Shown piece after piece: positions 1 to 61,920 of a DNA stretch of 61,920 nucleotides. Every line of letters begins with the position of its first letter. The stretch's first letter is position 1. The notes beneath the pieces are model-generated. The model worked only from the letters and a program-made list of their open reading frames with translations, ran no database searches and had not been told where the DNA came from. Source of the stretch: a virus; the IMG/VR virus record IMGVR_UViG_3300044833_000104, positions 1 through 61,920 of that record, one strand, 5' to 3'. Both the position numbers and the translations under genes were made by a program.

Positions 1-127
1 CGGTAAGAGGTGGCGGATATTCCTTCGAACCGAGAAGAACGGTAAGCCCGTCTTCCTCCCCATCCCCGACGAGATGAAACGGGCGCTCGATATCGTACCG
101 GTGCCCCGAGGATGCAAGGGAGAATCG
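1..127. repeat. Terminal overlap, left copy
   Basis: These 127 bases are identical to bases 61794-61920. The repeat lies inside the integrase gene, and the reading frame continues across the joint without a break. The simplest reading is that a circular molecule was cut open by the assembler with its overlap kept, giving a unit of 61,793 bp. A true phage terminal repeat is less likely, because it would split the integrase gene. Confidence 0.95.
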
Positions 128-448
128 AAACACTTCTTCTGGAATGGTGTTAGTTCTGAGCGCACCATGAAGCATATCGCGGGTCGCGGGCTGCACTCCA
201 TTTTCAGGAGATCGGGGGTGCCAGCGGCACATGCCCATCGCTTCCGGCACACCCTGGCGACGGAGTTGATTGGCGCCGGTGCCAGCTTTGAGGTCGTCGC
301 GGACATCCTCGGGAATTCACCTGATGTCGTGCGGAAGCACTATGCAAAATGGTCACCGGCGCGACAGGTGAACATAGATTCGCTGATGGAGACCGTTCAT
401 TCGACCGCGACCTATACCACAATATCTCCGACTGACAGGGTCCAATGA
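1..448 (+). CDS. int: Tyrosine integrase, C-terminal part (continues from 61920)
   Basis: Catalytic half of the site-specific recombinase that inserts and excises the phage DNA. Joined to the part at 61096-61920 it gives 381 residues. Visible active-site residues in the joined protein are Arg218 (TALRLGD), Lys245 in the beta hairpin, the HxxRH box at about 312-316 (HRFRH), His346 and the nucleophile Tyr347 (RKHYAKW). The protein ends at 448, and the following non-coding stretch is the natural place for attP. Family assignment is secure; the target site is not known from sequence alone. Confidence 0.95.
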   Translation, partial: GKRWRIFLRTEKNGKPVFLPIPDEMKRALDIVPVPRGCKGESKHFFWNGVSSERTMKHIAGRGLHSIFRRSGVPAAHAHRFRHTLATELIGAGASFEVVADILGNSPDVVRKHYAKWSPARQVNIDSLMETVHSTATYTTISPTDRVQ

Positions 449-919
449 GCCGGGCACGTTTTGGGCACAGGCAAAAAATAGATCTGCAAGTCTTTGTTTA
501 TCAGCATGTTTACCGGTGGGCGGAGAGGGCCACGAACTTTTTGACGCTTAGCCTTTTCACCAACTTACTGATTTTACTAAGTGCCAGAAATGCAGGAAGT
601 GCAAAAAATGCAACCCGTGGGCACAAATTGGGCACGCTGTTTTGCCGGACCTTCTACATTCACTTTCCGTTTCGTCGTCCACTATTGCCCTCGAAGTTTT
701 CCACATGTCCCTGTGCTTATCTCAATCCTGACCATCGGTTATCTCAATGTCGCCTAGCAAACATAGGGGTTACGTGTCATCAGAGATTCTGCTTGTCTTT
801 TCCTGTAAGTGTGGTTACTGTGTTGATTCGTCGCACAGTTACCTTTTATGTTTTTCTTGGCCAGCGCCTTTCCCTTCGTAAGCTCTGTGTAGCGCATTCA
901 CGCGCCAAAGGAGCTTTCA
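449..919. other. Non-coding stretch after int, probable attP region
   Basis: No convincing gene is seen in these roughly 470 bases. An open frame on the plus strand runs through them but has no ribosome site and an atypical composition. The stretch holds three copies of TTGGGCAC or TGGGCAC near 463, 617 and 628, which could be integrase arm sites, and a tRNA-3'-end-like segment at 515-537. Its position directly after the integrase gene fits a phage attachment site. Confidence 0.45.
515..537 (-). other. attP: Candidate attP core, resembles a tRNA-Ser 3' end
   Basis: Read on the minus strand this segment has GTTCG followed a few bases later by CCCTCTCCGCC. That is the pattern of a tRNA T-loop followed by a serine-tRNA acceptor end (usually CTCTCCGCCA). 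Tyrosine integrases often use tRNA 3' ends as attB and carry the identical piece in attP. This is inference only: no bacterial junction is present in the window. Confidence 0.3.
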
Positions 920-1099
920 GTGAAAACTCGTCTGGCTTTATTCTTCGCCTTTGTTATCGCCATGCTCGCGTCTATGCATATTGCCACGCGCAACTATGTG
1001 CCGGTTCTCGCGCAGTCAGGGCCTCCAGGAGTTCCACCTCCGTGCCCCCCGCTCTGCAACGACAAAGGCAGCCTCAAACCTGTGCCGCACAAGAAGTAG
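920..1099 (+). CDS. Small secreted Pro/Cys-rich peptide (59 aa)
   Basis: Starts at GTG behind a good ribosome site (AAGGAG, 7 bases upstream). Residues 1-20 are a basic start plus a hydrophobic helix (LALFFAFVIAMLAS). A possible signal peptidase cut follows VPVLA near residue 32. The exported tail is Pro-rich with two cysteines (PPPCPPLC) and ends in basic residues (PVPHKK). No known family was recognised. Seven bases after the stop a hairpin begins that covers the start of the next gene, a seven-helix membrane protein, so the two are probably one transcription unit. Export is inferred from the signal sequence; a signalling or toxin role is speculation. Confidence 0.7.
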   Translation: MKTRLALFFAFVIAMLASMHIATRNYVPVLAQSGPPGVPPPCPPLCNDKGSLKPVPHKK

Positions 1100-1106
1100 A
1101 TCTCTC

Positions 1107-1136
1107 GCAAGGCGCTTCCGTATGGGGGCGCCTTGC
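1107..1136 (+). promoter_or_regulatory. Hairpin over the start of the next gene
   Basis: GCAAGGCGC (1107-1115) pairs perfectly with GCGCCTTGC (1128-1136). The right arm contains the TTG start at 1133, and the loop side holds the only G-rich ribosome-site-like run. There is no T-tract after it, so it is a weak candidate for a simple terminator. Translational gating of the seven-helix protein by ribosomes leaving the peptide gene is plausible. Confidence 0.5.
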
Positions 1137-1882
1137 ATAGCCATATCTCCCATCCCCAGTTCATCCTCTGGCTGAGCGTCCTATCCGGGCAAACCCTCGT
1201 CGGAACAGTAGCCATGCTGCGACGTAATCGTATCTTGGCGCTCTATGTGGGGGTCGAGGTGGTGAATTCCCTCGCTCTTCTGTTCCTGGCCCGTGCAGGC
1301 TCAGCTTTGGCCTACTACAAAGGCTTTGTCGCGGGGACCACCGTCGACTATGCGGCGATGGCAATTCTCGTTGCCATGATCTATGGCACTATCCGCCAGA
1401 CCGGAATACCCAGCAAGCACCACGGCATTCTTCTTCAGATTCTTGCCGGGGGGCTCGCCGCCGTAGCGATCTTCGCCGCACCCTTCCCTCTTCAAACCAT
1501 CGCCCATCCTCAGTGGCGTACAGTGCTGGCGCTTGACCGGGTTGTCTTCAACTGGCTTGCGCTCCTCCTGTCCGTCGCCCCGTTTTACGCATGGATGATC
1601 GACGCTGCCAAAGATACCCGGCTGCTGCTGATCTACCTTGGCCTCGCGGTCTATGTCGCAGTCCATCTCCAGGCGTTGGACCTCGCTATTGCAAATCACT
1701 TTCGCTTCGCCAATCTCGGCGATTTTGCCTATTTTCTATCCCTTGTCCTGTGGTGCTGTTCCTCATTCTTCCAACCTGCTACTCATCAGTGGGACCCCGC
1801 AAAGACGGAGTTACTGAAGGAAGCACTTCGCCGCAAGCGGAGATCCCTTTACGAACAATCCACGCTAAGAAAGGTTTTTTAG
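1133..1882 (+). CDS. Seven-helix integral membrane protein
   Basis: 249 residues with seven hydrophobic segments at roughly 10-30, 34-54, 64-88, 100-117, 132-155, 161-180 and 195-212, then a basic cytoplasmic tail (EALRRKRRSLYEQ). No enzymatic motif was recognised. The first possible start is TTG at 1133, inside a hairpin; a later start cannot be excluded. It follows the secreted peptide gene and precedes a one-helix protein by 3 bases. Such a protein could be a receptor, transporter or exclusion factor. Function is unknown. Confidence 0.75.
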   Translation: MHSHISHPQFILWLSVLSGQTLVGTVAMLRRNRILALYVGVEVVNSLALLFLARAGSALAYYKGFVAGTTVDYAAMAILVAMIYGTIRQTGIPSKHHGILLQILAGGLAAVAIFAAPFPLQTIAHPQWRTVLALDRVVFNWLALLLSVAPFYAWMIDAAKDTRLLLIYLGLAVYVAVHLQALDLAIANHFRFANLGDFAYFLSLVLWCCSSFFQPATHQWDPAKTELLKEALRRKRRSLYEQSTLRKVF

Positions 1883-1885
1883 ACC

Positions 1886-2413
1886 ATGAATTCGATCTAT
1901 TCCGGAGCAGCAACTCTCCTGGCCGGAGCTGGGACCCTTAGTACCCTTGGCACCTTAGTCTTCCTTCACCGCGGAACCGACCCGTCTATCGAGTCCATCC
2001 TCGAATCTACTCGCCACCTTTCGCCTTCGGGCGAAGCCGCCCTGCAGGAGGTTGCCGAAGAAAAGCTTCTGGCAGACAAACTGCTGGCTCCTGTCGAACT
2101 ATCCAAGGGCGACCGATCGACCATCTTTTGGAACTCGCGGATTTTTCTCTGTCTGGCGAATTGTATGCGACATAAATACCCCGAGGATCGCGAGCTCTTG
2201 GCAATATTTGGGGACTTTCAGCGCGATCACACCAGAATCAAATGCCTCATATTCCTTTCCTTTGTTGAGCAGGTTATTGGTAAACTTGGCGTCTGCCAGA
2301 TTTCGGAGTATCACCGTAAGCTTTTAGAGACATACGGGGATGAACTGGATCTCCTCGGCCTGATATCAGAAAAATGTGGACCGGAAGGGACCGCCATACA
2401 AGCGCTCTTATGA
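1886..2413 (+). CDS. Membrane-anchored protein, function unknown
   Basis: 175 residues. An N-terminal hydrophobic segment (residues about 6-27) is followed by a soluble, mostly helical region rich in Glu and Leu. There are no recognisable motifs. It begins three bases after the seven-helix protein and overlaps the next gene by four bases (ATGA), so it belongs to the same operon. A partner of the membrane protein is likely on context alone. Confidence 0.65.
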   Translation: MNSIYSGAATLLAGAGTLSTLGTLVFLHRGTDPSIESILESTRHLSPSGEAALQEVAEEKLLADKLLAPVELSKGDRSTIFWNSRIFLCLANCMRHKYPEDRELLAIFGDFQRDHTRIKCLIFLSFVEQVIGKLGVCQISEYHRKLLETYGDELDLLGLISEKCGPEGTAIQALL

Positions 2414-2781
2414 CTACAGATTCACGCGAAGGACTGCGAAAGCTGATTGAGGACCTGGAAGAACAGCTACGTCCACTGAAAAAGACGCTTGCGACCCTGG
2501 ATAAGCTTGCTGCTGCCCGCAATATCCCCCTGTCGGAAGAGTCGCGGTATGCCAATATGCGCCCGGTAAACGTGGCCAAGGACATCCTCAAAGAACGAGG
2601 CGAGAAGATACCAGAGGATGAACTTATAAAGACGCTTGTCGATGGCGGGATTACCTTAGGCAAAAAGCGTGGGATTTACAACGTCAGTGTCGGGTTTCGC
2701 ATTGCCTACAAAGCCGGGACGTTGACCGTTGAGGGTAAGAACAGACTCGTCGGCCTGCCCGAGTGGTCTAAGAAGAAGTGA
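2410..2781 (+). CDS. Winged-helix (HARE-HTH-like) protein
   Basis: 123 residues. Residues 5-40 look like a coiled coil (LRKLIEDLEEQLRPLKK). Residues about 55-120 resemble the HARE-type winged helix: AKDILKERG, then a helix with EDELIKTLVDGGI, and a hydrophobic end GLPEW. It overlaps the preceding gene by ATGA. It is the only DNA-binding-like fold recognised on the plus strand between int and the early promoter, so it is one candidate for a lysogeny regulator, though HARE domains are not typical phage repressors. Confidence 0.55.
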   Translation: MTTDSREGLRKLIEDLEEQLRPLKKTLATLDKLAAARNIPLSEESRYANMRPVNVAKDILKERGEKIPEDELIKTLVDGGITLGKKRGIYNVSVGFRIAYKAGTLTVEGKNRLVGLPEWSKKK

Positions 2782-2812
2782 CATACGACTGAAGGTTCGG
2801 GAAGGACACTCA

Positions 2813-3493
2813 ATGGGCATAAACAGATTGGTTGTGTTGATCATCTGCAGTGCTGGGCTGACCTTTGCACAGATGCCTGACCCAGTAAATGTCCCGTTTT
2901 CCTTCAAGGGCAATAGTCTGGGAATGACGCTGCAAGCCTTCAAGGCTTCCAATAACCAGGGCCAGGTCTGGATAGCATGGGGACCCACTAACTGGCGAGG
3001 TAAAGCAAAAAAAGAGAACCAAAAGCAGGTTCCGACTCCGCTTTGTACGGATGATTACCCGAGCCTCGCAGGTGGTTTGTCACCTGGTGAGGTGTTTTGC
3101 AATCCCGATCCAGCAGAGACTAACCCTCAAGCGCGAACCGTCGCAGGCCTCCTCTTGCCGGGCATCAGTTACTACTTCTACAACGACAAGCTGTATAAAA
3201 TCGAGATGCGCTTTGCTGCCCGGAACTACGCCGTTATTGGAGCGGCGTTTAAGGACAAATATGGCCCTGAACCGGATCGCATTGAATCTCAGTATCAGAA
3301 CGGCTTTGGTGCACACTGGGTCGGCGAGTCTCTTTTCTGGAAACGAGGCACGCAGGCGGTCCTTCTCTATGAAGGATCGCAGAACGGTCCGGGTCAAGAC
3401 CAATACAGCGACATAGGGTCATCGACTGCTACCTTTTCGGATAGCGCCCTCGCGCCTCCTCCTGTCAAACCTCACGGCAGGTCTGACTTCTAG
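2813..3493 (+). CDS. Secreted protein, function unknown
   Basis: 226 residues from the ATG at 2813. An upstream in-frame ATG at 2729 is less likely, because it lies inside the previous gene and would bury the signal peptide. Residues 1-20 form a signal peptide (MGINRLVVLIICSAGLTFAQ). The mature part contains a FKGNSLGMTLQAF segment and a GISYYFYNDKLYKIEM segment, resembling small periplasmic proteins. It closes the block ahead of the terminator at 3519. It is probably a lysogenic cargo gene rather than a virion part. Confidence 0.7.
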   Translation: MGINRLVVLIICSAGLTFAQMPDPVNVPFSFKGNSLGMTLQAFKASNNQGQVWIAWGPTNWRGKAKKENQKQVPTPLCTDDYPSLAGGLSPGEVFCNPDPAETNPQARTVAGLLLPGISYYFYNDKLYKIEMRFAARNYAVIGAAFKDKYGPEPDRIESQYQNGFGAHWVGESLFWKRGTQAVLLYEGSQNGPGQDQYSDIGSSTATFSDSALAPPPVKPHGRSDF

Positions 3494-3518
3494 CCCCGGC
3501 GGGTGACCGGGCGAACAG

Positions 3519-3546
3519 AAACCCCTCCGGAGAGGGGTTTTGCTTT
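3519..3546 (+). terminator. Intrinsic terminator after the int/cargo block
   Basis: Nine-base-pair stem AAACCCCTC / GAGGGGTTT with a four-base loop, followed directly by a T-rich run (TTTTGCTTT). It sits 26 bases after the secreted-protein gene and insulates the early promoter at 3.8 kb from int transcription. Confidence 0.85.
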
Positions 3547-3663
3547 GTGCGGGCTGGGCTCGATACCAACTGGCCTCTCTCGGTTGTTTCAGACGGTTCT
3601 AGTGGGGCCATCCGCCGTCGAATGCATGTCCGTCCACGCTGCCACACAAACTCAATCTTTGGT

Positions 3664-3720
3664 GCCAGCCGCTCCCCGTGGTTGAGTTCCCGCTTGGGCG
3701 AGACACGGGAAGCGGCTGGC
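3664..3720. repeat. Long inverted repeat in the control region
   Basis: Bases 3664-3680 and 3704-3720 are inverted copies of a 17-base sequence with one mismatch (core GCCAGCCGCT / AGCGGCTGGC), separated by 23 bases. It lies in the non-coding stretch 3547-3864 between the terminator and the early operon, just upstream of the operator. It could be a protein site or the stem of a small RNA. Confidence 0.6.
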
Positions 3721-3792
3721 TGGCTCGACCCTAGCGGGGAGCTCAGAACATACATTAGCACCTCCAGGTCGTTTTCTATTCGCGACATAGAA

Positions 3793-3834
3793 CGACATAA
3801 TTATGTTGACTTAAATAAATCGCAGGAATAGGGT
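3793..3834 (+). promoter_or_regulatory. Operator and promoter of the rightward early operon
   Basis: Bases 3793-3808 read CGACATAATTATGTTG, a palindrome with a single mismatch and the same motif as the perfect one at 60804-60819. It overlaps a -35-like TTGACT (3806-3811), with a weak -10 (TAGGGT) 17 bases on. The palindrome also contains CATAAT, which could act as a -10. A dimeric repressor bound here would block the early operon that starts at 3865. Confidence 0.6.
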
Positions 3835-3864
3835 GTCTTCAACGACTTGTTGAGGGTCGCGAAG

Positions 3865-4080
3865 ATGCCAAAATTCCTATCTATAGTCAGGGTTCACTGG
3901 AACCCCCGCATGAGCAGCAAGCGCCTGAAAGAGCTGCTCAACACCCCAAACATCCACGAAGACGATGAGGACGCCATCCTTGGCGAACTCCAAATGCGGG
4001 ACGCTGAAGAGCTTCCGTACGACTATCCGTGCCTCGACTACTCCCTTCAGCGGCACGAAGCCATGGGAGGCCCGCGATGA
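3865..4080 (+). CDS. First early protein, unknown function
   Basis: 71 residues; the ATG at 3865 has GAGGG 8 bases upstream. An in-frame TTG at 3847 is a weaker start. It contains NPRMSSKRLKELLNTPN and an acidic middle. It is the first gene behind the operator-promoter and is joined to the next by an ATGA overlap. No family recognised. Confidence 0.6.
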   Translation: MPKFLSIVRVHWNPRMSSKRLKELLNTPNIHEDDEDAILGELQMRDAEELPYDYPCLDYSLQRHEAMGGPR

Positions 4081-4319
4081 GCGTAGACCTCCGCACGCTT
4101 CCGCCGGTGGGATACAAGCCCGGTACCAATCAGCCGATCTTCTCTACAATCCCGCCCGAGCAGCGCGCCAAGTGGCTGCAGAGATGGGCGCAGATGGACG
4201 CCGAAGGCAAAGAGGCGCGGCACTACACCCGCTATGAGTGGGATCTGCGCAAAACTTTCACCGAACTTGAGACGCGTGAGGAGCAGCTAGACGCGTGCAT
4301 ACGAAAGGGGCACCAATGA
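4077..4319 (+). CDS. Hypothetical early protein
   Basis: 80 residues, starting in an ATGA overlap with the previous gene. Charged and helical (EQRAKWLQRWAQMDAEGKEARHYTRYEWDLRKTF). No family recognised. Confidence 0.6.
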   Translation: MSVDLRTLPPVGYKPGTNQPIFSTIPPEQRAKWLQRWAQMDAEGKEARHYTRYEWDLRKTFTELETREEQLDACIRKGHQ

Positions 4320-4519
4320 TGACCTTGCCTTGGGCTCCAAACCCGAACAAATGCTCCGAGTGCAAAGGCATTGGCTTAGTTGTGCGCCAGGTCCCCTGCG
4401 ACCTCTATACCAACGGCTTCGCTACTGTCGCCGCCACTTGCCCTACCTGTCTTGGATCGGGCCGCAATATGCCCTTGCCGGTGGACGTCAAGCTCCTGGC
4501 TGCCGGGGGTGAGCGATGA
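4316..4519 (+). CDS. Zinc-finger miniprotein (DnaJ-type CxxC)
   Basis: 67 residues with CSECKGIG near the start and CPTCLGSG near residue 48. This is two CxxCxGxG half-sites as in DnaJ zinc domains, enough to bind one zinc. It overlaps both neighbours by four bases. Role unknown. Confidence 0.6.
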   Translation: MMTLPWAPNPNKCSECKGIGLVVRQVPCDLYTNGFATVAATCPTCLGSGRNMPLPVDVKLLAAGGER

Positions 4520-4692
4520 TCAACACGGCTACATACCCCACACTCGCCTCCCAGCCTCCCGCGCAGCAGCCCAACACCCGCGATGCTGCCGTCAACCGCG
4601 CCTTCCCTTGTGCAGCCTGCAAGGGAGCAGGGAGCTGTTCTGTTTGCATGACCCTCTACACCGAAAGCACCTACGAGGACCGCGACCGATGA
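4516..4692 (+). CDS. Zinc-finger miniprotein
   Basis: 58 residues, starting in an ATGA overlap. It has CAACKGAGSC and CSVCM in the second half, a compact CxxC...CxxC pair. Too short for most gene finders, but fully consistent with the overlapping chain of genes around it. Confidence 0.55.
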   Translation: MINTATYPTLASQPPAQQPNTRDAAVNRAFPCAACKGAGSCSVCMTLYTESTYEDRDR

Positions 4693-4889
4693 GCCTCTCA
4701 CTCTCCATTCGACCTACCGATACAGGCGTCTCCATCGAACTCATGGGAATCATCCGCGTTTGCAAGCACTGCCGGATGCCGATACTGCGTGATTTCTTTG
4801 GCTGGAGTCACCCGGAAAACGGCGGCTTCTCCTGGTGCAACATGAGCGACGACAGCGAAGCCAAAGCAGAACCGGCGGTGGCGGCATGA
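4689..4889 (+). CDS. Hypothetical small protein
   Basis: 66 residues, ATGA overlap with the gene before. It contains CKHCRMPI and a later Cys (WCNMS), suggesting a zinc ribbon. Acidic, Ala-rich tail. No family recognised. Confidence 0.55.
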   Translation: MSLSLSIRPTDTGVSIELMGIIRVCKHCRMPILRDFFGWSHPENGGFSWCNMSDDSEAKAEPAVAA

Positions 4890-5074
4890 CACCTGCACAG
4901 CAAATAGCCGGATACCTCAAACTCACCCGCGCCCACTACTACCTCAATGGCCGCCACAGCCCCAGCCCATGCCTAGCTCTGCGGAGTCTCATCGCTTTCG
5001 AGATGGAGTCGGAAATCCTGTTTATAGCGATCGACCTCAAGAACTTTTTGGAATATGACGAGGTGGCGGCATGA
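4886..5074 (+). CDS. Hypothetical small protein
   Basis: 62 residues, ATGA overlaps on both sides. Mostly helical (MTPAQQIAGYLKLTRAHYY). No family recognised; support comes from the unbroken overlap chain. Confidence 0.55.
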   Translation: MTPAQQIAGYLKLTRAHYYLNGRHSPSPCLALRSLIAFEMESEILFIAIDLKNFLEYDEVAA

Positions 5075-5478
5075 ACTACACAATCTATCGCGGTAGTTGG
5101 CGGCGCGGCGGCGACCGTCAAGAGCTAACAGCAGATTTAGGCGACACCTCGCTATACCAAGCCAGAACGAAAATGATGTGCTGTCTGGGCCAGTGCGCCT
5201 TTGAGCTAGGCGTTTCTCTCGAAAAGCTAGAGGATGTTGGCGAGCCAGCGGACGTTTGTGACGAAGAAGATGCCCTCATATTCGGCCGCCTCCTAAACGA
5301 CGAAGAAGATTGGGGAAGGCAGAGCAAATTCTCTAATGAAGCCATTGGGATAAACGACAACGAAGCAATCACCGATAAGCTACGCGAAGAGCTCCTGACC
5401 AAGCTTGCTGTAAATCATGGCCATACGGTGACGTTCGTTGACGGGGTCGCGCCTTGGTTCGCGGAGGTTGCGGCATGA
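5071..5478 (+). CDS. Hypothetical protein
   Basis: 135 residues, acidic after residue 45 (VGEPADVCDEEDALIFGRLLNDEEDW). ATGA overlaps on both sides. No family recognised. Confidence 0.6.
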   Translation: MNYTIYRGSWRRGGDRQELTADLGDTSLYQARTKMMCCLGQCAFELGVSLEKLEDVGEPADVCDEEDALIFGRLLNDEEDWGRQSKFSNEAIGINDNEAITDKLREELLTKLAVNHGHTVTFVDGVAPWFAEVAA

Positions 5479-5678
5479 CCAACCTCTACGGCATGAACGA
5501 CTACTACCGATCCGGCCCGCACGAACCTGACACCCGCGATGACTATGACTCACTGCGCGACGAACCGGAGTGCTGCAACCCTAACTCCGCAACCAGCGAA
5601 GCCAATAGAGAGCAAACACAGAGAGCCAGCAATGTAGCTTGGCGGGCACGCCTGGAGGCCACTCGTGCACAGCAATAG
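5475..5678 (+). CDS. Hypothetical small protein
   Basis: 67 residues, Asp/Asn/Arg-rich and probably poorly folded (DTRDDYDSLRDEPECCNPNS). Starts in an ATGA overlap. No family recognised. Confidence 0.5.
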   Translation: MTNLYGMNDYYRSGPHEPDTRDDYDSLRDEPECCNPNSATSEANREQTQRASNVAWRARLEATRAQQ

Positions 5679-5829
5679 CAACTGGGGCGGCATCTGTGGT
5701 GCAGGCTTCCTCATCGTTCTCTGTGCGGCGATCCTGTGGGCCTCAGAGCATGAGCCGCAGATACTTGCCCTCCTCGAACGTGTGACCAACATGCTCCCAC
5801 CCAAAGGGGACGACTATGACACCTTCTAA
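5665..5829 (+). CDS. Single-helix membrane miniprotein
   Basis: 54 residues from GTG with GGAGG 6 bases upstream. One membrane segment (residues about 9-27, GICGAGFLIVLCAAILW), then a short acidic tail. It overlaps the 3' end of the previous gene and the 5' end of the next, another one-helix protein. The pair could act at the membrane early in infection, but nothing identifies a function. Confidence 0.5.
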   Translation: MHSNSNWGGICGAGFLIVLCAAILWASEHEPQILALLERVTNMLPPKGDDYDTF

Positions 5830-5944
5830 CCTCGCCCTCGGGCTTATTGCCATCGGTGCCGTGATGGTGGCCCTCATCCTTGTCGGCCTCGCCTCCGTGG
5901 CGTTGGACATTGCCCGCGTGTTCCGCAGAAGGAAGGTCCGCTGA
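5816..5944 (+). CDS. Single-helix membrane miniprotein
   Basis: 42 residues. The ATG has AAGGGG upstream. Almost the whole protein is one helix (LALGLIAIGAVMVALILVGL) with a basic cytoplasmic end (RVFRRRKVR). Its stop overlaps the next ATG. Confidence 0.5.
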   Translation: MTPSNLALGLIAIGAVMVALILVGLASVALDIARVFRRRKVR

Positions 5945-6294
5945 TGAAGAGGAAACGCACGAAAGATGCCGTAATGAGTGGGTTTACGCAAGGACCATGG
6001 CAGTTCAACCCTGAGCGCGGCGATATCACAGCGCCGAGCGTCCCGAAAGAGTCCTCCCGCTTAGGTCGCGGGGATGATCGTGACGAAATTTGGAATTACT
6101 ACGGGGGCGAGCTTGTGGCTGAGACGGTTTCGGCATGTGACGGGCCGCTGCTCACCGCCGCGCTGGAACTCTATCAAGCCCTGCGGGCTCTGCGCTCCTT
6201 CATGTGGGCTCAAGGGTACGCGGACCAAACAGCGGAAATGGCGCAAGCAGATGCGGCGATCGCGAAAGTTGAGGCCCGGAGTAAGGCGGGATAG
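5944..6294 (+). CDS. Hypothetical protein
   Basis: 116 residues. A basic start (MKRKRTK) is followed by GPWQFNPERGD, then a C-terminal helical segment of the type LLTAALELYQALRALRSF that recurs in phage early proteins. The gene ends just before the first GGYNN repeat array. Confidence 0.55.
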   Translation: MKRKRTKDAVMSGFTQGPWQFNPERGDITAPSVPKESSRLGRGDDRDEIWNYYGGELVAETVSACDGPLLTAALELYQALRALRSFMWAQGYADQTAEMAQADAAIAKVEARSKAG

Positions 6295-6299
6295 ACATT

Positions 6300-6377
6300 G
6301 ACATGGCGCGGCATAGCTTGGCATGGCACGGCTGGGCGCGGTATGGCGTGACAAGGGTTCCCGCTCTCAGGAGCGGG
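6300..6377 (+). repeat. GGYNN repeat array 1 with terminal hairpin
   Basis: From 6300 to 6359 the sequence keeps a strict 5-base register, twelve units of consensus GG(C/T)NN; examples are GGCGC, GGCAT, GGCAC and GGTAT. Two or three units have lost a G. A hairpin follows at once: CCCGCTC (6360-6366), loop TCAG, GAGCGGG (6371-6377). The array lies in the leader of the gene at 6422, with A-rich sequence and a ribosome site between. Two similar arrays occur at 7050 and 7191. It is not a CRISPR: the units are too short and have no spacers. Confidence 0.85.
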
Positions 6378-6421
6378 GGCAAAACAAAAACGAACAAGAC
6401 CAACAAAGGAGAAATCGCACA

Positions 6422-7036
6422 ATGTACAAAACTCTAAATCGCACACTAACTGGCATCTCACCGATTCTTTTACACAACGGTCGGCTGGCAAACCCGCTCG
6501 ACCCAATGTCGAAGGCAATGAAGGAAGTAAGCGCTAAAAAGAAAAAGACCGATGACGACCACAAACTGATGTCAGACATTGAGTGGCTCGGTTCAATCTA
6601 CACAGCGAGCGAAATCAACGTGACAATTCGCGGCTATAACGTTGCCGTCAAGTGCGACGGACCTGTCTGCATACCGGGCGACAACATCTCATCCATGCTC
6701 GCACTTGCAGGTGCAAAGTCGCGCCGGAAACAAGCATTCACGGCTGGCGTGTTGGTGGATGGCGATTTCCCCTTGCAATACTCCGGCCCCTCAACTCTCG
6801 CAGAGTTGTTTGCGAAGCCCGCATATCGATACATCAAGGGCTGCCGAATCGGCCAGTCGCGTGTCATGCGAACGCGGCCAATTTTCCGTTCGTGGAGTTT
6901 ACAAATTGCAATTCAGTATCTGTCGGATTTGTTGAATCCGAATGAGGTTGATGAAGCATTGACGCTTGCAGGCGCACAGATTGGCTTGTGTGACTATCGC
7001 CCGAGGTATGGACGGTTCTCGGTGCAAGCCGCATAA
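6422..7036 (+). CDS. RAMP/Cas7-like protein (tentative)
   Basis: 204 residues, with AAAGGAG about 12 bases upstream. Three features recall the RAMP (Cas7-type RNA-binding) fold: an N-terminal strand and loop TLTGISPILLHNGRL; a central CIPGDNISSML at the place where Csm3/Cmr4 proteins have IPGSSLKG; and a C-terminal glycine/arginine loop YRPRYGRFSV like the G-rich loop of Cas7. It is shorter than most Cas7 proteins. No other CRISPR gene or array was seen. The gene is flanked by GGYNN arrays on both sides, which makes an RNA- or ssDNA-binding role attractive. The fold assignment is motif-based inference; that it is a real gene is well supported. Confidence 0.6.
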   Translation: MYKTLNRTLTGISPILLHNGRLANPLDPMSKAMKEVSAKKKKTDDDHKLMSDIEWLGSIYTASEINVTIRGYNVAVKCDGPVCIPGDNISSMLALAGAKSRRKQAFTAGVLVDGDFPLQYSGPSTLAELFAKPAYRYIKGCRIGQSRVMRTRPIFRSWSLQIAIQYLSDLLNPNEVDEALTLAGAQIGLCDYRPRYGRFSVQAA

Positions 7037-7049
7037 AAAGCCTTTTCAG

Positions 7050-7170
7050 GGTGAGGCAGGGCAGGGCAAGGCGTGGTCCGGTTTGGCAGGGCGAGGTGCG
7101 GCGGGGTTAGGTATGGCAAGGGCTGTTGCATCTTCCGAGATGCCGTAAGTTCCCCGTCCGAAAGGGCGGG
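7050..7170 (+). repeat. GGYNN repeat array 2 with two hairpins
   Basis: Fifteen consecutive 5-base units from 7050 to 7124, every one beginning GG, third base usually C or T and the last two free. Then hairpin GCATCT-TCCG-AGATGC (7128-7143, a UNCG-type loop) and hairpin CCCGTCC-GAAA-GGGCGGG (7153-7170, a GNRA loop). The array starts 14 bases after the stop of the RAMP-like gene. Confidence 0.85.
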
Positions 7171-7190
7171 ACACATTAGAAGTTTTGTTG

Positions 7191-7287
7191 GGCAACGCAC
7201 GGCAGTGCAGGGCGTGGTTAGGCATGGATGGGCCCGGTCTGGTTCGGCTTGGTATGGCAAGGAGTTCGCATCCTCCGGGGCGCGAAC
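7191..7287 (+). repeat. GGYNN repeat array 3 with hairpin
   Basis: Fifteen 5-base units from 7191 to 7265, two of them with a first-base change (CGCAC, TGCAG). A hairpin follows: GTTCGC (7264-7269) pairs with GCGAAC (7282-7287), with an inner CC/GG closing the same TCCG loop as in array 2. It ends in the leader of the gene at 7312. Arrays 2 and 3 share the 3' end GGTATGGCAAGG. Confidence 0.85.
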
Positions 7288-7311
7288 AAAAATTCTAAGT
7301 AAGAGGTTTCG

Positions 7312-7758
7312 ATGCTTTCAAAATATCCGTTTGACTGGGAAGAGCTTCAAAAGGGCGACATACTAACTACCGAAGAATTGCAGCGAATCACCGGCAAGAC
7401 GCCGGGGTCAGATGAGTTTCGTTTCGCATGTATGACGTTGCAGTCGCTGATTCAAGACAAGACCGGCTTCACCGTCAAGTTGAAAGGCGACGAGACTTTG
7501 CAGGTTCTAACAGACGCGGAAGCAGCAGAGCATAATAGCCGCCTCTTCGGACAGTTCATGCGATCGATGGTGTCTCGTCATGCACTCAACTGCGAGGTTG
7601 ACGTGGACAATCTGAATCCAACGTCACGCGCGAAACATGATCGGACGCTAGTCACTCAGTCGCGCTACGTTTCCGCAATCGTACAAACGACCAAGGAAAT
7701 CAGGATAGCCAAGCGCGATGAAGTGCCGGGTATCGAATCGGAGACGGAGGCCCACTGA
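7312..7758 (+). CDS. Partner of the RAMP-like gene, unknown function
   Basis: 148 residues, with AAGAGG 7 bases before the ATG. The N-terminal 75 residues look like a small winged-helix or similar domain (DILTTEELQRITGKTPGSDEFRFACMTLQ, split by a predicted turn, then a hydrophobic LQVLTDAEAAEHN). The C-terminal half is helical and basic. It is preceded directly by array 3. Gene order RAMP-like, array, this gene suggests one functional unit. No enzymatic motif was seen. Confidence 0.65.
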   Translation: MLSKYPFDWEELQKGDILTTEELQRITGKTPGSDEFRFACMTLQSLIQDKTGFTVKLKGDETLQVLTDAEAAEHNSRLFGQFMRSMVSRHALNCEVDVDNLNPTSRAKHDRTLVTQSRYVSAIVQTTKEIRIAKRDEVPGIESETEAH

Positions 7759-8036
7759 TGGAAACCTCTCGCCGCATCCGCGAAGTCCATGAGCGCAGTC
7801 AGGAAGAAGTCGCCAGGCTGCTTGCCATCTCGCAGGCCCAGGTAGCGCGTGCAGAGCAGTCAGCTTTACGCAAGCTGCGCGCCAACCCCGAAGCGAAGCT
7901 GCTGATGCGGTATGTCTCCCAGCACCACACCGGCGGTACTTCTCCCTACGTGGAGCCAGCGCTCATGCGAAAGTTCGGCGCCGGTTGTGAAGATGCCAGC
8001 TTTCTTACTATCAGCGGTTTTGCACCCAATCTTTAA
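7758..8036 (+). CDS. Sigma-70 region-4-like HTH protein
   Basis: 92 residues. Residues 13-41 (SQEEVARLLAISQAQVARAE, then SALRKLR) match the helix-turn-helix of sigma-70 region 4, including the AxxKLR end. No region 2 is present, so it is not a full sigma factor. It may steer host RNA polymerase, as phage activators and anti-sigma mimics do. It overlaps the previous stop by one base. Confidence 0.65.
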   Translation: METSRRIREVHERSQEEVARLLAISQAQVARAEQSALRKLRANPEAKLLMRYVSQHHTGGTSPYVEPALMRKFGAGCEDASFLTISGFAPNL

Positions 8037-8051
8037 AAGGAGAAACACACA

Positions 8052-8609
8052 ATGTTAATGACAGAAATTCGCAAGCAGTCCCTAGGCGTTATTGAGCAGG
8101 TCAACGATGGTATCGCCGACCTCGCACGACAGGCTGAGGAGATTCTTGGCTATGGCGTGCTTTCAAGAAACTTCGTCACAACCGCAATCGAACTCACCAC
8201 TCTGCAGACTGCGCTCAAGGAACTCGATATCGATGTGATGGTTCCCGGAGATGTTCAGCATTACCAGAAGGAGCGGCAGATCGAGCAGACCAAGGCCAAT
8301 TTTGAAGTTTGGCTGAAGGATTTCATGTCTTCCGGTACGGCAGGTCGCTACAACCGATTCGATGGCCCTGCTTGGGTCGAGGAGAAGATTGCCGAGTACA
8401 AGCAGCCCATCCCGGAGTTTGTGCTGGCGAAGGCCGTTCAGATAAAGCAGCGAGTTCCGGACTGTGAGATTTACGTGGAATACCTGTCCGATCATCCGGA
8501 CCCGTTCCTCATCATAGCGATCCCAGAAGGTCGGCCTTACTACCCCGCGAAAGAACGCTACCACGTTGAGGTTTGGGCAGAACCGAAGTTCGAAGGTCGT
8601 ATCCGCTAG
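8052..8609 (+). CDS. Hypothetical protein of the recombination block
   Basis: 185 residues, ribosome site AAAAGGAG. The N-terminal half is helical. The C-terminal part (from about residue 120, VLAKAVQIKQRVPDCEIYVE to the end EVWAEPKFEGRIR) looks like a separate small beta-rich domain. It sits directly upstream of the ERF annealing protein. Function unknown. Confidence 0.6.
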   Translation: MLMTEIRKQSLGVIEQVNDGIADLARQAEEILGYGVLSRNFVTTAIELTTLQTALKELDIDVMVPGDVQHYQKERQIEQTKANFEVWLKDFMSSGTAGRYNRFDGPAWVEEKIAEYKQPIPEFVLAKAVQIKQRVPDCEIYVEYLSDHPDPFLIIAIPEGRPYYPAKERYHVEVWAEPKFEGRIR

Positions 8610-8670
8610 AGCAACGCCGGGGTGCGCATGGCAACGCACAAATCTTTTGGAACCACGGAAAGGAATACCC

Positions 8671-9414
8671 ATGTCCAGCACCGCACTCGCAAGAGAAGAG
8701 CGCCATGAAATTACTGTACAGCCCACAGTGATGGAGATTCTAAGCAACGCTGTGCTGTCTGGAAAGGCGGATGTTAGCGTGATCGAGCGCCTGACCAAAT
8801 TGCAGCGAGAGCAAGTGGAGTATCAGGCAATGGTCGAATTCAATGAGGCCATGCACCGCTGCCAACAACAGATGAGGCACATCAACACAGACATGCAGTC
8901 GGATAAGGGTCGGTATGCCAGTTACAAACAAGTGGATAAGGCGATCCGGCCCATCTACACCGGCGAAGGCATATCCCTTTCTTTCTCTGACGGCGAGCCG
9001 ATAGCTCCCGACACCCTGCGCCTCCTCTGCTACGTCTCTCGCGGTGGCTACACCCGCGTCTACCACAAAGATATGCCCATCGATACGAAGGGAGCCAAGG
9101 GCAATGACGTGATGACGCGCACCCACGCTCAAGCCTCGGCTGATTCGTATGCAAAGCGCTATCTCGTCAAGGACATATTCAACCTTGCCGTTGGGGAGGC
9201 CGATGACGACGGCAACGGGGGCGCCCCAATGGAAGAGACAGAGTTTGTCTCCTGGCGAGACAACATCCTCAACTCTGCTGACGAGGATGACCTGCGGAAG
9301 TTTTTCAACGCAGCTTTTCAAGAAGCGACGAGGGCCAAGGATAAGCTCGCGCTCCAATCTTTCCGTGACGCCCGTGATCGACGGCGCAAGGAACTAAAGG
9401 AGCAAGCTCAGTGA
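8671..9414 (+). CDS. erf: ERF-family single-strand annealing protein
   Basis: 247 residues from the ATG at 8671 (AAAGGA upstream). It has the ERF core: EYQAMVEFNEAMHRCQQQM, then KGRYASYKQVDKAIRPIY with the usual aromatic and basic residues, and the AQASADSYAKRYLVKDIFNLAVGEADDDG end that is typical of the family. It anneals complementary single strands in phage recombination and circularisation. The overlapping downstream nuclease gene completes a Red-like pair. The C-terminal 50 residues are charged and variable. Confidence 0.85.
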   Translation: MSSTALAREERHEITVQPTVMEILSNAVLSGKADVSVIERLTKLQREQVEYQAMVEFNEAMHRCQQQMRHINTDMQSDKGRYASYKQVDKAIRPIYTGEGISLSFSDGEPIAPDTLRLLCYVSRGGYTRVYHKDMPIDTKGAKGNDVMTRTHAQASADSYAKRYLVKDIFNLAVGEADDDGNGGAPMEETEFVSWRDNILNSADEDDLRKFFNAAFQEATRAKDKLALQSFRDARDRRRKELKEQAQ

Positions 9415-10139
9415 AAGTCGTTTCTTGCTCGCAACACTCCCACGAGTGGTTTGAAGCTCGCGTCGGCCATGTTACCGGCTCAGAAATGGGCGCCGTGCTC
9501 AACTACCTCAAGCGAGGTGGCGAGTCTGCGGAGCGACGCAATTATCGGTTCAAGATTGCCGCCGAACTGCTGACCGGCATGGGTCAGGGAGAGGGCTATG
9601 TATCCGCCGCGATGGACTGGGGCAACGAGCAGGAACCCTTCGCGCGTGTGGCCTATGAGGTGCGGAACAACTCACAGGTCAAGCAGGTGGGTTTCGTCCT
9701 TCACGATACGATACCGTTCTTTGGCGGATCACCTGATGGCTTGGTCGATGAAGACGGTGGGCTGGAGTTGAAGTGTCCAGAAACCACCACGCACCTGAAA
9801 TGGATGCTTGACGGCGTGGTTCCAGAGCAGCACCGGGATCAGATGTACAGCTACATGGCGCTCACCAGGCGGAGGTGGTGGGACTTCGCATCGTACGATC
9901 CGCGTCCGCTGGACCCACGCTATCACCTGTTTACCAAACGCCTCGACTGGGATGACAAGCGCGTAGGGGAGATTGAGGGCGGGGTGAAGCAGTTCCTCGC
10001 CGAAGTCCACGACATGATCGAGCGGATCAAGGGAGTATGCCCACTCGTTGACCAGTTACGCAAATCAGTGGATATCGAGTCGGAGCTAGGCATTACCGAT
10101 GACGACATTCGGTGGGCGAAGGAGCACGTGGGCCCATGA
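9411..10139 (+). CDS. YqaJ/lambda-exonuclease-type recombination nuclease
   Basis: 242 residues, GTG start overlapping the ERF stop, with AAGGAG upstream. The PD-(D/E)xK core is clear: WFEARVGHVTGSEM at the start (Glu15), GNEQEPFARVAYE, then SPDG with Asp109 and LELKCP with Glu119 and Lys121. It degrades one strand of duplex DNA to feed the annealing protein. The C-terminal extension is helical. Confidence 0.85.
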   Translation: MKVVSCSQHSHEWFEARVGHVTGSEMGAVLNYLKRGGESAERRNYRFKIAAELLTGMGQGEGYVSAAMDWGNEQEPFARVAYEVRNNSQVKQVGFVLHDTIPFFGGSPDGLVDEDGGLELKCPETTTHLKWMLDGVVPEQHRDQMYSYMALTRRRWWDFASYDPRPLDPRYHLFTKRLDWDDKRVGEIEGGVKQFLAEVHDMIERIKGVCPLVDQLRKSVDIESELGITDDDIRWAKEHVGP

Positions 10140-10438
10140 ACCTCTTCCGCATCCCTACTACCATCCGCAAGGTGTCGAAGCGCCGCAAGGCACGCTCTGG
10201 TAAGCCAGGGAAGCTCGGCATCGTGCGGCTTTATGGGGCTGCCAAGACAGCTTTGCGCCGGCACTGCTATGAGCGGGACCACGAACGGTGCGTCGTGTGC
10301 AAGAAGTGGCTCCCGTTCGAAGGGCCACTGATGGAGCGCATGCACATGGCGCACGTAGAAGGAACGGGCCGCGCTACAAGATGCTTGGCAACTCCATGGC
10401 CGTGCCGGTCATCCGGTGGATCGCTAGGAGGATTTTAG
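10136..10438 (+). pseudogene. HNH endonuclease, 3' end replaced
   Basis: Residues 1-75 look like the beginning of an HNH nuclease: LRRHCYERDHERCVVCKKW gives the first Cys pair and MHMAH the first catalytic His. After about residue 78 (EGTGR) the expected second Cys pair and final His are missing, and the frame runs into the remains of a different gene. It overlaps the exonuclease by ATGA. Probably inactive. Confidence 0.65.
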
Positions 10439-10491
10439 AAGTGGATTCGTTGCCCGCAACTACTGAAGCAAGCATAGCTAACCAAGTATAG
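10363..10491 (+). pseudogene. 3' remnant of a DNA C5-cytosine methyltransferase
   Basis: In another frame from the HNH remnant, bases 10363-10491 encode GPRYKMLGNSMAVPVIRWIA and about 22 more residues to the stop. This is the motif IX/X end of Dcm-type methyltransferases, whose R-x-LGNSxAVP helix closes the AdoMet fold. Nothing else of the enzyme is present. A deletion between an HNH gene and a dcm gene would give exactly this joint. Confidence 0.75.
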
Positions 10492-10503
10492 AGAGGGAAC
10501 GAG

Positions 10504-10731
10504 ATGAAATTTGGGCATAAGGAAACCGGGGATGTTCTTGAGGTTCCGCCTCCTGATCTTACTGGCAGGGCCGTGGTGCGCTTCAATGGGCGAACCGTGG
10601 AAAGAGTGCTTTATAGCGATGACGATGGAGGCTCCGTTACAACCCAAGATGGGCGAATTTTTAGCGGCGAGGAATGGACCGCATACCTTGTCGAACAGTT
10701 GAGAGTAGGAGCATGGAAGGTAATTCATTAG
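10504..10731 (+). CDS. Hypothetical small protein
   Basis: 75 residues, with GAGAGGG 7 bases before the ATG. Beta-rich, with repeated short turns (VVRFNGRTVERVLYSDDDGG). No family recognised. Confidence 0.55.
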   Translation: MKFGHKETGDVLEVPPPDLTGRAVVRFNGRTVERVLYSDDDGGSVTTQDGRIFSGEEWTAYLVEQLRVGAWKVIH

Positions 10732-10784
10732 AAAATTTCCTAGCCTAACCGCCCCGGCCCCAACGAATAGAGAGGAAGAGATCG

Positions 10785-11102
10785 ATGAGCGAATTGACGA
10801 AAGAACGCTGGCACTACCAAGAAGAGAGCGATGCCTACACCCACATCGTTCGCGGACCAAGCAATGAGCACATCGTTCAGTTGTCGCAGGATACGAGCGG
10901 GAAAGCTGAAGGGAGAGCCCGTCTTATGGCCGCTGCTCCTGAACTCCTAGAAGCGCTGAGGAAGGCAGAGGCGTTCATTGAGGACGAATTGAGTGTACGC
11001 AAGACATCATATCTGCCGGAAGGTTCGCCCTATATCGACGAAGCGCAGACCGTGCTCAATCTGGTTGCCGCAGCCATCGCTAAATCCGAGGCTACCCGAT
11101 GA
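10785..11102 (+). CDS. Hypothetical phage protein with RARLMAAAPELLEAL motif
   Basis: 105 residues, with AGAGGAAGAG upstream. It contains GRARLMAAAPELLEALRKAE, a helical motif common to many small phage early proteins of unknown role. Joined to the next gene by an ATGA overlap. Confidence 0.65.
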   Translation: MSELTKERWHYQEESDAYTHIVRGPSNEHIVQLSQDTSGKAEGRARLMAAAPELLEALRKAEAFIEDELSVRKTSYLPEGSPYIDEAQTVLNLVAAAIAKSEATR

Positions 11103-11827
11103 CCGACATGAAATCAGACGCGCTACCAGAGGGCCCGGAGAAGCAAATGCAAGAAAATATGCAGGCTGTTATTGGGGTCATCGAGGATTCGAAGAACACT
11201 CTTTGCGCATTCGACCACAACAGCACCTGCAATTGCGATCGGTGCGCGACTCGGGATCTTCTGGATGAAGCCATTGTCCTCTTGCGAAACGTTATTCCTG
11301 CCGCCCCCTCTCCCCTTCCCGTAGCGACAAGGGACAAAAGTGAAGGCGTGAGACTGGGTGCAATTCCTCCTCCGCCCGATCCGCCGCCGCTTCCTGTCGA
11401 TGAGAAATTCACCCTTTGGCTGGACGATGAGGGTGACTACATGATTCAGTCGCAGGTGAGGTCAGGGCTTCTCGCACATGGATCAACGCCGGAGGATGCT
11501 GTGTGGTGCATGAGGCAGGTGCTTGAATTGGCGGCATCACTTGTAGCCAATCCCGTAGCCGAGATGACAGACGAGGAAGCAGTCAGAGCGGTTTATCCAG
11601 GGGCATTTCCTCGCTCTGAAGCAACTAGTGAGGGCGCAGGGGCCGTTATTGTGCAATATTACACAGCTTCCTGCGGGTATGAGCATCTGGAGAACCTGAG
11701 CAGTCATATTCACTACGATTGCAGTAAGAGTGATGACCCGGATGATCCTGCGGAGGACGAGGCGTATTTGCTGGCATGGTCTGATGCCCGCTCCAAGCTC
11801 CAGCCAGTACCACCTAACCATCTTTGA
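11099..11827 (+). CDS. Hypothetical multi-segment protein
   Basis: 242 residues. An N-terminal helical part with a CNCDRC cluster is followed by a Pro-rich linker (PPPPDPPPLP, about residue 90), a FTLWLDDEGDYMI region and an acidic end. It looks like several small modules joined together. No function recognised. Confidence 0.6.
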   Translation: MTDMKSDALPEGPEKQMQENMQAVIGVIEDSKNTLCAFDHNSTCNCDRCATRDLLDEAIVLLRNVIPAAPSPLPVATRDKSEGVRLGAIPPPPDPPPLPVDEKFTLWLDDEGDYMIQSQVRSGLLAHGSTPEDAVWCMRQVLELAASLVANPVAEMTDEEAVRAVYPGAFPRSEATSEGAGAVIVQYYTASCGYEHLENLSSHIHYDCSKSDDPDDPAEDEAYLLAWSDARSKLQPVPPNHL

Positions 11828-11842
11828 TACGAAAGGGAGATT

Positions 11843-12205
11843 ATGACGATTTCTACAGAGAATGCTCCGACAAAACCAAAGATTTTCGTGTTCATCAACC
11901 AGCGTTATAGCAACGGAGATGAGGTCCCCTTCGCGATGGCCGAGGATGGGGCTGGTTTGGCATCGCACTTTTGCTCTGCTGGATGGGCGCGTCATGACAT
12001 GGGATTCGGCGGCTCTACATGGAAGCATGAGCACTATAACGCACATTACCCCAATGGCTGGGAGTTGGAGTGGGTCGATGATTTCGATTCTCACGAAGGA
12101 TTGAAGGCGGCTATAGCTCGGGCAGATGAGGCCGCAACGCCTGAACCAGAAACGCCTGAACCTGTAGCCCCTCTAGGGGAGAGCCCCAGTACCGAGAAGG
12201 AGTAA
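11843..12205 (+). CDS. Hypothetical protein
   Basis: 120 residues, with AAAGGGAG upstream. It contains KIFVFINQRYSNGDEVPFAM and a Trp/His-rich centre, then a low-complexity Pro/Glu tail with PEPETPEPVAP. No family recognised. Confidence 0.6.
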   Translation: MTISTENAPTKPKIFVFINQRYSNGDEVPFAMAEDGAGLASHFCSAGWARHDMGFGGSTWKHEHYNAHYPNGWELEWVDDFDSHEGLKAAIARADEAATPEPETPEPVAPLGESPSTEKE

Positions 12206-12208
12206 TGG

Positions 12209-12406
12209 ATGAGCATGACGCGCAATGAATTCAAGCAAGAAGCGGCAATCAGGTGTCTTCAAGCACTACTGGCGGGAAGCGAGACCTTCAGTATTCACAC
12301 GCCGCTCCGCGATGTAGCAGATCGAGCCGTTGCCCTTGCGGATGCCCTAACTGTCGCTTATGGAGATGCGGTACTGGAGGCATTCTATGAGGCCAAAAGT
12401 GAATAA
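12209..12406 (+). CDS. Hypothetical small helical protein
   Basis: 65 residues, with AAGGAG in front. All-helical (AAIRCLQALLAGSE, VADRAVALADALTVAYGD). No family recognised. Confidence 0.55.
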   Translation: MSMTRNEFKQEAAIRCLQALLAGSETFSIHTPLRDVADRAVALADALTVAYGDAVLEAFYEAKSE

Positions 12407-12449
12407 CCCTGATACCGAACTCTCCCCCCCTGTATACCGGAGGTAAGAG

Positions 12450-12977
12450 ATGCCGAATCATGTAATCAACGAGGTTATTTTTCATGGCGACAGTGAGTTC
12501 CGCCGAAAAGTGCGGAGATTTGCCATCAACGCCAACGGCGAGATTGACTTCACGCTGATGCTACCGATTCCGCTCTATTGCTGGCAGGGTGGAGTTAGCT
12601 CGCTACATCAGAAGAGGTTCCCTGACAACGCGCTTTATTGGTGTGCTAAACACTGGGGGACGAAATGGGGAGCATATGGTCAGAAGCCCATTGAGGAGAC
12701 AGAAGACTCGCTGATTCTCCGGTTCGATACGGCATGGAATGCGCCATTCGGCTGGCTTGCGGCGATGTTCAACGCGCTACAAGTGGGCTTCGAGGTCAAC
12801 TGGTTCAGCGAAGGCGAGAGTCGAGGCCATAGCGCAAAGTTCGACATGGGCGATAAGTGGGGCATGCAATACACCGAATTGGCGGAAATTTCTGATGACA
12901 TGCAAAAGCACCTGCACCTTCTCCGCTGGGGTGTCGAATCGTTCCCCGAAGAAGAGGAAGAAACTGAACCTGAGTAG
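12450..12977 (+). CDS. YubB/DUF1281-like ferredoxin-fold protein
   Basis: 175 residues. The signature of the phage and plasmid YubB-like family is visible: MPNHVINEVIFHGD at the start, FTLMLPIPLYC, WCAKHWGTKWGAY and LRFDTAWNAPFGWLAAM. The biochemical role of the family is unknown. It is the first of six genes preceded by the same TACCGGAGG leader. Confidence 0.7.
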   Translation: MPNHVINEVIFHGDSEFRRKVRRFAINANGEIDFTLMLPIPLYCWQGGVSSLHQKRFPDNALYWCAKHWGTKWGAYGQKPIEETEDSLILRFDTAWNAPFGWLAAMFNALQVGFEVNWFSEGESRGHSAKFDMGDKWGMQYTELAEISDDMQKHLHLLRWGVESFPEEEEETEPE

Positions 12978-12994
12978 CTATACCGGAGGAAGAG

Positions 12995-13177
12995 ATGGAG
13001 GATCGTTGTGGATGGATGTGTGAGGGCGGCGGCAAGCAGTGTATCTATCCTGCGGGACATTCAGAAAAAGTCCACAAATGGGGACCGTTGCCCGCGTGGG
13101 CATGTGCTTACCATGAAGACGATTCAGATAACGAAGAAGGGTTACAAGAGATGCCGCAGGTGCTTGGCAATCGCTAA
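12995..13177 (+). CDS. Small Cys/His protein
   Basis: 60 residues, leader TATACCGGAGGAAGAG. Three Cys and His pairs (CGWMCEGG, CIYPAGH, HKWG) suggest a bound metal. No family recognised. Confidence 0.5.
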   Translation: MEDRCGWMCEGGGKQCIYPAGHSEKVHKWGPLPAWACAYHEDDSDNEEGLQEMPQVLGNR

Positions 13178-13199
13178 TTCGCTATACCGGAGGAAAGAG

Positions 13200-13592
13200 A
13201 TGGAAGCACATTTCGTAACGTTTTATAGTCCTGGCACCTTTCTCCACGAAGAGAGCACCAAGCCGATTGAAGCTTGGGACGTGAAGGTTGCCTCAACAAT
13301 GGCCCGCGAAATCAGCGAGAGGTACGGTGCGAAACCTTTCGGGTTTAGGTTCACGACTCGGAGCCGGGAAGATAAGGATCTTGATTCAAGGGTTAGCAAG
13401 ACGAGTCGGATGTACTTCCTTGGCGGCAAGGTGGAGACGCTGGCACAGGTAAAGGCGCGGGCAACTCCTGATGACAGAATCCTCGTTTCCAATATGGAAT
13501 GCAAAGGCTATGAGCGCATCATTACGAACACAAACTCGTGGAAGGTGACAATGCCACTTGGGAAGAATGACATCGTGCTGGACTGGAAGTAG
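13200..13592 (+). CDS. Hypothetical protein
   Basis: 130 residues from the ATG at 13200, which directly follows a TACCGGAGGAAAGAG leader. A longer frame upstream overlaps the previous gene and is ignored. Beta-rich, with FYSPGTFLHEESTKPI and GFRFTTRSREDKDLDSR. No family recognised. Confidence 0.65.
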   Translation: MEAHFVTFYSPGTFLHEESTKPIEAWDVKVASTMAREISERYGAKPFGFRFTTRSREDKDLDSRVSKTSRMYFLGGKVETLAQVKARATPDDRILVSNMECKGYERIITNTNSWKVTMPLGKNDIVLDWK

Positions 13593-13612
13593 CTATACCG
13601 GAGGATACACAA

Positions 13613-13879
13613 ATGAGCGATTTACGAATTAAATGCATCCTGTGGGGTTGCTGGTGCGATGAGAATAGCGCTTGTCCCAAGTGTGGCGCGGCACTGTACG
13701 ACGCCGATTTCATTCAGATCGGCAAGCTGGCATGGATGCAGCGAGTGCGCGATTTCTTCAAGGGAAAGTATAGGTTCCTTGCCACCCACCGATGCCAAGT
13801 CTGCGGGAAGCACATGTGGTTTACGCGCTGGTCGCCATGCTGCTCAGATGAGTGTTACAGCAACTGGCTCCCGTTCTAA
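13613..13879 (+). CDS. Zinc-binding small protein
   Basis: 88 residues with three Cys pairs: CWCDENSACPKCG, CQVCGKH and CCSDEC. Probably two zinc ribbons. Leader TATACCGGAGGATACACAA. Confidence 0.6.
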   Translation: MSDLRIKCILWGCWCDENSACPKCGAALYDADFIQIGKLAWMQRVRDFFKGKYRFLATHRCQVCGKHMWFTRWSPCCSDECYSNWLPF

Positions 13880-13903
13880 ATTTGAGTACCGGAGGACACA
13901 CAA

Positions 13904-14122
13904 ATGAGCTGCGGAACAAGACTTTATTCGCACGATGACTACGAACTGGCAAGACAACTGGAGAGCGATGGAGAACACAGCCTCGCTCAAAGCATAAGGC
14001 GTGGCGATTGTCTAGATAGTTACGATCTTCGCCGAGCCGAACACGCCTTAGAGCGGCGAGGGTTGCAGAGGGATTGGGACTACAAGGAAGACCGCTGCCA
14101 TTGCTCACATGACAACGAATAG
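13904..14122 (+). CDS. Hypothetical small protein
   Basis: 72 residues, charged and helical, ending in a CHCSHDNE segment. Leader GAGTACCGGAGGACACACAA. Confidence 0.55.
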   Translation: MSCGTRLYSHDDYELARQLESDGEHSLAQSIRRGDCLDSYDLRRAEHALERRGLQRDWDYKEDRCHCSHDNE

Positions 14123-14145
14123 ATGAGTACCGGAGGACACAAGAG

Positions 14146-14322
14146 ATGACGACTGACATGGAAGATAAATGCTGGGCCGATGTCAAAGGTGAGCATATTG
14201 TGTGCACTCAAACCTACTGCCATGACGATGTGCCCCACATACAACACTGCGGGCGATGCGGTGAAAACCTAGACGAAGCTCAATTGGCTGTGATCGCTGC
14301 CCAACCCGTAGAGAGAAAGTAG
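14146..14322 (+). CDS. Small zinc-ribbon protein
   Basis: 58 residues with CWADVKGEHIVC and HCGRCGENL, giving about five possible ligands. Leader GAGTACCGGAGGACACAAGAG, the last of the six related leaders. Confidence 0.55.
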   Translation: MTTDMEDKCWADVKGEHIVCTQTYCHDDVPHIQHCGRCGENLDEAQLAVIAAQPVERK

Positions 14323-14327
14323 GAGAG

Positions 14328-14552
14328 ATGAAACGAAGCGTTCCTTGGCTACGGCTATCGGAATGGGTTGCAACTACATGGGAGCTACAGGCGTCTTTTA
14401 CGCCATCAGAGTCTGCAAATCATGGCCACTGTTCTGGTTTAGCAGTGTTCGGATGGTTTGGAAGCGTGGCAATCTTCGCGCTTGTCGTGACTCAATTACG
14501 GAAACGCGGGATCTTTCCCGGCGAAAAGAAAGCTGAGGCCTCTCATGAATAA
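14328..14552 (+). CDS. Small membrane protein
   Basis: 74 residues, with GTAGGAGAG before the ATG. One membrane helix near residues 42-58 (VFGWFGSVAIFALVV), basic after it. It overlaps the next gene by eight bases. Function unknown. Confidence 0.5.
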   Translation: MKRSVPWLRLSEWVATTWELQASFTPSESANHGHCSGLAVFGWFGSVAIFALVVTQLRKRGIFPGEKKAEASHE

Positions 14553-14751
14553 ATCGACCCCTAAGCCTGAAGAAATATCCCCAGCCTCGCCACTATGCGA
14601 GTGTGGCAACCCCATGATCAACAAGGATAAGTCAACCCCACAGTGGCAAGTCTATGACACCGTGTGCTCAAAGTGTGGTTCTAGAAGCCCTCAAGCGGCT
14701 GCGATGGTGCGAGAGATTATAGTGTCAAGTTTCAAGAAAGGTAAGCGATGA
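14545..14751 (+). CDS. Zinc-ribbon protein
   Basis: 68 residues with CECGNP near residue 18 and CSKCGS near residue 42, one zinc ribbon, then a basic helix (SSFKKGKR). ATGA overlap with the next gene. Confidence 0.6.
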   Translation: MNKSTPKPEEISPASPLCECGNPMINKDKSTPQWQVYDTVCSKCGSRSPQAAAMVREIIVSSFKKGKR

Positions 14752-15458
14752 ATAACACCCCTAAGCCCGCTCCACCCAAACGCAGCCTTAGCGAAATATG
14801 CGAGGAGCTTTGCCCTGGAGTCACCGCACGCAATGCTGGTGCGTTCACCCGAGAGCCCGGAGTATGTGCGCACGGACTGAAGAATTGTGTCAGCCCGATG
14901 TGTGCCGCTCCACTCGCCGAACCCGCACAGCCAACGTATGCTTGGCCCAAAGTCGAAATCAAGCAAGAAGGCGAGCCTGAAGATATTGTTTGCCAAGCGT
15001 GCCAGCGACCCTTTACGGCGGAGGATGTGCTTGGGTGGACAGTAGTGTGCCCGAGTTGCAAGGGACGCAGCGGCGATCCATACTCACACGATCCGTTCGA
15101 CTGCCCTACTTGTGGCGGAAAAGGTAAAGTGCTTGCTTTCCCTCAAGTTGAGGCTGCCTATCTTGCCTCCGAACCCGCACAGGGGGAGCCACAAGGCTTA
15201 GTAGCACGAGAGGCACCAGAGGATGCGTGGATCGATTGTCCAGACAGTCAGGGATGGTGGTGGCACTGGGACGGGGATTACGCACACGCACCGTTCATCT
15301 ACAGCATCCTTACGAGTCTTTCGCGCAAGATCAACCGGGAGTTCATTGCCTGCCCCGATAGCCGTTGGTGCAACGACGTTGGCGGTAAGTGGATGAAGAT
15401 TCCTCAGCCGGCCCCACCAGCCAAGCTAGCCCCCTCGGACGATAAGGAGCAGCAATGA
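14748..15458 (+). CDS. Multi-zinc-finger protein
   Basis: 236 residues. The first 60 are Cys-rich (CEELCPG, VCAHGLKNC); the middle has CQACQRPF, CPSCKGRSGDP and CPTCGGKGKV (DnaJ-like). The C-terminal part has WIDCPDSQGWWWHWDG, which looks like a separate small domain. Role unknown. It overlaps both neighbours by ATGA. Confidence 0.6.
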   Translation: MNNTPKPAPPKRSLSEICEELCPGVTARNAGAFTREPGVCAHGLKNCVSPMCAAPLAEPAQPTYAWPKVEIKQEGEPEDIVCQACQRPFTAEDVLGWTVVCPSCKGRSGDPYSHDPFDCPTCGGKGKVLAFPQVEAAYLASEPAQGEPQGLVAREAPEDAWIDCPDSQGWWWHWDGDYAHAPFIYSILTSLSRKINREFIACPDSRWCNDVGGKWMKIPQPAPPAKLAPSDDKEQQ

Positions 15459-15781
15459 CAACTAGACGCGCAAATCCCCCATTCTTTATTCTTCCGATCA
15501 TCCTTCTCGTAATGTCGTCAAACCTGGTGCTCATGAACCGCAGCCGATATTCGTCCTATACCGCGCGTCTCGACTGGCATGAGGACTACAAGAAGCCGTA
15601 TCGATGGGTAGGGATTGGTGGCAGTCTAGAAGAGGTGAAGCGCCTCGATGTTGACGGCAAGGAGTGCGGCGTCATCTATAGAAATGCTGACCAAACTTGG
15701 ACTGCCTACGGCATGGGGTTCAGCGACTACCGCGTAAGCAAATCAGACGCAATCGCTGCGGTCAATAAGAACTGCTACTAG
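15455..15781 (+). CDS. N-terminally anchored small protein
   Basis: 108 residues. A hydrophobic start (PFFILPIILLVMSSNLVLM) is probably an uncleaved signal-anchor, followed by a small exported domain with two Cys (KECGVIY and NKNCY at the very end) that could form a disulfide. Function unknown. Confidence 0.6.
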   Translation: MTTRRANPPFFILPIILLVMSSNLVLMNRSRYSSYTARLDWHEDYKKPYRWVGIGGSLEEVKRLDVDGKECGVIYRNADQTWTAYGMGFSDYRVSKSDAIAAVNKNCY

Positions 15782-15814
15782 CCCCATCACCCAGCAAGGA
15801 TAAGGAGTAATTCA

Positions 15815-15955
15815 ATGACGAATCAGCAAATTGTAGATGAGATCGAGAGTGCGTTGCCGTCAAAGCTGCCCGCGAAAGTGAAAGAGAAGATTCTGGATCA
15901 CGTGTGGGATGTTCTCAATGATGAAATGGGCATGGATCTTGAAGATAAGGAGTAA
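15815..15955 (+). CDS. Acidic miniprotein (46 aa)
   Basis: 46 residues, strongly acidic (DVLNDEMGMDLEDKE). The ATG lies 5 bases after AAGGAGTAA. The same leader, AAGGAGTAACTCA, recurs before the next gene, where the TAA is this gene's own stop. DNA-mimic or inhibitor roles are possible, but only on charge. Confidence 0.5.
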   Translation: MTNQQIVDEIESALPSKLPAKVKEKILDHVWDVLNDEMGMDLEDKE

Positions 15956-15959
15956 CTCA

Positions 15960-16196
15960 ATGGATCTGAAGAAACTGGAGAAGGTAGACAGATTCGACAA
16001 GAACCTCGATTGGTCGGCACATCGATTGCTGGACAGGTATGTATTAGTGCAGCACTACGACCAAGCCCTCTCCCTCATACGGTCGCAGCAAGAGCTGTTG
16101 AGGGCGTACCGGGATACCCACTACCACGGCATCATGAGCGGTTGTGAAACATGCAAAGCCGCTGACGCCCTATTGCCCCCTATCGAGGAGAAATAA
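15960..16196 (+). CDS. Hypothetical protein
   Basis: 78 residues, mostly helical (YVLVQHYDQALSLIRSQQEL). It ends with a Cys pair (GCETCKAADALLPPIEEK). The C-terminal LPPI tail recurs in the next protein, suggesting local duplication. Confidence 0.55.
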   Translation: MDLKKLEKVDRFDKNLDWSAHRLLDRYVLVQHYDQALSLIRSQQELLRAYRDTHYHGIMSGCETCKAADALLPPIEEK

Positions 16197-16197
16197 C

Positions 16198-16500
16198 ATG
16201 AACTGGAAAACTTTTTGCCGATTAGCAGGAAAGTTCGACTACGAGAAGCGAACCATGACGGAGCCTGCCGATACGATTCCGGTTCACATAAAGCGGCGCG
16301 ACTACCAGTCAGCCAAAGCCTACGTCGAGGGCTACAACTCCGGCCTAGAGACCGCTGCATATGTATTGGAGTGCGGAAGCTTTCTGTCGAATGAATCTCC
16401 TGAATACAAATGGGCGCATCGGGTTGCTAGCCTAATTCGTGCGCGAAAAACCCTCGACCCCGCTGCGTTGCCCCCTATCGCATCGGAGCAACCCAAATGA
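16198..16500 (+). CDS. Hypothetical protein
   Basis: 100 residues from the ATG at 16198 (GAGGAG upstream). Contains RRDYQSAKAYVEGYNSGLET and ends AALPPIASEQPK. ATGA overlap with the next gene. Confidence 0.55.
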   Translation: MNWKTFCRLAGKFDYEKRTMTEPADTIPVHIKRRDYQSAKAYVEGYNSGLETAAYVLECGSFLSNESPEYKWAHRVASLIRARKTLDPAALPPIASEQPK

Positions 16501-16730
16501 CGCCAGATTGGGTAATTAAGTTAGAAGCTGAGCCCTGCGAGTGCGTGTCGTGTCCCGATTGCAACAGTGGGCAGGTCTATTACGACATCGGAGGCCGCTA
16601 CATCGGAAAGAATCGGATGGATGACATGTGCGAGATGGAAACCTGCGATACCTGCGGGGGAAGCGCAATTACCGATGAATGCGAGCGATGTATACAGTTG
16701 AACGACTATGACAGAGAGGAGCAACCGTGA
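16497..16730 (+). CDS. DnaJ-type zinc-finger miniprotein
   Basis: 77 residues with CECVSCPDCNSGQ, CEMETCDTCGG and CERC. The CxxCxxG pairs match the DnaJ zinc domain pattern without a J domain. Overlaps both neighbours. Confidence 0.6.
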   Translation: MTPDWVIKLEAEPCECVSCPDCNSGQVYYDIGGRYIGKNRMDDMCEMETCDTCGGSAITDECERCIQLNDYDREEQP

Positions 16731-16903
16731 ACCACAAAATCTACTTGATGGTTTCGGAGGCAATCAATACCCACGATCTGGCCTGCACCTGCTATATCTG
16801 CGAGGCCTTCACGAATGCCGGAGACGGTTCTAAAGGGCACGCTGCGGCCTGCCTTGCAGTAGCTGACAAACTCTGCGGTAATTCGGAGCAACCCCATGAC
16901 TGA
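16727..16903 (+). CDS. Small Cys-rich protein
   Basis: 58 residues, GTG start overlapping the previous stop. CTCYICEAF and two later Cys suggest a metal site. It overlaps the next start by eight bases. Confidence 0.5.
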   Translation: MNHKIYLMVSEAINTHDLACTCYICEAFTNAGDGSKGHAAACLAVADKLCGNSEQPHD

Positions 16904-17090
16904 CGCAAGGGTGCCTAAGAATCTGTGGATCTTGATGTATCGCTGTACCGATGGCCGATATTTGCCTTCTATGGATCATTTCTGCGGTTGGAGCACACGC
17001 AAGGCTGCAAGATGGAAGATAAAGCAAATTGGGGCCGCTCCCGGTGCTTACAGAGAATTCAAGTACGTTTCAGAACCGAGGAACCCATGA
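16896..17090 (+). CDS. Hypothetical small protein
   Basis: 64 residues, basic and Trp-rich (KNLWILMYRCTDGRYLPSMD, STRKAARWKIKQIG). A 16-codon frame (17087-17137) bridges it to the next gene by overlapping starts and stops and may simply serve coupling. Confidence 0.5.
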   Translation: MTDARVPKNLWILMYRCTDGRYLPSMDHFCGWSTRKAARWKIKQIGAAPGAYREFKYVSEPRNP

Positions 17091-17133
17091 TTACCCTAGC
17101 GTTGTACCTATTGCAGGCGAGGAGATGGACTAG

Positions 17134-17406
17134 ATGAGCATCGCGGAAAACAAAGCGCGCTATGAAGGAACCGGACTCCAAGCTCTGATGGAAGCCTCTG
17201 ACCATACTGTTTGCGACCGGTGTTATTGCTGCGATTCCACGATGGAGTCGGCAACATGCTGGCAGTGTGGCGGGTTTCCTGGGGACGATGAGGACGATTA
17301 TCCATGCTCCGTCTGCCACGATGAAGGCGAGATTTTCTACAGAGAATGCCTCGGACGCTGCGACGATGACGGTAAGCACGAAAAGAAACTCGGAGGCAAG
17401 CCATGA
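17134..17406 (+). CDS. Multi-CxxC zinc protein
   Basis: 90 residues with CDRCYCCD, CWQCGGF, CSVCHDEGE and CLGRC, probably two DnaJ-like zinc sites. It overlaps the lipoprotein gene by ATGA. Confidence 0.6.
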   Translation: MSIAENKARYEGTGLQALMEASDHTVCDRCYCCDSTMESATCWQCGGFPGDDEDDYPCSVCHDEGEIFYRECLGRCDDDGKHEKKLGGKP

Positions 17407-17690
17407 AATACGCTCTACTCTCTCTCTTGCTATTGGCAGGATGCAAACAGGCGGAGCCGCCGATCCAAGCCAAAAGAATTACCGTGATGTCCGATACGGA
17501 CAACTACATCTTCACGGTTCGTGAGCCAGTCGTTGGTCTGTCTATGCTTCGAACGTGCGATTATGCACCCTTGTGGGCAGGCCTAACCGCAGATATCGGC
17601 GTCCAGTGGTTTAGCCGGCAAGATTGGGATAACGGGCCGAGCAACTGCTATAAGGTGCTATATGTGCGCCCAGTCGGAGCCAAGCCATGA
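17403..17690 (+). CDS. Small lipoprotein
   Basis: 95 residues with a classic lipobox LLLLAGC (Cys at residue 14) after a short signal. It is therefore lipidated and sent to the envelope. The mature part has two further Cys. An early-expressed phage lipoprotein is a plausible superinfection-exclusion factor, as known in other phages, but this is context only. Confidence 0.6.
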   Translation: MKYALLSLLLLAGCKQAEPPIQAKRITVMSDTDNYIFTVREPVVGLSMLRTCDYAPLWAGLTADIGVQWFSRQDWDNGPSNCYKVLYVRPVGAKP

Positions 17691-17718
17691 GCCCCATCCT
17701 GAAGACACGGAGAGATGC

Positions 17719-17919
17719 GTGAGCGACCTTTGCCCAGCCTGTCACCAGCCCTTGCCAGTGAAGGGTGAACGTTCGTGCGCACGATGCCATAGGTCCATCA
17801 AGCGGCATGATAAGTGGCATGCGATCGGCTCTCTAATAGTCCACAAAGATTGCAAGGATGTTACTTTGTCTGGGCGTAAAATAGAGAAACAAGCCCAACT
17901 AATCGACGTGTCGCTGTAA
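17719..17919 (+). CDS. Zinc-ribbon small protein
   Basis: 66 residues from GTG with GGAGAG 5 bases upstream. CPACHQPL and CARCHRSIKRHDKWH, then HKDCKD, resemble a treble-clef zinc finger without a nuclease His. An 11-codon frame just upstream (17687-17722) overlaps its start and may couple translation. Confidence 0.5.
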   Translation: MSDLCPACHQPLPVKGERSCARCHRSIKRHDKWHAIGSLIVHKDCKDVTLSGRKIEKQAQLIDVSL

Positions 17920-17988
17920 CTCCCACCTACTAACCGGCCTCGGCCAGTACTACGGAATCATCAATATCTATTCCCTAGAGGCTGGCTC

Positions 17989-18411
17989 ATGCCCAAAACG
18001 TTGCTTGTTTCAATTCCGCTCACACCCCCCAGCGTCAATCACTACATGAAGCACCGCGTGGCGTCACTCAATGGACGCGATACGGTGATGAGTTATCCCT
18101 CGCGCGAAGCTAAGGAATGGTGGAAGGCTGTCGGGATTTGTGCCGGCGGCCGATCGCTCATAGCTGATGGCTTCGAGATCGCCTACGTGGTCTACCAGGG
18201 CAGCAACGAGCGCGGAGACGTGGACAACTATGCCAAGTGCATCCTCGACGCGCTGGTGAAGGCTGAGGTGATCGACAGCGACCACAAGGTCACGGCCCTG
18301 CATGCCTACAAGGTACGAGACCGCGCCAACCCACGCACAGAGATATTCATTCGACCAGTCGGGCAGCTTGCCCTTCTGGATGCACCTATGCCAGCGAAAG
18401 AGGATTGGTAA
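17989..18411 (+). CDS. rusA: RusA-type Holliday junction resolvase
   Basis: 140 residues. The RusA core is clear: PLTPPSVNHYM at the start, then GDVDNYAKCILDAL (Asp77, Asp79, Asn80, Lys83, Asp87) and VIDSDHKV (Asp98), the metal- and DNA-binding residues of the family. It cuts four-way junctions made during recombination-dependent replication. Located between the recombination block and the helicase. Confidence 0.9.
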   Translation: MPKTLLVSIPLTPPSVNHYMKHRVASLNGRDTVMSYPSREAKEWWKAVGICAGGRSLIADGFEIAYVVYQGSNERGDVDNYAKCILDALVKAEVIDSDHKVTALHAYKVRDRANPRTEIFIRPVGQLALLDAPMPAKEDW

Positions 18412-18414
18412 GCC

Positions 18415-18951
18415 ATGGCGAGACCCAGAAAACTTCGCCCCGTCACGATACCGATAGGCCTGTCTGTCGCATACGTTGAACTAACACAGGGGCAATACGC
18501 GGTCATCAATAGTGAGATAGCAAGCCTTGTCGGTCAGTACAACTGGCACGCGCAGTGGGCCCCAAATGTCAGCAGCTTCTATGCGGTCAGGCATGATCGG
18601 AGCGGTCAGAACGAATATCTCGGCATGCACTCCTTCATCACCGGCCTTAGCCCTACAGATCATTGCAACCATGAAACGCTGAATAACCTACCACACAACT
18701 TACGAGGCTGCACGACTATGGAAAACTCCGCGAATCGAAAGAAGCAAAAGAATCGCAGCGGCTACAAGGGAGTGACCGTTGAACACGGTAGATACCGCGC
18801 CTCCATCAGAAAAGACAAGAAACTAATCAGCCTGGGAACCTATGCCGAGGCGGAAGTAGCTGCGCGTGTTTACGATGCCGCCGCGATCCATCATTATGGC
18901 CAGTTCGCCAATATCAATTTTCCATCAGAGCACCAACAACCAACTCAATAA
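18415..18951 (+). CDS. HNH endonuclease with AP2 DNA-binding domain
   Basis: 178 residues. Residues about 60-110 form an HNH-type core (DHCNHETLNNLPHNLRGCT, where the usual form is DHINGxxLDNRxxNLR). Residues about 118-170 are an AP2-type domain (GYKGVTVEHGRYRASI, then AARVYDAAAIHHYGQFANIN). This is the architecture of free-standing homing-type endonucleases. It begins four bases after rusA and splits rusA from the next gene, as expected of a mobile gene. Confidence 0.8.
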   Translation: MARPRKLRPVTIPIGLSVAYVELTQGQYAVINSEIASLVGQYNWHAQWAPNVSSFYAVRHDRSGQNEYLGMHSFITGLSPTDHCNHETLNNLPHNLRGCTTMENSANRKKQKNRSGYKGVTVEHGRYRASIRKDKKLISLGTYAEAEVAARVYDAAAIHHYGQFANINFPSEHQQPTQ

Positions 18952-18963
18952 AGGAGTCCCACC

Positions 18964-19629
18964 ATGCCAAACGTATTTATCTCAAAGGGTAAGCGAGTCA
19001 AACTCACCCTCCGCGACGCCGCACTGCTCCGAAGAGGAGAAGAAAAGCGGCATCACTTCAAAGTAGACCTCATTCTCTCCGACGGGGACGATGCCCTCAA
19101 TGGGATGCCCGAGTGGGTTCAGAACGCCTACACCAGCCTCATAAAGACGGGCAACCTCGCCACCATGCAGAAGTTCGATGTGCGGCTGGAGAATGCGACA
19201 GTGGAGATGTTCCCGACTCCGAAGAGCCGCAAGTTCTTCTCTCCGATCATGGATGCGACGCTCAGCAGCTTTGTGATGACCCGCACCGGCAAGGGGGATG
19301 AAGATGCGGTCGTGACACTCTCTTTCTCTGCATACTTTCCGGGTCGCAAAGAGATTCACGAGTGGACGTTCGACCACAAGACGGCTAACTTCTGGGCTGC
19401 GTTCGAAGAGGCGCAGGGAGACCTCAACTTCGCCGGCACGGGTGCGGAGGACGACGACCAGGAGGATCTTCCCCTCGGTGAAGAAGAGGAAGAGGATGAA
19501 CTGGAGGCCCAGGCCACGCACCGCAATGCCAAGGTCGTAGCCGCTCCCAAGCCCACGCCTCCGGCCAAGAAGCCTCTCACGGAGTCTCAGCAGATAGCGA
19601 AGGCCAAAGAAGCCATCCAGTTGATGTAG
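18964..19629 (+). CDS. Possible single-stranded-DNA-binding type protein
   Basis: 221 residues. A beta-rich N-terminal 150 residues is followed by a strongly acidic stretch (EEEEEDELE near residue 175) and a basic Pro/Lys/Ala tail. Phage SSB-like proteins often carry an acidic C-terminal region, and the gene is just upstream of the helicase. No SSB motif is certain. Confidence 0.5.
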   Translation: MPNVFISKGKRVKLTLRDAALLRRGEEKRHHFKVDLILSDGDDALNGMPEWVQNAYTSLIKTGNLATMQKFDVRLENATVEMFPTPKSRKFFSPIMDATLSSFVMTRTGKGDEDAVVTLSFSAYFPGRKEIHEWTFDHKTANFWAAFEEAQGDLNFAGTGAEDDDQEDLPLGEEEEEDELEAQATHRNAKVVAAPKPTPPAKKPLTESQQIAKAKEAIQLM

Positions 19630-19686
19630 CTCACCACAGCGGCGGGTCTTCGGGCTCGCCGCCCCCAACCTACTTAGAAGGCCTGA

Positions 19687-21087
19687 ATGAGCACGCAAGA
19701 ACTACCGCTTCCGAAGAGTGAACACATCGAAGTAGCCGTGCTCGGTGCGATCCTGCTGCAGCCGGAGTCGCTAATTCACGCGCAGGAAAATCTCCGCGTC
19801 AATGACTTCGCGCTGGACTCGCACCGGCGCATCTACGCCGCTATCCTGCAGGTTGCGAAGGCAGGTTTGAATGTCGATTACAACACCGTCCGGGACGAGC
19901 TCAGTCGCAGGAAAGAACTGGACTCCGTGGGCGGCCCCGGCTACGTGTTGTTTCTTGGCGAAGGCATCCCGCGAAACTTCAACATCGAGAGTTACATCAG
20001 GGTCGTCAAAGAGAAGAGCCGCCTCCGAGCCGCTATGTTGCTGGCCAACCGCATCGAGTCCGAGGCCAGCGATGAGCAGGAAGACTCACAGCATTTACTC
20101 GAGCGCACCATCGAGGAGTTCAAAGACCTTGCGGAAGACTCCCCGGACGTTGATATGCAGCACGTCGGAGCATTCCTCGCCACCCAGGGGGACGACTCAG
20201 AGGCTCTTGAGGCCATGGCGACCACCGGGGGCCTCATGCTGGGCTGGACACAGTGGGATGAGGTGACAGGGGGACTGCAGCCGGGGGAGTTGATCGTCCT
20301 TGCAGCCATGGCGAGCTCCGGGAAGACGGCGTGGGCCTGCAATGCTGTCTACTACACGTCGGTGGTCCTCGGAAAGGTGACAGCTTACTTCCCGCTCGAG
20401 GATGGCCGGGGTGCCGCCGTCCGCAGAATGATCTCCGCTGCCACAGAGGTAGACCATCGCGCCATCCGCGACGGGAACCTTGGCCCACGCGACCAGTCTC
20501 TCATTCTGGAGTGCCGCGCCCAGCTCGCAGTCGCCCCGCTGTACCTCGATGAGACTCCCGAGATGACCATGACCCGCATCAAGGCGAAGTGCGCCAAGCT
20601 GAAGCGCCAGAAGCTCGCCGAGGGGCATCCCACAGGCCTCGACCTCATAGTGATCGACCAGTTGAGCCACACCGAAAACACGGACGTCTACGAGAGGGGC
20701 GTCAATCCAGAGGAGATAATCGGCCGTCAGGCGAAAGCGGCTAAGAAGATCGCCAAAGAACTAGGCGTCCCGGTCGTTTTGCTTGTCCAGTTGACGCAGG
20801 AGGCGGCGAAGCGTACCGACCCAACCCCGAGGATTACGGACATTGCGGGTTCGGGGAAGGTGAAGAACCATGCGGATATCGTGGTATTCCTGCACCGGCC
20901 CGAACTCTTCGACAAAGCCGACGAGTCTTTGAAGGGTCAGGGCCACATGATCTTTGCCAAAAACCGCCAAGGCGAGACGAAGACCTGCATCTGCACCTAC
21001 CGGGGTCGCATCCTGAAGTGGGAGGACGACACGCAGCCAACTCCGAAGCAGACGTCCTTCGATGCCTACCACGAGGTCTACCATTGA
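19687..21087 (+). CDS. dnaB: Replicative DNA helicase, DnaB type
   Basis: 466 residues, close to bacterial DnaB length. The N-terminal domain opens SEHIEVAVLGAILLQPE. The RecA-like domain has Walker A AMASSGKT (about 207-214), Walker B LIVIDQ (about 320-325), VVLLVQLTQEAAKRTDPTP and the end motif DIAGSGKVKNHADIVVFLHR. It forms the ring helicase at the phage fork. The DUF1376-type and loader-like proteins of the opposite operon are its likely recruiters. Confidence 0.92.
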   Translation: MSTQELPLPKSEHIEVAVLGAILLQPESLIHAQENLRVNDFALDSHRRIYAAILQVAKAGLNVDYNTVRDELSRRKELDSVGGPGYVLFLGEGIPRNFNIESYIRVVKEKSRLRAAMLLANRIESEASDEQEDSQHLLERTIEEFKDLAEDSPDVDMQHVGAFLATQGDDSEALEAMATTGGLMLGWTQWDEVTGGLQPGELIVLAAMASSGKTAWACNAVYYTSVVLGKVTAYFPLEDGRGAAVRRMISAATEVDHRAIRDGNLGPRDQSLILECRAQLAVAPLYLDETPEMTMTRIKAKCAKLKRQKLAEGHPTGLDLIVIDQLSHTENTDVYERGVNPEEIIGRQAKAAKKIAKELGVPVVLLVQLTQEAAKRTDPTPRITDIAGSGKVKNHADIVVFLHRPELFDKADESLKGQGHMIFAKNRQGETKTCICTYRGRILKWEDDTQPTPKQTSFDAYHEVYH

Positions 21088-21136
21088 ATAGAACCTGCTG
21101 GGTTAGTGGTACTGTAGCGGAACAAGTGGAGGGTTT

Positions 21137-21274
21137 ATGTTCAAAAAGCCGTGGAAGGTCGTCTACACCGATTTCGGTGAAAGCATGGGGACTGACTCTA
21201 AAAGTAAGATTGTTGATGCCGACGGAAAGCCGATAGTGGTGATCGGAACGGGCGTGGATGGACAAAATAGATAA
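21137..21274 (+). CDS. Small protein after dnaB (45 aa)
   Basis: 45 residues, with GGAGGG before the ATG. Contains KKPWKVVYTDFGES and IVDADGKPIVVIG. It is the last rightward early gene before the convergent terminator. No family recognised. Confidence 0.5.
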   Translation: MFKKPWKVVYTDFGESMGTDSKSKIVDADGKPIVVIGTGVDGQNR

Positions 21275-21295
21275 GCGGGAAACTTAAACAACAAA

Positions 21296-21321
21296 AGCCC
21301 ACCGCCTGATAGCGATGGGCT
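21296..21321 (-). terminator. Intrinsic terminator of the leftward operon
   Basis: AGCCCA (21296-21301) pairs with TGGGCT (21316-21321), with an inner CGC/GCG. Read leftward, the stem is followed by TTTTGTTGTTT, the T-tract of a minus-strand terminator. It lies between the convergent dnaB and lysis operons. Confidence 0.8.
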
Positions 21322-21361
21322 CCGTTGGCTCTGGCGATTCTCCGCAACCTCCTTTCCTCTC

Positions 21362-21874
21362 CTAGTCCGATTTGTAGATACACTTTCCAATGAAAAGACT
21401 GCTCAGGTGCAACGTCTCCGGCGTGATGAGATAGTCGTATCCGCTCAGCGTATTCAGCGGCTCTAGACCCCCATGCTGCATAAAATCGGTCATCAGATTT
21501 GAGCAGTCCCGCGCTTTCTTGTTGTGGATCCGGCGATGGATAGCCAGACCGAGGATTCCCAAATAGTCATACGGCATGCCTATTTGCGATTCCAACCTAT
21601 CGTGCGCGGCGTTGAATGCTTTCTGGGGTACCGGAATGGCGTACGTTCGCTCTCGAATCGGCTTTATCCAATCGAGTGGCCGCGCTTGCACACCCGTTCC
21701 CGCATGCGCCCCGGTCCACGATTTACCATCTCTCGATAATGCTTCGCAGTGAATCCAGAGTGAGTTGGTCCACCACGCAATCAGAATCGTGACAAGTGCC
21801 GACAAGTAAGACATGGGCTTTCGGATCGTTAGCCGGTCAAAGGCATAGATAAAGCGGATGGTCAGCGCGGGCAT
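21362..21874 (-). CDS. NlpC/P60-like (permuted papain) hydrolase
   Basis: 170 residues. WIHCEAL supplies the likely catalytic His, and KARDCSNLMTDFM the Cys, with YDYLGILGLAIH before it. That His-first order is the circularly permuted papain arrangement. ITPETLHLSSLF matches the family's C-terminal end. It probably cuts peptide or amide bonds at the cell envelope. It is the last gene of the leftward operon, beside the lysis genes. Confidence 0.7.
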   Translation of the reverse strand: MPALTIRFIYAFDRLTIRKPMSYLSALVTILIAWWTNSLWIHCEALSRDGKSWTGAHAGTGVQARPLDWIKPIRERTYAIPVPQKAFNAAHDRLESQIGMPYDYLGILGLAIHRRIHNKKARDCSNLMTDFMQHGGLEPLNTLSGYDYLITPETLHLSSLFIGKCIYKSD

Positions 21875-22224
21875 TAGGCCACCTGAGCGATTTGCTGATA
21901 GATGGTTAGGTCTAGGCCGCCTTCAGCCTTCACGTAAGCCGCCAGAGCCGCTTGGACGTCGGCCTCGATGTTCCCAATCTGGGTCAGGGTAGCGACTGGC
22001 ATGTTCGGCGTGGCCTTGAGCACGGCAATCACACCCTGCATGGCGCCGAGGGCGGAGAGCGTGTCCTGCGTCTTGGTTTGGCCCGAGCCGATGGACGTGA
22101 ACAGACCCGCGACCGGCGCGGCTAGGCTGCTGATGAGGGTCGCGGTGCTGGCCCCGATGACGCCGCTGTTTGAAAGGATGACCGGCACCAATGTGCCGAG
22201 GATGGTCAGAATCGTAGTCAGCAT
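21874..22224 (-). CDS. Holin-like small membrane protein
   Basis: 116 residues from the ATG at 22224. Two hydrophobic segments (about 1-20 and 26-45) are followed by an Ala/Val-rich soluble part (IEADVQAALAAYVKAEGG). Position next to the endolysin module and size suit a holin. A longer upstream frame is out of register with the lipoprotein gene and ignored. Confidence 0.5.
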   Translation of the reverse strand: MLTTILTILGTLVPVILSNSGVIGASTATLISSLAAPVAGLFTSIGSGQTKTQDTLSALGAMQGVIAVLKATPNMPVATLTQIGNIEADVQAALAAYVKAEGGLDLTIYQQIAQVA

Positions 22225-22604
22225 TACTTCACCCCCTGAGTTGTCGTTAGAGTGGCCTGCGCCTGCTGTGCCGAAGCCAAGGCCGTTTGCGCCTGCGCCA
22301 GCGTCTGACTCCCCGCGTGGTATGCCTGATACGAGGCGTTGGCTAGGTTGGTCGCCGTGATCAGCCCGTTGAGGTAGGGCTTCTCCGTCGCCTGTTGCGC
22401 CGAAGTCTGCGCCGTGTAGTTGATCTTCTCTTGATTGACGAAGGCGTTCACCGCCGCCAACGATTCCCCGAGAGTCTGGTCCGCTGAGTTGAGGTATCCC
22501 GGCGCCAGGGCTGCCGCGGGGGTGGTCGATGTTGCCGTGACGCATCCCGACAAGGGGAGCAGCAGCAGCGGTAGAAGAATCAGGATGAATAGTGCTTTTT
22601 TCAT
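22224..22604 (-). CDS. Small lipoprotein, possible spanin
   Basis: 126 residues. Signal with lipobox LPLSGC (Cys at 21), then an Ala/Gln/Thr-rich helical stretch. An outer-membrane lipoprotein in a lysis block fits an o-spanin-like part, although it is long for one and no paired i-spanin is obvious. Confidence 0.5.
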   Translation of the reverse strand: MKKALFILILLPLLLLPLSGCVTATSTTPAAALAPGYLNSADQTLGESLAAVNAFVNQEKINYTAQTSAQQATEKPYLNGLITATNLANASYQAYHAGSQTLAQAQTALASAQQAQATLTTTQGVK

Positions 22605-22616
22605 TTGTAACCTCGA

Positions 22617-22868
22617 TTATTTTGGGCTAAGTACCGACTCCTCTTTATTGACAGGAGGAGTAACGATGGGAGCAGTGGTCAGGCGCGTGTTTGTGATATT
22701 GAAAACTTGGTGGAACCAGTCGTAAACCCATGCATAAATCGTTTCCCATGTCCATGGGGTGCCAGGGGTCGGGGCTGTCTTCACCGCAGCGGTCGTCAGA
22801 TTTAGGACCATGGCGCCGATCGCTACGCGGTTGCCATAGAGGTAAAGCCACAGCTTCATTTTGTCCAT
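22617..22868 (-). CDS. Small membrane protein of the lysis block
   Basis: 83 residues with a strong ribosome site (GGAGGCAAC). One membrane segment (KLWLYLYGNRVAIGAMVLNL), then an aromatic segment (WTWETIYAWVYDWFHQVF). Holin or antiholin are possibilities. Confidence 0.45.
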   Translation of the reverse strand: MDKMKLWLYLYGNRVAIGAMVLNLTTAAVKTAPTPGTPWTWETIYAWVYDWFHQVFNITNTRLTTAPIVTPPVNKEESVLSPK

Positions 22869-22881
22869 GTTGCCTCCAGAA

Positions 22882-23157
22882 TTAGCATTGTTTCGTCCTG
22901 TCTTGACGCCAGTTTCTGTAGGCGTGACGCAGCATCCTTCGGAACCCTGGGAACTCTCTGTCGAGCGACGGAAGCCTCTCGCGCCAGTTCAATGCGAACC
23001 CGGCCATAAGATCGACTAGCACCTCATAGCAATAGCGGGTCTTGGGGTAGCATCTGAGCAACAACGAGGGCGGTAGGAAATTGCACAGGAGAGCGTTGAT
23101 AGCGACGAAGGCGCATATGCGGAAGAAATCGTGCCGTAAATCATGCATTAGCGTCAT
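22882..23157 (-). CDS. Hypothetical protein of the lysis block
   Basis: 91 residues from the ATG at 23157, overlapping the stop of the previous gene. Residues 9-35 are hydrophobic (FFRICAFVAINALLCNFLP), and the rest is basic. No family recognised. Confidence 0.5.
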   Translation of the reverse strand: MTLMHDLRHDFFRICAFVAINALLCNFLPPSLLLRCYPKTRYCYEVLVDLMAGFALNWRERLPSLDREFPGFRRMLRHAYRNWRQDRTKQC

Positions 23158-23561
23158 GCAGGCCTCTTCCGCCACTGCAAAAATACGCTGGAGCTCGCAA
23201 TGATTCCCAGCACGGCACCGATAATTCTCTCTTCCCCACGGAGGCCGGATAAGTCGCCCTCCATCTCGTAAACTGCCTTCCACTGCTCCTTGACCGTGGC
23301 GTCGGTGGTCCTCAAATGCTCATTCAGCGCCACGATGTTGTTGTCTTGCACGGCGTCTTCGGCGGTGATCACCGGTACATACTGCAATCGCTGTGGGGTC
23401 TGAGCGTAGGAGGGTGGGTGGTGCCCTCCAAAGGCGATGAATATGCAGACAGTGATGGTAATAAGCCTTAGCACGAGAAGGACCTTGCCGACTTCCAGTT
23501 TCCTCACTCGCGGCTCCATCGCGCCGTCATCACTATCGTCACTCAGCGCTTTTCTTGACAT
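23154..23561 (-). CDS. Two-helix membrane protein of the lysis block
   Basis: 135 residues. Membrane segments at about 27-45 (VLLVLRLITITVCIFIAF) and at the C-terminus (IIGAVLGIIASSSVFLQW), with a periplasmic middle containing a coiled-coil-like NEHLRTTDATVKEQWKAVYE. An i-spanin or holin-type role is plausible. Confidence 0.5.
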   Translation of the reverse strand: MSRKALSDDSDDGAMEPRVRKLEVGKVLLVLRLITITVCIFIAFGGHHPPSYAQTPQRLQYVPVITAEDAVQDNNIVALNEHLRTTDATVKEQWKAVYEMEGDLSGLRGEERIIGAVLGIIASSSVFLQWRKRPA

Positions 23562-23599
23562 GGGCGACCCTCTTTATTTTTGAATTTGAAGCCGCACGA

Positions 23600-24118
23600 T
23601 TACGCTAAGGCTTGTACTGCATTCATCCGGTTCAACCAGCCGTGGACGAACCTCAACTGCGTCGGGTCGTTTGCCGCGAGCCTTTGGAAATAGGCCCTCT
23701 GAAACATTCCGTACTGCGTCATCACATCCGGGAAGCTGTTGACTTTGGCGAGTGTCTGCGGCCCCATCCCACCATCGGGATTCGCGCCCACAGACATCTG
23801 GAGGAGCTTCACCGCTTCCCTGTTCCCTTCGACTACCGCCATGGAGAGCAGGGCCGTGGCGATCGCCTGAGAGTCGATTTGGGCCAGCAGGATAGGGTCT
23901 GCATACTGCTCGACGAGGACGTTTTCCGCAATCACGAGGGCGTGGTCGCGGTCCATGTCATCGTAGAATCCCGTCTTGGTGAGGTCGGGGTGCCACCTCT
24001 CCGCAATGCCGAAGCGTGTTCTTCCGCCGCGGTCATCCTTGTAGCCAGTCACTTCCCCGACCATCGTTGCGTCTTCCTGTTTCAGGACGAAATCCACCGC
24101 TGCTTTTATGTCTGCCAT
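23600..24118 (-). CDS. Endolysin, GH108 family muramidase
   Basis: 172 residues with GGAGG before the ATG. The N-terminal half carries the GH108 pattern: LKQEDATMVGEVTGYKDDRG, then GRTRFGIAERWHPDL, with Glu15 the likely catalytic acid. The C-terminal half has GANPDGGMGPQTLAKVN, a peptidoglycan-binding motif. It cleaves the glycan backbone at lysis. No signal peptide, so holin-dependent export is expected. Confidence 0.85.
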   Translation of the reverse strand: MADIKAAVDFVLKQEDATMVGEVTGYKDDRGGRTRFGIAERWHPDLTKTGFYDDMDRDHALVIAENVLVEQYADPILLAQIDSQAIATALLSMAVVEGNREAVKLLQMSVGANPDGGMGPQTLAKVNSFPDVMTQYGMFQRAYFQRLAANDPTQLRFVHGWLNRMNAVQALA

Positions 24119-24145
24119 GATGCCTCCTTGGGGCGAAACGAGAGG

Positions 24146-26290
24146 CTAGTGGCAGTCTGGAACGATGACGCCATTGACGGTAGAGACGGCACAGGTGTAG
24201 TTGACAGTCCCCATCTTGGGCGCGGTCACTGCTACGGTTGCTGTCTTGGTCGAGCTCTTGAAATTGACTGTATCTGTTGGCGTAAATGTCACTGACAGCG
24301 TTGCCGTGCCTATCGGCAGATAGGTTCCCAGCGCAGGCGAGTAGGTGAACACCCCCGGCGTTGATGCCGTGGCATTCAGCTGGGCAGTGGACAGCGTAGA
24401 GGTGACAACCAAGGCCGCTGGGGCCCATGTAATGACGGGCGCGGCCTGCACAACTGGAGGAGGCGGAGGAGGCGGCAGGGGCAGGGCTGCTCCAACTACC
24501 TCAAACGCTCCGATGGAGGGCTGGGCTGGCCGCAGAGCGCCTGCATAGTCTGTGGTGACCCCGGCAACAGCGGCTCCAGCTCCTATGGCCGGACTGCCCG
24601 CCGTCAAGTGCGGGTCGATGGCGTCGATGTTCGACTCGGCGGTCAAGAGCGGATCGCCGCACTGGAAGGCCGTCTCGCCGGGGAGCGTGTTGTCCGGGCA
24701 GCCGGTTCTCATCGTGCTCCAGAGATTGTTCGTCGCGGTGATGTTGGCAGCGCCTATGCCGGTTTCGAAGTAGAACCCGGATGCGAGTTGGTTGAAATTC
24801 GCCGCGTCGGGGTAACCCTTGTTGATGTTGTTTTTGAAGATGATCTTTGTGGTCGGGCAGCTACCGCTTTTGCATCCGGTGTCGTACATCGTAGTCCCGT
24901 AGCCGACTGAGGTGTTGTTGGCCAGGGTGAGGGTCTGACCCTCCTTCATGCTGAAAGACCACTCATCGCCAGCGGCGCGGCAGAGGTCATGCAGGTTGGC
25001 ATTCCACCCGGGCGGATTTAGAGGAGCATTCGATGCCGTGCCGAGAAAGCGGCAGTTGCTGACAGAGACGGAATTTTCAACGCTGGTTGGGCCGCCCGCG
25101 CCGGTTTTGAAGGTTGCGCCTTCGTTGCCTTCCGCCCACGAGTTTGTAACATGAACCTGTGGGTTGTGGGTGAGGTCGTCTCCTTGGTGGAGGCCGTCAA
25201 AACCGTCTTGGGTGTTGTGGTGAAAAACGCTGCTATCGATGTTATAAATAGCGTCTCCCATAGCGATCAGGACGAGACCATCCCCATACCCCCACCCGCC
25301 ATCATCGTTGCCGTAGTTGTAGGAATTTTGATTGGGGGGAACGGCGAGGTTATATGGCTTGACCGCGTTGAATCCATTCCACCCCACATCGATGTGGGAG
25401 ATGTTGATCGTCCCAACCGATTCGCAGGACGCATTACACCCGCCGCCGTCAGCATCCCACCCGCCCATGCCGTTACCTTCGATGAACAGGTCGGAGGCCG
25501 TGGACACGTCGCTGGCGGTTGTGTTGTAGTGGCTTCCGTTGATGCCCTCTTCCGCCAGCCCTACGAGGGCAAGGTCTTTGAGGGTAAAGTTCGACGGACC
25601 TTGCCCGGTGTAGGACTGCATGAGGATGCCGACTTTAGCGAAGTTGTTCTTGTCCTGCACGCACGACCCTGTTACTGCGTTGTTCACGCGAACGCAGGTG
25701 TCCGGCTGGGTCAGTTCCATGCACTCTAGATCGACGTAGTTTGAACCGTGAAGATCAAAGAGGGCGTTGACTCCGTCGGTGCCTTCGATGACGGTCGGAT
25801 TGAGCAGGAGGGTGTGGGTGGGGTTATGGCACGCGCCTGCGTTTTTGCCGAGGATTCGGGTAGGATTCCCAGCCGAACCATTTGGCGGCGGCGGCGGATG
25901 GCAGCCATCTGTTCCCCCAGTGCTGGTACACCAGGGCCACGCCTGCCCCAGCCCGTTGAGCGGCTTGCCGTGGTAGTAGGGGCCAAGGTCTTCATATTGC
26001 ACCGTGTCGCCACCCGCGATGCGCCACGCAAAGGTGGACTGATTGAGCAGCCAGTACAGGTGATTTACGGCGCACGGCTGTGCCGTTCCCGATCCGGGGT
26101 AGGCGGCGTTCGTGGTGCCGGTGCATTGCGTTGCCGTGCCGCCGTCCAACCGGACATACCAGGTAGTCGGTGTGGGCGCTACGATGCCGCTCTGCATGGC
26201 CATGATGGAGCTGACGTGCGGGCGGTAGGTTTGGGCGGGAAGGCTCAGGCAGCATAGAACGGCGGCGAACACGAGCAGGAATCTGCGCAT
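24146..26290 (-). CDS. Secreted right-handed beta-helix protein with Ig-like end
   Basis: 714 residues from the ATG at 26290 (AAAGGAG upstream). Residues 1-19 are a Sec signal peptide (MRRFLLVFAAVLCCLSLPAQ). Residues about 50-560 contain short Asn- and Gly-rich turns typical of pectate-lyase-like beta-helices. A poly-Pro linker (LPPPPPPPV) leads to an Ig-like repeat (ITWAPAALVVTSTLSTAQLN) of a kind common in Acidobacteria surface proteins. A signal peptide is odd for a virion part, so it is probably a host-surface or secreted cargo protein. Polysaccharide binding or cleavage is possible. Confidence 0.75.
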   Translation of the reverse strand: MRRFLLVFAAVLCCLSLPAQTYRPHVSSIMAMQSGIVAPTPTTWYVRLDGGTATQCTGTTNAAYPGSGTAQPCAVNHLYWLLNQSTFAWRIAGGDTVQYEDLGPYYHGKPLNGLGQAWPWCTSTGGTDGCHPPPPPNGSAGNPTRILGKNAGACHNPTHTLLLNPTVIEGTDGVNALFDLHGSNYVDLECMELTQPDTCVRVNNAVTGSCVQDKNNFAKVGILMQSYTGQGPSNFTLKDLALVGLAEEGINGSHYNTTASDVSTASDLFIEGNGMGGWDADGGGCNASCESVGTINISHIDVGWNGFNAVKPYNLAVPPNQNSYNYGNDDGGWGYGDGLVLIAMGDAIYNIDSSVFHHNTQDGFDGLHQGDDLTHNPQVHVTNSWAEGNEGATFKTGAGGPTSVENSVSVSNCRFLGTASNAPLNPPGWNANLHDLCRAAGDEWSFSMKEGQTLTLANNTSVGYGTTMYDTGCKSGSCPTTKIIFKNNINKGYPDAANFNQLASGFYFETGIGAANITATNNLWSTMRTGCPDNTLPGETAFQCGDPLLTAESNIDAIDPHLTAGSPAIGAGAAVAGVTTDYAGALRPAQPSIGAFEVVGAALPLPPPPPPPVVQAAPVITWAPAALVVTSTLSTAQLNATASTPGVFTYSPALGTYLPIGTATLSVTFTPTDTVNFKSSTKTATVAVTAPKMGTVNYTCAVSTVNGVIVPDCH

Positions 26291-26393
26291 GGTGAATCTC
26301 CTTTGCAGGTGATAGTGGGATTTTGGGAGTTCGGTCAAACCCTTGAAAAAAAAGCTGTTGTTTTGTGTTGCCGTACCCTACACTTCCCAGACA
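26291..26393. promoter_or_regulatory. Divergent promoter region of the cargo pair
   Basis: Only 103 bases separate the divergent beta-helix and acyltransferase genes. On the minus strand TTGACC is followed after 18 bases by TATCAC. On the plus strand TGTTGT and TACACT are weak -35 and -10 candidates. Independent promoters here would let both genes be read in the lysogen while the tail operon is silent. Confidence 0.4.
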
Positions 26394-27413
26394 ATGGCAA
26401 CTGCGGTACTCAGCCCTACAGAGATTTCGGCAAAGCACCGCATCCCCACCCTCGACGGATGGCGCGGCATCGCGATCCTTCTGGTGCTGGTCAGCCATTT
26501 GCAGTGGGGCTTATTCCACCACGAGATCATCTCGACGGGCATTCATGGAGTCGCAGTCTTCTTCGTGCTCAGCGGCTACCTGATCACCTCAAAGCTTCGA
26601 GAGGAGTATCAGCAGACCGGCTCGATCAACCTCAAACACTTCTTCATCCGAAGGCTCTTCCGGCTCATGCCCGCCGCATGGACCTACCTGCTGGCGATTG
26701 GATTGATGACGCGACACGGGCTTGTACTTGGACGCCACACGATCCTGGCCTGCCTGCTGTTTTATCGCAACTTCAACCAACTCATTGATGCTGGGCCCGG
26801 CTCTTTCATTACCGGCCATTTCTGGTCGCTCTCGATCGAGGAACAGTTTTACCTCTTTTGGCCTTCCACTCTTTTACTTCTGGGATTCAGGCGAGTTCGC
26901 TATTTCTGTCTCGTCGTTGCGGTGATCGTGGCAGCAGTACGGTTGCACCATTGGTCGATGCTGATGACCATCGAGCCGGCAGAGTCGTTCGCAACGCAGT
27001 ATCGAGCCGACGCGCTTTTTGTTGGTTGCGCTGCGGCCCTTTCGGTTCCGCTTCTATCCAGATACGTTCGCGGATGGATGCTCGCACCTCTGTGCGCCCT
27101 TCTGATTCTCTGCATTTCGAAATACAGCCTGCTCATCCCTCTCTGGGAGCCGGTCGTCATCGCTCTGGCCATTTTTTCCACCTCTACAGGCAGCCATCCG
27201 GTGATGGCCCGCACCCTCGAATGGAAGCCGCTGGTTTATCTAGGAACCATCTCTTATTCGCTCTATCTTTGGCAGGAACCCTTTCTCTGGACGCACATCG
27301 ACGGAGCAACGTCTGCGGTGGTGCGGCTAGCTGTCGTCGCCGGAACCGCAGTGCTGAGTTACCACTTCATCGAAAGGCCGATGATCGCATTTGGAAGGCG
27401 GTTGATCCCCTAA
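26394..27413 (+). CDS. Acyltransferase 3 family membrane enzyme (OafA-like)
   Basis: 339 residues from the ATG at 26394; a TTG at 26343 would add 17 residues. About ten membrane segments. Family marks are IPTLDGWRGIAILLVLVSHL with the catalytic-type His, VAVFFVLSGYLIT, FFIRRLFRLMPAAW, GHFWSLSIEEQFYLFWP and YLGTISYSLYLWQEP. It would O-acylate a surface glycan such as O-antigen. It is the only rightward gene in the tail region, a typical lysogenic-conversion insertion that could mask the phage receptor. Confidence 0.88.
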   Translation: MATAVLSPTEISAKHRIPTLDGWRGIAILLVLVSHLQWGLFHHEIISTGIHGVAVFFVLSGYLITSKLREEYQQTGSINLKHFFIRRLFRLMPAAWTYLLAIGLMTRHGLVLGRHTILACLLFYRNFNQLIDAGPGSFITGHFWSLSIEEQFYLFWPSTLLLLGFRRVRYFCLVVAVIVAAVRLHHWSMLMTIEPAESFATQYRADALFVGCAAALSVPLLSRYVRGWMLAPLCALLILCISKYSLLIPLWEPVVIALAIFSTSTGSHPVMARTLEWKPLVYLGTISYSLYLWQEPFLWTHIDGATSAVVRLAVVAGTAVLSYHFIERPMIAFGRRLIP

Positions 27414-27423
27414 AGCTGAGCAT

Positions 27424-29961
27424 CTACAGCGTAGCGTTGCCCACGGTGACCCAGTTGAGCAGATTGTTTAGCACATAGTTGGCAGCGTCAGATGCAACGC
27501 TGATTCCTCCAAAGCCGATCTTGGTTGGCGTAATGAAGGTGCCCACTGCCTCCGAATAAAAGTTGATGAAGTTCACGCCGTCGAAGCTGTAGTCGAAGAA
27601 GAGGGTAGTGCCACTGTTGCGAAGCTGCACCCAAAGCGGGGAAAAGAAAGGGGAAATAGGATTTCCGGTAAATTGCGTTGGGCCGGATGCCACCGTTGAA
27701 TTATCTGAATTGACATTGTTGATCCTCTCCACGCGCGGCAAGATTCCAGTCGTTTGGGTGAGAAATTCAAAGCCCATCAGCTTCGTACCATCGTAGAAAT
27801 AAATCCCAGCGTCCTGTGAGCTTACGAATCCCTTGCCTATCGCCATTCTGAATTGTGCTTGAACCTTGTACGGCGTACTTGGCTGTGCAACAAATAATCC
27901 GCGCCAGTTCAAAGAGCTACTATCGACTATATGCATCAGGATCGGCCCGCTGCTAGAGCCGTTTTGAATCGCCGTTGAGGCACCCTGATTCACCCAGGTG
28001 AAGCTTGACAGCGCGGGGCAGCTACTTCCACCACCGCCTCCGCCGCCTGCTGCCCACTTCGTTCCTGTTGCTTGTGTTGAATCAGCCGTGAGCACCTGCC
28101 CATCTGAGCCAACTGGCAAACGTGTCGCAGTCCCGCCCGTTGCCCCGGCGATCACGTCACCCTTCGTAGTCATCGGGTTCGCGAACCCGGCTGGATTTGC
28201 CGCCCACTTCAATCCCAGCACTTGCGACGAGTCCGCAGTGAGTACCTGCGTGTCAGCGCCGACTGGAATACGGGCGCTGGCCGTGCTATAGCCTGCGAGA
28301 TCGCCCTTGGTGGTAGTTGGCGAACTTCCTCCTGCTGGCACAGCCCAAGTCGCATCTTCGCGCAGGAATTTGGTCGTTCCTGCTGTCGCTCCCGGATCGG
28401 GTACAGCTCCAACCGCGTGACTGCTTCCAGAGGCAACCATGACCGGGAGATCAGTGGCGGCAACTGCACGAAATGTAGGAACCGCTGCACTACCCGAGGC
28501 GGGGCCAGCAAACACAAGGTTCGCACTCTGGGCGTTGTCTGTGATTGCAATGGCAGGCGTCGTGGTTGGATTTGTAACCGTGACAGTCTGCCGCGACGGA
28601 ACCGAAGCCGAGACCCTGCTGACTGACCCCGTACCCGGCGCAATAGACATCTTCAGCGCGATCAGGGAAAGCCCAACACTGCCGCCTGTGGTACCAAACC
28701 CAACCGTATTCGAGTAGACGCCAGCAGCAGAGGCAACCCCGTCGAATCCGGTCACAATAAAAGGGGTGGTTCCGATATTAGATTGGGTGGCAACTTGCGG
28801 CCATGTGGGTGTGGTCGAGATTGCTCCCACTCCAAGCGTGGCCGCTGACAAATGAAGTATGTCGCCATAAGCGGTAGTTGTCACATTGCCCGTTCCCAAC
28901 GTGGCTCCGTTGGATATTGAAAGTGCGGGAACGTAGGCATCGACCGTGCTCTTCGGATACTCGTAAAGATTGACCGTTGGCTTGACGTTAGGGCTGATAT
29001 TTAGCGTGACTGTGTTGGCACCGCCCACTATGTTGGTGGCGATAAACACGCCCGAGGTAAAAGGCGTACCTCCACTGACTCCCTGCAAGTTGTAAAGCGT
29101 ATAAGTGTTTCCCTGAGTGTCGCTGCACGTAGGCGATGAGCCGCCTGCTGAGTTGTAAATAAATTCAAGCAGAATAGTGTTGCCTGCCACCGTGTTTGAA
29201 GCAAAAGTGGTAGCGAGCGTGCTGACCAGGACAGCCGAGCCGGATACCTCCTGAATCAAAGCGCTTCCGCTGACGATCTGAACCGCCAACGAGATGGCTC
29301 CACTGCCTAGGTCACTCACAGCAACCGACGCGCTGCTCTTGAGGTTGAGCACTGTGGACGAACTGTTGGCCGTTCCGTCGTGCTGGAGGGCGATACTGCT
29401 CCCGCTCGCTGGCACGGAAAACGTCCCATCCGCCTTCAGGAACTTCCCCGCAGCCGCCGAGCCCGCAGGAGGAGCAGGCACCGCACCTGCCGCTCCGCCT
29501 GAACCAGAATCGCCAGTGAACGCGCTGATCGCCAGCGTACGGTTTGCTGACAAGTCCCCGCCGCCCGTAAGAGGCGCAGTAGTCGCGATTGTTCGGCTCG
29601 TCGGAACCTTCGCAGCGAGGTCCGTGACGAGGTTAGTGACCTTCGACTCGGGCAGGCTGGGAATGTCCGCTGCGACCAGCGCACGCAGGATTACTGTTCC
29701 GCTAGATCCATCCGGCGTTGCCAGAACTTCATTCGCGGGGCCAGATGGCAGCACCGCCGACATCGTCCCGTCCGCAGCTACCGTGGTCGTCGTCCCATCC
29801 GGCTTTACCGTTCCCCGCAAAGACGCTGTGGCCTTTTGAGGGTAGAAGCTGATCGACTGTAGCGGTGCAGCACCGTCGGTCTGCGGCTTGACGTTCTGAT
29901 CCCCGGTTGGAGCCGCCGGGGCGGTGCTGTTGAGCAGGATGCTTACTGTTGGAGTGGGCAT
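27424..29961 (-). CDS. Tail fibre or receptor-binding protein
   Basis: 845 residues. The N-terminal part carries fibre repeats such as TTAPLTGGGDLSANRTLAI. Two related segments, ARIPVGADTQVLTADSSQ and TRLPVGSDGQVLTADSTQ, follow. The last 180 residues look like a jelly-roll lectin (WRGLFVAQPSTPYKVQAQFR, WVQLRNSGTTLFFDYSFDG). The start overlaps the upstream tail-hub gene. It probably recognises a surface sugar. Inverse orientation to the acyltransferase that ends 11 bases away. Confidence 0.8.
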   Translation of the reverse strand: MPTPTVSILLNSTAPAAPTGDQNVKPQTDGAAPLQSISFYPQKATASLRGTVKPDGTTTTVAADGTMSAVLPSGPANEVLATPDGSSGTVILRALVAADIPSLPESKVTNLVTDLAAKVPTSRTIATTAPLTGGGDLSANRTLAISAFTGDSGSGGAAGAVPAPPAGSAAAGKFLKADGTFSVPASGSSIALQHDGTANSSSTVLNLKSSASVAVSDLGSGAISLAVQIVSGSALIQEVSGSAVLVSTLATTFASNTVAGNTILLEFIYNSAGGSSPTCSDTQGNTYTLYNLQGVSGGTPFTSGVFIATNIVGGANTVTLNISPNVKPTVNLYEYPKSTVDAYVPALSISNGATLGTGNVTTTAYGDILHLSAATLGVGAISTTPTWPQVATQSNIGTTPFIVTGFDGVASAAGVYSNTVGFGTTGGSVGLSLIALKMSIAPGTGSVSRVSASVPSRQTVTVTNPTTTPAIAITDNAQSANLVFAGPASGSAAVPTFRAVAATDLPVMVASGSSHAVGAVPDPGATAGTTKFLREDATWAVPAGGSSPTTTKGDLAGYSTASARIPVGADTQVLTADSSQVLGLKWAANPAGFANPMTTKGDVIAGATGGTATRLPVGSDGQVLTADSTQATGTKWAAGGGGGGGSSCPALSSFTWVNQGASTAIQNGSSSGPILMHIVDSSSLNWRGLFVAQPSTPYKVQAQFRMAIGKGFVSSQDAGIYFYDGTKLMGFEFLTQTTGILPRVERINNVNSDNSTVASGPTQFTGNPISPFFSPLWVQLRNSGTTLFFDYSFDGVNFINFYSEAVGTFITPTKIGFGGISVASDAANYVLNNLLNWVTVGNATL

Positions 29962-32900
29962 TAGTTCCCTACCTCGAAAGCCTGCGGTGCAGGCCATCCA
30001 CCCGGTAACGGGTTGGCCGATGCTCCAGCCGCGTGCGTGACTTGGATCGCACCCATGTAGGTGTACCCGGGGATGCCTACTTTGGCTGTGGTTAGCTCCG
30101 CAAAGACAGCAAGCACCGGGCTTTGATCACCCAGGTAGTCTGGATCTTGGATGGTCACGTAATACCATGTTGGCGTGCCACCCGGGTCAGGGATCGAGAT
30201 TGACCGCGCGTGATAGCTCACCGTCCCGCTCGTGAAGGCCACCGTAACCGCAGCGAGTGCGATATGCGTGGCGTCCGGCTGCGAAAGCGATATCGCTGGC
30301 GTGTTGGCGTAGTTCGTATTGTTGATCAGCGTCGAGCCTCCGCCATCGATGGAGCCGGGAATCGTCGGCTGCTGGAAGCCCTGCGCCGTAAGCTCCTCGG
30401 TCGGACTCCAGTCATAGATCGATGGGTCGGTCTCCTGCACATCGATTTCGGTTCCGAGCAAAGTTACCTCGTTGCCGTCCGCCTGTTGCTTGTTGATGGT
30501 GAAGCGGTGCGCCGCAATCTCCAGATACTTGTTCACCCAGCCGAGCAGCGGCAAGGTCATCTGCACGACGTCGAGCGCGGTCGTCTTGTACATCGCCATG
30601 TTGTAGCTGAAGGTTCCGGTGCCCTGTTGCCGTCGCCGCATCAACTCGATCTTGCAAAGCCTCTGCGCCGTCGGGCTTGAGATGGTAAAGGGCAACTGGA
30701 TATCGAGCCATCGCCGATCTCCGCCGTCGGCATATAGATTCACATCGCCAAACGGGATCATCGGAGAACTGGGGCCCGTATAGCCGTGGTCTATGTCCTG
30801 CGCATACGGTGGTATGTCGCTAGACTGCCAGTTGTTCGCCGGGCTGACATATGTGCCCTTGACGCCGTTGTAGAGGTCGCGGATGGAAACTTTCTGGCGC
30901 CAGCGGAAGGGGCCGGCGGCAATCGCGAGAGTCGGTGCCGTGTTCCCGAACGGCGCTATGACAATAGGGCCGGTGTAACCGCCAGGGAGGCTGTAGTTGA
31001 CGGCGATGGAGATGGCCATGCCAGCAATGTCACCGAATATCGCACCATCCAGCGAATACTCAAGCGCCATGTTCGCACTGAACGCAGCGAGCGCGGCTAC
31101 TGGATCAGTGAAGGTTATGTCGCCAACAAATGTTCCGTTTGCATGGTCGGGAATAGTCACGCCCGGGACGGTTGCACCGAAAACACTCTCGGAGTATTGC
31201 GAAGTAACGTTGGCAACGCATTTGATAGAGACAACGGTAGCCCCCGCAGGAAGCGACGGCATCGCAACGCCGGTCCATGTTGCATGTGCCGTGCCACGGT
31301 CTCCGGTGGTGACGGGCGGGATAGTTCCTGTGACCGATAAGGCGACAGGGGCAGGGGTAGTGCTCGTTGGCGGACTCACTGAGGCAGCGCCCGTCCCGGT
31401 AGTTGTTCCCGATGCTGGAGGATAAGCCCACGCTGTATATAAGCCAGAGACAGTGCCGGGGGGCGATGTTGGGCCGACTTCGCCACTGCTTCCAGCCCAT
31501 GCCGCTGGCCAGATCACGAACTGGCCCTGCGTGTAGGTCAGCCGGCCGCCGCATGAGGTCAGAAGGTTTTGCAGCACCTCGCCACGTTTTACAGTCAGCG
31601 GGAAGCCACCGTTGCAGTCATAACGCGGCACCGTTCCGCCCGCCGCCGTCGGCACCAACTCATCGCAGATGTTGGCCGCAGCTATCAGCTTGTCCAGCGG
31701 AATCTCTGTGCCGTAAGCAGCCTTGAACCCGAATACCGGATGCGCCAGATAATCGGCGATGATGAGCGCCGGGTTTTCGGTATAGCCTGTTCCAGCCGCA
31801 TTCGACGTGCCTGGTCCGGTCGAAAGCTGTATGTCATAGACATAGTGCCCCATGTCGTCATGGGCATCGGTGAAGGCCATCACTTGTAGCTGGCTCGTAT
31901 CTGTGGTGGGCGAGAGGGCGATGCTATCCCAGCCCTTGGGATGATCAGGAGAGTTATAAATCTGCGTCCAAGTGGTTCCGTTGTTGAGCGTGTACCAAAT
32001 CCCAGCCGACCGGCCGGTGAAGGTGAATGGGTTTACAGCAGAGAGGATGTTGAGATAGAGCGTTCCCGGAACCGGCGAGGCAGGCAGAGAGGCGAACTGC
32101 CAGACGCATCCGACATAGATGTGGTTATGGAGAATTTCTGCCGAAGCATAGGTGGTCAGGTCCGCATCTACGGCGCTGCCGGGATTCTGATATCCATCTG
32201 TCGTTCCGCTATCGAGGCCGAAATTGTAGCCCTGATCTACTCCCAGTTCATAGGCACCGACATGCCCATTGCTTCCCCAGCCATTGAGTAGCGTCGTCGG
32301 GCGCTGGAGGACGTTCGAGATTGCCGAGGCTCGCGGGTCGTAGATATCGTTCTTCCCGGAGATGCGGAAGGCAATCGTCGGCAGGCCGTTGGCGAAGATT
32401 GCGTCGTTGTAGTGCAACCGCAAAAACACAGATGTTTTGCCAAGGAGTTTGTGAGCTGCGGTCCACGGATTGCCGGGATAGGTGACGAGGTTGCCGGGGT
32501 CGCCATCATAAGGCGTTCCGCTGATCATGCCGGGGAAGGTCTCGGTGTGATCGCCGAGCAAAACCTCCATGTGAATCTTCGCCTTGTAGTTCGGCCACAG
32601 CGTCAATGCATCCCCGGAGCCCGAAATCGTCGTTGCGGCACCACCGCAGAGATACGAGAAGGTGACGCTGTCTATGACCGTCACCGCAAAACGCCCGTTG
32701 AAGGTGCCGTCCCAGACATTCTCAATTTGCAGCGTATCGCCTGTTTGAAGGTCTGTGATACCTGCTGTCAATACCGCAGTAACGACGTCATTGGTCCGGG
32801 TCAAACTGACGAAACCTACCGCTTGCTGGGTCGGCTCAAAGCTGCACCCGTTGTTATCCAGCCGAACCCGTTGGCCATCGAACAGCAGGGCATCCACGTT

Positions 32901-33194
32901 CTTGCAGGCGTGGCAGGCAAGCATGATAACCAAGTCGAGATACTTATTGCTGTCATCGTGCTCGCTGATATGGACAAGGACGCCGCCAACCTTTGCGCGA
33001 CCGTAGACAACGTTCCACGGTGCCGTTGGATTGCGGGAGAGCAAGGATGTGCCAGTGAGCGGCCCTTTAGATAACAAGGTGCCGATGCCGGTGAGCAGCG
33101 TGCCGATGCCAGCCATGATGAGCATTGGGTTGCCGAGTAAGATGCCCCCGGTTATCTCCAAGCCGCCAATGATGATGCCGACGTATTTAGACAT
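29961..33194 (-). CDS. Tail tip/hub protein (gpJ-like)
   Basis: 1077 residues. The N-terminus is hydrophobic (IIIGGLEITGGILLGNPMLIMAGIGTLLTG). It continues NPTAPWNVVYGRAKVGGVLVHI, the opening of many siphophage tail-tip proteins, and ends with a YYVTIQDPDYLGD module. By size, position after an NlpC/P60-like gene and before the fibre gene, it should form the central hub that contacts the host. Confidence 0.75.
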   Translation of the reverse strand: MSKYVGIIIGGLEITGGILLGNPMLIMAGIGTLLTGIGTLLSKGPLTGTSLLSRNPTAPWNVVYGRAKVGGVLVHISEHDDSNKYLDLVIMLACHACKNVDALLFDGQRVRLDNNGCSFEPTQQAVGFVSLTRTNDVVTAVLTAGITDLQTGDTLQIENVWDGTFNGRFAVTVIDSVTFSYLCGGAATTISGSGDALTLWPNYKAKIHMEVLLGDHTETFPGMISGTPYDGDPGNLVTYPGNPWTAAHKLLGKTSVFLRLHYNDAIFANGLPTIAFRISGKNDIYDPRASAISNVLQRPTTLLNGWGSNGHVGAYELGVDQGYNFGLDSGTTDGYQNPGSAVDADLTTYASAEILHNHIYVGCVWQFASLPASPVPGTLYLNILSAVNPFTFTGRSAGIWYTLNNGTTWTQIYNSPDHPKGWDSIALSPTTDTSQLQVMAFTDAHDDMGHYVYDIQLSTGPGTSNAAGTGYTENPALIIADYLAHPVFGFKAAYGTEIPLDKLIAAANICDELVPTAAGGTVPRYDCNGGFPLTVKRGEVLQNLLTSCGGRLTYTQGQFVIWPAAWAGSSGEVGPTSPPGTVSGLYTAWAYPPASGTTTGTGAASVSPPTSTTPAPVALSVTGTIPPVTTGDRGTAHATWTGVAMPSLPAGATVVSIKCVANVTSQYSESVFGATVPGVTIPDHANGTFVGDITFTDPVAALAAFSANMALEYSLDGAIFGDIAGMAISIAVNYSLPGGYTGPIVIAPFGNTAPTLAIAAGPFRWRQKVSIRDLYNGVKGTYVSPANNWQSSDIPPYAQDIDHGYTGPSSPMIPFGDVNLYADGGDRRWLDIQLPFTISSPTAQRLCKIELMRRRQQGTGTFSYNMAMYKTTALDVVQMTLPLLGWVNKYLEIAAHRFTINKQQADGNEVTLLGTEIDVQETDPSIYDWSPTEELTAQGFQQPTIPGSIDGGGSTLINNTNYANTPAISLSQPDATHIALAAVTVAFTSGTVSYHARSISIPDPGGTPTWYYVTIQDPDYLGDQSPVLAVFAELTTAKVGIPGYTYMGAIQVTHAAGASANPLPGGWPAPQAFEVGN

Positions 33195-33197
33195 AGA

Positions 33198-33626
33198 TCA
33201 AACCCGCCATGCTCTTACAGCGTGGTTGAGAGAAATTCGGCAAAGTCCCCGAGCACGGCACACGATAATTTCGCTCCAATTCAGCGCGATAATGCCAAGG
33301 GAAAAGTCTCGTGCGCGTTCGATGATCACGATGTCTCCGGTTTGAACGCGGCGCACCGGAATTTCCGGCATCTGTAACTTGGCGGTGATGCTTGCAACGA
33401 TGGCCTGTACTGATGTGGCACCGGTTGCTGCCTTGATCAATCGGTAGGCTTCGCCGCGGGAGCTGTACTTGTCGCGGAAGTCGCTGGCCGGGTCAACGCC
33501 GGTCATCTCGCGAACGGCGCTGCACACGAACAGGCAGCAATCCCACGAGCCGTAGACAAAGCGATCATGCGCATGGGTGCGAAGAAAGGAGTCCAGGCGA
33601 GCCTGCCAATCGGGTAAGCGTGTCAT
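33198..33626 (-). CDS. NlpC/P60-like tail assembly protein (DUF6950-type)
   Basis: 142 residues from the ATG at 33626, overlapping the previous stop. RFVYGSWDCCLFVCSAVREMTG holds the likely catalytic Cys after GSWDC, and VQTGDIVII follows near residue 95. Phages with lambda-like tails encode such a hydrolase just before the hub protein; it probably opens the cell wall or trims tail-tip parts. Confidence 0.7.
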   Translation of the reverse strand: MTRLPDWQARLDSFLRTHAHDRFVYGSWDCCLFVCSAVREMTGVDPASDFRDKYSSRGEAYRLIKAATGATSVQAIVASITAKLQMPEIPVRRVQTGDIVIIERARDFSLGIIALNWSEIIVCRARGLCRISLNHAVRAWRV

Positions 33627-34207
33627 TGATTGTTGATGCTTGAAGGCGTCCGGCCCCAGTAGATAGTCACATCCTGAATGCTGGCCACGAACTCCATGCC
33701 GCGGTCGCCGGGATAATCCAACTGCTGATCTTCGTTGGTGTAGCGTCTGTCCACTGCCACGTTCATCTCCACCAGCCGGTTTTCGCAGTTGATGGAGATT
33801 GTGCAGGTCTGCCCGTCGACATCGACGGTGGGCTGATCCATGCGCCCCGCCCACGAGATAACAGGGGTGTCGATTAGGGCAAGGGTTGCATCGAACAGGC
33901 CCAGTCGCACCAAGACGGGAAGTCCGACCTGAAACTCCGTCATTATGTCGGCCAACAGAGTGGTGTCGATGCCGCTCATGGTAAGCGTGATTCCCTTGGC
34001 GTCGATGCTCGATCCTTCTTCGATAGTTGAGATGGAGCCAAGAGTACCGACGCCAAGCCACGTCAGACCGCCCCAAACGATCGAGCCGCGCCCCGTCCAT
34101 ACGTAGATCGGGCCGTTGACAAAATGCGCCTCGACAAACAACGCGGGCCGCGGATTGGTTGATTGAATCGCCGCGAGTTGCCCTGAACTCAATCCGTCGC
34201 GCGGCAT
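33623..34207 (-). CDS. Minor tail protein
   Basis: 194 residues. VWTGRGSIVWGGLTWLGVGT and ISTIEEGSSIDAKGITLTMS match a common siphophage distal-tail protein (DUF2163-like in position and style). It lies between the other minor tail gene and the NlpC-like gene. Confidence 0.7.
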   Translation of the reverse strand: MPRDGLSSGQLAAIQSTNPRPALFVEAHFVNGPIYVWTGRGSIVWGGLTWLGVGTLGSISTIEEGSSIDAKGITLTMSGIDTTLLADIMTEFQVGLPVLVRLGLFDATLALIDTPVISWAGRMDQPTVDVDGQTCTISINCENRLVEMNVAVDRRYTNEDQQLDYPGDRGMEFVASIQDVTIYWGRTPSSINNQ

Positions 34208-34828
34208 CTAGAGGGCCTCTCTGCAATCGAATTGAAGGCCGTATACACGCGCCGCCGTCTCCGACCACTTTCGCGCATTGGTCTTGAGACGCATGAGAAC
34301 CTTTACGTTGTTCAGAATGATTGAATCGCCGTCGGCGGGCGATTCACGCAGACTCGGCCAGATGCTCAGAGCCGCGTTGCCACTGCCATCTGCGTTTGCC
34401 GTGCCTAGATTGCGATAGGCGCGGTACCCAATCTGTAGCCAGTCGCCGGGTAGAAGAATCCCGCTTGCTCCTGCCGTCCATCCCTTCGTGTTTAGCGAGA
34501 ATCCGCTTTGCGATGCGCCGTTGACCAGCGGCGTGCCTGCACCGCTCCCCTGCGGAGCAACCGCCAACGGGTCTCCGAGTTGGAAGACGTTCGCCTGCCC
34601 TCGCAGCCCAAGTTGGAAGGCAATCCACGCCTGCGCCTGCACGTGAGTCAGTGGAGGGTAGGAGACGGATGCCTCCAGCCATCCCTGCTGCCAGTCCTGC
34701 ACCTGTTGCTGGCCGGTGAAGGGCGAGATGCTCAGCGCAATGATGTCCGTTGCCGTAAAGTCAATCGTCGCCGGTGCCGATGGCGTCGTCGGCATCGAAA
34801 TGATGTTCCAACCGTTGAATGTGGGCAT
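34208..34828 (-). CDS. Minor tail protein
   Basis: 206 residues, immediately downstream of the tape measure. The middle (AWIAFQLGLRGQANVFQLGD) and the end (LKTNARKWSETAARVYGLQF) are typical of distal tail proteins of this gene order. No catalytic motif. Confidence 0.65.
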   Translation of the reverse strand: MPTFNGWNIISMPTTPSAPATIDFTATDIIALSISPFTGQQQVQDWQQGWLEASVSYPPLTHVQAQAWIAFQLGLRGQANVFQLGDPLAVAPQGSGAGTPLVNGASQSGFSLNTKGWTAGASGILLPGDWLQIGYRAYRNLGTANADGSGNAALSIWPSLRESPADGDSIILNNVKVLMRLKTNARKWSETAARVYGLQFDCREAL

Positions 34829-34831
34829 CGG

Positions 34832-37800
34832 TTACCGTTGCGGCGTGCGCTTGATGCGCTCCGCGTTGACTTGAACCGCATTACTGACGGCAGATCCATG
34901 CACGGCAATGAGCGCTGCGCGGGTGCGCTGCTCAGTCAACACTGGATCAGTGCCGCGGGCATCGATCGTGTAATAGGCGGTGTTTCCCGGCGAGCCCTGA
35001 CCGCGCCGTGCCGCCGTGTTGCCCGCAATCTGGCCTGACGCCGCAGCCATGGTCGATGTAGTCCCTCCCATCGTGTAAGCGCTGCTTGGCGCAGTTACGG
35101 TGCCACCATCGGCATAGCCTACCCAGCCGCCGGCGGCAAAACCGGGAGCCTTACCGACCTTGCCGCCCTTATTGATGTGGTTCAGAAGCCCCTTGAACTT
35201 AGCCGCGGGAGCGGCCCGAACGACGAACTCTCCATTCGATAGCTTCGCCGGAATACTGTCGCTCGTTCCAGTGCCAGGGCCGGAGATGGGGCCGCCGCCG
35301 GCAGCGGCAACGGCGGCCATATCAGCACCACCACCACCACTGTCGCCGAAGAGACTACTCAAGTCGAAGCCGCCACTACTCCCGCTACCTCCGCCACTTC
35401 CACCCGTACTGCCACCGCCACCGAGAGCTTGAAGAAAACTGCCGCCGCCGCCACTACTTCCGCCAGCACTCTTCACCCAGAACGGGTTACCCTGCGAGCC
35501 ATCTGGTTTGGAGGAGGTCTGCTTGCCGCCAAAGATGCCGCTAATCATCGAAAGTAAGCCGTTGCCAATACCGGTAACGCCGCCGCCACCGCCAGAGCCT
35601 CCTCCAATGCCAGCGCCGCCGTCGCCACTACTATCGCCACCACCATCGTTCTGGTCCGGTCCAATGCCCGTTATGGCATCGCCGACGCTTGACCCAATTC
35701 CGGTTATTGGAGTGCCGCCGCCACCGCCGCCCCCGCCATCGTTTTGATCAGGCCCGATGCCGGTTATGGCATCGATGCTGGGTAGACCCGGGATGCCGTG
35801 GCTGCCCCCGAGGCCGAGAGCGTCACCGCCAGGGGAGGTCACGCCGGTGCCCATGACGCCGGTGCCGATACCGAGAGCGCCTCCCTTGACACCACCGATA
35901 CCACTAGCCGCCCCCAGCGCCACGCTAAGGGGGTTGCTCTGTGAACCGCCGCCCGTTCCCCCCATCCCGCCGCCCGCTGCCATCTGTACCCAAAGCGGAT
36001 TGTTTTGCGATCCGTCCGGCTTGCCCTTCATGGCGTTGCTGAGATTGCCGAGAGGTCCGGAGAGGGACGGGAACGCCTTGCCAAGCGCGCTAAGGCCCGT
36101 TTGCATACCCTTCTGAATGGTCTGGTTGACCATCTGCCGCCCGATGTCCTGAAACATCTGCGCGAAACTCGTTTTGCCACCGGTGACAAGTTGCGTCAGG
36201 TTGTCCGAAAGTTTGGTGAACGCTGAATGCAACGCGTCGTAGATTACCTGACCGGCAGTTATGGCCGACTTCTGCATGTCGAGAAAGAATGCATTCACGC
36301 CATCGGCAGCGGTGCCTTCGGCGAGCAACGACTTGACCGTTTCGTCGATCAGGTGGTTGAAGTTCTCCTGTTCCTTCATCGCGATTTGGAGGCTTTGCCC
36401 GTAGCTGATGACGCCACCTTGGACCTGTTTCAACGCCGCTACTGTGTCAGCCAACTTCTCCTGTTCGAGCGCATATTGCTCTGCGGGAGACTTGAGTGCG
36501 CGGGCGTTTTGCAGGTCAGACGCACGCTTCTCCTCCTCGTTCAGGGCGACCATTGCCGCGCGTTGGGCAAGTAGCTGATCTTTCAACCCGCCGGACGCCG
36601 CTCCTGCAATCTGCACGTCGAGCGCATACAGCTTGGCCGCGAGTGCTGCATCATCTTGCGCCGCAAGCGAGCCGAGGATGGCATCGTTTACGATCTTGCG
36701 AGCTGCGAGTTCCTGTTGCAGGTTGATGATGTTGCCCTGGATGGACTGACTCTCTTTGGCTACCGACTCCGCATAGATTTCCTGTGAGCGTGTGAGGATT
36801 TGCGCAAGGCTTCCGCCCTTCGCCCTCAGTTCATTCCACGCCTGGGTGACTGCAGTCTGGCGGAGGACCGCATCCGACCCCTTATCCATCGCCTGGACCA
36901 TGAGGCCAGATTGGGCGATGCTCAAGGCCGATGCGCGGGACGTCGTTCCCAGCAGATTGAGGAGCGTCGTCTTTGCTTCGTTGTCCGATATCTGGGCGTT
37001 CTTCTCCCGGATGAGCGATTGCGTTGCCTGGTCGACCAGCGATGCATAGTCCTTTGTCTTCGCGCCCGTCTGCTTGGCAATCTCCTCGCCGAGCTTCATG
37101 ATTTCGTTGCTGGCTTTGTTGGCTGCAGCTACCTTGCGCTGCGCCTCCTCCTCAAGGCCGGCCGCGGCAAGCGTCTGCTTCGATTCGTCCAACTTCTCCT
37201 GCAGATTCGCGAGCAGCTTTCCGACCGGGCTTTCTTTCTGCTTGCCAAGGCCCGAGGTATCAGGAGGCGGCAGGCCGGGAGGTGGTTTCACCGTGCTCAA
37301 CGGGGAAGCGGGCTTCGTATCTTTCGCGACGCGCTGCTTCTTCGCCTCGTTCAGTGCACCGATGACAAACTTAGGCGTCAAGGCTTTATTCAGCCGATCG
37401 TTCGCACCTTTCAGCCGCTCGATTGCCTTGTTGACGAAGTTTCCGACGTAGCCATCGAGCCTATCGTTTGCCCCCTTGAGGTCCACCGCCTGCACGAGGG
37501 GATTCTGCGTAATCCACCTGACTACGCCGGACCACAGCGCCTTAATCTCATCCATCTGCCCCTTGAAGAACTTCACCGTTCCATCTACCGCCCAACCCAT
37601 CGCGATCCATGCTGCGTTCCATATATCGCGAAGCTGGTAGACGGAACCGCCGAGGCTGAAGGTGGCATCGCGGAACTTATAGATGGCGACACCGAGGCCG
37701 ACGAGTGCCCCAATTGCCAGGGTGATCGGTCCACCTATCGCGGCGAGGGCTCCGCCGAAGACATAGGTTGCAGCGGCACCGATGCCCTCTTCGGCAGCCA

Positions 37801-38878
37801 GCAGCCCGACGAATGAGGCAGTGTATTTGAGCCATGCGCCGAACTCAGCCAGAACCGGAATCACCTTGCTCAAACCCAGGCCGCTGATGACCAGCTTCGA
37901 TATTCCCGCTCCGACCTTCTCGATTCCACCTCCAGCCAGATCGCCGATGACTGGAATGGCAATTGCGGCGATCTTTAGCCCCGCCAACGTCTCTAATGCC
38001 TTCGTGAGGCCGTGGGCATGCTGTGTCGCGAAGTCGAGCGCATCGCCCAGCAGGTGAATCGCGCCAGTTACTTTCTGACCGAACTGCGCAGCGAGGTCGG
38101 GCAGATTCATATTCGTCGCGACGCTTTGCAGTTTGCCGATGAAGTCGGAGAGCGCCGGGAGCACTGCGCTGAGCAGAGAAAAGCCCATGCCCTTCAAAAC
38201 CATGTGCAGTTCTTCGATTCGCTCTTTTGCCTCGGCCGATACCTGTGCGGTGGAAGTGCCGATCACCAATCCGAAGCGATGAGCCTCCTCATTGACAGCA
38301 GCCTGCTCCTTGCCGAGCTTGTTGAGCATGGGAATCAGCGCTGCGCCGCCTTTTCCGAACAGCGCCATCACCAAGGCTGTTTTCCCAGCCCCGTCGCCCA
38401 TCTTGGCGACCTTGATCGCAACCTGCTCCATCATGACGCCGGAATCTTGCAGATGCCCCTTGGAATCAGCGACGGTTACGCCAAGCTTGCCGAAAATCTT
38501 CTCTAGCTGCGAATTGCCGTTCTGCGCCTTTAATGCGGAGACGCTGAGCCTCTCCAGCCCCTTGGTAACCGTCTCAGTTGCAACTCCTGTCAGCTTCGCC
38601 GCATAGCTCAGCACCGACATTGTCTCCGCCGTGGTGCCGGCAGCCGTCGCCATCTTGCCCATAGCGTCGGCAGTTTCGAGAGCGCCGTTGATCGCAGCGA
38701 TCGTGCCCGTAGCAATAGCGCCAGCCATCGCGATGCCAGCGACGGCAATCCTATCCAGCGATCGCTTGATGTCGTTGGCGGTTTTGGCCGACAGCGAGCT
38801 CATCTTGTCCATCGATTGCGAGAAAGAGGCAGTGTTCGCCTTCAGATCGATGGTCAAGACGCCCACGACTACTGACAT
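34832..38878 (-). CDS. Tail tape measure protein
   Basis: 1348 residues, the longest gene; its length should set the tail length. The N-terminus (VLTIDLKANTASFSQSMDKM) has the lambda gpH style. Hydrophobic segments lie near residues 280-400, and coiled coils follow. From about residue 1000 it is a Gly/Ser-rich low-complexity stretch with ITGIGPDQNDGGG twice and KPDGSQ-x-NP-x-W repeated. It ends YYTIDARGTDPVLTEQRTRA. The C-terminal motif recurs in the small protein at 44783. Confidence 0.9.
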   Translation of the reverse strand: MSVVVGVLTIDLKANTASFSQSMDKMSSLSAKTANDIKRSLDRIAVAGIAMAGAIATGTIAAINGALETADAMGKMATAAGTTAETMSVLSYAAKLTGVATETVTKGLERLSVSALKAQNGNSQLEKIFGKLGVTVADSKGHLQDSGVMMEQVAIKVAKMGDGAGKTALVMALFGKGGAALIPMLNKLGKEQAAVNEEAHRFGLVIGTSTAQVSAEAKERIEELHMVLKGMGFSLLSAVLPALSDFIGKLQSVATNMNLPDLAAQFGQKVTGAIHLLGDALDFATQHAHGLTKALETLAGLKIAAIAIPVIGDLAGGGIEKVGAGISKLVISGLGLSKVIPVLAEFGAWLKYTASFVGLLAAEEGIGAAATYVFGGALAAIGGPITLAIGALVGLGVAIYKFRDATFSLGGSVYQLRDIWNAAWIAMGWAVDGTVKFFKGQMDEIKALWSGVVRWITQNPLVQAVDLKGANDRLDGYVGNFVNKAIERLKGANDRLNKALTPKFVIGALNEAKKQRVAKDTKPASPLSTVKPPPGLPPPDTSGLGKQKESPVGKLLANLQEKLDESKQTLAAAGLEEEAQRKVAAANKASNEIMKLGEEIAKQTGAKTKDYASLVDQATQSLIREKNAQISDNEAKTTLLNLLGTTSRASALSIAQSGLMVQAMDKGSDAVLRQTAVTQAWNELRAKGGSLAQILTRSQEIYAESVAKESQSIQGNIINLQQELAARKIVNDAILGSLAAQDDAALAAKLYALDVQIAGAASGGLKDQLLAQRAAMVALNEEEKRASDLQNARALKSPAEQYALEQEKLADTVAALKQVQGGVISYGQSLQIAMKEQENFNHLIDETVKSLLAEGTAADGVNAFFLDMQKSAITAGQVIYDALHSAFTKLSDNLTQLVTGGKTSFAQMFQDIGRQMVNQTIQKGMQTGLSALGKAFPSLSGPLGNLSNAMKGKPDGSQNNPLWVQMAAGGGMGGTGGGSQSNPLSVALGAASGIGGVKGGALGIGTGVMGTGVTSPGGDALGLGGSHGIPGLPSIDAITGIGPDQNDGGGGGGGGTPITGIGSSVGDAITGIGPDQNDGGGDSSGDGGAGIGGGSGGGGGVTGIGNGLLSMISGIFGGKQTSSKPDGSQGNPFWVKSAGGSSGGGGSFLQALGGGGSTGGSGGGSGSSGGFDLSSLFGDSGGGGADMAAVAAAGGGPISGPGTGTSDSIPAKLSNGEFVVRAAPAAKFKGLLNHINKGGKVGKAPGFAAGGWVGYADGGTVTAPSSAYTMGGTTSTMAAASGQIAGNTAARRGQGSPGNTAYYTIDARGTDPVLTEQRTRAALIAVHGSAVSNAVQVNAERIKRTPQR

Positions 38879-39219
38879 GCGATATCTCCAGTCTTTGGAA
38901 AGCTTGCGAACGCGGCCATAATGTCCTCGCCGGTGAGCGGCTTGACAGGTTGCGGGGGGAAGGGATGGAGCATGAAAATCTCAGGGTTGAAAGGTTTATC
39001 CGGGCGGCAAAAAGAGAAGTTTGCCGAGGTCGCGGAGATGATGCCGACCAACAACTCCTCGCGCTGGAGCTGCTCAAGTTGACGTTTGCGCAAGGCGTGC
39101 AGCATGCGTGGCGTCATCTCCAGCCATTCGTCATCGCTCAGCCGCAACTCCTGCCGTGCGATGGACCATGCTTCCAACCAGGTGAGCGGCGGCCTTACTC
39201 GACCGCCGTCGTAGGGCCC
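38869..39219 (-). CDS. Tail assembly chaperone, frameshift extension (gpT-like)
   Basis: This reading frame has no good start of its own (the first candidate is TTG at 39177). It continues upstream without a stop to the slip site at 39213-39219, reading RVRPPLTWLEAWSIARQEL and SDDEWLEMTPRMLHALRKRQ, the usual T-domain pattern. It is therefore expected only as the C-terminal part of a G-T fusion made by -1 frameshifting. The fusion helps load the tail tube on the tape measure. Confidence 0.75.
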   Translation of the reverse strand, partial: GPYDGGRVRPPLTWLEAWSIARQELRLSDDEWLEMTPRMLHALRKRQLEQLQREELLVGIISATSANFSFCRPDKPFNPEIFMLHPFPPQPVKPLTGEDIMAAFASFPKTGDIACQ

Positions 39220-39545
39220 TCGCCCTCCTCCGGTTCAGGCATCGACGCAGCCCACGCCTTGAGTAGGCCTTCCTGAACCATGACGAGGTTTTGCGGCCCG
39301 ATGAGATTGCCGACCTCCTCGAGCGTGTACTTCGCGCCCGCCCGTTGGAGGCAGAGATAGAGCAAGGCGCGGACCAGCTTCGCTGACGGGCGCAGTAGGT
39401 TCGCCTCGCCAGTCAGCACGTTCAAGCCGGTCAACTCCTCACAGTCGATGAGTACATTGTGCGAAACGACGAGAGGCCAGTCTTTCCCGTCGAGGCGGAT
39501 TTGCACTTTTTGAATCAGTTTGTCTGCAATCTTGCGCGGCGGCAT
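39195..39545 (-). CDS. Tail assembly chaperone (gpG-like)
   Basis: 116 residues, AAGAAGG upstream. Contains KVQIRLDGKDWPLVVSHNVL and a helical middle, as in phage tail chaperones. It ends in an acidic tail (PEPEEGEGPTTAVE) in which the slippery GGGCCCT lies. Located between the tail tube and tape measure genes, as in lambda. Confidence 0.75.
   Translation of the reverse strand: MPPRKIADKLIQKVQIRLDGKDWPLVVSHNVLIDCEELTGLNVLTGEANLLRPSAKLVRALLYLCLQRAGAKYTLEEVGNLIGPQNLVMVQEGLLKAWAASMPEPEEGEGPTTAVE
39213..39219 (-). other. Slippery heptamer GGGCCCT for -1 frameshift
   Basis: In the frame of the upstream gene the codons are (GA)G GGC CCT. This is an X XXY YYZ heptamer with X=G, Y=C, Z=T. Slipping back one base gives GGG CCC TAC and enters the open downstream frame, which has no stop before its own end at 38869. 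Only 18 bases separate the heptamer from the zero-frame stop. Confidence 0.65.
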
Positions 39546-39601
39546 GAATACCTTCTTTTTTTTGGGATTTGTTTATATCGGGCCGGGGGAGGGCTGCTTG
39601 G

Positions 39602-40045
39602 TTACACGACGGTTTCGGTGATGGATCCGGCGATCTCAATCGTCAGCGTGAAGGAGTTCAGCACGCTTGGCTCAAGTGGCCCGTTGTCATACTTCGAGAT
39701 GAAGCCGAAGCCCACGCAGGTATAGACCTGCGTTCCGCTGTTGATGGGTGCCGTGATCTTGAATGGGAACACCGTCCGTGCTGTGGCCAGGGCGAGGATG
39801 TTCAGTTGAGTCGTATCGCCGATGAAATTTCCGCTCACGTCGATCGTTCCCGGCAGGATCAGTCCCGGTAGTTTCTCTTCGGTCGCGTTCGGGCTCTGCA
39901 GGTGGGTGGCGTTGATGACCGGAATGGTGGCGAGGTTCGGCTTGATGGTCTTTACCTCGGCCATCGCTGTATAGGTAGTCGGGCTGGACGCGTCGCCCGT
40001 GAAGAATGTCGCGAGGTATCCAATAGTTGCTTTGGTTTTTGGCAT
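39602..40045 (-). CDS. Major tail tube protein
   Basis: 147 residues from the ATG at 40045 (AAAGGAG). Beta-rich, with ATARTVFPFKITAPINSG and an immunoglobulin-like end. It follows the neck genes and precedes the chaperones, the invariant place of the tail tube gene in siphophages. Confidence 0.7.
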   Translation of the reverse strand: MPKTKATIGYLATFFTGDASSPTTYTAMAEVKTIKPNLATIPVINATHLQSPNATEEKLPGLILPGTIDVSGNFIGDTTQLNILALATARTVFPFKITAPINSGTQVYTCVGFGFISKYDNGPLEPSVLNSFTLTIEIAGSITETVV

Positions 40046-40131
40046 GGGAATGCTCCTTTGGGGCGATTTGGTGGTGCAAAATGAAAAACCCGCCAATTCG
40101 GCAGGCTAAGACGTTCGAAGGTGGGTGCACC

Positions 40132-40530
40132 TCAGCTCGAATCGAAACAGACCAGGTACTCGAGGATGCGGATGTAGTTGCGCGCATTGTCGTCGAAAAA
40201 GTCGATTGAGTTCGTTTTGAAAATTCCATGGACGACTGTCGAATCAGCATCCGTGAGAGTGCCGTGATAGCCGCTCAGCACGTCGTTGATGGCCTTCGCG
40301 AGGCTGATGGCCTGCGCTCCGCTTGCTCCAATGCATTTGAGTTGAATGCGTGTCGAACTCTGGGAAACCGGCCCCTGAAGCTCATAGTCAGTGGGGTCCG
40401 ACACCACCTCATATATCCAACTCGGCAACGAGAAGTCCTTGGGAAGCTGGGCCAGGAACCCGCCCGTCGGAGAGATTCCCACAACCGTCGCATCGCCCTG
40501 CACCAGCAGTACGAGCCCCTGTTCGATCAT
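40132..40530 (-). CDS. Tail completion protein (DUF3168-like)
   Basis: 132 residues. It starts MIEQGLVLLVQGD and has LPSWIYEVVSDPTDYELQGP, YHGTLTDADSTVVHGI and a YIRILEYLVCF end, the style of DUF3168 tail terminators. It overlaps the gp10-like gene. Confidence 0.7.
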   Translation of the reverse strand: MIEQGLVLLVQGDATVVGISPTGGFLAQLPKDFSLPSWIYEVVSDPTDYELQGPVSQSSTRIQLKCIGASGAQAISLAKAINDVLSGYHGTLTDADSTVVHGIFKTNSIDFFDDNARNYIRILEYLVCFDSS

Positions 40531-40961
40531 GATTTCAGCGAGTCCACGCCCGCTCGCATTTCTTCGGTAAATGCATCCAGAGCCGCCTTGTTCGCCTCAT
40601 CGAAGCCCGGTCGCATGAATGGTTGCGTTGGTCCGTGCAGGCCGAACTCGACGAGAAACCCCCACACGCCAGGGGATTGTTTGCCGTCTTCGCTTTTGTA
40701 CTCAGGCCCAATGGTGGCGACACCCGACTCTTCCTTTGGCGAGAGCTTCACTTTCTTGATCATGGAATCACGCAGCTCGCCGGGGTGCCGCTGGGGCGTT
40801 CCTTTCTTCATCACCGGGGCCTTCGCCTTCGCAGCGGCGAGAAGCACGTCGGCACCGGCATTCAGCCCCTTGCGCATCGCCTGCTTGGCGAGCTTCGGCC
40901 CAGCCTGCGCCAGCGCGTCCTCCACACCCTTCAACCCTTCCACATTTACGGTGATATTCAT
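40527..40961 (-). CDS. HK97 gp10-like neck protein
   Basis: 144 residues. MNITVNVEGLKGVEDAL and AMRKGLNAGADVLLAAAKAKAPV are hallmarks of the HK97 gp10 family. It joins head and tail. It overlaps both neighbours by a few bases. Confidence 0.8.
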   Translation of the reverse strand: MNITVNVEGLKGVEDALAQAGPKLAKQAMRKGLNAGADVLLAAAKAKAPVMKKGTPQRHPGELRDSMIKKVKLSPKEESGVATIGPEYKSEDGKQSPGVWGFLVEFGLHGPTQPFMRPGFDEANKAALDAFTEEMRAGVDSLKS

Positions 40962-41296
40962 TGATTTTGGCTAAGCGCAAGGCAGTTCAATACAAGAATC
41001 ACGCTGCGCTCCCCCGGGTTCTCGACTGCCTGGATGACATAGATGCCGTTGAGCGTTTGCACCCGCATGTTCGCCATGATGCCCGTCTGCCAGCGAATCT
41101 TGACGGTCAAATACAGTTGCGTCGTGTCCTGCCCAGCCTTGAGCACATCGATGCCGCGCACCGGATCGATCTGCGCCCATGTCGTTACGAACGGAGTCCA
41201 TGCGGCGGCAGTACCTGAGATATCACTTACCGTTGTCTCCTGCAGGATGCTTATCCGGTGCACCATCTTGCCGGGGTCGAGCATCGGCCACGACAC
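40958..41296 (-). CDS. Head closure / head-tail joining protein
   Basis: 112 residues. MVHRISILQETTVSDISGTA, TTWAQIDPVRG, KIRWQTGIMANMRV and YVIQAVENPGERS follow the SPP1 gp16 / head-tail adaptor pattern. The gene sits between the connector and gp10 genes. Confidence 0.8.
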   Translation of the reverse strand: MSWPMLDPGKMVHRISILQETTVSDISGTAAAWTPFVTTWAQIDPVRGIDVLKAGQDTTQLYLTVKIRWQTGIMANMRVQTLNGIYVIQAVENPGERSVILVLNCLALSQNQ

Positions 41297-42003
41297 TATC
41301 TTGCCCTCTGCTGAGCGCCATAGGTGAGGCAGGAGGTTACGGTGTAGGGATACTCCTGCGCCGGTCCTGCGCCCTTCTCAAACGGAAGCAGATTGTTGTA
41401 CCAAGCCGAGATGAGAAGCAACATCCCGGTCTTGATGCGTGCGCCCGGCCCGATCCAGAATGGATCCGTGTTCGAATAGCCGCTCGTAAAGCGCATCAGA
41501 ATCGACGACGAAGGCCATGGCGTGAAGGTCGGCCAGGTGCCATTGTAGGGAGGAGCGACGATGGCTGGCTGCTTCGCGACATCAACGATGTAATCCGTGT
41601 CTTCGACCATGGTCGTATAGTCACCGTTAGAGTCGCGATATTTCAGGAGGTCGACGGAGATTGTGGGCGTGCGCATCTCCAGCCGATAGGACGGCCAGTA
41701 ATCCATGCTCAAGTCCCACTGCTTGCGGACGAGGTCGCGATTCTGCAAAATCTCCGCCTGCTCCCGCGCACCCGAGATATACATGCTGATGCGCGCGTCT
41801 TCGAAGGAGTCCGCCGGGGACCGAAGCGGTACCTTCAAAGCGTCTTTTACGAAATCGAGGTCCAGCGGCTCGACGAAGGATTGCTGTGGCGAAGTATCGG
41901 TGAGATTGAGGCTGCTATAGGCGACTAGCGCCCCATACAAACCGAGGTTTGCGTAGGTTCCATATGCGCCACCGCCGCCAACGAAAGGACCCCAACTGCT
42001 CAT
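41296..42003 (-). CDS. Head-tail connector (gp6-like)
   Basis: 235 residues. LDLDFVKDALKVPLRSPADS near residue 47 and a C-terminal helical segment (ARIKTGMLLLISAWYNN) match the gp6-like connector family, with an extended insertion between them. It would sit below the portal. It is separated from the capsid gene by the 4.9 kb cassette of HNH and glycosyltransferase genes. Confidence 0.7.
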   Translation of the reverse strand: MSSWGPFVGGGGAYGTYANLGLYGALVAYSSLNLTDTSPQQSFVEPLDLDFVKDALKVPLRSPADSFEDARISMYISGAREQAEILQNRDLVRKQWDLSMDYWPSYRLEMRTPTISVDLLKYRDSNGDYTTMVEDTDYIVDVAKQPAIVAPPYNGTWPTFTPWPSSSILMRFTSGYSNTDPFWIGPGARIKTGMLLLISAWYNNLLPFEKGAGPAQEYPYTVTSCLTYGAQQRAR

Positions 42004-42551
42004 AGAGCCGCCTCTCTAAGGCAATGCGTCATCCGGCTCCATTCGTCATAGGTAAAGAAGCTGCATTTTGCATAATTACAACTCTGACAGCATGCAACAA
42101 CGTTTCCGGGAATGTAGCCAAGCGCATTATCTTTTCGGTCCATTTGGTATGCCATGCTCGACCCCTTGGTCATATAGCGCGCCCAAACGAGCGGCACCCA
42201 GCAATAGTGGCACCGTCCTTCGCCAATGATTGCGGCGAAGTCATCATAGGAAAGCGTGAACAGATGCGTTCTTTGCTTTGGGTTTGTAGTGGATGTCGCG
42301 GAGTTTCTGGTTGCGTTGAACAGCGACTCGTATGGACGAAGATTCCCATCGCGACATCTGCTGCATTGAGTCGACTTGCCGCCCTTTAGATTGCTTCCAG
42401 ATACGAGCGCCTTGGTGCCGCAAACACATGAACAGCTATAAGACAGGGTGTGCTGCATTCCAATCCTTCCCACTAGGGAAAGGACGGTCCAACTACCAAA
42501 TTTCGTTCCCGCTGCGATCTCTCGCCGGTTGTGGGCGATGGCTACACTCAT
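42000..42551 (-). CDS. HNH homing-type endonuclease
   Basis: 183 residues from the ATG at 42551. An N-terminal zinc part (GTKFGSWTVLSL, CSCVCGTKA, CSRC) is followed by CHYCWVPL, then MDRKDNALGYIPGNVV and CCQSCNYAK. These are the two Cys pairs around a reduced HNH core; the first His is replaced by MDR. It forms the downstream border of the glycosyltransferase cassette. Confidence 0.75.
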   Translation of the reverse strand: MSVAIAHNRREIAAGTKFGSWTVLSLVGRIGMQHTLSYSCSCVCGTKALVSGSNLKGGKSTQCSRCRDGNLRPYESLFNATRNSATSTTNPKQRTHLFTLSYDDFAAIIGEGRCHYCWVPLVWARYMTKGSSMAYQMDRKDNALGYIPGNVVACCQSCNYAKCSFFTYDEWSRMTHCLREAAL

Positions 42552-43270
42552 AGTGGCTGCACCTCGAGCGGACCCGCCCATTTGAATACCGAGTTAGCAG
42601 GAAACACGTCGCCGATGACCATGTGCTGGTAGCGATCCTCTAAGGTGTTGCAAGGATCGACAAGGTTGTACCAGTGATATTTGCGCACCCGGTCCTCTTT
42701 ATGCAGATAGCCGTAATGAAGGAGCCGCACGGGCAAGGGCTTGATCTGGTCGAGCAACTGAGCAGGTGCCGACGAGCAATGGAAGTTGCCGCCGTTCGCC
42801 GTGCGCATGAACGTCAAATTGCGGGCGGTAAGTTGGAAGATCGAAGGGCGTCGGAACTCTTTGTACCAGCGGTCCACCCGAATCTGGTCCTCTTTATCCC
42901 ACAGGTAGACGATATGCATCGAGCCGCACACGATGCCCTCAGCTATTGCCTTCCGGAGCGCTGGGAGGTCGCGCGAGTCAAGCTCCTCGTCACCGTCCAG
43001 GCACAGAACATGGTCGCCGACCTTCGCGCCGGCGGCCCATACTTGCTGCAGCAACCAATCTTTGTCCTGGCCCTCATGGATAAATCCGCGCATGCTAAAG
43101 GGCGTACATAGAACAGTTGCACCATGCGCTGCCGCGACTTCGCGCGTGTCGTCCGTGGAATTGTCATCCATGATGAGGATCTGGCAGCACACAGGCTTGA
43201 GCGAGTCGATCACTCGACCAATCCAGCGGCCCTCATTCTTCACGCGAAGCATTCCATAGGTCATATACAT
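42548..43270 (-). CDS. Glycosyltransferase, family 2
   Basis: 240 residues with GGGAG before the ATG. VKNEGRWIGRVIDSL and ILIMDDNSTDDT are the nucleotide-sugar half, and LCLDGDEELD is the metal-binding DxD-type site. C-terminal region YGYLHKEDRVRKYHWYN. A GT-A enzyme; the acceptor is unknown. Confidence 0.85.
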   Translation of the reverse strand: MYMTYGMLRVKNEGRWIGRVIDSLKPVCCQILIMDDNSTDDTREVAAAHGATVLCTPFSMRGFIHEGQDKDWLLQQVWAAGAKVGDHVLCLDGDEELDSRDLPALRKAIAEGIVCGSMHIVYLWDKEDQIRVDRWYKEFRRPSIFQLTARNLTFMRTANGGNFHCSSAPAQLLDQIKPLPVRLLHYGYLHKEDRVRKYHWYNLVDPCNTLEDRYQHMVIGDVFPANSVFKWAGPLEVQPL

Positions 43271-43533
43271 GACTCCCTTTTACGGGCCATGGCTGTATCA
43301 AAGAAGAACCGGACCTCTTTTAGTTCTGAGTCGATAGTGTCTGGTTTTTTACCCATCTTCTCCAACTCAATGCGGAGTCCGCCATAGTCAATATTTAGGC
43401 CGGCATTTTTGACCTGAATCGCAGCGAGGGAAAGAGGAAAGCCATACGTCTCCCTAAAGAAAACCATCGTCCTCGCATCGGCATACCCGAAAGCGCTAGC
43501 TACTGCCATTCGGCCTTCATTGGTGCCGACCAT
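43261..43533 (-). CDS. Small protein within the glycosyltransferase cassette
   Basis: 90 residues from the ATG at 43533, with a strong GGGAGGAG ribosome site. Contains RTMVFFRETYGFPLSLAA and IELEKMGKKPDTIDSE. No family recognised. Confidence 0.55.
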   Translation of the reverse strand: MVGTNEGRMAVASAFGYADARTMVFFRETYGFPLSLAAIQVKNAGLNIDYGGLRIELEKMGKKPDTIDSELKEVRFFFDTAMARKRESCI

Positions 43534-43559
43534 GGACTCTCCTCCCGAAATTCTCATTT

Positions 43560-44114
43560 TTAGTTGTGCACCCAGAGATACCCCGGCGCTTTGGTATGGG
43601 TGGCGCCGGTTTTGATGAGAGCTTCAATGAGCAGCGCGTCGGCAGCACGATCCATTCCCGCGGGGCCGTCGAATCCGTTGAACTTATCGCGCCGAAGAAG
43701 AAACCCGCCTTTGTCGATGCAGCCGGCGACTGGGGCAACATCCATCGGTGCATAGCTCACGCCGTGCCCGTCGTAGATGCAGTCGCAATAGATCAGGTCC
43801 GCCTCACTTGCGGCCAACATCGTCTGCAAAAAGCGGGGAACATAGTATCCGTCGTCACTCGGGAAGCATAGGTGCTCGCCTTGCGCCAGGATCGCGCCAT
43901 AGTTGGCCGAGTAATAGCAGTCCGCCAAGCGGGTCGCATGATATTGGAATCGCGTATCCCCGAGCTGCTCCACAACCTGTCGATTCGCCTCGATTGGGGA
44001 GTTGTCCATCACCAACACTTCGAAGTGCGCCTCGCTTTGAATTTGCAGTGACCGCAGCAGGCAGGCGAGATGCAAAGGCCGGTCAAAGGCGGAGACCACA
44101 AAGGAGCACCTCAT
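43560..44114 (-). CDS. Glycosyltransferase, family 2 (short)
   Basis: 184 residues from the ATG at 44114, which overlaps the preceding stop. SFVVSAFDRPLHLACLLRSL and VLVMDNSPIEANRQ are family-2 marks, and LCFPSDDGYYVP holds the DD metal site. It lacks the usual C-terminal acceptor domain, so it is either compact or truncated. Confidence 0.75.
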   Translation of the reverse strand: MRCSFVVSAFDRPLHLACLLRSLQIQSEAHFEVLVMDNSPIEANRQVVEQLGDTRFQYHATRLADCYYSANYGAILAQGEHLCFPSDDGYYVPRFLQTMLAASEADLIYCDCIYDGHGVSYAPMDVAPVAGCIDKGGFLLRRDKFNGFDGPAGMDRAADALLIEALIKTGATHTKAPGYLWVHN

Positions 44115-44782
44115 AGTGATGTATGCTCCGCCCCGTACTTTTGCTTGAAGATGGCCGCGTTCTGTCTCAAATCTGCTGGTTGCCTCGGATCTCCCCGGAA
44201 CGTCGACCGCAGCGAGCCATGATCGACGTAGCACCCGTCAAAAATGCCAATCTTCAGCCCGGCGCGCCGCACGCGCAGGCAGTAGGAATCGTCTTCGAAG
44301 CCGTATCCCGTGAACTCCTCGTCGAGCAACCCGACAGTGTTGATTGTGCTTCGCGGAATGAAAACGCAGACGAAGCAGACCATCCGCGTATCTTCGCGCA
44401 GGCCGATCCCTTGCGGTAACTGGTTTGCGTTGCCGACGATGTTCGTCACAGCCCCGATGATGCCGTACTTGGGGTGCTCCTCCGACGCTCTCTGCATGGC
44501 GGCGAGACCGCCGGATGTCCGCAGAAGAGCGTCATCGTTGAGCAGGACCACGTCGTTGTTCCCGGCGCAACCAATGCCGATATTGCAGTTGCGCGCATAG
44601 ACAAAAGGCGTCTCACCCACCACGCGAGAATAGGAGGGGTGTGGCGGAATCCACTCGTTTCCATTGCTCCGGTCCCACACCACAATCGTGTCGACGCTCT
44701 CCTCATGACGAGCGACCGCCTCAGCGCATGGCGTCAGATTCGAGAGTGTGCGGCTGGGGATGATGACGGACAGATTGTTCAT
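44111..44782 (-). CDS. Glycosyltransferase, family 2
   Basis: 223 residues. LSVIIPSRTLSNLTPCAEAV, ETPFVYARNCNIGI, VVLLNDDALL (metal site) and LLDEEFTGYGFEDDSYCLRV with the catalytic ED pair make this a clear rhamnosyltransferase-like family-2 enzyme. Confidence 0.88.
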   Translation of the reverse strand: MNNLSVIIPSRTLSNLTPCAEAVARHEESVDTIVVWDRSNGNEWIPPHPSYSRVVGETPFVYARNCNIGIGCAGNNDVVLLNDDALLRTSGGLAAMQRASEEHPKYGIIGAVTNIVGNANQLPQGIGLREDTRMVCFVCVFIPRSTINTVGLLDEEFTGYGFEDDSYCLRVRRAGLKIGIFDGCYVDHGSLRSTFRGDPRQPADLRQNAAIFKQKYGAEHTSL

Positions 44783-44998
44783 TTAGCGTTCGCCTGTCGG
44801 CCATTCTTGCCACTGTACCTGATTGGTGAGGGTGGAGTGGACATAACCCATAGCTCGCCTCACTGCTTTCTCGGTCAAGGCCGGGTCCGTGCCGCGTGCG
44901 TCGATGGTGTAAGAAATCTCGTTGGCTGGTTTCACATGCGGGTCAATCAGGTCCGCCCATTTGCGGAGTATCTGTGCTGTCGTAGATCGAATCTTCAT
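44783..44998 (-). CDS. Small protein sharing the tape-measure C-terminal motif
   Basis: 71 residues. Residues 30-48 read YTIDARGTDPALTEKAVRR, nearly the same as the tape-measure end YTIDARGTDPVLTEQRTRA. The rest (LRKWADLIDPHVKPANE) differs. It could be a chaperone or scaffold that mimics the tape-measure tail, or a duplicated piece. A longer frame upstream is out of register with its neighbours. Confidence 0.6.
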   Translation of the reverse strand: MKIRSTTAQILRKWADLIDPHVKPANEISYTIDARGTDPALTEKAVRRAMGYVHSTLTNQVQWQEWPTGER

Positions 44999-45006
44999 CG
45001 GTGCGC

Positions 45007-45351
45007 CTACTTTCGTGCTGAGCATATCGAACAGTAACAACCGGGTTTGTGATGCAAGAGCGCGTAACTGACTGTGTCGCTTGGAAGGTCGATACTCAGC
45101 GTTTCTCCACTTACTTGCGACTTTAGAACGGTCGTATGCGCGATTCGTTTCGCCTCTTCTGGATTCTCGATAAGCGCGTCGGCTATCTCGCGAAACTGCT
45201 CCTCGGTGACGAAGCACTCCGACGTCATGCGGATCGGCTCGTTCACGTTGGCCGTTAGCGTGAGCGAGAACTTTGTGGCGAGCTGCGGCACGATACCCAC
45301 ATCTATCAGCCGTCTCATAATTGCCGAGTTGCTCGCGGTGATTGGTTTCAT
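45007..45351 (-). CDS. Hypothetical protein in the cassette
   Basis: 114 residues. RRLIDVGIVPQLATKFSLTL and CFVTEEQFREIADALIENPE, ending in GCYCSICSARK (a Cys cluster). It overlaps the glycosyltransferase stop by four bases. No family recognised. Confidence 0.55.
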   Translation of the reverse strand: MKPITASNSAIMRRLIDVGIVPQLATKFSLTLTANVNEPIRMTSECFVTEEQFREIADALIENPEEAKRIAHTTVLKSQVSGETLSIDLPSDTVSYALLHHKPGCYCSICSARK

Positions 45352-45944
45352 GTGATTGGTTTCCAGTTGTCGCCCATGCAGCGCGGGCTCGTATTGCTTG
45401 GATGGTTCGTTGCATACATCAGTTCGCCAGCATCGGCGCTGATAAGCTGCTTGGCCGCGCTTGCGACCGACACGAAGACGTTATCCTCGCCGATGTTCTT
45501 TGGTTCAAAGGGGTGTGCGGCCCACCACTCGCGCCGATAGCAGAGCGAGGTGCCGAGCGCATAGTTCCTTGTGCCTTCGTAGTTCCACCACGTTTTGCCA
45601 TCCGTGAACCGCATCGAATGGAAGCCTGCGAGAGCCAGCCCGCTTTCGTTGAGCATGTCGACCTGACGCGCCAGGCGCCCGCTCCCGCTCCAATCGTCAT
45701 CGTCCCAGTGGCAGATAACCTCGCCGATGGCGTTACTACAGCCGAAGTTACGCTTCTCTCCGATGTTGCGCTGCTCGGCCAGGTGTATCAGCCGGATTCG
45801 GTTATCGACGGGAACGAGATCCCGCACGTCCTCGCCGTCCGCGAGGATCAAAAGCTCCAACCGAGGATACGTCTGCTGCTGGAAACATTGGATCGCCTTC
45901 GGAAGCCACTGCCTTCGGTTCCGCGTCAGGCAAAGGCACGTCAC
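45348..45944 (-). CDS. Glycosyltransferase, family 2
   Basis: 198 residues from GTG at 45944; an in-frame ATG at 46025 would add 27 atypical residues. VTCLCLTRNRRQWLPKAIQC and LLILADGEDVRDLVP form the donor site, VICHWDDDDWSGSGRL the metal-binding DDDD site, and YRREWW a downstream motif. First enzyme of the cassette in transcription order. Its 5' part overlaps the gene before it by up to 143 bases. Confidence 0.8.
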   Translation of the reverse strand: MTCLCLTRNRRQWLPKAIQCFQQQTYPRLELLILADGEDVRDLVPVDNRIRLIHLAEQRNIGEKRNFGCSNAIGEVICHWDDDDWSGSGRLARQVDMLNESGLALAGFHSMRFTDGKTWWNYEGTRNYALGTSLCYRREWWAAHPFEPKNIGEDNVFVSVASAAKQLISADAGELMYATNHPSNTSPRCMGDNWKPIT

Positions 45945-46143
45945 AAAACGGTTGCCGCGGGCCCACCTCGGGAGCTTCCGGGACGATAACTTTGGTCTCG
46001 TATTCCACGCGGGGTGGGGTGGCATGGCGCACCATGCCGGACTTCAAAAGTCGCGCCCCCAGTTCGTCGCCGGGGTCGAATTCCTGATCGGCGGCAACGG
46101 TTCCATAATCGCCGGTCAGTTGGCTGTTTGCGATTACTCTCAT
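45802..46143 (-). CDS. Hypothetical protein
   Basis: 113 residues from the ATG at 46143. It begins MRVIANSQLTGDYGTVAADQ and ARLLKSGMVRHA, as in several small phage head-region proteins. The last 20 residues are Arg-rich and overlap the glycosyltransferase, so the true end may differ. Confidence 0.55.
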   Translation of the reverse strand: MRVIANSQLTGDYGTVAADQEFDPGDELGARLLKSGMVRHATPPRVEYETKVIVPEAPEVGPRQPFCDVPLPDAEPKAVASEGDPMFPAADVSSVGAFDPRGRRGRAGSRSRR

Positions 46144-46838
46144 GCGAATAGTCTTCCTAATTCTGCAGCCCATTGATCGGGATGCTTTGCGTGCTTCCTT
46201 TGATTGCAAAGGGCGCAAAGTATCTGCGCATTCTCTATGGAGTGTGCCCCGCCGAGTGCCAGCGGCATGACGTGATCGAGATGGAAGTCATCGCCGACCG
46301 ACTGGCGGCATCCGGCGCATTTACCCTTTTGCCGGTCGTAAAGTTCTGCTATCTGGTCTGCCGTGATATTTCCGCCAGAGCCGACGGTCCGTGCGCGCCG
46401 ATTAGCAACATACTCCCGATTCTTCGCCGGATTCAGCTTCCTCCATTCGATTAGCCGCTTCTTATGAAATTCCGGATGCCTCTCGCGGTGCAGTCTGCAG
46501 TTTTCCTGCTTTTTTTCTGGGTGGGTTACCGTGTATTTCCTGTGAATCGCTTTTCGCTTCTCTGGATTCGCCTTATTCCATTCTGTCGCTCGATCAATCG
46601 TTATCTGCGCGTTGGCCGCTTGCCATGCCTTAGCTCGCGCCTTATATGGAGCGGGGTTTGCTGCATAACGGGCCCTGTTCTTGGTCCTCTCCTCATCCCG
46701 ATTGGCCGCGTAGCGTTCGGCATCGCGCTTATTCAAACGCTCGCGATTGGCTTCTCGATACTGCCGCAAATATTCGCGTTTCTTGCACGCCTTGCAGGCT
46801 CCGCATTCGCATGAGGCCGCGCGTTTCTTGGTTGTCAT
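46140..46838 (-). CDS. HNH endonuclease
   Basis: 232 residues from the ATG at 46838. An N-terminal Cys cluster (CECGACKACKKRE) is followed by about 120 residues of charged repeats, then CAGCRQSV, FHLDHVMPLALGG, ENAQILCALCNQRKH: a complete HNH site with both zinc pairs. It lies between the capsid gene and the glycosyltransferase cassette, its upstream border. Confidence 0.88.
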   Translation of the reverse strand: MTTKKRAASCECGACKACKKREYLRQYREANRERLNKRDAERYAANRDEERTKNRARYAANPAPYKARAKAWQAANAQITIDRATEWNKANPEKRKAIHRKYTVTHPEKKQENCRLHRERHPEFHKKRLIEWRKLNPAKNREYVANRRARTVGSGGNITADQIAELYDRQKGKCAGCRQSVGDDFHLDHVMPLALGGAHSIENAQILCALCNQRKHAKHPDQWAAELGRLFA

Positions 46839-46947
46839 GCCTCTAAAATCCTCCCTATCGCGAGGCATACAGTAGCACAAATCGTGCGGGTTCTAGTCAC
46901 CTTGGCAGATGAGCAGAACCCGCATTCGGGAGAGTTCTACTTAGGCG

Positions 46948-48129
46948 CTATGGGCTGGTCGTGAACGTCCCGCTGACGTAACTGGCGGGGCGTTTGACAA
47001 TCAGCACCATGCGTTTTTCGGCCCTCACTGCAACCAGGTTTTTTACGAAGTAGTCCTGGTGCTCGGTGCTGACTTCCACCTGCATTTCCATACGGTCCCT
47101 AATTTGCGAGGCGATGGGGCTTCCACTGCCGACAAGGAAGGTACCGGATGCGATGCTGGTGGTGTAGACCACATCGAGGCCGAACAGAGAAGGCCGCACG
47201 TTGGTCTGGGGATCACCGAGGATATAGCGTCCGAAGGAATCCTTGGTCAAGCGCATTTCGAACCAATCGTTCGGATGCAGAATAATGAAGGTTGGATCGA
47301 GTTCCTTGGCGGCCGTGATCTGCTGAATGGCGCGGCCGACGATGTCGATCTTGTTCCAGCCCTTCACGGCAGAGAGTAGGGCGGTGTTGAACCCACTCGC
47401 CTGCGTAATCAACCCGTGCAGATTCTCGCCGGTGTTGTCACCGCTGAGCAACTGCAATTCCTCGGCTAAGTTAACGTAGAAAGGAAGCGTGGAATTGATG
47501 AATCCGCGGAGTTCGGTGAAGTCGTCGAGGATCTGCTTTGTGGCAGGAATCCAGGTCGCGATGGTCCGCACCTTCTCGCTGATGGACTGGAAGGTGACGG
47601 CGTTCTCGGGCTTGGTCGACGCTTCCACGACCGGCGACGCGATTGTCATCGGCACGTTGACTTTCACGAAGTCGACAACCTGCATGGTGGTGGGGGCGGC
47701 GCTGAGCAGATCGCGCACCTTCAGGGTCTGCCGCGCTTCCGGCGTAATTCCGGGAATGCGGTCGATCTGGAGGACGCCAGAGGTTGCCTGCCCAACAGCC
47801 GCGGACGTGATGGTGGTTTTGCGTTCCATCAATTCCTGGATATCGGATGCCTTCAATTGAATAACCGCGCTACCGCGCCGGTCCTTCATCAAACGCTGAA
47901 GGCTTTCGCACTCCGTGATTGTCTTCTCGAGGCTGCTGCCCTGGCTCGGGTCAGAGACGTGCTTCTGAGCCAGCTTTACGTCGAGTGCGTCGACCTGCGT
48001 CTGCAGCTTGGTGATGACGGTTTTGGTTTCCTCGAGCATGGTGCCGTTCGCCTTCTGCTCGGCGTCGGCCTTGTCGAAGTGCGTCTTGAGCTCTGTTTGG
48101 AGCGTAGCGAGTTGATCCTTCAGTTCCAT
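46948..48129 (-). CDS. Major capsid protein, HK97 fold
   Basis: 393 residues, AAAGGAG upstream. Residues 1-55 are a coiled-coil scaffold (delta) region (LATLQTELKTHFDKADAEQK), normally removed by the protease. The rest has VRDLLSAAPTTMQVVDFVKV, WIPATKQILDDF, LLSGDNTGENLHGLI and HPNDWFEMRLTKDSFGRYIL, the family landmarks. It follows portal and protease in the standard order. Confidence 0.92.
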   Translation of the reverse strand: MELKDQLATLQTELKTHFDKADAEQKANGTMLEETKTVITKLQTQVDALDVKLAQKHVSDPSQGSSLEKTITECESLQRLMKDRRGSAVIQLKASDIQELMERKTTITSAAVGQATSGVLQIDRIPGITPEARQTLKVRDLLSAAPTTMQVVDFVKVNVPMTIASPVVEASTKPENAVTFQSISEKVRTIATWIPATKQILDDFTELRGFINSTLPFYVNLAEELQLLSGDNTGENLHGLITQASGFNTALLSAVKGWNKIDIVGRAIQQITAAKELDPTFIILHPNDWFEMRLTKDSFGRYILGDPQTNVRPSLFGLDVVYTTSIASGTFLVGSGSPIASQIRDRMEMQVEVSTEHQDYFVKNLVAVRAEKRMVLIVKRPASYVSGTFTTSP

Positions 48130-48169
48130 GATAGGAACTCCTTTATTTAGATTTTTTGGTCCGGTTGAC

Positions 48170-49234
48170 TTATTTCTTCGGAATCAGCGACAGGATGCCG
48201 CCGAGTATTTGCGTCTCCTCCGAGTGGTCTTCAACCGGCTCGGTTTTCGTTTCCTTCGCGGCTGGACCCGATTTCGGAGTGTCGTCGTCCAAATCATCCA
48301 CTGCTGGATTCTCCGGGTCGTCGTCGGCTTCGTCATCGAATAGTGCGTTGAAAATGTCGTCTGCGCTCTTCACGTGTTCATGAGCCTCTTTCATGCTCTT
48401 CAACGTGGAAGCGCTAAATTTCTTTCCTTCCTTCAACTCCAGAGGGGCGACGAGGCCCTTGGCCTTGCGGCTCAGCGCGGCGCCAAAGCTCTTCTCTTCC
48501 ATCCGAAGTTTGCCCATCAATTCCATGTCGCCGTACTCGGCGGAAAGCCAGTCCAGATACTGCGGGAGATAACCCAGAAAGGCCTCAGAGAATTGCTCGA
48601 TGATCGTCTGCGCTGCGGTGACCTTGTCGTCCTTGGTTACGCCGCTTGCCCAGACAAGGCTCCCGAGCGCCTGGAACAGAGCGCAGCGCATCTGCCAGCC
48701 GGCATCCTGCAACTGCACCTCGGCTAGCTCCGTGTTGAAGTCGTCCTTTGTCTCGGCTCCGCCCAGACTCTTGATGGAGGTGACCATCGCAGATTCGTTC
48801 ATTGGGAACGTAACGATCGAACCTTCCCAGAGCCGCACTTCCTTGAGCTGGCGCACGCCGTTCTCGACCGAGGCTTTGATGGTGTCGAACCCGATGGACA
48901 TGCCCTTGATGACGCGGGCCTTGAGCAGGATGTAGGCCTTCTTTGCTTCCGGTAGGGCCATAAGCAACTGGCCTTTGACGTTTAGCGCAGTAGCCGAGTC
49001 GACTAGCGTGAGTGTGCCGATAGGTTCATCGGTTTTGTGCTGCCAAAGAAGCGGAATCTCCGAACCGCGCTCCTGGATGGTCTTCGTAAACGCGCCCGGC
49101 AGGATCGAATCGCCACCCAGATCGACGTTGTTGTAGACGGCAAGCTGGCCTTCGAAGCTGCCGTCTTCCCCGAGCGATTTGACTTGGACGGAGAACCGCG
49201 GCTTCGCCGATTTGGCGTTGATGGATGGAGGCAT
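48170..49234 (-). CDS. Prohead protease with C-terminal extension
   Basis: 354 residues. VYNNVDLGGDSILPGAFTKT, LWQHKTDEPIGTLT (catalytic His) and IKGMSIGFDT (Ser) are the HK97 U35 protease core, in residues 1-150. A further 200 residues include an acidic stretch (DDEADDDPENP) that may act as scaffold. Standard order portal, protease, capsid. Confidence 0.88.
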   Translation of the reverse strand: MPPSINAKSAKPRFSVQVKSLGEDGSFEGQLAVYNNVDLGGDSILPGAFTKTIQERGSEIPLLWQHKTDEPIGTLTLVDSATALNVKGQLLMALPEAKKAYILLKARVIKGMSIGFDTIKASVENGVRQLKEVRLWEGSIVTFPMNESAMVTSIKSLGGAETKDDFNTELAEVQLQDAGWQMRCALFQALGSLVWASGVTKDDKVTAAQTIIEQFSEAFLGYLPQYLDWLSAEYGDMELMGKLRMEEKSFGAALSRKAKGLVAPLELKEGKKFSASTLKSMKEAHEHVKSADDIFNALFDDEADDDPENPAVDDLDDDTPKSGPAAKETKTEPVEDHSEETQILGGILSLIPKK

Positions 49235-49249
49235 GATGTTCCTTTCGAT

Positions 49250-50632
49250 TTATTCGCTGATGCGCACGAGCGATGCAGGCTGGCTTGTCGCGGGGGTTCC
49301 AGGAAGCGCCGTGACCGGTTGCTGATTTAGTTGGATATGCTTGACATCTCCACCCTTGTATGGGTTCATGTCCTCAAGGTCGCGGACCTCGTTTGGATCC
49401 ACCACCGCGTTCTGCAGCATGATCGAGTAGCCCTGCATGCGGGTCAGGAAGTCGCCGCGGAGCAGTTCGTTGGTGTTGTGTTTGAAGTAATAGCCCTTGG
49501 CCTTCTCGTCCGGCGTGAGCACGCATCGCCATAGGTCCTGCTCCCAGCGTGTAAACCACGGCTGCATCGTAACTTTCACAAACTCGAGGGCCAACTGCTC
49601 GATGTTAGAAAATGTGGCGCGACTCAGATCGCCGACGAGATGAGGAGATAGCAGAAACCAGCGGCAAATCTCGTGAATATCGAAAAGCCGCGTCTCCAGC
49701 ATCTGTGAGTCAACGGCGCTGAGACCTGTCTGCTGATACGTCGCGCCAAGACCATCGAGGATGGGAACCTTGTGCGGCTCAGCGTAAGTCTTTTCCCAAT
49801 CGGCGCGGAACTTGTCGAAGCTCGCATCATCCTGGAACTTCTTATCGAACTTCAGCAGGTACGGCACCCGCCCGCCACCGGCATAGAAGCGCGCAACGTT
49901 CCTTTCGACTGATAGCGATGTGCCGATCGACTGCCGCGCCATCGTAATGACCGAGTATCCGCGAAGACCGTCCCACCCTATCCCTCGAATGTGGAGGATG
50001 TCCTGGGGCTTGCCTGGATCAAGCGCATAGGCCGTCTCATTGTTACCGGCGACGCCGCCAATACCATGCTTGACGATGTAGACAAGGCGCTTCTGGCCAG
50101 TCTTTTCGCGATCTACTGTCACCTGCCCAGGATCCAGCGCGCGCAGTTCAATCGCTTCACCGGTTCCGCTGCGCCGGATAATATGCGCATAGCCGTTGCC
50201 CTGTAGTGCGCAATGGCTTGTCCGTGTCTCCTGAAAGCTCATCGCCGACATTTCATCATTCGGCGCGTTCTGGAGTGCGTTGAACATCGGCTTGTCTTCT
50301 GCGAGCCGCTTCGCTCCATTCTTCCGTTGGAGCATCACCAACGGCGTTGCACCCTGCGTCTCGCTGATTATGCGGTTGCAGGCCCACACAACAGAATGGT
50401 TGAGCGCGGTCTCGAGCGATACGGGTTCACCCGACCATGCCGGCATCCCGCCCGACAGAAGCGTGTAAATTCCGGGGTAGCCGTTGCGCGCATACCAGCC
50501 GGCGTTGACGGCATCGAACGAGATGCCACCACCCTTCTGCCCACTGATGTCGAGCGCGAGAGTCTCGGCTCCCATCCCTGCCTTGACTGTTCTGAATGCT
50601 CCTTTGACCGCGTCGACGATGGCTGGAAACAC
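49250..50632 (-). CDS. Portal protein, HK97 family
   Basis: 460 residues. WACNRIISETQGATPLVMLQ, NDEMSAMSFQET, HIRGIGWDGLRGYSVI, ICRWFLLSPHLVGDLSR and FLTRMQGYSIMLQNAVVDPN are portal landmarks. It forms the ring through which DNA enters the head. Start overlaps the terminase stop. Confidence 0.93.
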   Translation of the reverse strand: MFPAIVDAVKGAFRTVKAGMGAETLALDISGQKGGGISFDAVNAGWYARNGYPGIYTLLSGGMPAWSGEPVSLETALNHSVVWACNRIISETQGATPLVMLQRKNGAKRLAEDKPMFNALQNAPNDEMSAMSFQETRTSHCALQGNGYAHIIRRSGTGEAIELRALDPGQVTVDREKTGQKRLVYIVKHGIGGVAGNNETAYALDPGKPQDILHIRGIGWDGLRGYSVITMARQSIGTSLSVERNVARFYAGGGRVPYLLKFDKKFQDDASFDKFRADWEKTYAEPHKVPILDGLGATYQQTGLSAVDSQMLETRLFDIHEICRWFLLSPHLVGDLSRATFSNIEQLALEFVKVTMQPWFTRWEQDLWRCVLTPDEKAKGYYFKHNTNELLRGDFLTRMQGYSIMLQNAVVDPNEVRDLEDMNPYKGGDVKHIQLNQQPVTALPGTPATSQPASLVRISE

Positions 50633-52323
50633 TAGTTGAGGCTCCGCAGTCCGGTATAGGTCATAGTGTTCGATTCCGCCACTAGGGCTGGGCTGAGCAT
50701 GGTTATGGTCGCCGCCAATCCGTCGATACGCTTCGACGATTTCAGTCGTTCTGGTTTCGTGGGTTGGCAGTTGTCCTTGCGGTCATACTGAAGCTGCATG
50801 CAGGCAGCGTGCCAGTTGTAAACCGGGTTGTTGCCATGGCGGATCTTCTGATCGAGATATGCTGCGAGGATGAACTTGGTTGGGTAGCTCAACTGCATGA
50901 AGTTCTGCTGCACCTCGATCGCGTTGATTCCCTCATCGTTGAGTTCCATCGCCTCGGTGCGAAAGTTGCAGCGGTCGAAGGCGAGGTCTTGAAGATCAAA
51001 CATCTCCCGGCCCCAGCGGATCCTGTCCTTGACGACGCGCAGGTCGATCGCATTCCCGCCGGTTGCTGTCACGAATCCGCGCTTCACCCAATCCGCGAAC
51101 GGCAGGCGGCAGATGCGCTCGAGTTCCGGCACCCTCTCCTCCGGAACAAAGAAGAACGGCAGGAACGTCCAGACGCCGTTACCGCCAAAGGGTTCGAAGC
51201 CAAACACCACTGCTGTAAAGTCCGTGGTCCAGGAAGCGTCCACGCCCACATGGCACTGCTTGTCGATCAGCCCCCACTTGCGGATGAGGAGTTCGACGTC
51301 ATATTTCGGCCATTCCCGAAGATCCACATCTCCACCACATGCCTGCCATTTCGCCATATCGATGATCGGCTCTTGCTGGCTGGCTATGGGGACGTTGAGG
51401 TGATACCGGAGGAACTTCGACCGGTTCGCCGGCTGCGCGATCGCCTTATCGAGCTCGACCACTATCGCAGCGTCTTTCAGGAAACCGCCCAGATCCTCAT
51501 GGCTTGGGTTCGCCATGACGCGGGCTTCGCGCGATTTCCAATACTCAGGGTCGCTCTTGATCTTCGCGTTGTCAGCCTCCCAGATGGCCGGATAGAACTG
51601 TGGAGACTGAACAGAGCCTTCGAGGACCTTCTTCGCAAACTCATACTCCCCAAACCATAGGGGAGACTCGTACTCGGCGCCGGCAGTCGTGATCGCTATG
51701 TCCAATGGCTCCTCACGGCTGATCTGCCCTTTTGTGGTGACGTCGTAGAGGGTTTCCGCCTTCGCATTCTTCCAGCGGTGCATCTCATCGCGGATGTTCA
51801 GACTCGGCCGGATGCCGTCCTGCACGTCGCCGTCAGCAGAGAGCACCTGATAAGTGCCCCCGCCGTCGCGCCGGATGATTCGCTTTGTGCTGGGGAGGAC
51901 CTTCAGCCGGGAACGGAGGTCGGGGTTCGCATTCACCAACATCGCCGCGGCCTTGAACACGATCCCTGCTTGTTCCTTCGCCGCCGCCGAGCCGTATGCT
52001 TCCGGGTTGAGTTCGTCCTCCATGAGGATGTGATAGAGAGGTAACCCGGCAGTGATGAATGACTTACCGTTTTGCTTTGCCGTCGAGATGTACGCGCGCC
52101 GATGCTGGCGCTTGCCGTCAGACGCCTGTACCTTTCCGAAGAGTGCGCGAAGCACTGTGCGATGCCAGCCCATGAGCGCCAGGTTTAGTGGTGGGTAAAG
52201 CACCCGCTCGTAGAAAGCCTCGACCTTGCAGCCGCGGCACTGCGGTTTCCCGTTCGACCTCGTCTCGCACCATGTATCCGCATTGCAGTAAGCGCAGGTG
52301 TCAGGACGGTAGTTGCTACCCAC
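50632..52323 (-). CDS. terL: Terminase large subunit
   Basis: 563 residues, GTG start. An unusual N-terminal zinc knuckle (Cys10, 13, 29 and 32) precedes the motor. Walker A-like ISTAKQNGKS lies at 79-88 and Walker B with the catalytic Glu at LNIRDE (175-180). The nuclease part has GVDASWTTDF near residue 365 as its first Asp site. It cuts and pumps phage DNA. Confidence 0.93.
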   Translation of the reverse strand: MGSNYRPDTCAYCNADTWCETRSNGKPQCRGCKVEAFYERVLYPPLNLALMGWHRTVLRALFGKVQASDGKRQHRRAYISTAKQNGKSFITAGLPLYHILMEDELNPEAYGSAAAKEQAGIVFKAAAMLVNANPDLRSRLKVLPSTKRIIRRDGGGTYQVLSADGDVQDGIRPSLNIRDEMHRWKNAKAETLYDVTTKGQISREEPLDIAITTAGAEYESPLWFGEYEFAKKVLEGSVQSPQFYPAIWEADNAKIKSDPEYWKSREARVMANPSHEDLGGFLKDAAIVVELDKAIAQPANRSKFLRYHLNVPIASQQEPIIDMAKWQACGGDVDLREWPKYDVELLIRKWGLIDKQCHVGVDASWTTDFTAVVFGFEPFGGNGVWTFLPFFFVPEERVPELERICRLPFADWVKRGFVTATGGNAIDLRVVKDRIRWGREMFDLQDLAFDRCNFRTEAMELNDEGINAIEVQQNFMQLSYPTKFILAAYLDQKIRHGNNPVYNWHAACMQLQYDRKDNCQPTKPERLKSSKRIDGLAATITMLSPALVAESNTMTYTGLRSLN

Positions 52324-52331
52324 TTACAGCC

Positions 52332-52754
52332 TCAGTTTGGTGCTATTCCACATAACGCCCTCTCGAGCGTCCATCCCCATGACGGCTCGTTGCCTTGCAT
52401 CCCTAGGGGCGGCTGTATGACTGGCGGCGACCGATTAACTCCAGCTTCCTCGCGCGAAGACGCCAATCCGAGACTCTTTAGCATTCGGTTCAAGCTGGCT
52501 ACCATGCGACTCTCAGCCGTTATCAGGGGATTCAACACCTTCGTTCCATCGCGCCCCTTCACCATCGTCTGAAACTTGCCGGACTTCATCTGCTTCGTCT
52601 TCTCCCGACGGATGGCCAAAAGCGTGGAGTGCTGCCGGCAGTAATTGGCCAGCATCTCCAGATCTGCATCGACGTCAATGCTTCCGACGAGCTCTTGCCA
52701 CTTCTTTTTCGCTTGGTAATCGAGATCCGAAGGCATTCCGGGCGCGGTTTTCAT
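52332..52754 (-). CDS. terS: Terminase small subunit, P27 family
   Basis: 140 residues, with a G-rich ribosome site just before the ATG. LDYQAKKKWQELV, DLEMLANYCRQHST and NPLITAESRMVASLNRMLKSLGL match the P27 small-terminase family. It recognises the packaging site and docks terL. The A/T-poor stretch 52755-52903 upstream shows no gene. Confidence 0.85.
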   Translation of the reverse strand: MKTAPGMPSDLDYQAKKKWQELVGSIDVDADLEMLANYCRQHSTLLAIRREKTKQMKSGKFQTMVKGRDGTKVLNPLITAESRMVASLNRMLKSLGLASSREEAGVNRSPPVIQPPLGMQGNEPSWGWTLERALCGIAPN

Positions 52755-52903
52755 TCCACCCCCCTTTTTTTCGACGTGAAAAGTTTGCGGTTGACTTGAC
52801 CGTGGTTCCGAGAGCCTAAGCGGTTAGAGATTTGACCCGCCCCTGCCTACCCCCTTGCCCTAATGCCCGTACCACCGCCTGCCTGGATGGGGCGGCCTAG
52901 GCT

Positions 52904-53053
52904 CTACGAAGGTAGCTCCCCGAGTCCTTCATGGCGTCTGATGTCGGTGACTGTGAGCACACCAGTGCCAAGCAGCGTGCGGTAGAGGTCAAGCCGTTCT
53001 GCTATGGTGAGTTCGCGAGACTCAATGATCTGCGCTGCTTCTGGCTTTGTCAT
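52904..53053 (-). CDS. Small helical protein (49 aa) beside the terminase
   Basis: 49 residues: helix PEAAQIIESRELTIAERLDL, then TVTDIRRHEGLGELPS. It starts inside the 3' end of the HNH gene in another frame. A compact helical protein between HNH and terS is a common arrangement. Role unknown. Confidence 0.55.
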   Translation of the reverse strand: MTKPEAAQIIESRELTIAERLDLYRTLLGTGVLTVTDIRRHEGLGELPS

Positions 53054-53474
53054 TGGGGTTGTTCTCTCTCATGGTCTTGGCACTGTGACACTCATTGCAG
53101 CGCGTCCGGTAGTTGTCGAGGTCGAGTCGGAGGTCTGGACGCTCCTGTATGGGTATGTCGTGGTCGCCGTGCAGGTGTCTCTTGCCGCGATGCCATTGCT
53201 CTCTTAGCTCTTCGAGAATGACATGGGTGGGTGGGTCATCGAGGCCATAGGTTCTGGCATCGCGGACAAGGTCTGGTTCCCATCCGCAGTCGACGCACTT
53301 CCACCCGTCACGGATGAAGCACTGGATGCGGAGTTTGCGGTGGTGTTCGTCATAGCCACGTTGGGTAGGTGAGCCGCGGCGCTCGTCGCTTTGCTTCTGA
53401 CAGTGTGTGCAGCGCGAACCGTTCGCTACCTGCCGACCACAGCCGTTCGAGCAGTTACGCTTGGTGAGTCGCAT
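53022..53474 (-). CDS. HNH endonuclease of the packaging module
   Basis: 150 residues from the ATG at 53474. A CGRQVANGSRCTHC zinc pair starts it, then RKLRIQCFIRDGWKCVDCGW, HGDHDIPIQERPDLRLDLDN and CNECHSAK, a full HNH site. In HK97-like phages an HNH protein next to the terminase is needed for DNA cutting at packaging, so this one is probably functional rather than a homing element. Confidence 0.85.
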   Translation of the reverse strand: MRLTKRNCSNGCGRQVANGSRCTHCQKQSDERRGSPTQRGYDEHHRKLRIQCFIRDGWKCVDCGWEPDLVRDARTYGLDDPPTHVILEELREQWHRGKRHLHGDHDIPIQERPDLRLDLDNYRTRCNECHSAKTMRENNPNDKARSSADH

Positions 53475-53751
53475 CGCCACGTAGCAATGCGCTGGGCATG
53501 AAGTCGCTGGCGTATGGGCTGCTGGCAGGGATGCCGGCGTAGCGATTTTCCCACGCATCCTCCATCTCGCGCACTTGGTGCGGAGTCATAAGCGTCTCGC
53601 ACGTAAACTCACCCACGAAGGAGACGGTGCCGGGCGCGATCGTTCCACCCATTGCAAACTCGGGCTTTGCTGTCAGCGCTGCTGCAACCGGAGCCATCAC
53701 CACTGCGACGGGAGCCATTGCGCCCCAAGTTAGAAACTGTCTGCGATTCAT
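53455..53751 (-). CDS. Small protein with Tat-type signal
   Basis: 98 residues from the ATG at 53751. MNRRQFLTWGAMAPVAVVMA carries the twin-arginine RRQFL motif and a hydrophobic stretch, as in folded exported proteins. The mature part has CETLMTPHQVREMEDAWENR. No cofactor motif was seen. Export from a packaging-region gene is unexpected. Confidence 0.6.
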   Translation of the reverse strand: MNRRQFLTWGAMAPVAVVMAPVAAALTAKPEFAMGGTIAPGTVSFVGEFTCETLMTPHQVREMEDAWENRYAGIPASSPYASDFMPSALLRGDATHQA

Positions 53752-54188
53752 CTCTTCACCTCTACGCTTGCCCTGCATCCTGTCGTTGCTACAGCATCAA
53801 TGAACGTGCGCGGCGCGGGAGTCTGCGTGGTCTCGTGCCGCTTCTTGTTGGGGTTGAGCGATACGCCTTTGAACATCAGCTCGGCGGTGAAGTCTTGAAT
53901 CGCCCACTTCATCTGCATCTCGTCGCTAGCTTGCTGAATATAGCGAGCGACATACCGGTGTTCGCCAAAGGCAAGCTCAAAGCACCATCGCAACTGATGG
54001 TCAAGCCAGTATTGCCGAGGCGCTGGCGTCGTGAGTCGGAAGCCCTCGGGGAGTTCGCAGTCGGCCAGGCGCTTGGTCTTGCAGCGCATCTCCACCTGTT
54101 CGTCCATGCTGCGAGCGTCGGGATCGCGTGCGTTGTCGACGTCGTTCCACATTGGGCCGGTGGACTTGGAGACGGTCATCGCTCTCAC
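53748..54188 (-). CDS. Hypothetical protein
   Basis: 146 residues; GTG at 54188 overlaps the previous stop, and an ATG at 54179 is an alternative. Charged, with APRQYWLDHQLRWCFELAFG. No family recognised. Confidence 0.55.
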   Translation of the reverse strand: MRAMTVSKSTGPMWNDVDNARDPDARSMDEQVEMRCKTKRLADCELPEGFRLTTPAPRQYWLDHQLRWCFELAFGEHRYVARYIQQASDEMQMKWAIQDFTAELMFKGVSLNPNKKRHETTQTPAPRTFIDAVATTGCRASVEVKR

Positions 54189-54553
54189 GCCAGCACCAAC
54201 TCAGGCTCTCTCTGCCCCGCCGGTACGTGGCGGCCCTTGAATCCCACCTTCAACTGCATCGTGTGCACCGGTCCGCTTTGGGTCTTCTGCCATGTGCCGG
54301 AGGCGTTCTCGGTGTAAGTCGCAGCATTGTGGAACCTGTCAACCCAGCGCATTTCCCCGCGCGCTACGGCATCCACAACCTTGCCCCTGGTGTAAAAGGT
54401 GACGCCATCAGATCCCACCACGGCCCGACGAGGGTCAATTGAGATAGCCTCGCTGGCTGGCACAACCAACACACAACGCCTCTCGTAGGGTCTTGCTAAG
54501 AGGCTCACATGCACGCGAGGGCGCGCAAACTTGGCTGCAGGACGTGCGATCAT
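54185..54553 (-). CDS. Hypothetical protein with TRGKVVDAVARGEMRWVD motif
   Basis: 122 residues from the ATG at 54553. The middle reads VTFYTRGKVVDAVARGEMRWVD, closely like the protein at 54739 (HFTRSKVNLAVARGEMAWID). The flanks differ. The two are probably related by duplication; function unknown. Confidence 0.6.
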   Translation of the reverse strand: MIARPAAKFARPRVHVSLLARPYERRCVLVVPASEAISIDPRRAVVGSDGVTFYTRGKVVDAVARGEMRWVDRFHNAATYTENASGTWQKTQSGPVHTMQLKVGFKGRHVPAGQREPELVLA

Positions 54554-54692
54554 CCATGACCTCAATGAACTGGGATTGGGTGATACCGTCTTACTGGCCG
54601 AAGCCGGTTAGGTTTTGGTGGGGATATTTAGAGGGTGGGTCTGCCGTACATCGCTAAGATCGAGCCTGATTCGAGCGGCTTCCTCGTAACAA

Positions 54693-54718
54693 TTGCTCCG
54701 GCTCTTAGCGGGGAGCAA
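54693..54718 (-). terminator. Hairpin, possible weak terminator
   Basis: TTGCTCC (54693-54699) pairs with GGAGCAA (54712-54718), 12-base loop, in the 185-base gap between two leftward genes. The T-run after it on the minus strand is short (ATTGTT), so termination may be partial. Nothing else was seen in this gap. Confidence 0.45.
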
Positions 54719-54738
54719 CGTTTGGTTTCAGTTGTCTA

Positions 54739-55044
54739 CTACTGCAGAGCGATGCTTTGACTCTGCTCACTCACTAATCTTGCCGTGCAATCAATCGGTG
54801 TTGAATTGACAACCTTTTCCAAGTCCATCAAGTGCGGCTGGCTATCGGGACGCCGCGTGTATCTCGCCAGAAAAGCCTCAGGTGTTTCAATCAACTCGGC
54901 GGTATTCTCGTCAATCCAAGCCATCTCACCACGAGCCACCGCCAGATTTACTTTGCTGCGAGTGAAGTGAGGATGTGTCAGGCATCCTGGCTTCTTGCGA
55001 TGATCTCGCGCCATGCTTGCCGTCAATACACACACTTTACGCAT
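54739..55044 (-). CDS. Hypothetical protein, related to 54185-54553
   Basis: 101 residues (or 91 from a later ATG at 55014). HFTRSKVNLAVARGEMAWID is shared with the next gene. It has its own promoter-like sequence at 55071-55100 with an embedded inverted repeat. Acidic after the motif. Function unknown; a small regulator is possible. Confidence 0.55.
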   Translation of the reverse strand: MRKVCVLTASMARDHRKKPGCLTHPHFTRSKVNLAVARGEMAWIDENTAELIETPEAFLARYTRRPDSQPHLMDLEKVVNSTPIDCTARLVSEQSQSIALQ

Positions 55045-55070
55045 AGTCTGGTTTCACGGTTCGGGTTTGA

Positions 55071-55100
55071 ATATAACACGGTGCACCGGAAATGGTGCAA
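55071..55100 (-). promoter_or_regulatory. Promoter with inverted repeat between -35 and -10
   Basis: On the minus strand TTGCAC (55095-55100) and TTATAT (55071-55076) stand 18 bases apart. Across the -35 lies TGCACC-N6-GGTGCA (55082-55099), a small operator-like repeat different from the 16-base palindrome elsewhere. It would drive the gene at 54739 and possibly the packaging genes beyond. Confidence 0.55.
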
Positions 55101-55118
55101 TAGTTTATTTCTGGGCCG

Positions 55119-55319
55119 CTAATACTTGCCGTTGATATCGCGGAGCCAGAACAATTGCTTGACGCTGACCCAGTTGGAATTGGCTATCTTGGTGACGAAG
55201 TCTGATTCACTACGGGTCATCTCGGCGCGGATTTCTGTCAGTCGCGAGACGATGCGGTCCTTCTCGGCCATGCGCTCATCCTGCGTCAGTGTGCATTCGC
55301 TCAGATCGTTGTCTCCCAT
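55119..55319 (-). CDS. Hypothetical small coiled-coil protein
   Basis: 66 residues from the ATG at 55319. Helical and charged (ERMAEKDRIVSRLTEIRAEM). No family recognised. Confidence 0.55.
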   Translation of the reverse strand: MGDNDLSECTLTQDERMAEKDRIVSRLTEIRAEMTRSESDFVTKIANSNWVSVKQLFWLRDINGKY

Positions 55320-55330
55320 CGCTCTCTCCC

Positions 55331-55669
55331 TTAGTATTCCCACTCTGGCGCTAATCCACTTTTACAGCGACCGCAAGTTAGGTCAGACTCTTTCAGTTCA
55401 ACATCGGCCCAAATGATCATCGGACGACCGCAGTCTTTGCAGTGAATCTGATCTATCGGGCGGTCTTCATCCTCTATGGGATCTTCATCTTCATCTTCAT
55501 CATCCCGCAACTGATCGTCGCAATCGCACGGGCGTTCTTCGCAGCAAAACTCGCACCAATCGCCCTCGTCCTCGACGTCGGGGTCATCGCAGCATTCGCA
55601 GTAGCATCCATTGCCGGAGCATCCGGAACACATGCCGCTAAAACATGCCGGGCACAAAGCGCCGATCAT
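55331..55669 (-). CDS. Very Cys- and Asp-rich zinc protein
   Basis: 112 residues. The first 50 contain 14 Cys in clusters (CPACFSGMCSGCSGNGCYCE). Then follows an acidic run (DDEDEDEDPIEDED) and a proper zinc ribbon (CKDCGRP, CGRCKSG). It probably binds several zinc ions and a basic partner. Overlaps the gene before it. Confidence 0.55.
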   Translation of the reverse strand: MIGALCPACFSGMCSGCSGNGCYCECCDDPDVEDEGDWCEFCCEERPCDCDDQLRDDEDEDEDPIEDEDRPIDQIHCKDCGRPMIIWADVELKESDLTCGRCKSGLAPEWEY

Positions 55670-55836
55670 CGTTCGCTCCTGTGCTTGGTGGCGTTGGTGG
55701 CCTTCACTGCGTCGCCCTTATGCTCTTTGCAGTATCCGATGTTGTGCTTGGTGGGGTGTCGGTAGAGCGCAGGCTTGCCGCAGTGGCAGGTCTCGGGGTC
55801 ATGGCGCCGCTTTCCATTCCTATTCAATACGTCCAT
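55666..55836 (-). CDS. Small Cys/His protein
   Basis: 56 residues from the ATG at 55836 (GAGGGAAA upstream). CHCGKPALYRHPTKHNIGYC looks like a single zinc finger. No family recognised. Confidence 0.5.
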   Translation of the reverse strand: MDVLNRNGKRRHDPETCHCGKPALYRHPTKHNIGYCKEHKGDAVKATNATKHRSER

Positions 55837-55940
55837 TTCGTTTCCCTCTGTTGAATTGGCCAATGAGATTTGTTTTTGAAGTGCCGACGCTATGGAAGCC
55901 GTCGGCGCTCAAGGGGCTATGGGTTCTGCGTTGCGTTGGG

Positions 55941-56345
55941 TTAGGCGGTGGTAGTGGTGTCGCTCGTGGTGGTGGTCGCCGGTGCCGGTGCCGCAGCCTT
56001 CAGGCCAGCATCGACCGAAGACAGCGAAGCGTTGATGGCCTGAGCGGTCGCGAGAGGGCCGCTGAGATCAACTCCGGGGTTGGCTGCCTGCGCTGCCGCA
56101 AGTGCGGCTTCGAGGGCTTGGGCGTCGGCTGCAAGTCCGGTAACGGTGGTCTGAATACCGGCGAGGGCTGTGTTGAGGTCGTCAAGCTGGGACATGATAT
56201 TCTCCTGGTTGTTCAAAATCAGGCGTAGCAGCCGCAGTGTTTCTTTCTCCGCTGCGCTGCAGTGCTCCTCGAATATTTCGATTAGGCTCACTGGTCTGCC
56301 TCCTGTGCCGCTCACAGTACAACAAGTCGTGCAGGTTTTATTCAT
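55941..56345 (-). CDS. Coiled-coil protein with Cys-rich start
   Basis: 134 residues. CTTCC at the start, then a long helix-forming stretch (LDDLNTALAGIQTTVTGLAA) and a Pro/Thr tail. An internal ATG (MSQLDDLN) could also serve. Function unknown. Confidence 0.5.
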   Translation of the reverse strand: MNKTCTTCCTVSGTGGRPVSLIEIFEEHCSAAEKETLRLLRLILNNQENIMSQLDDLNTALAGIQTTVTGLAADAQALEAALAAAQAANPGVDLSGPLATAQAINASLSSVDAGLKAAAPAPATTTTSDTTTTA

Positions 56346-56730
56346 GCGGCGGGAATTTCCAGTGGATGATGTCGCCGCTGAATGGGAGCCGCTCTACCGG
56401 CCAAAATCGCATCATCGCAAATAGGTCCGCAAAACCATCACGCACCGCCAAAGCCTGCATCTCATCTGCCGCAAGCACTTCCCCGTCGACGGTGATGCGG
56501 TGGTGGTTGCGCTCACGAGGGCCAGCCTTTACCAGTTCAATCGTGATGTCCTGTACGCGCGTGATGGTTGACTGGATCACCTTGCGGCACTGCTTCGTCC
56601 GCATGGCGTAGTAGCCGTAGAACGTCTGTCCAGGCTTGGGGCGGTTCTGACGCTTGCCGCGGATGGTGTGCGTCTTGGCCCCACTCTCTACGAATGGCAC
56701 AAACTGCTTCTGGAAGCTGTAGGCTGGCAT
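56338..56730 (-). CDS. ASCH-domain protein
   Basis: 130 residues. SFQKQFVPFVESGAKTHTIR and the following KPGQTFYGYYAMRTKQCRKV form the ASCH fold with its conserved basic residues. A later strand has VLAADEMQALAVRDGF. ASCH proteins bind nucleic acid or modified bases. Joined to the next gene by overlapping stop and start. Confidence 0.75.
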   Translation of the reverse strand: MPAYSFQKQFVPFVESGAKTHTIRGKRQNRPKPGQTFYGYYAMRTKQCRKVIQSTITRVQDITIELVKAGPRERNHHRITVDGEVLAADEMQALAVRDGFADLFAMMRFWPVERLPFSGDIIHWKFPPHE

Positions 56731-57020
56731 TATGCTGCCTCCGCGAACAATTCGAAGATGTGCCAGACGAACACACGATCAAACACTGTGCCCAAATAGC
56801 AGGGGTTCTTTGGCAGGCAGTGACCGGTTCCAGCGATATGAAAACGCCGCTCGATCGGCGCAGCATCAGCATCGATGAGGCACCAGAGGGTGACGACACC
56901 GTTCTGCATCCCAACGTGTTGTATGCCCGTCGACGGCGGAATTTGCCTGCTTACCGTGTCATCGAAGACGACGCCATTTACATCGAACAGTGGGTATTTG
57001 TACATCCTCAGATCAGCCAT
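56730..57020 (-). CDS. DUF7352-like small protein
   Basis: 96 residues. LWCLIDADAAPIERRF, GTGH, and CYLGTVFDRVFVWHIFE are the usual marks of a widespread small phage family of unknown function. Overlaps both neighbours by a few bases. Confidence 0.65.
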   Translation of the reverse strand: MADLRMYKYPLFDVNGVVFDDTVSRQIPPSTGIQHVGMQNGVVTLWCLIDADAAPIERRFHIAGTGHCLPKNPCYLGTVFDRVFVWHIFELFAEAA

Positions 57021-57643
57021 TACGCCGCCTCTTTCTTGAATCCCTCAGCCTTGCGCTTCGTGTACAGTTCCACCCACTTCCGCTCGATCTTCTCCCCAGC
57101 AACTGCACGGAAGGATTCCAACTCGTCCAACTCCTCCGGCGGCCGAGTCAGGTCCAACGCAGGATGCGCCCAAACTGCCTCGAGCCCGGCGCGCGCGCTT
57201 CCGTAGCCCATGTCGCACAGCGTCGCCATGACGAGGTCCGGGAAGACTGGAGGCTCCACAGGTGGGTTGCCGCGGTTGGTGAGCTTGCGGCCATGCCGGC
57301 GCTGCGCGATGATCAGCTTGCGGAACCACTCCCTGGCCTCGCATTCAAACTGCGGCTCTGAGGGTGCGCTGGCATACCGGCGAATCTCCGCGACGGTGGG
57401 GCGGAACGGCGAAGACTCCAGCACCTGCGTCAGAGCTGCATCGAAGCGCTCCTCACCGATCTCTGCCAACGTTTTGAGCCACAAGCTGAGCATGAGGTCT
57501 CTCGAAGAGGGATCGAGCGGTTGTGATTGGGTCAGCGCCTCCGCCATCGCTATCCGGCTGAGCATCCAGAGCTCGGTTGCGTCTGAGGGCGAGAGTTGCG
57601 TTTGTGCTGTCGGCGATATCCGCCGCTCGGTTCGGTTTTCCAT
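57020..57643 (-). CDS. Helicase-loader-like replication protein
   Basis: 207 residues. SLWLKTLAEIGEERFDAALTQ and VLESSPFRPTVAEIRRYA match the small helical N-terminal domain of phage loader proteins (usually FPTVAELR). It probably helps load the DnaB helicase encoded at 19.7 kb. Its first 63 codons overlap the 3' end of the replication-initiator-like gene in another frame. Confidence 0.65.
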   Translation of the reverse strand: MENRTERRISPTAQTQLSPSDATELWMLSRIAMAEALTQSQPLDPSSRDLMLSLWLKTLAEIGEERFDAALTQVLESSPFRPTVAEIRRYASAPSEPQFECEAREWFRKLIIAQRRHGRKLTNRGNPPVEPPVFPDLVMATLCDMGYGSARAGLEAVWAHPALDLTRPPEELDELESFRAVAGEKIERKWVELYTKRKAEGFKKEAA

Positions 57644-58454
57644 TGCTGCCTCCGGGTTGATTTCCAAACTTGTCAGTGCGGGCCGAGGCCCAATTCAAGG
57701 CGCGGCCCACCCATGCGCTCAACGGGTCCGAGTGCGAGACTGGACTGTTGGCGCGGTTATTCAAAAGCGTTTTCCATTGCTCGAGCGTGAACTTTGGGTT
57801 TTTCTTCAGAAATGCGCTGAGCCTTCCCGCCTCCTGGCCATCCCACGGCTCTTCGCTCAGAGTCGGGTTTTTGTGGAGAAAATACTTCCGGAACGCATCG
57901 CGGAACTCCTGATGCCGAGGATCAGGCACCTTCGCCGGCTTCTTCACTCGCTCGCCGACAGGCGGGTGAGAAGGTTTTTGCTCTTGGGGTTGTTGCTCTT
58001 CCACGAAAGCAGAAACAGAGACAGAAACAGAAGGCTTTATTTTCGTGGTGTTTGGCTTTTGTTTGGGTTCCGTTTCTAAACCCGTGGCTTTATTTTCAAA
58101 ACCCAACGCTTTTTTAGGACGTCCACCAAGCCTGCCATTGCCTGACTGTTTCGCGCTGAACTCAGCCTGCTTTTCAGCCTCGCGGATCATCCGAATGTTG
58201 GCGCGCAGACCGGACTCGACGATGGGGAATTTACCTAAAAGCATCTCGCGGCTGATAGCCCACTGCTCGGGGCTCATCCGTGCCCAGCGGCGTAGCTTGT
58301 TCTCGTCATCCGGCAAGTAACCGTGGCGGTCCTGCTGCCATGCGATGCACAGCAATAGCGTGTAGGCTCCCACCTCGTTCAAGTCCATCGACTGAACGTC
58401 TGGCGAAGCCATGAAATCACCTGGATAGAAACGAAAAGCCGGTGACTTACCCAT
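57453..58454 (-). CDS. Replication protein, DUF1376 type
   Basis: 333 residues from the ATG at 58454. The N-terminus AFRFYPGDFMASPDVQSMDL and EVGAYTLLLCIAWQQDRHGYLPDD is the DUF1376 domain, a winged-helix found in phage replication initiators. A Lys/Pro-rich linker and a second small domain (LSAFLKKNPKFTLEQWKTLL) follow. Probably recognises the phage origin. Confidence 0.75.
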   Translation of the reverse strand: MGKSPAFRFYPGDFMASPDVQSMDLNEVGAYTLLLCIAWQQDRHGYLPDDENKLRRWARMSPEQWAISREMLLGKFPIVESGLRANIRMIREAEKQAEFSAKQSGNGRLGGRPKKALGFENKATGLETEPKQKPNTTKIKPSVSVSVSAFVEEQQPQEQKPSHPPVGERVKKPAKVPDPRHQEFRDAFRKYFLHKNPTLSEEPWDGQEAGRLSAFLKKNPKFTLEQWKTLLNNRANSPVSHSDPLSAWVGRALNWASARTDKFGNQPGGSNGKPNRAADIADSTNATLALRRNRALDAQPDSDGGGADPITTARSLFERPHAQLVAQNVGRDR

Positions 58455-58845
58455 CGACGTCCAACCCTTCCAAATCTTCTTCACCCATCAACATCTCCAT
58501 CGGCTCATCCATCGACACCCGCGGCGCTATCAGGAACCGTTGCGCGCCTGGAACCCGTGTGAACATCCCCCGAGCCTTCATGCCGCCGTCCATGACCGTC
58601 TGGGAGTTGCCGTAGACCATGGGCTTCAAGATCACCGATCGAGCGTCCGGGGTCATAGCCCGCAACCGGTCCTCGCCTCCAAGTCTCCGCAACCGGCGGA
58701 AGGGGATGCCGAGCTCTTCGGCGTAGAGGCGTGCGGAGCTAATTGCGGGGCCAACTCCTAAGCACTTCTTGCACCCACGCGTGGTTCTAGCGTCCATCAA
58801 GCCATCACAGTGGGGGCACTTTATCTTCTGGGAGGGGTGGGGCAT
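58447..58845 (-). CDS. Zinc-finger protein upstream of the replication gene
   Basis: 132 residues from the ATG at 58845. CPHCDGLMDARTTRGCKKC is a zinc ribbon, then a basic helical middle (GIPFRRLRRLGGEDRLRAMT). The end is acidic. DNA binding is plausible. Confidence 0.6.
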   Translation of the reverse strand: MPHPSQKIKCPHCDGLMDARTTRGCKKCLGVGPAISSARLYAEELGIPFRRLRRLGGEDRLRAMTPDARSVILKPMVYGNSQTVMDGGMKARGMFTRVPGAQRFLIAPRVSMDEPMEMLMGEEDLEGLDVDG

Positions 58846-59900
58846 TAGGCGGGCACCTCGGCGAAATCTGAAGCTGTGAAGAAAAGGCCCTGCGCTGGCT
58901 TCAGGCATGCGGGGCTGAACCAGATGCGTTCACGCCCAGCATTCTCTCTGCCGGTTCCTTCGCCCTGTGAGCCATAGCCGCCGCGAGACTTCCACGCGAC
59001 ACACTCCCAGCTATCCGGCATGTCGTGCTCGCCGTCATAGCCGCACAGCGCAATGCGCAGATCCCGGTGGCTTCCGTTCTCTATCGCCCAGCGGCGGACC
59101 TCATGAGCGACGTCTGATGAGTCCGAGGCGTAGAGGTCATCCTGCCGCCCGGCGGTGTCGGCGTAAGGCGGATCGAGGAAGACACCCGTGATGCCATGCT
59201 TGAAAGTCACAGAAGGGCCGCAGATGCGTTCCCAGTTGCCACAGCACACTCGCACCTTGCGAAGTCTGTCGGCGAGCTGTTGCATGTAGGCCAAGAGAGG
59301 CGTTCCCGAGGTGCGGTCGCTTACGCATGCTTCCACGCCCGTGCCCGCGTCCCCGAGGTGAGGTAGCTGCCTGTTTACTCCTCGGCCCGCGTCCCCGAGG
59401 TGAGGTAGCTTACGGTGTACGCCCGTGCCCGCGTCCCCGAGGTGAGGTAGCTGCCTGTTTACTCCTCGGCCCGCGTCCCCGAGGTGAGGTAGCTGCACCG
59501 AGCACCATCCCGATCCAATCCATATGCACTGTCCCCATACCCACCAGCCTGCAATCTTCGCATCGTAAAACTCCGGTTCCACCTTCATTCGTTCGCGAAA
59601 CTCTTCCTGTCCGCAAAGCCATAAATGCCGCGCGTGCTGATCCGCCTCGTTCACTGGGCTATCGGCATACTCCGCGACTGCCTCGGGGTCATGCTGCAGC
59701 GCCCTCCAAAAGTTGGCCACCATGCAATCCAAGTCGTTGACGGTCTCTATGCCGCGTTGGCTCTCGCGTCCCAACAGCACCGCGCCAGAGCCAAAGAAGG
59801 GCTCGACGTAATTGGGAACGTCACCAAGGCGCGACCAAACAAGATCGCTGACGCGAGATTTTCCTCCGAACCAAGGAAACGGGGCCTTGAGAAGGCTCAC
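58845..59900 (-). CDS. dam: DNA adenine methylase (D12 class) with repeat insert
   Basis: 351 residues. KAPFPWFGGKSRVSDLVW and YVEPFFGSGAVLLG are the AdoMet site, and VFLDPPYAD is the catalytic DPPY. Between them, at about residues 138-193, lies a fourfold 14-residue repeat (LPHLGDAGRGVNRQ-like) coded by 42-base repeats. Methylates adenine, probably for self-protection or regulation. Confidence 0.88.
   Translation of the reverse strand: MSLLKAPFPWFGGKSRVSDLVWSRLGDVPNYVEPFFGSGAVLLGRESQRGIETVNDLDCMVANFWRALQHDPEAVAEYADSPVNEADQHARHLWLCGQEEFRERMKVEPEFYDAKIAGWWVWGQCIWIGSGWCSVQLPHLGDAGRGVNRQLPHLGDAGTGVHRKLPHLGDAGRGVNRQLPHLGDAGTGVEACVSDRTSGTPLLAYMQQLADRLRKVRVCCGNWERICGPSVTFKHGITGVFLDPPYADTAGRQDDLYASDSSDVAHEVRRWAIENGSHRDLRIALCGYDGEHDMPDSWECVAWKSRGGYGSQGEGTGRENAGRERIWFSPACLKPAQGLFFTASDFAEVPA
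59326..59504 (-). repeat. Four 42-base tandem repeats inside dam
   Basis: Four copies of a 42-base unit, each with the shared core CGCGTCCCCGAGGTGAGGTA on the plus strand. Copies 1 and 3 and copies 2 and 4 are the closest pairs, so an 84-base double unit seems to have been duplicated. All copies stay in frame, adding four 14-residue units to the enzyme. Confidence 0.9.
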
Positions 59901-60226
59901 GCCGTCACCTCGAGATACTCAACCGGTATGCCGAGTTCATGGGCGATGGCAATCTCAGCGGCAACGCCTCGGCTCACGGTCCAGCCGTCCATCATTGCGA
60001 CGATGACCTTGGAGCTTGCGGCAATGAACTCATGATCAAACTGCTTCCAGTAGTCCCAGCAGCGCGGAAGTTCACACCGGACGGCTATCGGATGGGTGTG
60101 CGCAATGGGACAGAAGATGACAAGGCCCGTCGCCATCAGACGCCCGGCGATCCGGCATACTTCATCGAACCGGCGCTCCTCGACAGCGTGGTCGGGGCGA
60201 GAGTAAGGGCTTGCGAGATAGATCAC
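59897..60226 (-). CDS. Nucleoside 2-deoxyribosyltransferase-like (DUF4406/DUF1937)
   Basis: 109 residues from GTG at 60226, overlapping the previous stop. IYLASPYSRPDHAVEERRFD, ARLMATGLVIFCPIAHTHP-like and IVAMMDGWTVSRGVAAEIAI are the fold's marks, with the Glu nucleophile in AAEI. It could remodel nucleotides or make a signalling molecule. No substrate can be inferred. Confidence 0.7.
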   Translation of the reverse strand: MIYLASPYSRPDHAVEERRFDEVCRIAGRLMATGLVIFCPIAHTHPIAVRCELPRCWDYWKQFDHEFIAASSKVIVAMMDGWTVSRGVAAEIAIAHELGIPVEYLEVTA

Positions 60227-60603
60227 GCAGCCTCCCGCTTCTCGCCCACGACCATGCAAATCTCAATGACCAACCGTGTCTGCACCTCATCGAAGAAGCC
60301 GATATGGCAGTCCCTCGGGTCGATCCCTATCTCTTGCGCAAGCCAGCGGTAAGCGGCTTTCCTTGTGGGATCGGGCGGCCAACCGTTCGCAGGCCCAACC
60401 ATCCCCCATAGTTGGTTGAAGGCGACGTAAGCGCGCTTCTGCAGCCCTCGCAGCGATTCCTTTGCCAGCCGCCCCATCGGCTTGAGCGTTGGGCTTCCCG
60501 GATAAATCTTCACCCAGGCCCTACAGCGACGGCATGACCACTTTCCATCCCCGAACTCCGCGGGGTCGTTGCAGTAGGGGCACCGTGGCTCCGCAAGGCT
60601 CAT
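60223..60603 (-). CDS. DUF3268-like zinc-finger protein
   Basis: 126 residues. CPYCNDPAEFGDGKWSCRRC and CRAWVKIYPGSPTLKPMGRL are the zinc site and its tail in this family. DPTRKAAYRWLAQEIGID follows. A widespread small phage protein of unknown role. Confidence 0.7.
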   Translation of the reverse strand: MSLAEPRCPYCNDPAEFGDGKWSCRRCRAWVKIYPGSPTLKPMGRLAKESLRGLQKRAYVAFNQLWGMVGPANGWPPDPTRKAAYRWLAQEIGIDPRDCHIGFFDEVQTRLVIEICMVVGEKREAA

Positions 60604-60731
60604 CGGCCACCGGCCTTCGTAAGCCAGCGCTCAAACTGTTTCTTCTCAATAAAATCGCGTAGCCGCAGGCAAACGAAGGGCAACCCAATGACGCAAAGGG
60701 CTGCGCAGAACAACGCAAGGTCCAAATACAT
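60600..60731 (-). CDS. Single-helix membrane miniprotein
   Basis: 43 residues from the ATG at 60731, with GGAG about 10 bases upstream; an ATG at 60785 lacks a ribosome site. One membrane helix (YLDLALFCAALCVIGLPFVC), then a basic tail. It is the first gene of the leftward operon, behind the operator at 60804. Confidence 0.5.
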   Translation of the reverse strand: MYLDLALFCAALCVIGLPFVCLRLRDFIEKKQFERWLTKAGGR

Positions 60732-60803
60732 GTTGAGTCCGCTCCAAGGTCGGTGAGAACAGACACTAGCACCGATGATGGACATATTTCAACAAAATTA
60801 TCT

Positions 60804-60825
60804 CGACATAATTATGTCGTTGACA
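60804..60825. promoter_or_regulatory. Operator palindrome and -35 element between the two operons
   Basis: CGACATAATTATGTCG (60804-60819) is a perfect 16-base palindrome, followed directly by TTGACA (60820-60825), a consensus -35 for the rightward xis-int unit. On the other strand GATAAT lies just beyond the palindrome and may be the -10 of the leftward operon. The same palindrome with one change occurs at 3793. GACATAT half-sites repeat on both sides. Confidence 0.75.
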
Positions 60826-60848
60826 TATCGCATCAGTTTGGGCAATAG

Positions 60849-61094
60849 TTGGCACTCGGAGAAAACCCCATTCCAATCCAGTCACACCCCGACCCGTTCG
60901 AGCGCCACTACACCCCGCAGGAGTTGGGCGAGCTGTGGAGATTCGAAGAGACCACCATCCGCCGCATGTTCCTCGACGAGCCCGGCGTCCTCAAAGTGGG
61001 AAAACAAGGGCGCAGGGATGGAAAGCGAGACTATGTCAGCATTCGCATCCCCGCCTCAATTGCGCAGAAAGTCTATGAACGAAGAACGAGATAG
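60849..61094 (+). CDS. xis: Excisionase-like small DNA-binding protein
   Basis: 81 residues. The reading frame opens directly after a stop at 60846, so the start is TTG at 60849 or later. RHYTPQELGELWRFEETTIR is a helix-turn-helix of the excisionase/MerR type, then FLDEPGVLKVGKQGRRDGKR forms a wing and basic patch. It lies one base upstream of the integrase. It would direct excision and could also regulate int. Confidence 0.65.
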   Translation: MALGENPIPIQSHPDPFERHYTPQELGELWRFEETTIRRMFLDEPGVLKVGKQGRRDGKRDYVSIRIPASIAQKVYERRTR

Positions 61095-61095
61095 A

Positions 61096-61920
61096 ATGGC
61101 CGCCATGCTTACCATCTGGCGAAGGCACACCTCTTCCTGCCGCTTCAGCGGCAAGGGCAGAGACTACCTCAAATGCGATTGCCCGCTCTGGGCGGATGGC
61201 TATGTCGACGGCAAGCGCGTCTTACGCAGATCGCTGGGCACAAGAGATATGGCGCGTGCACGCAAGAAGGCCGTGGCGCTCGAGTCGCCGGACAGCCGGA
61301 TCTACAAGTCTGTAGCGGACGCGGTCGACAGCTTCCTCGACCATTGCCAGAGTGAGGGCCTAACCTTCGCGACATATCGGAGATACCGGAACGCCCTGAC
61401 GAAGCTGCGAGAGTTCTGCGCCGACCGCAACGCCGACAGCCTCAACGAATTGGATACGGAGATACTTGATGCGTTTCGCGCGAACCGCAAGTTGAAGCCG
61501 ATCACCTCTTCAAAGGAACTCCAGATACTTCGTCAGTTCTGCGGTTTCTGCGCCGACCGCCGCTGGATGGAAGGCAACCCAGCCAAGCGCATCAAGGGGC
61601 CGCGCAACATTAGGCCCAACGATGTCGAGCCCTTTACGCCAGCGGAGATAATCCAGATCATTCAGGCGTGTGAGGCAATCGGTCAGACAGCCTATGAGCG
61701 GCTACGGGCGAAGGCGATGGTGCTTACCTTCCGCTACACGGCGCTTCGGCTTGGGGATGTGGCAATGCTGGCACGCGACCGCATCAGCAAAGACGGTAAG
61801 AGGTGGCGGATATTCCTTCGAACCGAGAAGAACGGTAAGCCCGTCTTCCTCCCCATCCCCGACGAGATGAAACGGGCGCTCGATATCGTACCGGTGCCCC
61901 GAGGATGCAAGGGAGAATCG
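61096..61920 (+). CDS. int: Tyrosine integrase, N-terminal part (continues at base 1)
   Basis: Residues 1-275 of the 381-residue integrase; ATG at 61096, or 61105 as an alternative. The first 60 residues form a small N-terminal domain with CDCPLWADGYVDGKRV, typical of integrases from soil bacteria. Residues about 70-160 are the core-binding domain (VADAVDSFLDHCQSEGLTFA, YRRYRNALTKLREF). The catalytic domain begins near 185 (EPFTPAEIIQIIQACE) and contains Arg218. The gene continues over the assembly joint into bases 128-448. Confidence 0.95.
   Translation, partial: MAAMLTIWRRHTSSCRFSGKGRDYLKCDCPLWADGYVDGKRVLRRSLGTRDMARARKKAVALESPDSRIYKSVADAVDSFLDHCQSEGLTFATYRRYRNALTKLREFCADRNADSLNELDTEILDAFRANRKLKPITSSKELQILRQFCGFCADRRWMEGNPAKRIKGPRNIRPNDVEPFTPAEIIQIIQACEAIGQTAYERLRAKAMVLTFRYTALRLGDVAMLARDRISKDGKRWRIFLRTEKNGKPVFLPIPDEMKRALDIVPVPRGCKGES
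61794..61920. repeat. Terminal overlap, right copy
   Basis: Exact copy of bases 1-127. Joining the two copies restores one uninterrupted integrase gene, which supports circularity, either as the excised phage circle or as a circularly permuted packaged genome. Confidence 0.95.

What the first reader, a model, noticed from the sequence alone, without database searches (positions are those of the whole stretch)
3793..60825. The same 16-base operator at both control regions of the phage
CGACATAATTATGTCG is perfect at 60804 and has one change at 3793. At both places it touches a TTGAC element and faces an early operon. This is the layout of lambda OL/OR, but the sites are single and the repressor is not obvious.
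Basis: partly seen in the sequence, partly recalled or inferred. Interest (0 to 1): 0.7.

Follow-up and report, generated by a model that had tools for sequence, protein, structure and literature searches.

The report
Shared repressor sites of soil phage
A circular phage genome from a metagenome carries the same small palindromic DNA switch site, in pairs, at the two places where its early gene blocks and integration genes start; a related phage keeps these sites, so this is very probably its lysis-or-dormancy control region, although the protein that binds it is not yet known.

Summary
CGACATAATTATGTCG is perfect at 60804 and has one change at 3793; 0 of 100 shuffles gave three matches at up to 3 mismatches. 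The record is circularly redundant (127-bp end repeat), so the sites lie about 4.8 kb apart around xis-int and a small operon. "Single sites" is wrong: each region holds two adjacent 14-bp sites (60791/60805; 3794/3808). A model built only from a relative's sites ranks exactly these four first in the window. That relative, G001 (terminase 94% identical), keeps the sites at both control regions and in its int promoter. The sites do not follow the xis-int type: G001 has other xis-int and the same sites, G002 the same xis-int and other repeats. Both regions also share a second block at identical distance, best read as a leftward extended -10 promoter; at the right-hand region it would make a conserved structured RNA, not the minus-strand protein suspected. 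Best reading: operators of one dimeric regulator that shuts the early operons, lambda-like in logic. The regulator is unidentified; the winged-helix-like 2410 protein is first suspect, on position only. New member of a known kind.

The parts
60791..60804 (.). left control region, operator site A (AACAAAATTATCTC, 3 mismatches to the palindrome core)
   Evidence: 16-mer at 60790; ranked 4th in the window by a model made only from G001 sites; ATTATCTC half kept in G001
60805..60818 (.). left control region, operator site B, perfect palindrome GACATAATTATGTC inside the 16-mer 60804-60819
   Evidence: ranked 1st by the G001 model
60820..60849 (+). promoter toward xis-int, TTGACA-N18-AATAGT
   Evidence: 10 of 12; same -35 and GGGCAATAGTTG kept in G002
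60763..60792 (-). proposed promoter of the leftward early operon: extended -10 TGCTAGTGT (60763-60771), weak -35 TTGAAA (60787-60792)
   Evidence: block shared with 3745-3762 at the same distance and with G001 at both regions; start not mapped
60600..60731 (-). first gene of leftward early operon, 43-aa membrane-type protein
   Evidence: sequence; similar short gene in the same place in G001 and G002 by eye
60223..60603 (-). DUF3268 protein, leftward early operon
   Evidence: Pfam PF11672 E 1.2e-18
60849..61094 (+). excisionase-like small protein (start codon uncertain: this TTG overlaps the predicted -10)
   Evidence: 71% identical relative in G002 upstream of int; no family match; label by position
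61075..61920 (+). tyrosine integrase, first part; continues across the redundant end to 448
   Evidence: ORF across the join; Pfam PF00589 E 2.3e-14
1..448 (+). tyrosine integrase, second part
793..821 (+). proposed promoter of the 920-3493 operon, TTGTCT-N17-TACTGT
   Evidence: kept in G001; below the threshold of the scan (0 found)
920..1099 (+). 59-aa protein with signal-peptide-like start
   Evidence: 59% identical in G001; nearly unchanged DNA over its 5' end
1133..1882 (+). polytopic membrane protein
   Evidence: 50% identical in G001; hydropathy
1886..2413 (+). 175-aa protein, no family
2410..2781 (+). 123-aa protein, N-terminal long helix and winged-helix-like C-terminal half; regulator suspect
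   Evidence: 49% identical in G001; low-confidence model, mean pLDDT 57; no meaningful family match, no fold match
3520..3745 (-). proposed leftward structured RNA gene (about 0.2 kb); fold tested on 3640-3748
   Evidence: folding z -4.95 here and -3.91 in G001 on the minus strand; base stem kept with G-U changes; terminator-like site 3535-3522 on minus
3752..3760 (-). extended -10 TGCTAATGT of that RNA's promoter
3794..3807 (.). right control region, operator site 1 (GACATAATTATGTT)
   Evidence: ranked 2nd by the G001 model
3808..3821 (.). right control region, operator site 2 (GACTTAAATAAATC), between -35 and -10
   Evidence: ranked 3rd by the G001 model, which was built partly from the aligned G001 site GACTTAAATAAGTC; kept in G001
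3806..3834 (+). promoter of the rightward early operon, TTGACT-N17-TAGGGT
   Evidence: aligned TTGACT-N18-TATGGT in G001; below the threshold of the scan
3865..4080 (+). first gene of rightward early operon, 71 aa, unknown
   Evidence: 80% identical in G001; low-confidence model, no fold match
7758..8036 (+). 92-aa protein with sigma-70 region 4 / HTH-like stretch, second regulator suspect
   Evidence: Pfam PF04545 E 3.1e-05, just under cut-off; 64% identical in G001

Best explanation
The palindromes are paired operators of one homodimeric transcription regulator, most likely the phage's immunity repressor. At the right-hand region one site lies between -35 and -10 of the rightward early promoter and its neighbour overlaps the start of the -35; at the left-hand region the pair fills the space between the leftward early promoter and the xis-int promoter. 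Bound protein would therefore hold down the early operons and gate xis-int. Shown: the sites, their pairing, their position and their conservation in G001. Inferred: that a dimer binds, that it represses, that it is phage-encoded. Who binds is open; my order is the 2410 protein of the int-proximal operon (about one in three), another phage protein such as 7758, and a host regulator.
For: Rarity. A model from two G001 sites ranks the four window sites 1-4, and a model from two window sites ranks G001's left-region site first, its int-promoter site second and its right-region site fourth. In G001 the consensus at up to 2 mismatches hits three places only, 48595, 48861 and 52741, all in control regions: the left one, the int promoter TTGACAAATTTATGTC, and the right one. 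The combined block-plus-operator pattern has one hit in IMG/VR outside the window, in G001. Site 2 at the right sits inside the promoter in both phages, where a repressor would act. The sites do not follow the recombination module: G001 has a different xis and int with the same sites, G002 the same xis-int with other repeats.
Against: No CI-, Cro- or Rep-like protein was found among the proteins tested (not all genes of the window were tested). Only one relative holds both regions. Terminase relatives G003-G005 and G008-G010 were scanned and lack the pair, but their control regions were not located. A sequence model cannot tell repressor from activator; site B and site 1 sit about 40-44 bp upstream of the predicted rightward starts, which would also suit an activator. 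G001's right region is partly direct repeats rather than palindromes, and that repeat array is not exceptional for its genome.
Confidence: 0.72

Rival explanations
1. The sites are bound by an activator (CII-like or other) that switches on promoters lacking a good -35, above all the leftward extended -10 promoters.
For: The leftward block is found at all four control regions (two phages) with a weak or no -35, and the first half-site lies a near-constant 19-23 bp upstream of it (distances read from those outputs).
Against: At the right region a conserved site lies inside the rightward promoter, and G001 has one in its int promoter; a leftward promoter with -10 GATAAT inside site A is an alternative start.
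Confidence: 0.13
2. The sites are bound by a host regulator (LexA-like or other) that the phage has recruited.
For: No obvious phage repressor; such recruitment is known in other phages (recalled).
Against: Narrow conservation, and G002, from the same sample as G001, has other repeats at the same promoter. The host is not identified, so its regulator sites could not be examined.
Confidence: 0.1
3. The sites are arm-type or Xis sites of the recombination machinery.
For: One region lies directly upstream of xis-int.
Against: The second region is 3.3 kb past the end of int; the sites stay when xis and int are replaced (G001) and go when xis-int is kept (G002). G001 carries a tRNA-like 3' end just after its int, read by eye (ARAGORN finds no whole tRNA), so its attP is probably there.
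Confidence: 0.04
4. Chance palindromes in A+T-rich promoter DNA.
For: Both lie in the most A+T-rich 60-mers of the genome; 8 exact copies elsewhere in IMG/VR look like chance.
Confidence: 0.01

Closest known systems
Phage lambda OL/OR operators with CI and Cro (defining features recalled; papers seen in search listings only, among them PMC5880393, whose abstract gives two sets of three operators about 2.3 kb apart)
   Same: Two control regions flanking an interval, same operator type at both, overlapping early promoters, several sites per region
   Different: Two 14-bp sites per region instead of three; 4.8 kb apart; int and xis lie inside the interval; no CI or Cro homologue found; a structured RNA gene starts at the right-hand region
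Mycobacteriophage BPs repressor gp33 operators (PMC4557955: abstract, section 12 and passages read)
   Same: The 12-bp palindromic half site CGACATATGTCG has the same arms CGACAT/ATGTCG as the window palindrome; sites come in pairs, one good and one divergent; several promoters controlled
   Different: The arms are 4 bp further apart here (AATT inserted); no close 12-mer of the BPs kind in a control region of the window or G001 (best has 2 mismatches); the paper places attP inside the repressor gene, not tested here
Cluster A mycobacteriophage stoperators (PMC9283540, PMC6550527: abstract starts in a search listing only)
   Same: Phage repressor sites tied to immunity
   Different: Stoperators are numerous and spread over the genome; here the clear sites are confined to the two control regions

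Membership tests
lambda-type OL/OR-CI switch | same operator at two early control regions | tested here: met
lambda-type OL/OR-CI switch | three sites of about 17 bp in each region | tested here: not met
   two 14-bp sites per region found
lambda-type OL/OR-CI switch | CI/Cro-type HTH genes between the regions | tested here: not met
   no HTH family for 1133, 1886, 2410, 2813 or the xis-like protein; the 59-aa protein at 920 was not scanned
lambda-type OL/OR-CI switch | repressor binding and looping | not testable with these tools
   needs protein
BPs gp33-type operator | 12-bp palindrome CGACATATGTCG | tested here: not met
   best matches in window and G001 have 2 mismatches and none lies in a control region
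BPs gp33-type operator | gp33 homologue present | tested here: inconclusive
   the two accessions tried for such phages were not held; of 10 window proteins scanned in PHROGs only 7758 gave transcription-regulator hits, all weak
Cluster A stoperator system | many copies across the genome | tested here: not met
Host LexA operator | same motif at host lexA/SOS genes | not testable with these tools
   host not identified; both genome-contig scans gave no relative
Int/Xis arm sites | sites belong to the recombination module | tested here: not met

The most novel reading that the evidence does not exclude
The switch uses a repressor of an undescribed family (the coiled-coil/winged-helix-like 2410 protein, encoded with a secreted-type small protein, a polytopic membrane protein and a 175-aa protein in one int-proximal operon), and the same operators also control a structured leftward RNA that runs against the end of that operon. 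Lysogeny would then be set by an unusual repressor plus an RNA, possibly with an extracellular or membrane signal.
Probability: 0.15. Interest if true: 0.8.

Novelty: new member of a known kind. Interest (0 to 1): 0.42.

Why it matters
It gives a ready-made, testable control region in a phage group far from any named phage (terminase about 33% identical to the best listed of 1735 matching records, all below 60%). The window, G001 and G002 look like one phage group with at least two operator types, the usual sign of immunity groups. If the regulator is a new family, it widens what is known of lysogeny control outside the few model phages.

Tried and rejected
Exact palindrome in IMG/VR: 8 contigs, read one by one, none with the context. 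The shared block in IMG/VR: 10 contigs, G+C 0.30-0.42, none with the palindrome beside it by eye. Relatives by xis-like protein: 1; by gene 3865: 1; by 2410: only G001 in IMG/VR, none in genomes; by the membrane protein: none in genomes, none in 8 terminase relatives, none in phages or plasmids; 2410 none in phages or plasmids. The terminase found 10 contigs, 8 of them new; I fetched 6 of these 8, leaving out the two shortest, G006 and G007. Dam relatives: the tool kept the best 80 of 154; apart from G001 and G002 none of the other 78 shares the control region; one weak DUF3268 hit and three stray motif matches were seen. HARE-HTH family in four relatives, G001 included: none. Structure models of 2410 and 3865: mean pLDDT 57 and 59, no fold match at E<=0.001. 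Rfam: none in the window. Solved structures with the 2410 alignment: nothing below E 0.03. Integrase in plasmids: only distant hits, no help with the host.

The 12-bp-period direct repeats in G001 looked striking but other 48-mers of the same genome score as well, so I do not lean on them. G001's random-sequence control (20 Markov sequences): random maxima averaged 12.9 and reached 17.1, so the window model's top G001 site (21.4) stands out, its second (16.7) less, and 52741 (12.4) does not on score alone; it counts because it aligns with the promoter. A site in G010 at 14480 scores 16.7 and is unexplained.
Full report
Observation. The window is a whole IMG/VR virus record with a 127-base direct repeat at its ends, so it reads as a circle of 61,793 bases. 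The integrase runs across the join (Pfam PF00589). On the circle the two sites are about 4.8 kb apart and enclose xis-int and a small rightward operon.

Anatomy. Trimmed to 14 bp the motif is GACATAATTATGTC. Next to 3794-3807 lies GACTTAAATAAATC (3808-3821), and next to 60805-60818 lies AACAAAATTATCTC (60791-60804), so each region has two abutting sites. This was tested across genomes: a weight matrix from two G001 sites ranks 60805, 3794, 3808 and 60791 first to fourth in the window; a matrix from 60805 and 3794 ranks G001 48595 first, 48861 second and 52741 fourth, with a site outside the control regions, 41907, third. Against 20 random sequences of G001 composition the first score stands out, the second is borderline and 52741 is ordinary.

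Promoters. Rightward of 60804, TTGACA-N18-AATAGT points to xis-int and its elements are kept in G002. Rightward of 3793, TTGACT-N17-TAGGGT points to the early operon that starts at 3865 and aligns with TTGACT-N18-TATGGT in G001; it is below the scan's threshold. A second shared block, AGAACANACANTAGCACC, lies exactly 47 bp left of both palindromes. Random 20-mer pairs of the window reach 16 or more identities in 36 of 2,000,000, and the two blocks have 16 of 20. On the minus strand it reads TGCTANTGT, like an extended -10, and it is present at both G001 regions. In the left region it would serve the leftward early operon; scan also offers a leftward promoter with -10 GATAAT inside site A, so the leftward start is not settled.

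The right-hand leftward transcript. The ORF at 3465-3788 has no relative in the G001 piece searched. The strand folds well, z -4.95 in the window and -3.91 in G001, against -2.58 and -1.70 for the plus strand. The twelve base pairs of the lower stem (columns 36-47 with 84-95) are all kept, two by a one-sided change to G-U, which would break on the plus strand, and one by a change on both sides. The rest of the fold aligns poorly: of 39 pairs of the window fold, 17 are the same, 7 changed but kept, 11 broken and 4 gapped. A covariance model finds it only in the window and G001 among 19 sources, apart from its own reverse strand in the window at 25.5 bits and matches with E above 0.3. I read it as an RNA gene of about 0.2 kb ending near a terminator-like site at 3535-3522; two sequences are thin support.

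Relatives. G001 (59.5 kb) is syntenic, with terminase 94% identical. Its left region holds GACATAATTATCTC and an inverted copy; the int promoter holds GACAAATTTATGTC; the right region holds GACTTAAATAAGTC inside the promoter. Its xis and int are of other types. G002 (18.3 kb) has the window's xis-int at 71% and 82% protein identity but at the same promoter another inverted repeat, read by eye, and no GACATAA sites. So the sites go with neither xis nor int. More distant terminase relatives lack the pair. The combined pattern has one hit in IMG/VR, in G001.

The regulator. The operon between int and the right region (920 to 3493 in the window; to 2410's relative in G001) has four genes kept at 43-59% identity and ends at a terminator-like hairpin, read by eye. 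By position it is where an immunity repressor would be expected. The 2410 protein has a long N-terminal helix and a helix-helix-hairpin half in a low-confidence model; families, solved structures and folds are silent. 7758 is a clearer HTH/sigma-4-like protein but lies in the rightward early operon. I therefore leave the regulator open, with 2410 first.

Comparison. It works like lambda OL/OR but fails two tested defining features, three sites per region and a CI/Cro gene in the interval. The closest sequence likeness is to the BPs repressor half site CGACATATGTCG, which has the same arms 4 bp closer together and also comes in unequal pairs (PMC4557955, section 12). I found no print record of the 16-mer or the 14-mer (open-licence PMC full text only). 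The host is unknown; Acidobacteriota was a guess and is not used. One paper on viruses of that phylum was looked at in passages only (PMC11924767; 'repressor' and 'operator' do not occur).

Noticed in passing
window about 868-958 and the aligned stretch of L026 before and into 10,568: About 85 bases with one change around the start of the 59-aa secreted-type protein are nearly unchanged between window and G001, against much lower identity around it; a conserved hairpin GCAAGGCGC...GCGCCTTGC type follows before the membrane-protein gene. RNA-level function or recent exchange possible.
   Followed up: partly
window 920-2781: Secreted-type small protein, polytopic membrane protein, 175-aa protein and coiled-coil/winged-helix-like protein in one operon beside int, kept in G001; looks like a signalling or lysogeny module. 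2410 and the membrane protein have no relative in the phage, plasmid or genome searches made.
   Followed up: partly
window 59300-59500 (inside dam gene 58845-59900): Tandem repeat of a 'QLPHLGDAGRGVNR' type unit inside the Dam methylase, with a different copy number in G002.
   Followed up: no
L051 14451-14510 (G010): GACATAAATAAGTC with a further inverted repeat ATGTCAT...ATGACAT in the most A+T-rich 60-mer of G010, just upstream of the relative of window gene 34832-38878.
   Followed up: no
L026 about 10,215-10,275 (G001): tRNA 3'-end-like sequence after int, probable attP in a tRNA gene; read by eye, no whole tRNA found by ARAGORN.
   Followed up: partly
window 6300-7150: Repeats of the 'ggcatggcacggctgggcgcggtatggc' type between early genes.
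   Followed up: no

What the first reader, a model, noticed from the sequence alone, without database searches (positions are those of the whole stretch)
6300..7287. Three arrays of degenerate GGYNN pentamers, each ending in a stable hairpin, around a two-gene unit
Seen directly: three tracts (6300-6359, 7050-7124, 7191-7265) keep an exact 5-base period over 12, 15 and 15 units. G at positions 1 and 2 is nearly fixed, position 3 is C or T, and positions 4-5 are free. Fixed G with free N means selection acts on the spacing and the GG, not on a coding frame or a unique site. Each tract ends in a hairpin, twice with a UNCG-type TCCG loop. The arrays sit in the leaders of two adjacent genes, one RAMP-like. 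No known repeat class (CRISPR, Chi, REP, iteron) fits. A helical protein touching every fifth base of an RNA or single strand would explain it.
Basis: partly seen in the sequence, partly recalled or inferred. Interest (0 to 1): 0.92.

Follow-up and report, generated by a model that had tools for sequence, protein, structure and literature searches.

The report
Phage VIPR guide RNAs and Vipr protein
The three GGYNN arrays are guide RNAs of VIPR, a phage-carried, CRISPR-like DNA-targeting system first described in a 2026 preprint; this is a good new member of it, with one tentative target in related phages.

Summary
Three plus-strand tracts with an exact 5-base period (9-12 of 12 in-phase GG, against at most 7 in simulations) flank gene 6422-7036, and each ends in a hairpin. 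They are the vrRNAs of a VIPR system (preprint PMC13142463, April 2026). Gene 6422 is Vipr: it matches the solved SUSP1 Vipr protein (PDB 36pp, E=4.6e-26), and its predicted fold (pLDDT 93) is a CRISPR RAMP fold (Csm3/Cas7). Gene 7312 belongs to the Vap1 family. In 410 arrays from loci that encode Vipr, 408 lie on the vipr strand. A sister phage that lacks vipr also lacks the arrays.

In VIPR the 'free' NN pairs are the address: they read target DNA as xNN, skipping one base. I tested this decoding on P. aeruginosa prophage LESphi2: all three guides hit competing temperate phages (18/18, 19/20, 20/22 bases; about 1e-4 expected), the skipped base at the codon wobble position. By the same rule, window guide A2 matches a small gene in two viral contigs (18/18 bases of a 9-dinucleotide core, wobble in phase); suggestive only. 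A1 and A3 have no target in what I could search. Verdict: new member of a known, very recently described kind.

The parts
6300..6359 (+). vrRNA 1 guide tract (A1), 5' of vipr; NN code GC AT TT AT AC TG GC AT GT, then constant AA
   Evidence: (9/12 in-phase GG; units listed); tail boundary inferred from the shared GRCAAGGR ending
6350..6380 (+). vrRNA 1 tail: GACAAGG plus 10-bp hairpin, loop TCAG
   Evidence: fold
6422..7036 (+). vipr: Vipr RAMP protein, 204 aa; start chosen from the AAAGGAG ribosome site 5' of ATG 6422
   Evidence: PDB 36pp SUSP1 Vipr E=4.6e-26, profile 8.8e-45; AF2 pLDDT 93; Foldseek to Csm3/Cas7 RAMPs; phrog_4652 3.4e-45
7050..7124 (+). vrRNA 2 guide tract (A2); NN code GA AG AG AA GT CC TT AG GA GC GG TA AT, then constant AA
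   Evidence: (12/12 GG)
7115..7170 (+). vrRNA 2 tail: GGCAAGG, hairpin 7128-7143 (TCCG loop), then second hairpin 7153-7170 (GAAA loop; whether it belongs to the RNA is not known)
7191..7265 (+). vrRNA 3 guide tract (A3); NN code AA AC AG AG GT TA AT TG CC CT TC TT AT, then constant AA
   Evidence: (11/12 GG)
7256..7287 (+). vrRNA 3 tail: GGCAAGG plus hairpin 7264-7287 with TCCG loop
7312..7758 (+). vap: Vap1-family accessory protein (148 aa); separated from vipr by two vrRNAs
   Evidence: profile-profile 99.8% probability to the family that contains gene 94 of phage wV8; the same family includes the gene after vipr in SUSP2; homologues always downstream of vipr on the same strand

Best explanation
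A VIPR cassette, by its genes closest to the published type II, in a tailed phage or prophage. The three tracts are transcribed as vrRNAs of about 75-100 nt (inferred here; shown for SUSP1 in the preprint). Vipr subunits line up on the RNA, one per GGY (inferred), leaving each NN free; the 3' hairpin tail caps the complex. The NN pairs together base-pair with double-stranded DNA that carries the same dinucleotides separated by one ignored base (xNN), and the bound complex blocks transcription of the target gene, helped by Vap1. The phage uses it against competing phages; guide A2 most likely targets a small gene inside the tail region of related phages. Shown here: the arrays, the protein family and fold, the vap family, cassette gain/loss, and the decoding rule on a relative. 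Inferred from the preprint: expression, RNP assembly and repression. Predicted only: the A2 target.
For: Vipr identity: PDB 36pp; G-loop residues GxGDxRP...GRF and RxRPxFxxW conserved. RAMP fold. Arrays and strand: (408 of 410 arrays on the vipr strand, median distance 292 nt; logo G96 G95 C72/T23 N N). Vipr loci found without using arrays: 8 of 10 named phages have GG arrays, and the other two, like contigs L003 and L004, carry period-5 arrays with other consensus. Vap1. Sister phage without vipr has no arrays. Decoding control on LESphi2. A2 target. Literature.
Against: No transcript or binding data exist for this phage. The A2 target rests on 9 of 13 dinucleotides in two homologous genes; of the remaining 8 letters only 4 match in each contig, and about 1-3 chance hits are expected in a collection of this size (my estimate). 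A1 and A3 have no exact hit in viral contigs, A3 none in genome contigs. Tracts 1 and 3 have broken units and may be decayed. Downstream hairpins are enriched only modestly across the Vap1 set.
Confidence: 0.95

Rival explanations
1. The arrays are cis-acting binding sites in the leaders: Vipr binds its own mRNA and that of 7312, as TRAP binds repeated triplets, and regulates expression; there is no guide function.
For: Arrays sit 5' of both genes; a multimeric protein binding a 5-base period would act like TRAP.
Against: Related arrays lie both upstream and downstream of the genes and occur in long series. The NN code of a related phage matches competing phages far beyond chance. The preprint shows free vrRNAs of about 100 nt and guide-dependent repression.
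Confidence: 0.03
2. The arrays are single-strand DNA sites for the phage annealing protein (Erf at 8671) or another replication or recombination protein.
For: Erf and YqaJ exonuclease genes lie 1-3 kb downstream.
Against: A relative with Erf 91% identical has no arrays and no vipr; arrays follow vipr across phages with unrelated neighbours.
Confidence: 0.01
3. Plain low-complexity G-rich repeats or slippage products without function.
For: Four of the 120 pattern hits are simple repeats with one to four NN types (L098, L105, L112, L113).
Against: The NN positions vary freely here while GG keeps phase; 408 of 410 arrays are on the vipr strand.
Confidence: 0.01

Closest known systems
VIPR type II of Escherichia phage SUSP1 (preprint PMC13142463; PDB 36pp)
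   Same: Vipr homologue over its full length; vrRNAs of 9-16 GGYNN units followed by a structured 3' tail; Vap1-family gene; one vrRNA upstream and others downstream of vipr; phage-borne.
   Different: Two vrRNAs lie between vipr and vap instead of after both genes; tails are different hairpins; about one third of protein residues identical to the Felix O1-like relatives; different kind of phage.
VIPR of P. aeruginosa prophage LESphi2 (L125)
   Same: Vipr 38% identical, Vap1, three vrRNAs, GGCAAGGGCT junction as in window A2.
   Different: All three vrRNAs lie upstream of vipr; targets can be predicted for all three.
Class 1 CRISPR effectors (Csm3/Cas7 RAMPs)
   Same: RAMP fold with glycine-rich loop; protein oligomerises on a guide capped by a 3' hairpin.
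   Different: No CRISPR array, no adaptation genes; guide paired in a gapped code, not a continuous one.
TRAP and its repeated triplet RNA
   Same: Multimeric protein reading short RNA motifs at about 5-base spacing (from general knowledge).
   Different: No sequence match and no fold match among the best hits; no guide function.

Membership tests
VIPR | Vipr RAMP protein | tested here: met
   PDB 36pp 'SUSP1 Vipr protein' E=4.6e-26 by single sequence, 8.8e-45 by profile; RAMP fold by Foldseek
VIPR | vrRNA loci of 9-16 YNNGG repeats beside vipr | tested here: met
   three tracts, 12, 15 and 15 units
VIPR | 3' structured tail after the repeats | tested here: met
   hairpin directly after each tract; the pseudoknot reported for SUSP1 was not tested
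VIPR | accessory vap gene | tested here: met
   7312 gene belongs to one family with the genes after vipr in LESphi2 and wV8, hhalign 99.8%, and SUSP2
VIPR | vrRNAs are transcribed and bound by Vipr | not testable with these tools
   needs small-RNA sequencing and pull-down
VIPR | 1-nt-skip recognition of target DNA | tested here: inconclusive
   window A2 hits two contigs with 18/18 bases of a 9-NN core in wobble phase; A1 and A3 no hit. Rule met on relative LESphi2
VIPR type II | Vipr clade of SUSP1/P. fulva with Vap1 | tested here: inconclusive
   Vap1 present and the only solved relative of Vipr is SUSP1; the preprint's tree and type boundaries were not available to test
CRISPR-Cas class 1 | CRISPR repeat-spacer array and cas operon | tested here: not met
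   no cas genes among the nine genes scanned around the cassette; no PADLOC match for the two cassette proteins; no Rfam match in the window

The most novel reading that the evidence does not exclude
Guide A2 of this phage silences a small reverse-oriented gene (protein MGRKKVPLSEAGY..., CPKCG motif) lodged in the tail cluster of related phages, so that VIPR here attacks a rival's accessory gene near its start codon; the cassette, with vrRNAs between vipr and vap, is a mobile module that its sister phage lacks.
Probability: 0.5. Interest if true: 0.5.

Novelty: new member of a known kind. Interest (0 to 1): 0.45.

Why it matters
VIPR is a phage weapon proposed to predate CRISPR and uses an unusual gapped guide code. 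A blind reading of raw sequence recovered it, and this member adds a new gene order, a gain/loss case between sister phages, a tentative target, and independent support for the decoding rule in a known clinical prophage (LESphi2).

Tried and rejected
Rfam and tRNA scans of the window: nothing. Promoter/terminator scan: nothing convincing, no promoter-like site on the + strand before any array. Exact scans for A2 with 12 NN, A3 with 10 and 9 NN and A1 with 9 NN in viral contigs, and A3 with 11 NN in genome contigs: no hit. All three guides against the full records of 52 other phages with up to 2-3 mismatches: none, including the sister phage. All 367 guides of suitable length against the held loci: no general excess for skip 1 over permuted guides, because the held loci are mostly not the targets. 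Host search by YqaJ in genome contigs and by the integrase remnant in plasmids: no relative, so the host is not established; the integrase piece at 74-448 reminds me of Acidobacteriota, from memory only.

Full report
OBSERVATION. The window is a whole IMG/VR virus record of 61,920 bases. The three tracts are as described: in-phase GG reaches 9, 12 and 11 of 12 units, while 30 simulations of the whole window never exceed 7; no other place and no position on the minus strand reaches 8 at period 5. Each tract ends in GRCAAGGR and then a hairpin. Two of the three loops are TCCG; the first is TCAG. Tract 2 is perfect; tracts 1 and 3 contain broken units.

THE PROTEIN. The gene at 6422-7036 has no Pfam, PADLOC or NCBIfam match but belongs to phrog_4652, a family of unknown function. 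A 52-sequence alignment gave an AlphaFold2 model with mean pLDDT 93, whose nearest solved folds are Csm3/Cas7-type RAMP subunits of type III CRISPR complexes (best E 1.5e-5, TM about 0.46). A sequence search of the PDB finds one true relative: 36pp, 'SUSP1 Vipr protein' (E=4.6e-26 alone, 8.8e-45 by profile).

WHAT IT IS. PMC13142463 (preprint, April 2026, revised June 2026) describes VIPR: a small phage RAMP (Vipr) that binds vrRNAs of 9-16 GGY/NN units plus a structured 3' tail. The NN pairs recognise double-stranded DNA with one skipped base per unit, without a PAM, and silence the target; targets are mainly competing phages and satellites. Every sequence feature that defines the locus and can be tested here is met. 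The 7312 gene is its accessory gene: iterated profiles put it in one family with the genes next to vipr in LESphi2, Medea1, MakoManhole, wV8 and SUSP2, which I take to be Vap1 because SUSP2 is a near relative of SUSP1. The gene order vrRNA - vipr - vrRNA - vrRNA - vap differs from SUSP1, where three vrRNAs follow both genes; L015 and L039 also carry arrays between vipr and vap.

CO-OCCURRENCE. A scan of viral contigs for ten GGYNN units stopped at 120 loci. A Vipr profile finds the gene in 86 of them and in the full records of 7 more; four of the rest are simple repeats. Of 410 arrays in loci with Vipr, 408 are on its strand, at a median 292 nt; across 479 arrays the unit is G 96%, G 95%, C 72% or T 23%, then two nearly even positions (position 3 is biased by the search pattern). 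In the other direction, ten named phages with a Vipr gene were read: eight have GG arrays on the vipr strand, and phiHSIC and Vibrio phage 1.266.O have GCANN arrays instead (10 and 11 of 11 units against 5-7 in simulations); contig L004 has RGYNN arrays. The sister phage L129 (Erf 91% identical) has neither the gene nor any array; sequence similarity resumes at window 7745. The cassette therefore comes and goes as a unit.

DECODING. To check orientation, tail boundary and skip, I decoded the three vrRNAs of P. aeruginosa prophage LESphi2 and searched 13 P. aeruginosa phage records (LESphi2 itself and 12 others). Guide 1 matches 18/18 bases in five phages, guide 2 19/20 in three, guide 3 20/22 in two; PAN70 is hit by all three; LESphi2 itself, LESphi3 and LESphi4 are not hit, and reversed patterns give nothing. 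The expected numbers are 2e-5 to 1e-4. In PAN70 all three targets lie in coding sequence on the sense strand with the skipped base at the wobble position. This is independent support for the published rule in a phage that the main text of the preprint does not name. Several of the hit phages are related to each other, so the hits are not all independent.

TARGET OF THE WINDOW. By the same rule a 9-NN core of A2 (18 bases) hits two viral contigs, L130 and L131, in one homologous small gene (MGRKKVPLSEAGY.../MGKKKVPLSEAGY..., 83% identical), near its start codon, again with the skipped base at the wobble position. Both contigs carry tail genes related to the window's own, and the gene lies between tail genes in the opposite direction. 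About 1-3 chance hits are expected for 18 bases in a collection of this size (my estimate; its total length is not stated), and only half of the remaining letters match, so I call this suggestive. A1 and A3 gave no hits. The window itself is not a target.

VERDICT. Real, important in kind, already described as a kind; a new member with a variant gene order. Steps shown: arrays, family, fold, accessory gene, gain/loss, decoding on a relative. Inferred: transcription, assembly, silencing in this phage.

Noticed in passing
L125 (LESphi2) 4591-4655, 4707-4766, 4826-4895; targets PAN70 25815-25846, 26704-26732, 27948-27973 (minus): The P. aeruginosa Liverpool-strain prophage LESphi2 carries a VIPR system whose three guides match early-region genes of competing temperate phages (PAN70, Pacha_bin_1, Ostro, BR144a, CF24b, F10) almost perfectly under the 1-nt-skip rule.
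   Followed up: partly
L155 3747-3801; L154 3840-3894; L004 5965-6050; L003 695-750: Vipr loci without GGYNN arrays carry period-5 arrays with another consensus: GCANN in Vibrio phages, RGYNN in L004, a weaker GC-based one in L003.
   Followed up: partly
L016, L020, L024, L026, L027, L055, L107, L118: Phage records of 24-105 kb with one or two well-varied GGYNN arrays but no Vipr detected anywhere in the record: orphan guides, fragments or very divergent Vipr.
   Followed up: partly
L013 3186-3240 against L121 332 (minus): A guide of one VIPR phage matches another array-bearing contig with 19/20 bases under the 1-nt-skip rule.
   Followed up: no
L156 (Mycobacterium phage LittleE), L154 (phiHSIC), L127 (Medea1): VIPR genes sit as an insert inside the virion structural genes, in LittleE and phiHSIC on the opposite strand.
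   Followed up: no
L128 (phage wV8) 4756-4813 and 6149-6206: The 58-bp 'DR_4' direct repeats annotated in GenBank lie beside the vrRNA arrays; the second overlaps the 3' end of one, so they are probably vrRNA tails.
   Followed up: no
window 74-448: Remnant resembling a tyrosine recombinase at the very start of the record, suggesting a prophage edge; host not established.
   Followed up: partly
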